From a virus, in IMG/VR virus record IMGVR_UViG_3300030406_001718, positions 1 to 27,730 of that record: 27,730 nt of DNA; one strand, 5' to 3'. Position 1 is the first letter of the stretch. Each line of letters begins with the position of its first letter. The notes beneath the pieces were generated by a model. It was not told where the DNA came from. It saw only the letters and a list, made by a program, of their open reading frames with translations, and did no database searches. A program made the translations under genes and the position numbers. Shown here one piece after another: positions 1-27,730 of this stretch.

Positions 1-56
1 GCTGTGTCTTTTTTTAATCTTGTTGCTGATATGTAAAGTGTATGTTGTATTGCCAT
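1..56 (-). CDS. Head-tail connector, N-terminal fragment (variant copy)
   Basis: The first 18 codons (MAIQHTLYISATRLKKDT) of the same protein that is complete at 26935-27516. The gene runs off the left edge of the window. The sequence is identical to the other copy over all 57 bases available. It lies just downstream of the complete portal gene, exactly as the full copy lies downstream of the partial portal copy at the right end. It is therefore best read as the same locus seen twice through circular closure of the genome, not as a second gene. Confidence 0.85.
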   Translation of the reverse strand, partial: MAIQHTLYISATRLKKDT

Positions 57-62
57 TTTTTA

Positions 63-2207
63 TTATTTTACTCCTGGATAGTGTCCGTTGTCTTTCATTT
101 TATCAGGTGCCATAACAGCATCTTTTATTCCTCTTGGTGTAGGTGTATAACTTTTAGGTATTGAATTTACTTTTTTGTAATCATCATCTAAACTCTGTCC
201 ATTCCTCAACTCTGTTCCTTCTTTTAATCTATATAAAATAACTTTCCACGCGTGTCTACAATATACGCCACCTTTAAATCTAAATAAGTCGTATGGTCTA
301 CCTTTATGTCCTAATTGCTTATTGACACCTGCATTACTTGCTGCATCAATATCTTCTATTCTGTATACAAAACCTGCTCTGCTTAGTCGCATCATATTTT
401 GACAAAATGGTCGTGACTTGTTACCTGCTTTGTTAGCCTTTCTGCTTTTTTTAATGTATTTAAACCTAACTCTATAATAAGATTTGTCTAAGTAGCTAAA
501 ACTATCCTCTTTGCTTTTTATCTCATCTGCAAAATTTTTTATGTTAGTAGGCTCTATAAAGCTATCTGCCCAATGCTCGTAATCATTAACATAATCTTGT
601 TCGTCTACTATTTCCCATTTGTCTAAATCTATTTTTTCGCCTTTTAGTGACTTAAATACATTGTCAAAGTCGTCATCTGACAAATCTGCTCTAACATTTT
701 CTATTTCTTTAACTTTTTTTGCTGCCCAACTTTGTCCAGGATCGCCTCCCCACAACTTCCATGCAATTGCACCTGCCGAAGGATAGCCTTCTTCACCAGG
801 ATAAAAACCTTCAGCTTGTTTATCTACTTCGTGTCTTGCAAAAAAACTGTTCATTCTTTTAATCGTGTCTAAGCTTAAATTTTGATTGTTAACTATTGAC
901 CTGGCTCTTGCAACTGCAACCATAGTGCCTCCACGACCATATTCTTTTCGCATTTCTAAACCAATTTTTGCTTGTTCTATCATACCTTTAGTAGGTTTAG
1001 TGTCTATGTCTTGTAAATCTTTAAATTGTTGTAAATTTTCGTTAGTAACACCTTCTTTCTCTTGTTCTTCTTCGCTTTGTGTCTCTACTATTTCTAAATC
1101 TATAAAGTCAGCAGGTTTTAGTGTTTTAAAGTACAAATCTAAGTGTATGTCATTAACATTAAATATTTTATTTAGACCTTTAAGCAATATATTTTGAAAT
1201 GGTAAAATTACTGTATTTGTGAACAAGCTGTATGCATCTCTTAATTCATCTGCATTACTTCCTAACCCACCACCTTCTGCACGTATACCAAATAGTAAAG
1301 GACTTGTAACACGATGCCCTGAAAGTATCTTATTGACAACTTCTTTAGACAAAAATTGATATTTCTCACTTGCACCATTGCTATCTATTGGCACTATCTC
1401 AGGTGCAGTTTCTTTGCCATCGTTAAATGTAATAAGTATTTTTCCAGCAGATTTTGACGAACTAAATTTAGCATTAATCTGTCTTTCTATTGTTCGCCTT
1501 TCTTCGTCTGTTGGCACACCATTTGCAAAATTAATAACCATACTTGGAAACATTCCGTTGCTAATATTAGATAAATGAAACTGTGCTATTTCTAAGTCTA
1601 ATTGTATATAGTCTGTCGAAGCAATATAGTCAGGAGCAAAGCCGTAAAACATTGCAGGGTTTTTGTCTCTAATCATTAGAATTTGCGATGCTTGTGTTCT
1701 GTCTGTTGTGCTAAATGCCTTGTATTTTCTAGGTTTATATGCACCTCTTTTTGCTTTTGTCCAGTCTGCACTGTAATAATAATCCTGCACTTCTCCGTCA
1801 ATCATTTTACCACTTCTTATATATTGTGATCCTATATGGCTGATTTTTGCAATTGTCTTTCTGTCTCTTGACCAAATCACATTAACATAACATCCGCCAA
1901 ATAATTTTAGGTCTAATGCAAGGTCTTTTAAAACATCTTCAGGACTATTATCTAAAAGTGTGTTTAACTTAATCCAACTTTCTTTTGTAGAATCATTTTT
2001 GTTAATGTCTGTTGCATCTAAACCTTCACCATATATCATCGCACCTATCGACTTAATTAATGCACCATTAATTGCACTACCTAAAAAAAGCTCTAACAAG
2101 TAATTAGGGTAATTGTTGTTTTCGCCAAAAGATATATAGTCTTGATTAGTTTTTTCAACTAAGTGTGGTATGTTGTAATGCGATAATTTTACTAAATCTA
2201 AATTCAT
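63..2207 (-). CDS. Portal protein with C-terminal extension
   Basis: Likely the portal: the dodecameric ring at the capsid vertex through which DNA is packaged. The 714-residue product starts MNLDLVKLSHYNIPHLVE, with a FGENNNYPNYLLEL stretch typical of Bacteroidetes phage portals. The portal core occupies about residues 1-380. The rest is an unusual extension. Around 430-495 is a RARSI...NQNLSLDTIKRMNSFFARHE / EGYPSAGAIAWKLWGGDPG module that is seen in other phage head proteins. At 597-655 is a Cys/His segment (SRPFC at 599-603, GGVYCRHAW at 646-654), reminiscent of the Cys/His end of MuF-like head proteins. It follows the 140-aa structural gene with a 2-base gap, and the connector gene lies just downstream. 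Portal is firm from context; the function of the extension is unknown. Confidence 0.85.
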   Translation of the reverse strand: MNLDLVKLSHYNIPHLVEKTNQDYISFGENNNYPNYLLELFLGSAINGALIKSIGAMIYGEGLDATDINKNDSTKESWIKLNTLLDNSPEDVLKDLALDLKLFGGCYVNVIWSRDRKTIAKISHIGSQYIRSGKMIDGEVQDYYYSADWTKAKRGAYKPRKYKAFSTTDRTQASQILMIRDKNPAMFYGFAPDYIASTDYIQLDLEIAQFHLSNISNGMFPSMVINFANGVPTDEERRTIERQINAKFSSSKSAGKILITFNDGKETAPEIVPIDSNGASEKYQFLSKEVVNKILSGHRVTSPLLFGIRAEGGGLGSNADELRDAYSLFTNTVILPFQNILLKGLNKIFNVNDIHLDLYFKTLKPADFIDLEIVETQSEEEQEKEGVTNENLQQFKDLQDIDTKPTKGMIEQAKIGLEMRKEYGRGGTMVAVARARSIVNNQNLSLDTIKRMNSFFARHEVDKQAEGFYPGEEGYPSAGAIAWKLWGGDPGQSWAAKKVKEIENVRADLSDDDFDNVFKSLKGEKIDLDKWEIVDEQDYVNDYEHWADSFIEPTNIKNFADEIKSKEDSFSYLDKSYYRVRFKYIKKSRKANKAGNKSRPFCQNMMRLSRAGFVYRIEDIDAASNAGVNKQLGHKGRPYDLFRFKGGVYCRHAWKVILYRLKEGTELRNGQSLDDDYKKVNSIPKSYTPTPRGIKDAVMAPDKMKDNGHYPGVK

Positions 2208-2209
2208 AT

Positions 2210-2632
2210 CTAAAATGTTATATAAACACTGTTTGTGTCAGTGTCATTAGTTGTATAAGGAGTAAATGTTGTTGTGTTTTTTGTAGAATCAAACATATTA
2301 AGTTTAGTGTAGTATACAGGTGTAGTAATAGCAGGGTTTAAGTTTGTATTGCTGACATTTTTATATATTGTTACATCATAAAAACCTAAGGGGAAATCAG
2401 TATTGCCTACATCAATTATGCCACTGTCTAGGTCTTCACTTGTTGAGTCAAACCAATATATTAAACAGTATCTATCGCTAAAGGTTGTTGTAAAGATAGT
2501 AGGTATAAAATATTTTGATTTGCCTGTTTGCTGACTTTTAAATTCAACTAAAGGTCTGTATGTGCTGTTTATAGCATCTTTAATGTCTAGTGAAGCACTA
2601 TGCAATGTTGTATTTAAGTCAAATTGTATCAT
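2210..2632 (-). CDS. Putative structural protein, 140 aa
   Basis: I do not recognise a family with certainty. The 140-residue protein is rich in Thr, Asn, Ser and aromatic residues with a beta-strand-like pattern (YCLIYWF near 55-61, GFYDVTIY near 83-90) and no membrane segment. This fits a virion decoration, neck or baseplate protein. Its ATG overlaps the stop of the preceding small gene as ATGA, and the portal begins two bases after its own stop, so it is part of the portal transcription unit. A head-decoration or adaptor role is an inference from position only. Confidence 0.7.
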   Translation of the reverse strand: MIQFDLNTTLHSASLDIKDAINSTYRPLVEFKSQQTGKSKYFIPTIFTTTFSDRYCLIYWFDSTSEDLDSGIIDVGNTDFPLGFYDVTIYKNVSNTNLNPAITTPVYYTKLNMFDSTKNTTTFTPYTTNDTDTNSVYITF

Positions 2633-2757
2633 ACCTCTACAAAGTATTTGTCTATAACATCAGGATGGTTTTCTTTTATGATGTTAAGTGTTTTTTCATC
2701 TAAATCATTAATACAGTGAAAAACTTTGTTTTTATATTTATTTCTTACTTTTAGCAT
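2629..2757 (-). CDS. Small conserved-looking protein, 42 aa
   Basis: A short basic protein, MLKVRNKYKNKVFHCINDL then DEKTLNIIKENHPDVIDKYFVEV. It fills the gap between the 52-aa and 140-aa genes. Its stop shares the ATGA overlap with the 140-aa gene, which supports translational coupling. An upstream in-frame ATG at 2784 would add nine residues (MLFSQRKLL) and overlap the previous gene more deeply. I prefer 2757 because the shorter form starts like the likely folded core. The function is unknown; it sits among head-tail joining genes. Confidence 0.6.
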   Translation of the reverse strand: MLKVRNKYKNKVFHCINDLDEKTLNIIKENHPDVIDKYFVEV

Positions 2758-2896
2758 TAACAGTTTTCTTTGTGAAAAAAGCATCTCTTATATGCTCTCT
2801 AAGATTTTTAATTTCTGTCTGTGATAGTTCTCCTAATGGTTTATAAACCGAATCTACATTCGCATTTTCATAACCCTCTTTAAGTATATATGTCAT
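2738..2896 (-). CDS. Small hypothetical protein, 52 aa
   Basis: First gene of the portal transcription unit. The product starts MTYILKEGYENANVDSVYKP, continues GELSQTEIKNLREHI, and ends in a Lys-rich tail (FFTKKTVNAKSKK). It begins 11 bases after the TATATTTA box of a bipartite promoter-like element and about 50 bases after a strong terminator hairpin, so it probably heads a new transcript. The next small gene overlaps its 3' end in another frame. No family recognised. Confidence 0.6.
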   Translation of the reverse strand: MTYILKEGYENANVDSVYKPLGELSQTEIKNLREHIRDAFFTKKTVNAKSKK

Positions 2897-2907
2897 AATG
2901 TTTACTA

Positions 2908-2932
2908 TAAATATAAAAAAAGTGCATTTTGT
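2908..2932 (-). promoter_or_regulatory. Candidate late promoter ahead of portal operon
   Basis: Reads AAACAAAA-N11-TATATTTAT on the minus strand, matching four other copies in the window with 16-17 bases from ACAAAA to the TATATTTA box. It lies directly downstream of the terminator at 2944-2968 and 11 bases before the ATG at 2896, the arrangement expected when one transcript ends and another begins. Confidence 0.6.
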
Positions 2933-2943
2933 TTAGTAATTAA

Positions 2944-2968
2944 CAAAAAAAAGGCACAATTAGTGCCT
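2944..2968 (-). terminator. Rho-independent terminator after the major tail gene
   Basis: On the minus strand a perfect 6-bp stem (AGGCAC / GTGCCT) with a 5-base loop (TAATT) is followed by at least eight T residues. It lies 31 bases after the stop of the 201-aa major tail protein gene and directly before a candidate promoter. Confidence 0.8.
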
Positions 2969-2998
2969 CTTTTCTGATTAAAAAATAAAGTAACGATA

Positions 2999-3604
2999 TT
3001 AAGTACCTACTACGAATGCTATGTCTGCAACATCTGTCAAATTATCCCAAGGATAGTTTGTAGTGCTTGCACCTGCTGTCGGTTGTACTTGTATAGGTGG
3101 CAGTTTTTCGTCTGCACTAAACTCTACTGTATAACCTGACAATTCACCTTTTGCTGCACCTGTAACCATTGTCCCCCCTGTCACATTTACACCACCATTC
3201 ATACCTAGCAAAAATATATTATCCATAGAATCACGAACAAATATTTGACTTCTGTTATATGCTGCAAGTCTTAGTTGGTTAGTGCTGTCGTGATTTATTT
3301 TTTGTAAAGTTATAGATAGTGTCTGATTAAAAAATGTTGTTCCTGTTGCAGGGTCTGATGTAATATTTACAGTCATAGAACTTAAATCAGGTCTTAAATC
3401 GTACTGTAATAAAGTTTGTTTTGATGATGTAGGGTCACCGAATGTGTCCCAATCAGCAAAATCTGCATCAGTCATCTCTAAATTTGCTATTGTAGCAGAT
3501 GCTTCTATATTACTACAAAAATTAGGTAGAATATATATCATTTTAAGACCACCGATACTGTCTTTACAGTCTACTTTTCTTCCAAGTGTTAAATTACAAG
3601 CCAT
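2999..3604 (-). CDS. Probable major tail (tube) protein
   Basis: The 201-residue product begins MACNLTLGRKVDCKDSIGGL, an opening I associate with an abundant structural protein, probably the tail tube subunit, in Bacteroidetes siphoviruses. The body is beta-rich with Thr/Gly-rich loops (MNGGVNVTGGTMVTGAAKG near 134-152), as in tube proteins, and has no signal peptide or membrane segment. It lies just after the major capsid gene and is bracketed by two hairpins, one upstream (3625-3653) and one downstream (2944-2968), giving it its own transcript end. This is consistent with very high expression. A head decoration protein is the alternative. Confidence 0.65.
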   Translation of the reverse strand: MACNLTLGRKVDCKDSIGGLKMIYILPNFCSNIEASATIANLEMTDADFADWDTFGDPTSSKQTLLQYDLRPDLSSMTVNITSDPATGTTFFNQTLSITLQKINHDSTNQLRLAAYNRSQIFVRDSMDNIFLLGMNGGVNVTGGTMVTGAAKGELSGYTVEFSADEKLPPIQVQPTAGASTTNYPWDNLTDVADIAFVVGT

Positions 3605-3624
3605 TTGATTTAAATTTATAAGTT

Positions 3625-3653
3625 AATAAAAGGGTGGTATATTGCAACCACCC
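3625..3653 (-). terminator. Hairpin with U-tract after the capsid gene
   Basis: On the minus strand a perfect 7-bp GC-rich stem (GGGTGGT / ACCACCC) with an 8-base loop is followed by TTTTATT. It lies 15 bases after the capsid stop. No separate promoter is evident before the next gene, so it may act as a partial terminator (attenuator) or as a 3' stabiliser for the capsid message. Confidence 0.7.
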
Positions 3654-3667
3654 ATTTAAAGTTCATT

Positions 3668-4669
3668 TTAGAATGTGCAACCAACAACTCCGTCAGTTCC
3701 TATTCCTGTTTGTACACCTAAACCAAAGTTCATAACTACTCTAATCTTATCACTTCCGTCATACTGATATGTAGGAATTAAGATTGCCTCAGTTCTGTCA
3801 GTTCCTAAGTTAGAACCTACAACTAAGTTGTCAGAGTAAGTTGCAACGATAGCATCGTCTGGCATACCTGGACATCTGTATATTGGGTGTCCTAAGTATG
3901 AAAGACCTTCAGGGTTAAGTGTTAAACCTAACATATTAATACCTTGACCTGATGCTACACCTGCTAAAAATTGTGAATAAAAACTATACATCTTATTATT
4001 CATATAGAATCCAAAACCTTCTTTAAACTCTAATCCAGGGTGATTAGCTACAACTGAGTCATAAACACTTTTAAGTGCATCGTCAATATTTGCATTTGTT
4101 GTTGCAGAACCAGAATTTAAGGTAACTTGTGTAAAGTCAGCACAAGCAGAAGCATTAAGACCTGATTGGTCAAACACTCCGTCATTTGATAAAAACCCTG
4201 CACCCATAATGTTATTAGCATCTGCAACCCAAATACCATTTTCAATTTGTGCTGAAGCTTGACCTGCTACGACCTCTAATATGAAATCAGAAAAATCACC
4301 AGGTAAATCACCATTTTGTGTCATATTCTTACCAACCCAAGTAGGATAAAGTGTTTTTCTACACACCTCTCTGTTTACTTTAAGGTCTGTTACTGTTAGC
4401 ACTCTTTCGCCAAGTGTAGTAGTACCTGCATCGTTAAAATCACAACCTGCTGCTACAATAGGATCAGAAGTTACTAAACTACTAATTACGGCTTTACTTG
4501 TAAGTCCGTCCATTTGTCGTACATAACCTTTCGCAATCGTGTCATTTGATTTGACTGCAGCAGTTACATACGGCAATGCTTGTTCACCTGCATATGTAGT
4601 TGCAGGGTTTACTGTGATATCAAAATCACGTTTTTTGCTCACTGGAGCATATCTATTATGTTTTGCCAT
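3668..4669 (-). CDS. Major capsid protein (HK97-like)
   Basis: The 333-residue product follows the scaffold gene by nine bases, the usual place for the capsid protein. Features seen: a basic N-terminus (MAKHNRYAPVSKKRDFD), a helical middle (ILEVVAGQASAQIENGIWVADANNIMG split over about 130-156), a domain with GFGFYMNNKMYSFYSQF near 218-234, and a C-terminal stretch with GHPIYRCPGMPDDAIVATY near 256-274. The length fits HK97-fold capsid proteins. It builds the icosahedral shell together with the protease and scaffold upstream. No crosslinking residues can be assigned by eye. Confidence 0.85.
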   Translation of the reverse strand: MAKHNRYAPVSKKRDFDITVNPATTYAGEQALPYVTAAVKSNDTIAKGYVRQMDGLTSKAVISSLVTSDPIVAAGCDFNDAGTTTLGERVLTVTDLKVNREVCRKTLYPTWVGKNMTQNGDLPGDFSDFILEVVAGQASAQIENGIWVADANNIMGAGFLSNDGVFDQSGLNASACADFTQVTLNSGSATTNANIDDALKSVYDSVVANHPGLEFKEGFGFYMNNKMYSFYSQFLAGVASGQGINMLGLTLNPEGLSYLGHPIYRCPGMPDDAIVATYSDNLVVGSNLGTDRTEAILIPTYQYDGSDKIRVVMNFGLGVQTGIGTDGVVGCTF

Positions 4670-4678
4670 TTTTAAAAA

Positions 4679-5353
4679 TTATTTATTATTAATAAAGTAT
4701 GCTGCCCTCTCGCTTACAGAAAGTTTAGCCAAATCAATAGTAGAATTAACATTATTACCTTCAGGGTTGTATGTTATACTTTCCTCTGCAGGTTGTCCTG
4801 ACAATTCTACTATTTTACTATTAAGTTCTTCAACTTGTGTCATAAGTTCACCTATAATATCTTCAGAAGCCATTTCAGTTTTTTCTTCTACTTCTGCTTC
4901 TTTTGTTTCTTCTACTTCTTCTTCTGATGACATCTCTTCTACCTCTTCAACTTCTTCAGACATTTTGTCTTTTTTCTTTTTCATCTCTTCAATCTCTTTT
5001 TCAAGGGCAGACAATCTTTTTTCTATACTGTCCTCTTCTTGCATTTCTTCTTTTTCATCACCTGCTTCTACTTCTTCAGGTGCATCTGCCTCTTCGCCTA
5101 AATCAGCAATTTCAGAATTTTCATTTATAGACATTTTACTGCCATTTTCCATTGTGTATTCACCTGCTGCAAGTGGTTCTGCATCTCCGTCATCATTAAT
5201 TGCAAATACTTTTGAGCCAATTTCAAATTGGTCGTCCTCAGTAGCTATAACTCTGCCGTCATCTAGAATCATTTCAGCATACATTTTAACTTTGTATGAT
5301 TTAGGTTCTTTTTTCATTTTTAAGATATTTAAGATTTTTTCTATTGTATTCAT
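4679..5353 (-). CDS. Capsid scaffolding protein
   Basis: A 224-residue, strongly acidic protein. The middle (about 80-165) is a run of Glu/Lys heptads (ALEKEIEEMKKKKDKM, EEVEETKEAEVEEKTEM) predicted to be coiled coil, followed by another helix (LMTQVEELNSKIVELSG). The C-terminus (LAKLSVSERAAYFINNK) is a short helical tail of the kind that binds capsid protein. Composition, length and position between protease and capsid protein all point to the internal scaffold, which is removed during maturation. A candidate promoter lies eight bases upstream of its start. The antisense strand carries a long open frame that is only a shadow of the Glu-rich codons. Confidence 0.8.
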   Translation of the reverse strand: MNTIEKILNILKMKKEPKSYKVKMYAEMILDDGRVIATEDDQFEIGSKVFAINDDGDAEPLAAGEYTMENGSKMSINENSEIADLGEEADAPEEVEAGDEKEEMQEEDSIEKRLSALEKEIEEMKKKKDKMSEEVEEVEEMSSEEEVEETKEAEVEEKTEMASEDIIGELMTQVEELNSKIVELSGQPAEESITYNPEGNNVNSTIDLAKLSVSERAAYFINNK

Positions 5354-5361
5354 ATCATTTA

Positions 5362-5386
5362 TAAATATAAATTGTTGTTATTTTGT
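5362..5386 (-). promoter_or_regulatory. Candidate late promoter ahead of scaffold/capsid genes
   Basis: Minus strand reads AAACAAAA-N11-TATATTTAT, eight bases before the ATG at 5353, in the 45-base gap after the protease gene. If the box works as a -7 element the transcript would be nearly leaderless. Confidence 0.6.
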
Positions 5387-5398
5387 TTAATTCTTTTT

Positions 5399-6382
5399 TT
5401 ATTTGCCGTATTTTTTCTTGATAGTTCCACACACTTTTTGTGCTATTTTTTTATCACCATATGCTTCTATTTGGTCTTTCATACACTGATTCCAAGAATA
5501 CTTTTCTAATGCTTGTTTTTTTGCATATGCTATATACTCTAACATTTTATATTTTCGCTTTCTTTTCTTCTTTTTTTTACCTTTGTGATACAACTCCTCT
5601 TTCATTGTAGCCTCAGAATGGTCAGTACAAGCCATATAAAGTCTCTCTCCGTCTAAGGTGTGTATGTGGCTTCCTGAACAAGATTTAAACATCTCGCCAT
5701 ATATTTCTGCTTCTTCTTTTGTTCTGAATAGTGGCTCTCCGTCCATTTCGGCAACAGGGTTAAGTTCGTTTTGCAAAATAACATCTTTAATTTTGTTTAG
5801 TGTTATTTCATCTAAGCAATCTACACAATCTTCTTTTTTAGGTTTAGATGCTTCTATAAGTTTGTCTGTAAACCAACCCTCAATACTAAAACCTCTTACC
5901 TCTTTGTTCTTTATTTTTTCCCACACTTCATTGTTATTTTCTACACTTACCTGTACAAACCAAGTTCCAATTGGCATATTCTTAAAACCCCACATATTAG
6001 ACTTGTCATACTTTTCATCTTCTTTGATCCAAGACTCTACAACTGTAAGTCCTTGTATTTTCTCTTGATGTTCTAATGTATGGTTATTATTATTAAGATT
6101 TTCCATAAACAGCTTCTGTGCTTGTGCAATAGTTTGTTTAGTAAAAAACACATCATACTCTTCGTTTGTTTCTTTGTCAAATCTAGGTATTTTCTTGTCA
6201 GGAATAAGGACTGCACCTACAAGTTGCTTTTTTTCTTCGTCAAACTGTGCTAATGATAGAAAATCGTTGTTAAAAAATACAAAGTTCTCTTCTATTGCTG
6301 GAAATTTAACAACAGAAATGGCTTCTACACCAAATATCTCTGCTGTCTCGTCAATAACTAATTCAATTAATTTTTTCTTCAT
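5399..6382 (-). CDS. Prohead protease (XkdF/U35-like) with extension
   Basis: Probably the maturation protease that cuts scaffold and capsid. The N-terminal 175 residues resemble the XkdF/prohead protease group: LVGAVLIPDKKIPR (54-67), a His region NHTLEHQEKIQGL (100-112), VESW (115-118), and KEVRGFSIEGWF (160-171). H101 or H105 and S166 are candidate catalytic residues. The remaining ~150 residues are unusual: a Cys/His segment (CSGSHIHTLDGERLYMACTD, about 235-254), a Lys/Arg-rich stretch (KGKKKKKRKRKYK), and a C-terminal WNQCMKDQIEAYGDKKIAQK / VCGTIKKKYGK helix pair. That last motif recurs at the ends of various phage head proteins. The gene lies upstream of scaffold and capsid, the expected order. 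Confidence 0.75.
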   Translation of the reverse strand: MKKKLIELVIDETAEIFGVEAISVVKFPAIEENFVFFNNDFLSLAQFDEEKKQLVGAVLIPDKKIPRFDKETNEEYDVFFTKQTIAQAQKLFMENLNNNNHTLEHQEKIQGLTVVESWIKEDEKYDKSNMWGFKNMPIGTWFVQVSVENNNEVWEKIKNKEVRGFSIEGWFTDKLIEASKPKKEDCVDCLDEITLNKIKDVILQNELNPVAEMDGEPLFRTKEEAEIYGEMFKSCSGSHIHTLDGERLYMACTDHSEATMKEELYHKGKKKKKRKRKYKMLEYIAYAKKQALEKYSWNQCMKDQIEAYGDKKIAQKVCGTIKKKYGK

Positions 6383-6387
6383 ACTAA

Positions 6388-6411
6388 TAAATATAAAAAT
6401 TTCTGTTTTGT
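6388..6411 (-). promoter_or_regulatory. Candidate late promoter ahead of protease gene
   Basis: Minus strand reads AAACAAAA-N10-TATATTTAT in the 34-base gap between the tape measure and protease genes. The box ends only five bases before the ATG at 6382. Confidence 0.6.
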
Positions 6412-6416
6412 TTAAA

Positions 6417-8102
6417 TTACAAGGTTGCTTGTAAGTCTAATTCTTCTTGTAGTGCTTGTGCATTGCTTATTTCGTTTTCTACTACAAAAGCCTGTACAGG
6501 ACTAGGTGAACCTAATTGTGGTTGGTCTATTGCTTCTATATTAGGTGTCAATGCACCTACACCTTGTTCTGCAACTGCTGTTTGCACATTATCAGGTGTA
6601 TCTAAATTACCACCACCTCCAACTTTTTTAAATACTGCTTTTGCTTGTGCTATGCCTGACAATACAGATGCTACACCTGTTGCAATAGCACCTAAATTTG
6701 CAGGAAATACTAAACCTGCACCTGCTGCAATTGCACCTGATATACCTCTTGCAGTGTCTATTAATATGCTTGTCAATGCTGTTGCTTTTGCAATTTGTGT
6801 TCCTTCACCTGCTAATTGACTTACTGATGACAAAATATCTTTAGCTGCACCTACTCTAAGTGCTTTATCTGCTGCAATTTTAGCCTCTGTAATTTTTAAT
6901 TCTTTTTGTGCTTCATCTACTAAAATAGCAAGTCTTTCATCACTAATATTTTTTGCAAATTCTAACCCTAATTCGGCAGCTTGTGTTTCTAAGTCTAACC
7001 TGGTTTGTCTTTTTGTTGCAATTTCTTCGTCTAAATCTTTTTGTTCTTGTAATAATGCATTTTGATTTAATAATTGTTCTGATTGAAAACCTGTAACTTT
7101 TGCTTGTACTGCTAATTTTTCAGTTTCTAATGCAAAAATTTCATTTCTTAATTGTTGACTGTCACCTTCTAATTTTATACGATCATTTAATGCTTGAATT
7201 TGTGCATCAATAGCATCTTGTTCGGCTTGATTCTGTTCTAATAATACATCAGCAAGTTTTTCGTTTGCCTCTATTCTTTGTTCAATAGTAAGTGTTGTGT
7301 CGTCTCTTTGCTGTCTTAGTATTTCTGCTTCTCTGTCAAATTGCTCTACTAATCTTTGTTGTTGCAATGCTAAAAGCTCATAGTTTTTTCTTGTTTCTGT
7401 TATTGCCTTACCTTGTTGTATAATACCTTCTACTGTAACTCCTTCAAAAGTTTCTTTAAAGCTATCAACTGCAACTTTACCAATGTTTTTTACTTCATCA
7501 ACACCTTCTTTAAAATCTACTACTATTTCTTTACCACTTTGTATAGCTTGTTCACCAGCCTCTTTTATACTTGCTTTAGTAGCATTAATATCTGCTGTTA
7601 ATTTTTCAATTTTGTCTGCATCTTTGCCACCAAACATAGATTTTTCAAAAGCTAACATTGCTGATTGTATACCTAGCTTAATACCTTGAAATGCTAATTT
7701 TAGTGGTGTTAGTGATATATCTAAAACATTCTTAGCAATTCTACCTAAAGCATCAAAATTTTCACTAGATTTAGAAACAGCATTAATAGTGCCAACAATT
7801 GCATCAGTCACTAATTTAAATGCTACACCGATAGAATTAAATACTGTTTCAACAGTATCTGCAATTGCCTCGTTTTGCATTAATGACTCAGACAATCTGT
7901 CAAAAGCCTTTAAAACTATACTAATACCAATTCCTTTAAATGCTAATCCTACACCTTTAAAACCTTTTGCAATACTATTAGCTGATTTTTCTGTTTTTTT
8001 TGAAGTCTCTCCTAACTCCTTAACATTTTTTTCTAGTGCATCTAATCTTTTTAATGCCTCCTCAGCATCCATTGTTATTTTTACTGTTCTTTCTATCGCC
8101 AT
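6417..8102 (-). CDS. Tail tape measure protein
   Basis: The 561-residue product has the features of a tape measure protein, which sets tail length and sits in the tail lumen. It has an N-terminal coiled coil (MDAEEALKRLDALEKNVKEL), then Gly/Ala/Ile-rich hydrophobic helices (GFKGVGLAFKGIGISIVLKA), and a long central coiled coil of Gln/Glu/Ala heptads about 230-420. The C-terminus is Ala/Gly-rich (about 440-490) with a hydrophobic SGAIAAGAGLVFPANLGAIA stretch common to tape measure C-termini. It is short for the family; at the usual ~1.5 angstrom per residue it implies a tail of roughly 80-90 nm. It overlaps the preceding 57-aa gene. It comes after the large tail genes instead of before them. 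Confidence 0.8.
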   Translation of the reverse strand: MAIERTVKITMDAEEALKRLDALEKNVKELGETSKKTEKSANSIAKGFKGVGLAFKGIGISIVLKAFDRLSESLMQNEAIADTVETVFNSIGVAFKLVTDAIVGTINAVSKSSENFDALGRIAKNVLDISLTPLKLAFQGIKLGIQSAMLAFEKSMFGGKDADKIEKLTADINATKASIKEAGEQAIQSGKEIVVDFKEGVDEVKNIGKVAVDSFKETFEGVTVEGIIQQGKAITETRKNYELLALQQQRLVEQFDREAEILRQQRDDTTLTIEQRIEANEKLADVLLEQNQAEQDAIDAQIQALNDRIKLEGDSQQLRNEIFALETEKLAVQAKVTGFQSEQLLNQNALLQEQKDLDEEIATKRQTRLDLETQAAELGLEFAKNISDERLAILVDEAQKELKITEAKIAADKALRVGAAKDILSSVSQLAGEGTQIAKATALTSILIDTARGISGAIAAGAGLVFPANLGAIATGVASVLSGIAQAKAVFKKVGGGGNLDTPDNVQTAVAEQGVGALTPNIEAIDQPQLGSPSPVQAFVVENEISNAQALQEELDLQATL

Positions 8103-8266
8103 ATTAATCTTATTAATTGTTTTGCCATTCTTCTAAAACTTGTGTGATATTCTTCCATACCATATACAAAATCTAATTCTTTGTCTTTATACTCAACTAA
8201 CTGTATATGGTCAATTGTATGTATAATTAGTTTAGATGTTGCTTTTATATATTTTTCTAATTCCAT
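8093..8266 (-). CDS. Small hypothetical protein before tape measure, 57 aa
   Basis: A short gene that bridges the only gap in the tail cluster. Its product starts MELEKYIKATSKLIIHTIDH, contains YKDKELDFVYGMEEYH, and ends MAKQLIRLIWR. Its ATG overlaps the end of the 1158-aa gene by 10 bases and its stop overlaps the start of the tape measure by 10 bases, the packing seen throughout this genome. It is helical and mildly basic. Position suggests a small tail assembly factor, but no family is recognised. Confidence 0.65.
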   Translation of the reverse strand: MELEKYIKATSKLIIHTIDHIQLVEYKDKELDFVYGMEEYHTSFRRMAKQLIRLIWR

Positions 8267-11200
8267 AATAAATATTCGCCATTTTGTAAATCTATTTGCA
8301 CTGAATTTTGGAACAGTGCATAAGTTTCTGAGTAACTTCTCTCAATATTATACACATTGTTTATATCTATATCTACTGTTAGTTGCCATACTCTTTGTGT
8401 GTCTGTTTGACTATCTTGTAAACCAAATTCTATACTTCTGCCCTCATTTAATATGCTCAATGTACAAGTTTGTGGGTTAGTACCTTCTTTTAAAGAAAAC
8501 TCAGGCACACCACCTGCTGTTCCTAATTGTGTTACAATTGCTGCTTTGTCTATAAATGCTGTGTAGTATGCAAACCCTTCTAAAGTGCCTAATGTAAATG
8601 TACTACTTGTGCCACCAATTACAGTAGCAGTACCTTTTACTCTAATTAATACATTTGAATTTATAGGTATTTGTATTTGCTTTTTAGTAGAATCTCCTTG
8701 TGTATAGGCGTAACCCTTAGTATTGCCTGTTGTGTAACCAATAAGCACTATTCTATGCGATTCTCCGTCTATTTGTGGTTGTCTTAAACTATAATTTTTA
8801 TATTTTATAACTATGTCATCACCTTGTTTAGGCATAATGCTTCTTGACAATTTGCCTGTATTTGTACCGATCATTAGTGGTTGATTTTTACCAAACACTT
8901 TACCACTGTATATAGACCTGCCTGTACCTGAGCTAAATAATTTTCTATTATCAAGTGTGTTTTGTAGTCTTGCAGGTAAGCTGTTAGAATTAGCTAAACA
9001 AGGGTATAGATTTTGACTTTGTAAAAATGTAAATTGGAATTGTGTCTCGCCACCTACACACTCACAACACTCTGGACTAACATAAATTGAATCAGGAAAT
9101 GTAAAAGCCTGTGTAGGGTTGCTTGTTGGTGCAAAAATATAATATCCGAAGACTGTATTGCTTCCGTTTATATCTGCTACAACAGAATCACAAGCAAAAC
9201 AAGAGCCATTATATTTCTGGTTAGATTTTAGCAATGTTACTTTTGTACTTGCATTTACACCTACCTGGTAGTTGCTTATATCTAAAACTCTATAATATGC
9301 ATCTTTTAAAAATATTTCGTCTGCAAAACTAAAATTAAATATGTCTGTTTCGTTAAGGTTTATATGACATTCTAATATTCTTGCCTCTTGTCCATAAATG
9401 TCATTTAAATAAGGATACCAATATTTGTTAAACAAACCATTAGGGTTATTATTTAATGCAGTCCAATTAAACACCTGCAACTGTCCACATACCGGCCCAT
9501 TTTGATTAAAATACAATGATCTCGTTGATGCTAAAATTGTTGATGTTCCGTCAGCATTTGGTGTCAAGTCGTAAGGACTACACAAAGGGTATGTTGGAAA
9601 TGCAATTGCAGTAATGACACCAGTTCCAGGGTCTGTCTTATGTAAATATATATTTGTGTCTACACCATAACTTTTAATTGTCGTAGGTGAGCCGTTATAA
9701 AAAAACAATTTTGGTTTTGTAGGCTCTAATACATTTTCTGTGCCTGTATCTGTCTCTTTATATGTCCATTCGTATTGTGTAGCTACATTAGTAAGCACTG
9801 TGTCTTCATCGACATCAACACTTGTAAATATTTTTTCGTTTATGTAAGGTGCAAATATTGAAAAGTTTTCTAGATTACCTTTAGCAAATTCATTAAATGT
9901 TGTTGTCTGTCTAAAAATACCATAAGGGTTTAAACTAGGTGTGCTTTCTGATATTGATTTATTTAACAAGTCTACATCTTCCTTGTCTTTGTATATAATC
10001 TGTTGTTTTTGTAAACTACTTGTATCTTTAATTACTAACTCTTTAGAAGTGTCTAATTTGTCAGACCAATGCAAAAGGTCGCCACTTGCTGCAAAGTCGT
10101 TGTAAGGCTCTATAATTAGCTTAGTTGCATCATCTGAGTCAGCTACAACTACTAAATTAAATCGTTGTATAATGTCTTTAATAAAATCTTTCTGTGTTAT
10201 CTCAGGGTCTATGCACTGGTCTACATCAATTATGTTATCGTATATATTGCCACCATAGCCTGTCCACTGTGCAGATATCTCATTAAATGCACCATTAAAC
10301 ACAAATAAAGATGTAGTGCAACTTGTAGAGGGGTTTGTTAGCCAACATTGTGAACCACCTATGACAATAGTACCTGCACCACCACTTAACTGATACCTTC
10401 TGTATAATCTGTGTTGAACTCTAAAGTAACAACTTTCACCTTCATCTAAATTATTTAAGTCCATATTAAACTCAAGGTTTCTATATCTTATACCTGCTGA
10501 ACCTGCACCAAACACTTCACCATATATAGTTTGTGCATTAACTAAGTTGTCAGGGTCATCAACATCACCTGTTGTTTTTCGTATTTCAACAGTAACAGGA
10601 AAATCTTGATTTTCATCTAATGCACCCTCGCTTATTGATGCATTTGCCGGCCAAATATTTTGGGTTTTCATTACAAACCTAACTTTGACTTGATTTAAAT
10701 TACTTGATACTTTTGTCAATGTCATATTTGTAGTGTCCCAAGCATTTCCTGGGTCGCTAGGCATTGTAAAACCTGTTATTGCTGTGTCTGTATTAGCTTG
10801 TATAATAGTCCAAGGTGTGTCGTATTGTACAGAATTATCAGAAGCATCGACTGTATATGTACCCCACTCAACATCGTTACCAACCATCATCTGTCCGTCT
10901 AAAGCAAAAGCACTTTGCCTTTCAACAGGGTTAGGCATTCCTGTATGGTTTGCAGTTGTCATAAATAGCTTTCCAAAATAACTGCCGTTTATAAAATTAC
11001 TTGTATAAGAAAAACCTGCTTGTGCAATAATTTTTTTAAATAACTCTTTTAACTGTATTGCAGGTTTTAGTTGTGTTATATCTACTTTTTTGTTATTAGG
11101 ATCGTCATTAGCACTAACATTACTCATTCCTAAGTAATTATTTGTAGTGTCATAAAAAGAATTAGGTCTTGTAAAGCTTAAAGGGTACATTACTTTTTGA

Positions 11201-11733
11201 ACATTTACTGTGTCGTCACGCAAACTTACAGGTGTGCTGTCTACATTAAAAAAGCCGTCTGTTGAGCCGTCCCACGATGCTTTAATGTTAAAATCACTAA
11301 AAGTGTGGTCTAATTCATCGCCTATGCAATCTTGTAATTTTTTTGTGCCTATGTTTGTAAACAAATCAGCAGATGTAGACATTAAGACAACTTCATACAA
11401 ACCCTTGTTTAGATATACTGATTTAAGTTGTAAAAAACCTTCAAACTGTGGCACTGTGCCAACATATAATATAGCATCAAACTTTTTTTTTGTGCTATAT
11501 ACTAAAGTGTCTAAATTTACATTGTACCAATTCTGAAAGAACTCGTTATTATTGTCTGTAAAAGGCAATTTAAATGTTTGTGAATAACTTGCTTTTCGTT
11601 TTTCAGGCTCTCTGATGTCAGCAAATTGAAAATTTAAAGATATGTTAGGCTCTTCTTGTAAATCTAATTCATAAGTGCTTTCTGCTGTTGCAGTGCTTGT
11701 TGCTGTCCTATATGCTACTAACCTAACTTTCAT
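8257..11733 (-). CDS. Large tail/baseplate protein, 1158 aa
   Basis: The largest gene in the window. The product starts MKVRLVAYRTATSTATAEST and is beta-rich throughout, with long Thr/Asn/Asp-rich stretches and many aromatics, typical of tail tip, hub or host-contact proteins. Near 35-60 it has FQFADIREPEKRKASYSQTF, resembling the start of baseplate-type proteins of Bacteroidetes phages. A cluster of Cys (SPECCECVGG, roughly 935-944) and an NGSCFACDS stretch (about 845-853) may bind metal. It overlaps the 504-aa gene by one base and the next small gene by ten. A tail hub or tip function is inferred from size and position. Confidence 0.7.
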   Translation of the reverse strand: MKVRLVAYRTATSTATAESTYELDLQEEPNISLNFQFADIREPEKRKASYSQTFKLPFTDNNNEFFQNWYNVNLDTLVYSTKKKFDAILYVGTVPQFEGFLQLKSVYLNKGLYEVVLMSTSADLFTNIGTKKLQDCIGDELDHTFSDFNIKASWDGSTDGFFNVDSTPVSLRDDTVNVQKVMYPLSFTRPNSFYDTTNNYLGMSNVSANDDPNNKKVDITQLKPAIQLKELFKKIIAQAGFSYTSNFINGSYFGKLFMTTANHTGMPNPVERQSAFALDGQMMVGNDVEWGTYTVDASDNSVQYDTPWTIIQANTDTAITGFTMPSDPGNAWDTTNMTLTKVSSNLNQVKVRFVMKTQNIWPANASISEGALDENQDFPVTVEIRKTTGDVDDPDNLVNAQTIYGEVFGAGSAGIRYRNLEFNMDLNNLDEGESCYFRVQHRLYRRYQLSGGAGTIVIGGSQCWLTNPSTSCTTSLFVFNGAFNEISAQWTGYGGNIYDNIIDVDQCIDPEITQKDFIKDIIQRFNLVVVADSDDATKLIIEPYNDFAASGDLLHWSDKLDTSKELVIKDTSSLQKQQIIYKDKEDVDLLNKSISESTPSLNPYGIFRQTTTFNEFAKGNLENFSIFAPYINEKIFTSVDVDEDTVLTNVATQYEWTYKETDTGTENVLEPTKPKLFFYNGSPTTIKSYGVDTNIYLHKTDPGTGVITAIAFPTYPLCSPYDLTPNADGTSTILASTRSLYFNQNGPVCGQLQVFNWTALNNNPNGLFNKYWYPYLNDIYGQEARILECHINLNETDIFNFSFADEIFLKDAYYRVLDISNYQVGVNASTKVTLLKSNQKYNGSCFACDSVVADINGSNTVFGYYIFAPTSNPTQAFTFPDSIYVSPECCECVGGETQFQFTFLQSQNLYPCLANSNSLPARLQNTLDNRKLFSSGTGRSIYSGKVFGKNQPLMIGTNTGKLSRSIMPKQGDDIVIKYKNYSLRQPQIDGESHRIVLIGYTTGNTKGYAYTQGDSTKKQIQIPINSNVLIRVKGTATVIGGTSSTFTLGTLEGFAYYTAFIDKAAIVTQLGTAGGVPEFSLKEGTNPQTCTLSILNEGRSIEFGLQDSQTDTQRVWQLTVDIDINNVYNIERSYSETYALFQNSVQIDLQNGEYLLWN

Positions 11734-13247
11734 TATGAATTTGTGTTTCTTTCGTTTGCATACTCAATCTCTATTGTGTATTGTATAAGACTGTCATTAA
11801 CAATTGTTTTTCTTATGTGACTACTGCTGGTGATAATTACAGGTTCTGTTGTGCTTGTATCTGCATTTTCAACTACAAAAACATTTTGTGTCATTATAAG
11901 TTTCTCTAATAAGTTTGCATCTGCTTCTGTTATGTAATCTGTGTTTAGTGTCTCTTTCAACACTGCTTTTGTTTGTCTGACTGTTTTGCCTCTTTGCGAA
12001 TTGTCGTACCTGTATTTAGATTTGTTAAAAACACCAAGCATACTACCAAAAGTGTCTTTTGTAACATTTATTGTCTGTGTAGATTTTAGACTAAAATTAA
12101 AGTAATCATATGCACCTAAACTATTTCTAAATGCTAACCTTCTAACTTTATAATTTTTACAGCTTCCGTCAGACTTTATAAAATAATATACTTGTGACCT
12201 AGCAACTAAAATATTAGAAACAGCTTGTACTGTATAGAATGCATAATTAGTATTGTTAGAGGGTTTTGCATTTGTTATGAGTGTCTGTGCTTCTAAATTA
12301 GCTAAACCACAACCAAAGTATAATAACCTGTGCTTATCCTCTTTTGCTATGTTTGGTGTTACACTTGTGTCTGTTGTAACATTAGCATTAAAACCACCAT
12401 TACTAGCTAAATTAGAAAAGTAATTAGTCGATATTAATGTGCCGTCTGATTGAAAAAATTTTACTGCAATAAAACCAACATTACAATCTAGGTCTGCTGT
12501 GCCATTAAGAAAAGCGATTGTGTGATAATCTGATGACTGCAATCTAATGTATCTTCGTACACCACCCTCTACACTGAATTGTGTTTCTACATCTGATAGA
12601 AATTTAGCAGTAGTGTTATCGTGCTGAAAATCTTTAAATTGATCCCCCTGTATATATGTCGAGTCGTAAGACGAAGATGTGCTAATAAAACTTCTTGCTG
12701 TTGTTATAGGCAAAGATGCTTGTATATAGTATAGTGTTTCACTTACTGCACCTGATGTGTCTTCAGTCGGTGATGCACTTGCACTATTACTTGACTCTTC
12801 ATATCCTCTTACAGTTATAGATGATAATTGTGTTTTACCTGTATCTCTGTCGCCACTATGAGAAAAAATTTTATCTAACACACCTGTATTAGCACCTAAC
12901 CTGTGTATACTTTCAAAAGGTAGTCCGTCTTGGTTTTGGTCGTTCTCTGTATCTACTAATTGTGTGTTTACAATTTTGCCTATGTCAAAAAATGCTCTTG
13001 CTTTGTTGTTAGATATGTCATCACTATATCCGTTTCTTCTTTGCTTCATTTTAGCTATTAATGTGCCTTGAGAGCCGTCAAATACTGTCACTGTACCTTT
13101 CCAAACTTCCATAATTAGTTTATAGTAAAATAATGAAGATATGTTTGCATCCTTGAATAACATATACCCTATTAGTGGTGTCCAGTTTGTTATTACAGGT
13201 AACTTTAATGTGCTGTTTACTGGTTTTTGATGTAATGATAAACTCAT
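11733..13247 (-). CDS. Tail protein, 504 aa
   Basis: The 504-residue product starts MSLSLHQKPVNSTLKLPVI and is beta-rich. It contains WKGTVTVFDGSQGTLIAK (49-66), RAFFDIGKIVNTQL (83-96), and a long Ser/Thr-rich middle. The C-terminal part has EKLIMTQNVFVVENADTS and ends IEYANERNTNS. There is no membrane or signal segment. It lies between a neck-like protein and the 1158-aa tail protein with a one-base spacing on one side and a one-base overlap on the other. A distal-tail or baseplate role is likely; the exact family is not identified. Confidence 0.65.
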   Translation of the reverse strand: MSLSLHQKPVNSTLKLPVITNWTPLIGYMLFKDANISSLFYYKLIMEVWKGTVTVFDGSQGTLIAKMKQRRNGYSDDISNNKARAFFDIGKIVNTQLVDTENDQNQDGLPFESIHRLGANTGVLDKIFSHSGDRDTGKTQLSSITVRGYEESSNSASASPTEDTSGAVSETLYYIQASLPITTARSFISTSSSYDSTYIQGDQFKDFQHDNTTAKFLSDVETQFSVEGGVRRYIRLQSSDYHTIAFLNGTADLDCNVGFIAVKFFQSDGTLISTNYFSNLASNGGFNANVTTDTSVTPNIAKEDKHRLLYFGCGLANLEAQTLITNAKPSNNTNYAFYTVQAVSNILVARSQVYYFIKSDGSCKNYKVRRLAFRNSLGAYDYFNFSLKSTQTINVTKDTFGSMLGVFNKSKYRYDNSQRGKTVRQTKAVLKETLNTDYITEADANLLEKLIMTQNVFVVENADTSTTEPVIITSSSHIRKTIVNDSLIQYTIEIEYANERNTNS

Positions 13248-13248
13248 A

Positions 13249-13806
13249 TTATGTTCCTATTTGTATGTCAATAATGTTTTCTAAATCGTCTGCAAACCCA
13301 TTTACAATATTGTCTGTTTGCTTGTTAAGTTGCTCTGTCAATGGTTTAGTAAAAAATTGTGTTCTCTCCAAACCTCTTTGTGCTATTGCTCTTCCTATTA
13401 AAAATGATGCACTTCTAATGTTTTTTTGGTTTTTTTGTATAAACCTACCTGTCTTTAGGTCTCTAAGGTTTATAGGCTTGTTTGCAATCCATTTTTCTAC
13501 AACACCTTCTGCTATATTTTTTTTCTTAAATTTAAAGGGACTTCCTTGACCTCGCATTTTACCACTGCCTTTAAAACCACCACTACCTTTTACACCTTCG
13601 TCTACAAAGTCCCAATAATCTTCTGCACCACCAAATTCAAAAATTATACTAACACTTTTATTGTCAGATTCTACTAAGTAATCAAAGTCATTGTACAATG
13701 TGTTGCCTTTAGTTGTTTTTTTCTTTTTTACCAATATTGCTTTACCTTCTTCTACAACTTTTGCACCGAGTTTCTGCATTGCCTGTATAGTGTTTTCTAA
13801 TTTCAT
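13249..13806 (-). CDS. Neck / HK97-gp10-like tail completion protein
   Basis: A 185-residue basic protein. It has MKLENTIQAMQKLGAKVVEE as an N-terminal helix, YNDFDYLVESDNKSVSIIFE in the middle, and Gly/Lys-rich loops (KGSGGFKGSGKMRGQGSP, about 73-90). A later helix carries FLIGRAIAQRGLERTQFFTK, and the C-terminus is LNKQTDNIVNGFADDLENII. The N-terminal helix, central sheet and C-terminal helix ending in a F(L/I)xxAI-like stretch resemble HK97 gp10-type proteins. It abuts the tail terminator-like gene (one-base overlap), a usual pairing. Confidence 0.6.
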   Translation of the reverse strand: MKLENTIQAMQKLGAKVVEEGKAILVKKKKTTKGNTLYNDFDYLVESDNKSVSIIFEFGGAEDYWDFVDEGVKGSGGFKGSGKMRGQGSPFKFKKKNIAEGVVEKWIANKPINLRDLKTGRFIQKNQKNIRSASFLIGRAIAQRGLERTQFFTKPLTEQLNKQTDNIVNGFADDLENIIDIQIGT

Positions 13807-14297
13807 TATGTGTTATGTGTTAAAGGTGCAATACACAAGTTGTTTTGATTGTTTACCTCTATAGTTATAGTTGCACTCCAGCCTGTCAATAAATTATTAA
13901 ATCTTGCTGTAAAAGGCTCACAATTGACAGGTAATTGCAAGACAACTTCATCTGTAACCCAAGATTGTGAGGACAAACTTTGCTTAAATTCTGCAACAAC
14001 ATCTTGCAATATCCTAAAGGTTTCTGAGTATGTTGTTGTTCTTCCTAATCTCTCTTTATTAGGTTCTGCACCTACTTCTTCGTTAATTTGGTCTAGTATG
14101 TATAATGTAAAAGAATATGTTAGCAGACCTGTGTCTAATGTTGCTGTACCAGGCTCTGCATATAGTATAACATAATCTTTAGCACCTAACTTATTTATAT
14201 CTGCTTCATCTAGACCACCACTGTGAAAAGATTTAATCTGAAAATGTTTAGTAGCTATCGTTTCAAAATAACTAATTACATCACTATACCTTACCAT
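13806..14297 (-). CDS. Tail terminator / completion protein
   Basis: A 163-residue protein starting MVRYSDVISYFETIATKHFQ. It has an alternating helix and strand layout (KDYVILYAEPGTATLDTGL; LLTYSFTLYILDQ) that resembles tail terminator proteins, which form the last ring on the tail tube and join it to the head. It overlaps the frameshift product of the chaperone by 14 bases upstream and the neck-like gene by one base downstream. Assigned from context and fold pattern, not by alignment. Confidence 0.6.
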   Translation of the reverse strand: MVRYSDVISYFETIATKHFQIKSFHSGGLDEADINKLGAKDYVILYAEPGTATLDTGLLTYSFTLYILDQINEEVGAEPNKERLGRTTTYSETFRILQDVVAEFKQSLSSQSWVTDEVVLQLPVNCEPFTARFNNLLTGWSATITIEVNNQNNLCIAPLTHNT

Positions 14298-15029
14298 AAT
14301 TGTTTTTCATTTTATTATTATAATCTTGTCTATAAGACAAAAAAGTTAAAACAGTCAATATAGGCAATTCTGTCACCTTGTCTATATTTAATATGTTACC
14401 CTCACACAAACTATACAAAGTGTTATACCAACCCCATTTACTTTGCATCGTTACACCTTTTGCTGTGTCTGATTCAGAGCTTCCAAATAACTGTGCGAAG
14501 TCTGTGCTAATTTTTCTCCGATAGTCAAAAAAAAACCTAGCGAACCTAGTGCTATATCCATTTTGCAAAGTTTAAACAACTCTTCTTTAAACAGTTCTGG
14601 ATCGTAGCTTTCTATTGCATACCTATCGCCTCTTTTTAATTTTACCTTTCTGTACAATATGCTCATTATTATATGCAAATTCTCAATAGGCTCTTTGCAA
14701 TAAGTCTCTAAATCAATATATTCACCTGTCGTCATTTTAGACATATTAGGTATAAAACCATACTGTTCGCCTTCAATGTCTATTAACTTTCTAAATTTTT
14801 CTTTGTCAGGCTCTTGGTCTACTAAGTCCCTTAATGTTTGCATAATAAAGACTAAATCACTGTAAGGCATTGCCTTGACTATTTTATTTGTAGTGTTACA
14901 CAACAATGCAACACTTCTAATAATCTTATTTTTTTCTGACCCTTTACCATTCTGTATTTTTACATACTTTTGATAGGTTTCTATCGTAATGTCAGACCAC
15001 TCTTCAGGTATTACTAATTTAACTTCCAT
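14284..15029 (-). CDS. Tail assembly chaperone, frameshifted GT form
   Basis: A predicted -1 ribosomal frameshift product of 248 aa: residues 1-167 from the upstream frame, then 81 residues from the overlapping frame ending at 14284. The mRNA reads GGT TTT TTT TTG, giving a perfect X_XXY_YYZ heptamer (T_TTT_TTT, within the T9 run at 14527-14535). After slippage the codons TTT GAC TAT enter the second frame. The second-frame part (SKWGWYNTLYSLCEGNILNI and following) looks like the T part of G/GT chaperones, which load the tape measure protein. The second frame has its own ATG at 14568, but a separate 94-aa product is less likely. Confidence 0.75.
14451..15029 (-). CDS. Tail assembly chaperone, G form
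   Basis: The 192-residue unshifted product starts MEVKLVIPEEWSDITIETYQ and is mostly helical (YSDLVFIMQTLRDLVDQEPD; EYIDLETYCKEPIENLHIIM). It is the first gene after the large terminase and follows an 82-base gap with a palindrome and a candidate late promoter. In lambda-like phages the short form is made in excess over the frameshifted form, and both help assemble the tail around the tape measure. Here it lies about 6.3 kb from the tape measure gene, not beside it. Confidence 0.75.
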   Translation of the reverse strand: MEVKLVIPEEWSDITIETYQKYVKIQNGKGSEKNKIIRSVALLCNTTNKIVKAMPYSDLVFIMQTLRDLVDQEPDKEKFRKLIDIEGEQYGFIPNMSKMTTGEYIDLETYCKEPIENLHIIMSILYRKVKLKRGDRYAIESYDPELFKEELFKLCKMDIALGSLGFFLTIGEKLAQTSHSYLEALNQTQQKV

Positions 15030-15036
15030 TTATATA

Positions 15037-15060
15037 TAAATATAATTTTTTTTGTTTTGT
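15037..15060 (-). promoter_or_regulatory. Candidate late promoter ahead of tail operon
   Basis: Minus strand reads AGACAAAAC-N9-TATATTTAT, with 16 bases from ACAAAA to the box, as in the other copies. It lies seven bases before the ATG at 15029, so the transcript would be nearly leaderless. The first box deviates at one position (AGAC for AAAC). Confidence 0.55.
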
Positions 15061-15097
15061 CTTTTTTTTTTAAATATAGGCATATAAAAACCTAATA

Positions 15098-15118
15098 AAT
15101 GTAAAATTATTTTACATT
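15098..15118 (-). terminator. Palindrome overlapping the terL stop
   Basis: A perfect 21-base palindrome, AATGTAAAAT-T-ATTTTACATT on the plus strand, that includes the last codons and stop of the large terminase gene. In RNA it can form at least a 7-bp stem. On the minus strand it is followed by TATTAGGTTTTTATATG. It may be a weak terminator ahead of the promoter at 15060 or a protein-binding site. The A/T-only stem makes it weaker than the hairpins at 2.9 and 3.6 kb. Confidence 0.4.
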
Positions 15119-16269
15119 ATATAATATTTGCCACTATGATTAATGCTTAATCTATTTAAACACAAGTATCTAGTTGCATCTACTAAATGGTCGTTTACTT
15201 TTACTGGTGTGTTTAAAACATTACCATTTTTGTCTGTTGCCCATTTATAGCCTCTAAATTCTTTTATTGCATTTAGACTGTCTTTTGTTATGTGCAACTT
15301 GTATCTTCTCATTATATCTATGCCTAAGTGTATACCTGCACCCTTCTTTGCAGGCTTTATATTAAACCCTTGTCTGTATATCTCTTCTATTGACTTAGGT
15401 TCAGCACTGTCGCCTACTATTTCAGTTTGTCTGCTTATACCTAATTGCTTCATCTTATTTGCTAAATCAGTATTTGTTAATCGCTTTTCGTACAACAGTT
15501 CTTTAATGTATAAGTTGTCATCTTGTTGCCTGACCTCTACAAGTGCCGTAGGACTGTTTGTAAAGCCAAAGTCTAAACCATAACCTATTAGTCTACCTTG
15601 TACGTCATCAACTAAATTAAAGTTTCTAAATATCATAGTTTGTATTGTACCTATCTCACCAAGTCCATACACACGCCAATAGTCAGGGTCTATGTCTTTA
15701 AGTCTTTCTATTTCTGCAATAGTGTCGTCATCTAAAAAAGGATTTGCCTGGTATGTAGATTGCAAAAATGTGCAGTCATCTCTTGTGTGTACTTTCTCGT
15801 AAATCCAACTATAAGGATCGCTTGGGTTGTAGTCAAGGTAAATTTTTTCTGTTGTTCTTAAAATTAGTTGTTGCCAATCTTCATAAGTAAATTCGTTAGC
15901 TTCGTTACACCACAAATAGTTTCTTTTACGACCTCTTATTTTTTGTGGTTGGTCTACGCTGATAAACTCTAATATATTGCCATTTAGTTGATAAGATAGT
16001 TCTGACTTGTTGTGATTTGCTTCGTCATATAGGTCTAACTCTTTTAGTATGTTAAGAACATCACGATAGGCAGTACCTTTTAGTGCAGGTAGTGTTTTAC
16101 GACATATAGTAAATACTTTACCTGTTTCTTCTAAGCATTTGACTATAAACAATTGACAAAGCGAATAGGTCTTAGAGCTACGTGTCCCCCCTTGTAGACA
16201 GGTAATCCTAGTTGTAGACCTATACGCCTTGTTAAATACATTTGTTGTTTTAATCTTTCCCCGTGTCAA
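15112..16269 (-). CDS. terL: Terminase large subunit
   Basis: The packaging motor ATPase and nuclease. In the 385-residue product the ATPase has a Walker A GGTRSSKT (27-34) and Walker B-like YLWCNEANE (118-126). The C-terminal nuclease has acidic residues in GLDFGFTNSP (D233), GDSAEPKS (D287) and HLVDATRY (D364), the pattern of PBSX/T4-type terminases (Terminase_3/6C). Length is at the short end for the family but all motifs are present. It overlaps the small subunit gene by 20 bases. HNH and ParB-like genes lie just upstream. Confidence 0.95.
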   Translation of the reverse strand: MTRGKIKTTNVFNKAYRSTTRITCLQGGTRSSKTYSLCQLFIVKCLEETGKVFTICRKTLPALKGTAYRDVLNILKELDLYDEANHNKSELSYQLNGNILEFISVDQPQKIRGRKRNYLWCNEANEFTYEDWQQLILRTTEKIYLDYNPSDPYSWIYEKVHTRDDCTFLQSTYQANPFLDDDTIAEIERLKDIDPDYWRVYGLGEIGTIQTMIFRNFNLVDDVQGRLIGYGLDFGFTNSPTALVEVRQQDDNLYIKELLYEKRLTNTDLANKMKQLGISRQTEIVGDSAEPKSIEEIYRQGFNIKPAKKGAGIHLGIDIMRRYKLHITKDSLNAIKEFRGYKWATDKNGNVLNTPVKVNDHLVDATRYLCLNRLSINHSGKYYIM

Positions 16270-16597
16270 TAACTTCTATTTTTAGTTCAGTAAGTGCTTT
16301 GCCACCACTTGTTATATCTACTTTCTCTGCATAACCTCTATCTCTTGCCTTAGATTTTAAATAAAATATTATACTTGTTTCTTTGCCTCTAGCTATGTTT
16401 TTTATTAGTTCTCCCTCTACATAGTCTATCTGTGCCTCTTGTATTTCTTTTACTGCTTTTGCAAATTCCTCGTCCTCTCGCATATATCTATAGTATGTCG
16501 ACCGACTTATGTTACCTGCCTTTTTACACGCGTGATATATTAGTCCCTGGGTCTCTGCTAATGCTTTTAATAATTTATCTTTTTTATTCTGTGCCAT
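16250..16597 (-). CDS. terS: Terminase small subunit
   Basis: A 115-residue helical protein with an N-terminal helix-turn-helix (LAETQGLIYHACKKAGNISR then STYYRYMREDEEFAKAV) and a central coiled helix (EIQEAQIDYVEGELIKNIAR). The C-terminus KARDRGYAEK is typical of small terminase subunits. It recognises the phage DNA and hands it to the large subunit. Its gene overlaps terL by 20 bases and follows the ParB-like gene with a five-base gap. Confidence 0.85.
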   Translation of the reverse strand: MAQNKKDKLLKALAETQGLIYHACKKAGNISRSTYYRYMREDEEFAKAVKEIQEAQIDYVEGELIKNIARGKETSIIFYLKSKARDRGYAEKVDITSGGKALTELKIEVIDTGKD

Positions 16598-16602
16598 TTG
16601 TA

Positions 16603-17106
16603 TTATTTTATGGTTACATTGTAACCTTGTTCATTTAAACTATTGTACAGTTCAAAAGCCTTTATTTCGTCTTGCTCTTTTACTGTTATTATACTTACAT
16701 TATTATTGTCTTCTTGTATTTTATCTACATTTAACCCTAAATCAATATGCTTAAAACCCCAATCTACTAAATTATCTATGTCAAACTCATTAGCAAGTAT
16801 ATCAATATCAAACTCACCTGTGTTTTTATTAAGCCTTATATTTAGTTCTCTTTCTTGTTCTTTGTTTAAGTTTAATATAATACAAGCTATATCTGTATAT
16901 CCTAGTTCTTTACATATTTTTAAACGTTGATGCCCACCTATGACTACAAAAAAGTTTTCTGTAAAGTATTCATTAACTATAATAGGATCAACTAAACCAA
17001 ACTTTGTAATTGATTTTTTTAAATCGTTGTATTGCTTTGTGCTAATCTGTCTTGGGTTGTATGTTGCAGCTCTAAGTTTGCTAATTTTGATTTTTTCTAA
17101 TTGCAT
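16603..17106 (-). CDS. ParB/Srx-like nuclease-domain protein
   Basis: A 167-residue protein with the ParB N-terminal fold: KISKLRAATYNPRQIS (7-22), LKKSITKFGLVDPIIV (29-44), and the signature VVIGGHQRLKICKELGY (54-70), containing the GxHR-like GGHQR nucleotide-binding motif. The C-terminal half (ILANEFDIDNLVDWGF) is typical of phage ParB-like proteins that sit next to terminases, often fused to or paired with DNA methyltransferases. There is no partner ParA, so partitioning is unlikely. A packaging or DNA-processing role is an inference from position. Confidence 0.8.
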   Translation of the reverse strand: MQLEKIKISKLRAATYNPRQISTKQYNDLKKSITKFGLVDPIIVNEYFTENFFVVIGGHQRLKICKELGYTDIACIILNLNKEQERELNIRLNKNTGEFDIDILANEFDIDNLVDWGFKHIDLGLNVDKIQEDNNNVSIITVKEQDEIKAFELYNSLNEQGYNVTIK

Positions 17107-17383
17107 CTAGTTTTTTATTTAAATTTATAAGTGCATATATTTGCTCACAAACGACTTGCAAATGTTGTATTCTGCAATACGAATTAAAACAACTGTCTGT
17201 TTCTGCTTTTATGTGGCAATCTCTACATAATGCTATTAAATTTTCTACAAAATCGTTTTTAGTTTTATTTCTTTTTTCTAAGTGGTGTAGATCGACTGCA
17301 ACGGCAGAACACATTTCGCATAATATTGTGTCTGACTTATCATAACCAAAAAAGTCAAAATATACTTTAGTGTGGTTTTGCAT
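17081..17383 (-). CDS. HNH endonuclease
   Basis: A 100-residue HNH protein: a CxxC zinc pair (C22, C25), the VDLHHLEKR core (H33, H34), N48 in ENLIALC, and CRDCH (C53, C56, H57). These are the full set of zinc-binding and catalytic positions. HNH proteins encoded beside terminase are often needed for cutting packaged DNA in cos-type phages; that use here is inferred. It overlaps the zinc-ribbon gene upstream by 17 bases and the ParB-like gene downstream by 26 bases. Confidence 0.85.
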   Translation of the reverse strand: MQNHTKVYFDFFGYDKSDTILCEMCSAVAVDLHHLEKRNKTKNDFVENLIALCRDCHIKAETDSCFNSYCRIQHLQVVCEQIYALINLNKKLDAIRKNQN

Positions 17384-17510
17384 CTTGCATTTCTTTTAAC
17401 CTGTCTTTCTCACAGGTAATTAAAAATTTACTATTACAAAAAAAACACTTACCTTTTTTTAAAAGAGTCATTCTTGTACAACCACAACAAAACCTAAATA
17501 CTTGATTCAT
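17367..17510 (-). CDS. Small zinc-ribbon protein, 47 aa
   Basis: The product starts MNQVFRFCCGCTRMTLLKKG and continues KCFFCNSKFLITCEKDRLKE. The CCGC and CFFC pairs (C8/C9/C11 and C22/C25) form a classic zinc ribbon. It is bounded by 17-base overlaps with the 120-aa gene upstream and the HNH gene downstream, which fits a real translated gene. It may bind DNA or RNA polymerase like other tiny phage zinc ribbons; this is not shown. Confidence 0.7.
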   Translation of the reverse strand: MNQVFRFCCGCTRMTLLKKGKCFFCNSKFLITCEKDRLKEMQDAKPH

Positions 17511-17856
17511 TTTTACAACTATTATTATACACTTCTAACAAATTGTCTACTGTTGTCTTGACACAAGGTGAACAGGATGACACTTGTTTGTTTGTTTTAA
17601 ATATTCTATTATATATGTTTAGTAATATTTTTTGCTCATCTTTTTTTAAAACACCTTTGTCAATACTTGGCTTTACCTCTTCAAAAATTTTAATTTCATC
17701 ATCTGTCATCTGCCTTACATAAGGAAACATTTTATTAAGTTTTTTTCGTCTTTCTTCACAACCACAATCTTCACCTAATATTTGTTTAGCTACCTTATCT
17801 ATGCCTGTTTTTTTGGTAATTTTTTTTATAGTATCTCCTAATCCTTTGCTTACCAT
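17494..17856 (-). CDS. Cys-pair protein, 120 aa, unknown function
   Basis: The product starts MVSKGLGDTIKKITKKTGID, then GEDCGCEERRKKLNKMFPYV (C31, C33), and ends with QVSSCSPCVKTTVDNLLEVY (C95, C98). The two Cys pairs, 62 residues apart, could form one metal site. The opening looks conserved among Bacteroidetes phages in my memory, but I know no function. It lies between the sigma-like gene and packaging genes, with overlaps on both sides, so it may belong to the middle/late switch. Confidence 0.7.
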   Translation of the reverse strand: MVSKGLGDTIKKITKKTGIDKVAKQILGEDCGCEERRKKLNKMFPYVRQMTDDEIKIFEEVKPSIDKGVLKKDEQKILLNIYNRIFKTNKQVSSCSPCVKTTVDNLLEVYNNSCKNESSI

Positions 17857-17933
17857 AGTTTAAATATTAAATAAATTATAATTGATGTGCTTACGATAAA
17901 CATAAATTGGTCAAATTGATTTTTATATTTCAT
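17850..17933 (-). CDS. Tiny membrane peptide, 27 aa
   Basis: A 27-residue peptide (MKYKNQFDQF then MFIVSTSIIIYLIFKLW). Its C-terminal two thirds form one hydrophobic segment. The ATG overlaps the sigma-like gene's stop as ATGA, and its stop lies inside the start of the 120-aa gene. Both junctions suggest translational coupling and a real gene despite the length. Function unknown. Confidence 0.55.
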   Translation of the reverse strand: MKYKNQFDQFMFIVSTSIIIYLIFKLW

Positions 17934-18427
17934 TTTTTTATAAATTTTTTTACTTTATTTAATGTGTGATATATTGTGTTTCTATTTATTTTTGTTTCTG
18001 CACTTAAAGAATTAAGACTGTGGTCTTTTGTGTAGTATAACTTAAATATTTGCGAATCAAACCAGTGACACTGCTCTAACTTTTTTTTTATTTTATTTAT
18101 GTAGTATTGTTTTTTTTCAGACTCGTTATCATTTGATATACTTGTTGTAATGCTGTCATTTATTTCTGTTACTGCCAAGCTATAATATTTTTTGTACTTG
18201 TAATAAAACCTGCTTGTCTTAGAAAAATATTGATTTATCATAATTCTAGCTACATAAAATGTAAGTTGTTTTTTTACAATTAGTTTGTTAAGTTTTTTTT
18301 GATCTGCATTGTATAACTCTTCAACTACAAAACTAAACAAGTCATCTTTATCAGAGTTGCCACCTGTGACATTATATGCCATATCTTTTAATTTGTCATA
18401 ATTGTCAATCAGGTATTTGTCTAACAT
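17930..18427 (-). CDS. Sigma-70-like transcription factor
   Basis: A 165-residue protein with a divergent sigma-factor layout. A region-2-like N-terminus has LIDNYDKLKDMAYNVTGG and DKDDLFSFVVEELY (about 27-40), with RIMINQYFSKTSRFYYKYKK following. A C-terminal region-4-like helix-turn-helix is seen in HSLNSLSAETKINRNTIYHT. Such small sigma-like proteins occur in many Bacteroidetes phages. It sits between early genes and packaging/structural genes, the place for a late-gene activator. A copy of the bipartite element lies about 110 bases upstream of its start, so it may control itself. The N-terminal part is too divergent to be sure it recruits RNA polymerase. Confidence 0.7.
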   Translation of the reverse strand: MLDKYLIDNYDKLKDMAYNVTGGNSDKDDLFSFVVEELYNADQKKLNKLIVKKQLTFYVARIMINQYFSKTSRFYYKYKKYYSLAVTEINDSITTSISNDNESEKKQYYINKIKKKLEQCHWFDSQIFKLYYTKDHSLNSLSAETKINRNTIYHTLNKVKKFIKK

Positions 18428-18702
18428 ATTTTTATTACTGAGGGTATTTTTTCTTGTTTCATTAAATTATATTCTACATTTGACATTCTGCTTGTGTGTA
18501 TTTCTATAATATTGTCAAATCTACTGTGCAATTTATTATAAATATAATTTAGTGTGCTTTTGTTTTTTTTCAAATCTCTCAAAATAAAATGTAAGTTAGC
18601 ACCACTATCAAATAAAATTGTAAACAGGTAGTTGTTAGTATCTATGTAGTCCCAGTGCAATCTGTCGTGCCTTGTATTAAAAAATGTTGGTCTAACTTTC
18701 AA
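18421..18702 (-). CDS. Hypothetical protein, 93 aa
   Basis: I recognise no family. The product starts MKVRPTFFNTRHDRLHWDYI and contains TILFDSGANLHFILRDLKKN and IIEIHTSRMSNVEYNLMKQE. It looks like a small alpha/beta soluble protein. It overlaps the downstream sigma-like gene by seven bases and the upstream methyltransferase by four (ATGA). A candidate promoter element lies inside it (18539-18563). The gene may be co-expressed with the sigma-like factor. Confidence 0.65.
   Translation of the reverse strand: MKVRPTFFNTRHDRLHWDYIDTNNYLFTILFDSGANLHFILRDLKKNKSTLNYIYNKLHSRFDNIIEIHTSRMSNVEYNLMKQEKIPSVIKIC
18539..18563 (-). promoter_or_regulatory. Candidate promoter upstream of sigma-like gene
   Basis: Minus strand reads AAACAAAA-N11-TATATTTAT, with the same spacing as the copies in intergenic gaps, but here it lies inside the 93-aa gene, 112 bases before the sigma-like ATG. 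If used, it would let the sigma-like factor drive its own gene. Being inside coding sequence, it is less certain than the others. Confidence 0.4.
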
Positions 18703-19346
18703 AATAATTTTGTTTGTTTATATTTATTTTTATTGATTTCTAAAGCTGCTTCAAGTATAGTTTTACCTGCTTCATATTCTACTAAATTTCTTGCAATTTT
18801 ATTTAATCGTTGTTTTCCTTTGTATTTTTTAAAGTTATAATTGTGAAAATTTGACAAGGCACTAATTAAATTTTTTGTTCTACTTAAATCAGGATTTTTT
18901 CTGTTACTTAAAATTTTAGGCAGTGTAAAGTTTGTCCAATATAAATGTCTTTTTCTTTTTTGACCTGGTATTAAAGTTTCATAATATGGAATAACATTTT
19001 CTACACAATATTTACCTTTGTAAAAATGTTTTAAAAATATTATTTGTTGATACAAAACCATATCAGGGTATCTAGGTTTCCAACAATCTCTTGTATATTG
19101 ACTGTTATTAATTCTGCTATGTGTTGGACAAGGTGGTGATGACCAAATAAAATCATATTCTTTGTAGTGGTCTAATAAATATTGATGTGCATCAGCTACA
19201 ATTACTTTGTCATTAGGAAATCTTTCTTGATATAATCTTGCTAATTCTGCATCAAGTTCTACAGCAGTAACTTCTATATCATTTTTAACCTCATTCCACT
19301 TGTACCTATTACCACCTAAACAAGCATATAAATTAAGTATTTTCAT
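18699..19346 (-). CDS. C5-cytosine methyltransferase-like protein, 215 aa
   Basis: Probably transfers a methyl group to cytosine C5. Visible motifs: I, LNLYACLGGNRYKW (4-17); II, VTAVELDAELARLY (26-39); IV, WSSPPCPTHSRIN (68-80) with the catalytic Cys73; VI, YCVENV (113-118). The middle has PGQKRKRHLYWTNF (motif VIII-like, RxRHY) and the C-terminus VEYEAGKTILEAAL resembles motifs IX-X. It is short (215 aa; family usually 300-400), so the target-recognition region is small. No restriction enzyme partner is nearby, so it is an orphan methyltransferase, probably protecting phage DNA. It overlaps the 93-aa gene as ATGA. Confidence 0.8.
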   Translation of the reverse strand: MKILNLYACLGGNRYKWNEVKNDIEVTAVELDAELARLYQERFPNDKVIVADAHQYLLDHYKEYDFIWSSPPCPTHSRINNSQYTRDCWKPRYPDMVLYQQIIFLKHFYKGKYCVENVIPYYETLIPGQKRKRHLYWTNFTLPKILSNRKNPDLSRTKNLISALSNFHNYNFKKYKGKQRLNKIARNLVEYEAGKTILEAALEINKNKYKQTKLF

Positions 19347-19386
19347 TTTATTTGTCCTTTTAAATATTTACTAATAATTATTACTT

Positions 19387-20235
19387 TTATAATCCACAAT
19401 ATCCAGAATCACAATCAGAAAAATCATCAAAAGTTAATTCTTGCTGTAAATCCCATTTTAAAATATCTTTATATTTTATATCCGATTTCCAATATCCATT
19501 TTTACCACCCTCTTGATTTGCAAACCATTTAATTTTATTAGGATGTTCAGCACTCATTTTTTTAATAAATAATGGGTTTCTATGAAAACAACCTACACAA
19601 TTATTGTAGTAACCTTTTACAAAAGGTACTTGTTTATTTTCATTCCAATATCTATGTATTTTGTCTGCTAATATTTGGTTTTCTATTAAAGGAAAGTAAG
19701 GCTTTTGCCACTCAAAAATTTCCCACTTATTTCTACCATTTAAATGTTTTGTAACAGTTGCTTTTATTTCAAGTAATCCATTTTTATTTAATTTCTCATT
19801 CATTCTGTTTGCTCTTTTAGTTTCATTTGCTCTAAACCCAATAGCCATTTTTACAGGATCATTAAACTTATTATACCACCAATGAAAAATTGGTATTAAT
19901 TTTAAATTGGTTGTGCAATATCTGCGAAATTGATTAGGCAACCAACCTCCTTTTTTCATTAATACTTCATCAAATGTAATTCCTGAAACCCAATCTATTT
20001 TTTTACCTGTAAATTGTTCTAATTCTAAAACTATTTTAATTATAGCATCTTGTTCTAAAGTACCTATAAATTCTTTACCTATTTTATCAGATACAATTTG
20101 TCTTATTTTTTTGTCAGGATATAAACAATCTATATCATCTGTTCTTACTAAACTAAAGACTGCATAATCACTAGGATAATTTGCTAATATATAAGCACTT
20201 GATTTGCCACCTGATATAGATACAATTTTTTTCAT
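19387..20235 (-). CDS. PAPS-reductase-like / ATP pyrophosphatase protein
   Basis: A 282-residue member of the N-type ATP pyrophosphatase group that includes PAPS reductases and thiolation enzymes. The PP-loop is SISGGKSSA (6-14). It also has WLPNQFRRYCTTNLKLIPIF (Cys107) and a CxxC in NNCVGCFHRNP (Cys213, Cys216). Three such cysteines could hold an Fe-S cluster, as in DndC- or TtcA/TtuA-type enzymes. A second Cys pair is at the C-terminus (CDSGYCGL). It lies between a VRR-NUC nuclease (ATG overlapping the stop) and a methyltransferase, so DNA or tRNA sulfur chemistry is as likely as sulfate assimilation. The substrate is not determinable by eye. Confidence 0.75.
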   Translation of the reverse strand: MKKIVSISGGKSSAYILANYPSDYAVFSLVRTDDIDCLYPDKKIRQIVSDKIGKEFIGTLEQDAIIKIVLELEQFTGKKIDWVSGITFDEVLMKKGGWLPNQFRRYCTTNLKLIPIFHWWYNKFNDPVKMAIGFRANETKRANRMNEKLNKNGLLEIKATVTKHLNGRNKWEIFEWQKPYFPLIENQILADKIHRYWNENKQVPFVKGYYNNCVGCFHRNPLFIKKMSAEHPNKIKWFANQEGGKNGYWKSDIKYKDILKWDLQQELTFDDFSDCDSGYCGL

Positions 20236-20579
20236 AATTGATTGTTTAAATATTTACTAATTACTACTAAAGTTTCGTCTAATCCGTTACATATTTCAGC
20301 AACATATCCTCTTTTGTTAAGCTCATCTCGCCACCATAGTTGTTCTTTTGTTGCTCTATTATAACCTGTCTTTAGTTCTATTGCAAGTCCACAGTATGCA
20401 CCTCTTGGCTCATATATAAATAAATCAGGGAAACCTTTTTTATAGCCAGACTTTTTTGCTTTAATCCTTTGTGACATATGCACCTGGTATTGTCCACCCA
20501 TTGATCCACAATACAATATGCCTTGCAAGTCTAAGTATTTACATACTGCTTTTTGTAATTCGTATTCTTTCATATACAA
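20232..20579 (-). CDS. VRR-NUC domain nuclease
   Basis: The 115-residue protein has the full VRR-NUC pattern: KEYELQKAVCKYLDLQGILY (E5, Q9), a KKGFPDLFIYEP core (G49, P51, D52), AIELKTGYNRATKEQLWWRD (E68, K70, Q80). It belongs to the PD-(D/E)xK superfamily. These stand-alone enzymes cut branched DNA, as Holliday-junction or flap nucleases, in phage recombination or packaging. The gene overlaps the first methyltransferase by 10 bases and the PAPS-like gene by four. Confidence 0.9.
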   Translation of the reverse strand: MYMKEYELQKAVCKYLDLQGILYCGSMGGQYQVHMSQRIKAKKSGYKKGFPDLFIYEPRGAYCGLAIELKTGYNRATKEQLWWRDELNKRGYVAEICNGLDETLVVISKYLNNQL

Positions 20580-21223
20580 CTATCTAAAATTTCTTTACAT
20601 AATTCATAAGGTACTACACTTCTTAAATAATTACCTTTTATGCCTTGTGTACCTGTTTGTGAGCCTCTAGGTGCAGGTTGGTGATGACAATTTACATTTC
20701 CATTAAAACACATAGGTCTAGGTAGCCAACCATTAGGCTTTAAAATGCTTTGTAAGTTATTAGTCCATATATCTGTCGGTTTCATTCTGTCTTCTCCATA
20801 TTTACAATAACATACAGTCGTTTTTTCTAATTTTTTTATAACATCTAACTTTCTTAATTTACCTCTAGGGTTTTCAATAAAAAAATAATTTGGTTTAATA
20901 AAATTTATTATGTCTAGTGTTTTTTGTACAATCTTTACACCTAATTTAGCTTGTTCTGTTTTAGGTGTGTTATCTTTGTTCCAATGATGTCCAATACTAG
21001 CAACACTAAAATATGTACATGGTGGTGATGCCCAAACTATATCTACACTATCTATACCCTTTTCAAATAGTTTTTTCATTAGTAAATCATTGTCAAGTTC
21101 TAAAATGTCAATAACTAAATCAATATTTTTAAATGCCTTGTAATCTGTTGTAAAGGTAGTCATACCTAGTTCTTCTGCTACTTTGCTAAAACTTCTTGAT
21201 CCTGCAAATAATTCTAATACCAT
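20570..21223 (-). CDS. C5-cytosine methyltransferase-like protein, 217 aa
   Basis: A second C5-methyltransferase-fold protein, not close to the 215-aa one. Motifs: I, LELFAGSRSFSKVAEELG (3-20); IV, VWASPPCTYFSVAS (63-76), catalytic Cys69; VI, FFIENPRGKLR (114-124) with E117; VIII-like, YGEDRMKPTDIWTN (142-155). The C-terminal half is His/Cys-rich (NVNCHHQPAPRGSQT, 177-190). It uses ENP where the family usually has ENV, which occurs in many short phage methyltransferases. It is an orphan enzyme. It overlaps the tiny 40-aa gene upstream. Confidence 0.8.
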   Translation of the reverse strand: MVLELFAGSRSFSKVAEELGMTTFTTDYKAFKNIDLVIDILELDNDLLMKKLFEKGIDSVDIVWASPPCTYFSVASIGHHWNKDNTPKTEQAKLGVKIVQKTLDIINFIKPNYFFIENPRGKLRKLDVIKKLEKTTVCYCKYGEDRMKPTDIWTNNLQSILKPNGWLPRPMCFNGNVNCHHQPAPRGSQTGTQGIKGNYLRSVVPYELCKEILDSCI

Positions 21224-21336
21224 CTGTTAAATTTATAGATTATATATGATACTATTGGTGTAGTCATAATTATTGTAAATATGTTAATGTGTGGCTCACC
21301 ACATAAACCTAATATATGTTTTATAAATTCTATCAT
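21214..21336 (-). CDS. Tiny membrane protein, 40 aa
   Basis: The 40-residue product starts MIEFIKHILGLCGEPHINIF and continues TIIMTTPIVSYIIYKFNRWY. The second half is one transmembrane-like helix; GLCGEPH is a striking polar motif before it. I have a memory of similar small proteins with this motif in Bacteroidetes phages but no function. The ATG overlaps the replication gene's stop as ATGA, and its end overlaps the methyltransferase start by ten bases, so it is very likely translated. Confidence 0.65.
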   Translation of the reverse strand: MIEFIKHILGLCGEPHINIFTIIMTTPIVSYIIYKFNRWY

Positions 21337-22097
21337 ACAGGTTGTTTTTTTCGCCACATAGTACCTGCCGTTGGACTATATACTGTTTCAAAACCTAAAT
21401 CTTTTAAGTGTTTTGTGTATTCTTGTTGTCCTTTAGCATCTAGCTTTTTAAATGTGTATTCGTCAAAGTATTCTGGAAACTTAGATTTATTAGCAGAATT
21501 AAAATTATTAGATGCCCACCTTTTTAATCTTAGGTTTATGTCAAATGTTTTTTGCAGCTCTGCTCTAAATTTAGTGCCTGATTTATTTTTTTCTGTCCAA
21601 TAGTTAAAAAAGTCATCTTTATCTTTTTTATTTATATCTTTTATTGTGTGTATTGCATTTTTAAATGCATTTATTCTTTCTTCTATACTTTTACTTTTAT
21701 TTACTATACTCTTATTTACTTTACTAGCATTGCCTACGCTATGCGATTGCATTGCGACCGCATTAGACCATCTTTTTTTTGCATTTATACTAGCTTTACT
21801 AGACTTGTTATTAATTTCTTCAATATGTTCAAATAATCGCTTAGAATAAAAACAATTGTCTTCTAGCACAAATAAGTCAAAATCCTCTATAACTGCTCTT
21901 AGTTTTTCTAAATCGCATTGTAAACCAAAAGCAAGTGTTTCGTAATCATCTAGGCACATTTTATTTTCCTCACTAAATAGTAGTTCTAATATTGCAAAGT
22001 ATATTCCGTAATATTCAAAACCACCTTCTTTTCTAAGTCTAATTAGTTTTAAGTCGTTTCTAGCGTTTGAGTCGTGATTAAAGTAAGTTTTTTTCAT
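21333..22097 (-). CDS. Replication initiator-like protein (DUF4373/Lin1244 N-terminal type)
   Basis: The 254-residue product begins MKKTYFNHDSNARNDLKLIR then GFEYYGIYFAILELLFSEEN. This is the winged-helix opening of DUF4373 (Lin1244/Lin1753-type), found in phage and plasmid replication proteins. A helical linker follows (SSKASINAKKRWSNA, about 115-129), then a repetitive KVNKSIVNKSKSI segment, and a C-terminal domain (about 150-254) ending WRKKQPV. It probably melts or marks the origin and recruits the host helicase; the phage encodes no polymerase or helicase of its own. The linker DNA carries direct repeats (see finding), recalling lambda O. A structured 90-base leader precedes the gene. 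Confidence 0.75.
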   Translation of the reverse strand: MKKTYFNHDSNARNDLKLIRLRKEGGFEYYGIYFAILELLFSEENKMCLDDYETLAFGLQCDLEKLRAVIEDFDLFVLEDNCFYSKRLFEHIEEINNKSSKASINAKKRWSNAVAMQSHSVGNASKVNKSIVNKSKSIEERINAFKNAIHTIKDINKKDKDDFFNYWTEKNKSGTKFRAELQKTFDINLRLKRWASNNFNSANKSKFPEYFDEYTFKKLDAKGQQEYTKHLKDLGFETVYSPTAGTMWRKKQPV

Positions 22098-22120
22098 TAT
22101 CTCTATTTGTATAAGACAAA

Positions 22121-22174
22121 CCTACACACACCAAAAATAGAGAGAAAAAAAGGATGTAAGATAGTGTGTGCAGG
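22121..22174 (-). promoter_or_regulatory. Long hairpin in leader of replication gene
   Basis: On the minus strand CCTGCACACAC (22174-22164) can pair with GTGTGTGTAGG (22131-22121), 11 pairs with one G-U, around a 32-base loop that contains a run of seven T. It fills the 90-base gap between the OB-fold gene and the replication gene, ending 24 bases before the replication ATG. No ORF is seen in the gap. It could be an attenuator or a protein-binding RNA element. Confidence 0.45.
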
Positions 22175-22187
22175 AATGTCAGTTTAT

Positions 22188-22511
22188 TTAAAATGGTTGA
22201 TTATTTGTAATAGACTCAATAGTTTGCTCTTTTTTTATTATACAATTCTTAATCATTAAAGTGTTATAAAATTTACCCTTATACTCTCTACACTTTATAT
22301 AAAAGTCAATTTCTACATATTGATTAGTAGATAATTTTTGCGAAAATTCTATAATATCTACTTTTGTTTTACCAAATATTTCAAATTGCATAGTGTGTTT
22401 AAAACCTGAATCAAATTCTTCTATTGTTATTAGCTTTTTTACAAAATCACCATTATCTGTGTTAATATTTTGTTTCTCTATATTAGTTATTTTTCCGTTA
22501 ATTTTATACAT
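22188..22511 (-). CDS. OB-fold ssDNA-binding-like protein (DUF3127-like)
   Basis: The 107-residue product starts MYKINGKITNIEKQNINTDN, with FVKKLITIEEFDSG, MQFEIFGKTKVDIIEF, and EIDFYIKCREYKGKFYNTLM. This strand order, with the terminal CREYKGKFYNT motif, matches DUF3127-type OB-fold proteins of Bacteroidetes (comparison from memory). It probably binds single-stranded DNA during replication or recombination. It lies between the recombination-like gene and the replication initiator in the early operon. Confidence 0.7.
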   Translation of the reverse strand: MYKINGKITNIEKQNINTDNGDFVKKLITIEEFDSGFKHTMQFEIFGKTKVDIIEFSQKLSTNQYVEIDFYIKCREYKGKFYNTLMIKNCIIKKEQTIESITNNQPF

Positions 22512-22524
22512 ATATATTTATTTA

Positions 22525-22926
22525 TTAATTGTTATTTCTTTTAAATGACTCACTTTCATCTTCGCCAAAAACACCAAGTTCGTAAAAACCTGCTAATTTA
22601 AGGACGGCTCTACTCAAACTTCTCTTTTCTGCCATTTCCATTACATACCAACTATTAGTATTTCCGTCTTTAAATGTATTACCTTTTAAAGCACTACCAA
22701 ATGTTTCTATTTTTTTATCACCCATTGTTGCCTTAGCTTTTACTACTGCGAAATGTGGCTCACATCTAATAACTTCAAAGTCAATACTAATATCTATATT
22801 CGCTTGTATCTTTTCAATACCTGCTCTTGTTATTATAGTATAATGTTGATGCTTAAAAACATCTTCGTCTGTTAAATTATTTTCTACAAATAATTTATTT
22901 AATATATCTCTTTTATTCATTGTCAT
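22525..22926 (-). CDS. Probable recombination mediator / Erf-Rad52-like protein
   Basis: The 133-residue product contains LTDEDVFKHQHYTIITRAGI, IDISIDFEVIRCEPHFAVVK, FGSALKGNTFKDGNTNSWYV, and EMAEKRSLSRAVLKLAGFYE followed by LGVFGEDESESF. The AEKRSLSRAVLKLAG motif with a downstream acidic tail resembles small phage single-strand annealing or recombination proteins (Erf/Rad52-type). It overlaps the HTH gene by 14 bases and precedes the OB-fold protein, which would be its natural partner. The family assignment is tentative. Confidence 0.5.
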   Translation of the reverse strand: MTMNKRDILNKLFVENNLTDEDVFKHQHYTIITRAGIEKIQANIDISIDFEVIRCEPHFAVVKAKATMGDKKIETFGSALKGNTFKDGNTNSWYVMEMAEKRSLSRAVLKLAGFYELGVFGEDESESFKRNNN

Positions 22927-23128
22927 TATTATTAGTTAAAAAATCAGTCAAATTAAGGTTAAGTATTCTACACAACCTGTCAGCTTCACTTATTTTAAGT
23001 GTGCCTGGTTCTTTCAGCTTGTTAAGCATTGTAGGATAAGACATATTCATATACTCAGAAAGCTCTACTTTAGATATGTCTTTTTTATACATTGCGTAAG
23101 CTATAAGGCTTTTTATTTTATCATTCAT
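22913..23128 (-). CDS. XRE-family HTH regulator (Cro/repressor-like)
   Basis: A 71-residue protein with one helix-turn-helix: ISKVELSEYMNMSYPTMLNK (18-37), then LKISEADRLCRILNLNLTDF. The size fits a Cro-type regulator with no dimerisation or cleavage domain. It is the first gene of the leftward early operon, next to the divergent control region, so it likely binds there to balance leftward and rightward early transcription. No integrase is present, so a lysogenic switch is unproven. Confidence 0.8.
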   Translation of the reverse strand: MNDKIKSLIAYAMYKKDISKVELSEYMNMSYPTMLNKLKEPGTLKISEADRLCRILNLNLTDFLTNNNDNE

Positions 23129-23238
23129 AGTATTATGTTTTATGCAATTATAATAATAATTTTATATTAAAACAATTTAATACTAATTACTTATTCACAA
23201 TACAAATGTTAATAACTTATTAAGTATTTTTTACCTTA

Positions 23239-23271
23239 ATTGCATTGTATATAAAAAATTGTTTATATTTG
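23239..23271 (+). promoter_or_regulatory. Rightward early promoter (Bacteroidetes type)
   Basis: The -7 box TATATTTG at 23264-23271 is an exact match to the Bacteroidetes TAnnTTTG consensus. The upstream ATTG at 23239-23242 is three of four to TTTG, with a 21-base spacer. The first gene starts at 23316. Confidence 0.6.
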
Positions 23272-23281
23272 TCTAAACAAT
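23258..23281. promoter_or_regulatory. Candidate operator dyad over the rightward promoter
   Basis: Perfect 8-bp inverted repeat, ATTGTTTA-N8-TAAACAAT. It covers the -7 box, so a bound dimer would block the polymerase. The nearby 71-aa HTH protein is the obvious candidate binder. Confidence 0.5.
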
Positions 23282-23315
23282 AGCAATAGTGCTACAATTA
23301 AAAAATAGAAAAGTG

Positions 23316-23450
23316 ATGGGATTAGAAAAATTAAAAGATATAGAAAGAAAAATAAACCACATTAAAAAGATTGTTCCAGAAGCAACGAGAGAAGAAAAAC
23401 AAGAAATACTATTAAGGTATTTTAGTAGAATTCAACAAATAGAGAAATAA
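23316..23450 (+). CDS. Small early protein, 44 aa
   Basis: First gene of the rightward operon. A charged, helical 44-residue product (MGLEKLKDIERKINHIKKIV then PEATREEKQEILLRYFSRIQ) that looks coiled-coil-like. It ends two bases before the next ATG. No family recognised; first genes after an early promoter in phages often act on host functions. Confidence 0.6.
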   Translation: MGLEKLKDIERKINHIKKIVPEATREEKQEILLRYFSRIQQIEK

Positions 23451-23452
23451 AA

Positions 23453-23605
23453 ATGAATATATCACACAAATCACAAGATCAATTAATGTCTATACTGTAT
23501 GATGCTATTATACTTAGTCACGACATACAAAACAAAGATGACCAACAAAAGTTAGCAAGTATTCTAATAGATGCAGAGGACATAGTTAGAAAATTAAATA
23601 AATAA
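23453..23605 (+). CDS. Small early protein, 50 aa
   Basis: A 50-residue helical product (MNISHKSQDQLMSILYDAII then LSHDIQNKDDQQKLASILID). It begins two bases after the previous stop and ends one base before the next ATG. It is acidic and soluble, with no membrane segment. Function unknown. Confidence 0.6.
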   Translation: MNISHKSQDQLMSILYDAIILSHDIQNKDDQQKLASILIDAEDIVRKLNK

Positions 23606-23606
23606 T

Positions 23607-23780
23607 ATGAAAATATATAGACAATATAAAGGTGAAAATACAAGCGAAGAAGTTAGTGTAGAAACATTCTTACATTATACTGAAGGTAGTGGTTTTTGGC
23701 AAGAAGGCACTGCATTAGAAACATTAAAACAATCAGGTGTTATACACACAAGTTTTGCAATATACAAATTAAATAAATAA
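23607..23780 (+). CDS. Small early protein, 57 aa
   Basis: A 57-residue product (MKIYRQYKGENTSEEVSVET then FLHYTEGSGFWQEGTALETL) with a compact alpha/beta pattern. It ends with IHTSFAIYKLNK. Like its neighbours it is packed with almost no spacing. No family recognised. Confidence 0.6.
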   Translation: MKIYRQYKGENTSEEVSVETFLHYTEGSGFWQEGTALETLKQSGVIHTSFAIYKLNK

Positions 23781-23783
23781 TAT

Positions 23784-23864
23784 ATGAAAGCAAAAATATT
23801 TTTAACAATAGCAACTAGCTATTTATTAGGTAGATTTTTAATAACACTAATTTTTAACATATGA
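23784..23864 (+). CDS. Tiny membrane peptide, 26 aa
   Basis: A 26-residue hydrophobic peptide (MKAKIFLTIATSYLLGRFLI then TLIFNI). Its stop overlaps the start of the 90-aa gene as ATGA, which supports translation. It could be a membrane-directed early peptide; this is unproven. Confidence 0.5.
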   Translation: MKAKIFLTIATSYLLGRFLITLIFNI

Positions 23865-24133
23865 AACAACAATATACTATACATATAAAAGGCAACATAC
23901 CTACAGTAGTAGCAGAACAATTATCATACTATAGTCAATATCAAGATTTTAGCTATGGTCAAGGCTTTATCAACTTTACAGGAACAGAATCACAATTAGA
24001 CGGTTTACTAGAATATCTTAATGACAAAGGTGACGGCTATTTTAAAGTAATAGGTGTACACGATGATGCAACAGAAAAATTTTATCAAGAAATGTTTCCT
24101 GAGGCTTATGAAAAATTTAAACAATCAATATAA
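23861..24133 (+). CDS. Hypothetical early protein, 90 aa
   Basis: A 90-residue acidic protein (MKQQYTIHIKGNIPTVVAEQ, then GQGFINFTGTESQLDGLLEY, DKGDGYFKVIGVHDDATEKF). The short beta-alpha-beta look and tail EMFPEAYEKFKQSI suggest a small domain of the ferredoxin-like or DNA-mimic kind, but nothing is certain. It begins with an ATGA overlap and ends two bases before the HTH gene. Confidence 0.65.
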   Translation: MKQQYTIHIKGNIPTVVAEQLSYYSQYQDFSYGQGFINFTGTESQLDGLLEYLNDKGDGYFKVIGVHDDATEKFYQEMFPEAYEKFKQSI

Positions 24134-24135
24134 TT

Positions 24136-24351
24136 ATGAAACAAGGAACACAAAAACACAGACTATACAGTTATCTCAGTGCAGGTAACACAATCTCAAC
24201 ATTTAATGCTATGTATGACTTAGGTATTGCAGACTTGCAAGGAGTCATAAGAGATTTAAAAAAAATGGGCATACAAATACAATCTAAATATAAGCAAGTA
24301 CAAACTAGATTTGGTGGTACTGCAACTGTTAAAGAATATAGGTTAGGATAA
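24136..24351 (+). CDS. Winged-helix-like DNA-binding protein, 71 aa
   Basis: The 71-residue product starts MKQGTQKHRLYSYLSAGNTI, then STFNAMYDLGIADLQGVIRD, LKKMGIQIQSKYKQVQTRFG. The helix at 21-31 plus recognition helix 32-44 and a beta-wing (VQTRFGGTATVKEYRL) match the small phage helix-turn-helix proteins of the 'xxxAxxxxGIxxLxxxIxDLrxxG' type. It is the last gene of the rightward operon, ending before the convergent junction. Likely a regulator or DNA-binding accessory. Confidence 0.75.
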   Translation: MKQGTQKHRLYSYLSAGNTISTFNAMYDLGIADLQGVIRDLKKMGIQIQSKYKQVQTRFGGTATVKEYRLG

Positions 24352-24361
24352 GAGATAGAAA

Positions 24362-24425
24362 TAGCACCTGTCAGAACACAATTTTAACAGGTAACTAGAG
24401 AATATAACCCTGTTTACAGGTGCTA
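24362..24425. ncRNA. Structured element at convergent operon junction
   Basis: A perfect 10-bp inverted repeat TAGCACCTGT (24362-24371) / ACAGGTGCTA (24416-24425) encloses 44 bases. Inside lies AACAGG (24386-24391) / CCTGTT (24409-24414), and AACAGGT can also pair with the outer ACCTGT arm, so two folds compete. There is no U-tract, so it is not a simple terminator. It sits between the ends of the rightward operon and the leftward lysis operon and may work in either direction. Confidence 0.45.
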
Positions 24426-24427
24426 AT

Positions 24428-24559
24428 CTATTTTAATGTCTTTACAAAATTGTTAAATATTCTGCGAAGTTTTTTAACATTATAGACTTTTTTATTGTCT
24501 TTGTCATAACTATACTCTGCATCTAATTTGATCTCTTTTGCATATATATGCTTATTCAT
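24428..24559 (-). CDS. Small hypothetical protein, 43 aa
   Basis: A 43-residue basic product (MNKHIYAKEIKLDAEYSYDK then DNKKVYNVKKLRRIFNNFVK). It follows the metallophosphoesterase gene by 15 bases and is the last leftward gene before the junction. Upstream of its start is a TATATTTAT box like the late element, but without a good ACAAAA partner (TAAAA at the right distance). Function unknown. Confidence 0.55.
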   Translation of the reverse strand: MNKHIYAKEIKLDAEYSYDKDNKKVYNVKKLRRIFNNFVKTLK

Positions 24560-24574
24560 ATTTTATAAATATAA

Positions 24575-25363
24575 TTAATTAATTTTACCATTCCAACGAC
24601 CACCCTTTTCTAATACCATTGGCAACAGTTTAGGTTGACCATTTATAATTATTCCACAACCTAATATTACTCTTGCACTATTTACTTTATTATATGCAAA
24701 TGCCAAACTGTGATCGTCTATAAGACAACCAACTGCCATATTCCAAGATAATGATAAAGGTGAAGATGTGTAATTTATTTCAAAAGTCGTGTGATAATGC
24801 CCTTGTACTACACACATTCCCATTTCTTTGGCTAATGATAAACCATTTTTTTTCATTCCGTGTGTCATAAATAACCATTGACCATTATTCATTTTAAACT
24901 TATAATCAGGATACCATTTCCAACCTTTGCCTACTCCTATAACTTCATTGTAATCTCTTAGCATATAATTAGGTATGCCGTGTTTTTTCCCACGTCTATA
25001 TAACATACTTCCGTGATTGGAATGTACAAGCACCATATTTGGGAATATAGACTCTAATTTTTTAAAAACTTTACGTGCTTTAAGAGTTTCATTGTGTTGT
25101 GTTGGCAAAGATGTTTCTGAGTCGTGCATTGAAATTCCGTGAAAATCTGCTTCGTCACCAACATTAAAAATGTGATGATTTGGGTTATTATCTTTTATTT
25201 TATAATAATCTTTAACTGCACTAAGAAAATTAATACTGTCTTTGTGATGATATGGTATATGCAAATCTGAAATACATAGAATAATTTCATCAGAATTAGT
25301 TCTCTGTTTTTTTATTAAATCGTATTCAGTTTTTGATAACCTCGGTCTATAATCTTTTTTCAA
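24575..25363 (-). CDS. Metallophosphoesterase
   Basis: A 262-residue calcineurin-like phosphoesterase. Motifs: SDLHIPYH (D33, H35), NVGDEADFH (D70, D73), HSNHGSM (N116, H117), MTHG (H168), QGHYHT (H189, H191). These supply the two-metal site. The third motif is SNHG in place of the usual GNHE/D, but the metal-binding Asn and His remain. Substrate unknown; phage members may act on nucleotides, nucleic acids or proteins. It overlaps the small membrane gene by four bases and lies at the end of the lysis cassette, which is an unusual place for it. Confidence 0.85.
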   Translation of the reverse strand: MKKDYRPRLSKTEYDLIKKQRTNSDEIILCISDLHIPYHHKDSINFLSAVKDYYKIKDNNPNHHIFNVGDEADFHGISMHDSETSLPTQHNETLKARKVFKKLESIFPNMVLVHSNHGSMLYRRGKKHGIPNYMLRDYNEVIGVGKGWKWYPDYKFKMNNGQWLFMTHGMKKNGLSLAKEMGMCVVQGHYHTTFEINYTSSPLSLSWNMAVGCLIDDHSLAFAYNKVNSARVILGCGIIINGQPKLLPMVLEKGGRWNGKIN

Positions 25364-25596
25364 TTATTGCATTTATTTTCACACTTGCGATTTTCAAACA
25401 TCGATAAACATAGAGGTAAAACACCTATAAGACATAATGCAATACCTTCCCAACTAAAAGTATTACCCATTGTATTAATAGCATAAACTACAATGACACC
25501 ACCTATTGTTCTTTTTGCTGACCACCTCTTTAAGTCACCAAATTTTTTGTCTTTAAATATTGTAGTAATATCTAAATTTTGTAATATTTTATTCAT
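25360..25596 (-). CDS. Holin-like membrane protein, 78 aa
   Basis: The 78-residue form (start at the ATG at 25596; upstream in-frame starts at 25599 and 25626 would run back into the previous gene) begins MNKILQNLDITTIFKDKKFG. It has two hydrophobic segments, IGGVIVVYAI (31-40) and GIALCLIGVLPLCLSMF (51-67), a short hydrophilic turn, and a charged Cys tail (NRKCENKCNN). The layout fits a small holin or spanin-like partner. The neighbouring membrane gene overlaps it by eight bases. Confidence 0.6.
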   Translation of the reverse strand: MNKILQNLDITTIFKDKKFGDLKRWSAKRTIGGVIVVYAINTMGNTFSWEGIALCLIGVLPLCLSMFENRKCENKCNN

Positions 25597-25753
25597 CATC
25601 TTTGTAATTTGGTATAATAGCATCAAATATATTATCGATCCAGCTAAACACCTTATTGTCGTGTATGGTCGGTGTAAGGTTTACGACTATTTTAGCAAAA
25701 GCCATAAGTCCTATTAATAATTCTAACCAGTTTTGTATAATAAAATCTTTCAT
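25589..25753 (-). CDS. Small membrane protein, holin candidate, 54 aa
   Basis: The 54-residue product starts MKDFIIQNWLELLIGLMAFA with one strong transmembrane segment (about 9-26). It is followed by NLTPTIHDNKVFSWIDNIFD and an acidic end. The N-terminal helix and the NLTPT...DNxVF tail look conserved among Bacteroidetes phages in my memory. It lies directly downstream of the endolysin, where holins are common. Either this or the 78-aa protein could form the membrane lesion. Confidence 0.6.
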   Translation of the reverse strand: MKDFIIQNWLELLIGLMAFAKIVVNLTPTIHDNKVFSWIDNIFDAIIPNYKDDE

Positions 25754-25763
25754 ATTTATAAAT

Positions 25764-26144
25764 TTAATAAGTCCATATTATGTTTTGGTGCTTAGAAAAA
25801 TCTAAGTCACAGTGTATAAAATCTTCTGCTACACCTATTCGTTTAAAACCTACCATAATAAGTGCCTGTAATATTTTAAACCTTGTGTGTGAATCTTTTA
25901 CCTTGATGTCTGCTGCTACACCTTTGCAGTGTGATGAGTCCTCTGAGGCTTTATAACCTTGTTTAATTAGTTGTTTATTGTACTCAGGTGTTCTGTAACC
26001 TGATGTTATAAAAAAAGGTGTGTTTGCTATTGTCCTAGCATCATCTAACATTTGTATAAAAGCATCTTTCATAAATATCTCACCCTGACCTAAACCACTT
26101 TTACAATCAAACTCAGTATATGTAAAATACTTAAATTCCTTCAT
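25764..26144 (-). CDS. Endolysin, peptidase M15A family
   Basis: A 126-residue cell-wall peptidase. The zinc ligands and family motifs are seen: FITSGYRTPEYN (45-56), SSHCKGVAADI (70-80, H72 and D79), FIHCDLD (109-115, H111). It should cut the peptide cross-links of peptidoglycan during lysis. There is no signal peptide, so it depends on a holin. Its ATG overlaps the stop of the upstream membrane gene (TAATG), and two more membrane genes follow. Confidence 0.9.
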   Translation of the reverse strand: MKEFKYFTYTEFDCKSGLGQGEIFMKDAFIQMLDDARTIANTPFFITSGYRTPEYNKQLIKQGYKASEDSSHCKGVAADIKVKDSHTRFKILQALIMVGFKRIGVAEDFIHCDLDFSKHQNIIWTY

Positions 26145-26317
26145 TATCTTCGTTTTAGCAGACTTTTAATATAATTGTATACATCTTTACTAAGCATAGC
26201 TACAAACCCACCTAAAAGTCCTAAAATAACTGTTTCTACTAATGTTTGTGTAGGTATCATAGATACTGTAAGTAAATTACCACAAAAAAAACAACCTAAA
26301 TACTCTACTCTTTCCAT
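26144..26317 (-). CDS. Small membrane protein before endolysin, 57 aa
   Basis: The product starts MERVEYLGCFFCGNLLTVSM and has a hydrophobic helix TVILGLLGGFVAML (29-42) followed by a basic tail (YIKSLLKRR). It also has a CFFC motif near the N-terminus. The stop and the endolysin ATG overlap (TAATG), so the two are coupled. This is a typical holin position and size. Confidence 0.65.
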   Translation of the reverse strand: MERVEYLGCFFCGNLLTVSMIPTQTLVETVILGLLGGFVAMLSKDVYNYIKSLLKRR

Positions 26318-26320
26318 TAC

Positions 26321-26866
26321 TTAAAATATTTTCTGTATTTTATAAGTTACATAAACATCTGCACTAAAACCTCCAGAAAAATTATTAGAAGAATACATAA
26401 CTAAAGCTTGATTTTCTATACTAGCAGAGTGAGAGCCACCTGTTGCACCAAGAAAGGGTAAAATAAATGTTGAACTTGTAGTTAGGTTTCTCATAAAATT
26501 TCTAGCTTGTAATGTATAATATGATGCAGTTGAAGAGTCATATCCAACATATAAGTTAATTGCAGCTGTTTGTGTTGGTGCTGCATAAGTAACTAAAATT
26601 GTAATATCAACAGGTAAAATCATAAAACCTGAGCCTGGTGCTGCAACTAAAGTTTTAAAATCACTTGCACCTAAACCTGTTCGCATAGATAAAAATTCAC
26701 TATTACTTATGCTTATTTTGTCTGTAATAAGTGCATATTTAGCATCCATTTTTTTGCTAGTACCTGCTGTGCTACCTGTTGTATCAGATACATCAACAGT
26801 CATAAATAAATCACCTGTGCCTAAGTGGTCAATTGCACTTTTGTCTGTTAGTTTTTGTCCTGCCAT
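26321..26866 (-). CDS. Virion surface / fiber-like protein, 181 aa
   Basis: The 181-residue product starts MAGQKLTDKSAIDHLGTGDL, then FMTVDVSDTTGSTAGTSKKM. This opening I have seen on short structural proteins of marine Bacteroidetes phages. The rest is beta-rich with many Ser, Thr, Gly and Ala and ends FSADVYVTYKIQKIF. No membrane or catalytic motif. It lies between connector and lysis genes, so a tail fiber, appendage or decoration is likely, but the exact role is inferred. Confidence 0.6.
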   Translation of the reverse strand: MAGQKLTDKSAIDHLGTGDLFMTVDVSDTTGSTAGTSKKMDAKYALITDKISISNSEFLSMRTGLGASDFKTLVAAPGSGFMILPVDITILVTYAAPTQTAAINLYVGYDSSTASYYTLQARNFMRNLTTSSTFILPFLGATGGSHSASIENQALVMYSSNNFSGGFSADVYVTYKIQKIF

Positions 26867-26945
26867 TTTCTAATTTTTTGATGTATTTTTTTAGTTTTTT
26901 ATAGTTTTCTAAACTCTGTGGATATTTCTTTCTCTTAGCAACCAT
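26829..26945 (-). CDS. Possible small basic protein, 38 aa
   Basis: A 38-residue Lys-rich frame (MVAKRKKYPQSLENYKKLKK then YIKKLENGRTKTNRQKCN). It fills the gap between the connector and the 181-aa gene but overlaps both (11 and 38 bases) in another frame. The gap portion is fully open and the N-terminal sequence looks protein-like, so it may be real. It is the least certain of the small genes. Confidence 0.4.
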   Translation of the reverse strand: MVAKRKKYPQSLENYKKLKKYIKKLENGRTKTNRQKCN

Positions 26946-27516
26946 ATATTGTAATATTAGCACCTTGCAAAAATGATTTTAATTTATTGTCAGGTGGTAG
27001 GTTAGTGTCTAAATTTAAACCACTGTAATAATTATTTACAGTAGGTGATAAATCTGCACCTGTATTACTACTATACTTTGGAAATAATGCACTGTTATTT
27101 CTAAGATAATCAATCAATCTCTGTGTGTAAAATTCTGCTGCATTTGTAGCTGTGTCCATAACAGGCTTTAGATCATCATACGATGCACTGCTTGACTGCT
27201 CTGTTGCACCCATTATTACAACTGCATTATTTACAAACCTTAGTCTCAAAAACGGCACAAGCTGTGTAAAAGCATATTGTACAAGAGCAGGTTGCACATA
27301 TTTCTCTAGCAATGTTTCGTCATTGCCACTAATTGTGCCACCTTGTATTTTTGTTTTAAGGTCGTTATCTAATTCAGTGCCTAAAATAGGTAGTATGTGC
27401 ATATCTTGTGCTAAAAGTATATAGGGCATAATCAGGTTCTCGTCTACTGATTCGCCTAATGCTGTGTCTTTTTTTAATCTTGTTGCTGATATGTAAAGTG
27501 TATGTTGTATTGCCAT
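26935..27516 (-). CDS. Head-tail connector / adaptor (DUF6712-like)
   Basis: The 193-residue product starts MAIQHTLYISATRLKKDTAL and has mainly helical stretches (ENLIMPYILLAQDMHILPIL; EKYVQPALVQYAFTQLVPFL; NAAEFYTQRLIDYLRNNSAL). A Pro/Asn-rich tail follows. The layout matches the DUF6712-type adaptor proteins of Bacteroidetes phages, which I place by memory. It lies 6 bases after the portal stop (by the right-end copy), where the first head-completion protein is expected. Its N-terminus is repeated at the left edge (1-56). Confidence 0.7.
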   Translation of the reverse strand: MAIQHTLYISATRLKKDTALGESVDENLIMPYILLAQDMHILPILGTELDNDLKTKIQGGTISGNDETLLEKYVQPALVQYAFTQLVPFLRLRFVNNAVVIMGATEQSSSASYDDLKPVMDTATNAAEFYTQRLIDYLRNNSALFPKYSSNTGADLSPTVNNYYSGLNLDTNLPPDNKLKSFLQGANITIYGC

Positions 27517-27517
27517 T
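27461..27517. repeat. Terminal direct repeat identical to 1-57
   Basis: Fifty-seven bases identical to positions 1-57 (offset 27460). The next bases on the right (27518 on) differ from 58 on at many places. This is the closing overlap of a circular or circularly permuted genome, or an assembly branch point between strains. Confidence 0.9.
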
Positions 27518-27522
27518 GTTTT

Positions 27523-27730
27523 TTATTTTACTCCTGGATAATGTCCTTGATTTGGCATATTTTCAGGTGCTTTTACTGCATCTTTTATGCCTCTAGGGTT
27601 TGGTGTATAACTTTTAGGTATTGTATTTACTTTTTTGTAGTCGTCTAAACTTTGTCCGTCTTTTTTTACTGTACCCTCTTTTAGTCTATATAAGATTACT
27701 TTCCACGCGTGTCTACAATATACGCCACCT
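27523..27730 (-). CDS. Portal protein C-terminal fragment (strain variant)
   Basis: The last 68 codons of a portal protein, running off the right edge. It starts in GGVYCRHAWKVILYRLKEGT (identical to portal residues 646-665) and ends GHYPGVK. Over these 68 residues 56 match the complete copy at 63-2207. One Asp is missing, and most changes lie just after EGT and in the stretch before GHYPGVK (VKAPENMPNQ here, VMAPDKMKDN there). It is a natural variant, not a degraded copy. Confidence 0.85.
   Translation of the reverse strand, partial: GGVYCRHAWKVILYRLKEGTVKKDGQSLDDYKKVNTIPKSYTPNPRGIKDAVKAPENMPNQGHYPGVK

Follow-up and report, generated by a model that had tools for sequence, protein, structure and literature searches.

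The question raised by this locus is whether a bipartite element repeated ahead of the late genes of a tailed phage is a promoter and, if so, which sigma factor reads it. The window, by which we mean the whole stretch of 27,730 nucleotides analysed here, is a 27.7-kb tailed-phage record with portal, terminase, protease-like and virion genes on its minus strand. Many IMG/VR contigs are related to it, and those of greater length measure about 27–30 kb; a megablast search of the window against cultured phages returned nothing. As the matches in cellular genomes are two MAG contigs, one of Flavobacteriaceae and one of Winogradskyella, and the best cultured relatives of the portal are the Nonlabens phages P12024S/L, the host is most likely a marine flavobacterium. 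We also noted that residues ~400–550 of the portal-like protein (63–2207, 714 aa) match a stretch annotated as capsid or portal in Roseobacter, Synechococcus and Vibrio phages (up to 59.5% identity); this C-terminal stretch is separate from the actual portal part and has the appearance of a fused domain.

The initial annotation listed five minus-strand copies of the element, and all five were found at its coordinates, each with 16–17 bases from ACAAAA to TATATTTA. A search of the whole window for ACAAAA-N9-13-TATATTTA gave these five copies on the minus strand and none on the plus strand, whereas 300 dinucleotide shuffles gave 0.03 and 0.02 on average, respectively, and never more than one per shuffle. 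Copy 1 (2907–2934, with AAAC at 2934–2931 and TATATTTAT at 2915–2907) precedes the ORF 2738–2896, with the portal gene further on. Copy 2 (5361–5388) precedes the ORF 4679–5353 (224 aa), which is followed by a virion protein gene (3668–4669), and copy 3 (6387–6413) precedes the protease-like gene (5399–6382). Copy 4 (15036–15062) reads AGAC-N16-TATTTAT, its in-register −35-like box thus being AGAC rather than AAAC, and precedes the ORF 14451–15029, directly after the gene for the terminase large subunit. Copy 5 (18538–18565, AAAC-N17-TATTTAT) lies upstream of a sigma-like gene and is discussed separately below.

The first four copies lie 5–11 nt before an ATG, as had been noted. They had also been said to fill the only sizeable gaps of the structural region, which is too strong, as the gap 3605–3667 between two late genes has no copy. 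This gap holds a terminator-like hairpin, GGGTGGTTGCAATATACCACCC, with a T-rich tail, and relatives show a C-rich, T-rich counterpart of it. In some relatives (contigs L209, ~4725, and L213, ~12400) another strong hairpin, for example CCCCCTTGAAATATAGGGGG, followed by a T-rich stretch, stands before the replication-initiation gene, and TATATATTTAACTATG follows. The strong terminator described ahead of copy 1 is present: a minus-strand stem (2952–2968) is followed by a T-run, hairpin and T-run together reading AGGCACTAATTGTGCCTTTTTTTT, and copy 1 lies 20 nt after the terminator. A terminator placed directly before copy 1 means that a fresh transcription start is needed there. The proposed degenerate sixth copy (24566–24589) did not hold up, as it lacks the AAAC box and the orthologous place lacks TTATATTTAT in 10 of 10 near genomes; it is probably due to chance.

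We then asked how the element is distributed in related phages. Among relatives of the window, AAAC-N15-17-TATTTAT precedes 131 of 153 distinct late starts, in contrast to 2 of 1156 other gene starts. The four gene starts that carry it in the window carry it in relatives too; the full pattern is found in 8/8, 27/33, 33/36 and 63/76 distinct orthologous upstream regions for copies 1 to 4, respectively, and at the copy 4 site the box TATATTTA alone is kept in 73/76. The box TTTATATTTAT is near-invariant in relatives, and the bases between the two boxes are variable. A scan with AAACRAAN{8,13}TATATTTAT was positive in 24 of 36 related records, on one strand only within each record, and the reversed pattern, used as a control, gave no match over the 36. 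A host origin of the element was rejected, since two host MAGs showed no enrichment for it (one match versus two control matches).

The spacer between AAAC and TATTTAT was N16 in 119 and N17 in 7 of 126 sites, whereas the distance from the element to the ATG varies from site to site, so that the layout of the element is set by its own two boxes and not by the position of the start codon. This bears on the possibility that it is a translation-initiation signal, an A-rich or AT-rich leader, instead of a promoter. Such a role would suit the four copies that directly precede ATGs, and upstream adenines aid initiation in F. johnsoniae (PMC6847099). It fits poorly, however, with an inner spacing fixed at 16 in 119 of ~131 sites, with its near-absence ahead of the remaining genes in these operons (some 30 gene starts have no copy), with the terminator ahead of copy 1, and with the conservation of copy 5, which has no adjoining start codon. 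On the strength of the fixed spacing and of copy 5 we rejected the translation signal, which we consider highly improbable.

A candidate for the factor that would read the element is encoded on the minus strand at 17930–18427. The 165-aa product has a weak match to PHROG 1740; among 42 members of its family, 24 match Sigma70_r4_2 and 30 match a PHROG sigma family. Its AlphaFold model consists of two confident helical parts joined by a loose linker (pLDDT 86, pTM 0.47). The top PDB folds for this model are sigma factors, mostly of the ECF group (best E 0.016, probability 0.99), although the whole-chain matches are weak (TM about 0.3); the C-terminal part superposes on sigma region 4 at about 2 Å. 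Models of viral proteins are matched with E values as low as 2e-9, and some of these carry sigma names. From the model, the protein is predicted to be an ECF-like sigma factor, a class that has sigma2 and sigma4 as its only domains. A tblastn search of the whole cultured-phage collection with this sigma gave no match at E 0.1, and no anti-sigma gene was identified.

ECF promoters are marked by AAC at −35 and CGT at −10, separated by a 16-bp spacer, and ECF sigmas generally autoregulate (PMC3426412); spacers of 16–17 bp are likewise reported elsewhere (PMC6767563). The first box of the element had been described as unlike the host TTTG, but it resembles the known ECF 'AAC' −35 box at the ECF spacing, and all 126 spacers fall within 16 ± 1 bp. 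The element thus shares with ECF promoters the AAAC box, the spacer, what is probably a two-domain sigma and, in the window phage, probable autoregulation. The difference is in the −10 box, which is TATTTAT in the window clade (otherwise TATTATATA or CATTATATA) and not CGT; a CGT −10 was found only in Nonlabens phage P12024S (Inhavirus).

As in the window phage, P12024S (NC_018271.1) carries AAAC-N16/17-box sites close to ATGs: seven AAAC-N16/17-CGTTA sites (at 146, 2998, 5379, 21248, 23929, 25168 and 26769) lie 11–12 nt before start codons, and the strict form with CGTTAATA, its −10 box, was observed five times versus 0.04 expected. Its gp33 is an annotated sigma-70 region 2 gene, placed shortly before the terminase as in the window phage, although the match of this sigma to the window family is weak (30.8% over 52 residues, E 0.002). 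After this comparison the idea that the first box is unlike any promoter box was dropped. Taking the spacing, the AAAC box and P12024S together, recognition of the window element is best read as being of the ECF type. A Flavobacteriaceae MAG contig (L205) has two CGTTA sites before ATGs, with no clear in-register AAAC.

We compared the late boxes of phages with divergent sigma homologues. Where these are only ~30–34% identical, TATATTTAT is absent from the late sites and another box is found instead: CTATTATATA in clade B, ACATTATATA in clade C and TATATATA in one further record. These boxes sit directly before the ATG, both at the gene that follows the terminase and at further late genes, and in exactly matching examples AAAC lies 16–17 bp upstream of them. 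The distribution of box classes over the sigma tree can be explained with the minimum number of changes. This concordance is suggestive rather than proof, as co-inheritance with few independent changes, or differences between hosts, may produce it. Conservation of the protein does not explain why the −35 box is constant and the −10 box changes, as sigma regions 2.3–2.4 and region 4 show much the same conservation from clade to clade (0.40 versus 0.38).

Host-type promoters are found in the early region of the same phages. In the divergent early region, the −7 box TATATTTG (23264–23271, plus strand) has kept roughly its position: in nearly all relatives examined it lies on the opposite strand, ~128–151 nt from where the repressor-like gene starts, and the leader after it is usually at least about 20 nt long. 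Relatives also keep a stretch, TTATTATTGTNNTATAATTTTAAA (23129–23200), ahead of the repressor-like ORF (22913–23128), which could be an operator or promoter. A scan with the E. coli sigma-70 consensus was uninformative (84 matches versus 70 expected).

The late box TATATTTAT resembles the Bacteroidota primary-sigma promoter TAnnTTTG in its TA..TTT core, but it lacks the final G that the early TATATTTG has, is accompanied by a strong AAAC box and stands almost at the ATG. Might the host primary sigma then read the late promoters through the −7 variant TATATTTA, with the sigma-like protein acting as an activator or remodelling factor? TATATTTA is a single base away from the TATATTTG that these phages use early, and some phages switch on late genes by an activator and not by a sigma factor. 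However, the G, near-invariant in the host box of F. johnsoniae (PMC6847099), is absent from every late box found, the clade B and C boxes are unlike TAnnTTTG, and the model of the 165-aa protein appears to contain both sigma domains. We therefore consider reading by the host sigma improbable.

The restriction to late starts, the fixed spacing and the sigma-like fold best support the reading already offered in the initial annotation, a phage-specific late promoter served by the encoded sigma-like factor. We are quite confident that the element is a class of late promoter served by the phage's ECF-like sigma, predicted to give leaderless or nearly leaderless mRNAs.

The fifth copy requires separate consideration. 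It does lie upstream of the sigma-like gene, as had been reported, but within a conserved 93-aa ORF (18421–18702, minus strand; homologues 53–100% identical in a codon alignment) and not in a gap. The distance from the start of TATATTTAT to the sigma-like gene is 119 nt in 53 of 53 relatives, and the TAT ATT TAT codons of this copy are unchanged in 61 of 61. As the copy is in frame, it could be a by-product of coding for the peptide KNxxxxNYIY, with no promoter at this one site; its AAAC reads AAAT or AGAT in many relatives, and further codons of the ORF are invariant as well. Yet N52-Y53-I54-Y55 (AAT TAT ATT TAT) shows no synonymous change, even though ATT makes up just 38% of the gene's Ile codons, and is the sole run of four synonymously unchanged codons in the ORF. 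Of 49 conserved columns 13 are invariant, and the chance that four pre-chosen columns would all be so is ~0.003 by our own arithmetic, which ignores ancestry. A by-product of coding is thus an unlikely, though not negligible, explanation, and the codon invariance, judged by statistics that leave ancestry aside, likely reflects a constraint at the DNA level. Copy 5 is probably an internal promoter ahead of the sigma-like gene. Codons 21–29 of the same ORF are also unusually constant at synonymous sites (N23 is AAC in 61/61 and I29 is ATT in 60/61 relatives), a hint that the DNA may be under a further constraint there. In the divergent clades the 400 nt ahead of the sigma gene contain essentially no class B boxes, so autoregulation may be peculiar to the window's clade.

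These observations suggest the following scheme. The host sigma would drive the early genes through TATATTTG, giving mRNAs with a leader. The 165-aa sigma, encoded ahead of the terminase genes, would bind the core RNA polymerase of the host and direct initiation to the four late (structural) gene starts. There AAAC would serve as the −35-like box and TATTTAT, part of TTTATATTTAT, as the −10-like box, 16–17 bp apart, in ECF geometry. Use of copy 5 by the same sigma would provide positive feedback and expression of the terminase. In F. johnsoniae transcription starts 4–5 nt after the −7 box, and 87% of leaders are longer than 10 nt (PMC6847099). Applied to the position of the late box, this distance predicts that transcripts from the four late starts would begin ~1–7 nt before the ATG, in hosts whose translation does without Shine-Dalgarno sequences. 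Leaderless mRNAs make up 5.5% in F. psychrophilum (PMC9723704). In this scheme we infer the transcription start, the dependence on sigma, the late timing, the leaderlessness and the autoregulation.

Phage sigma factors with their own late promoters are known from phiEco32 (PMC4331800). Like phiEco32 and 7-11, the window phage appears to use a phage sigma for middle or late genes, a short motif before structural operons and host promoters early (PMC4331800). It differs from them in its hosts and genome type, and in the motif, the consensus there being TAATGTATA as against AAAC-N16/17-TATTTAT here (PMC4331800); neither a homologous sigma nor a TAATGTATA-like promoter was found, and the window phage is thus not of the phiEco32 type. 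The papers searched, which took in few subscription ones, contain no account of a phage sigma controlling late genes in Bacteroidota phages, for which such control is apparently undescribed.

The window thus offers a near-complete, testable regulon, with a sigma, five target sites and a contrast between early and late genes, and the cultured P12024S permits a direct test of the prediction. The motif is also of use for recognising late operons in flavophages known from metagenomes. Several matched pairs of sigma and box are available in which shifts of promoter specificity can be studied, together with a group of mRNAs predicted to be nearly leaderless, although few messages of the hosts are leaderless. 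On balance we slightly favour a broader interpretation, that a widespread lineage of flavobacterial phages uses ECF-type late promoters with truly leaderless mRNAs, in which the −10 box has re-evolved together with the sigma and the AAC of the −35 box has been kept. If true, this would provide a natural series of matched sigma–promoter pairs in a phylum without Shine-Dalgarno mRNAs.
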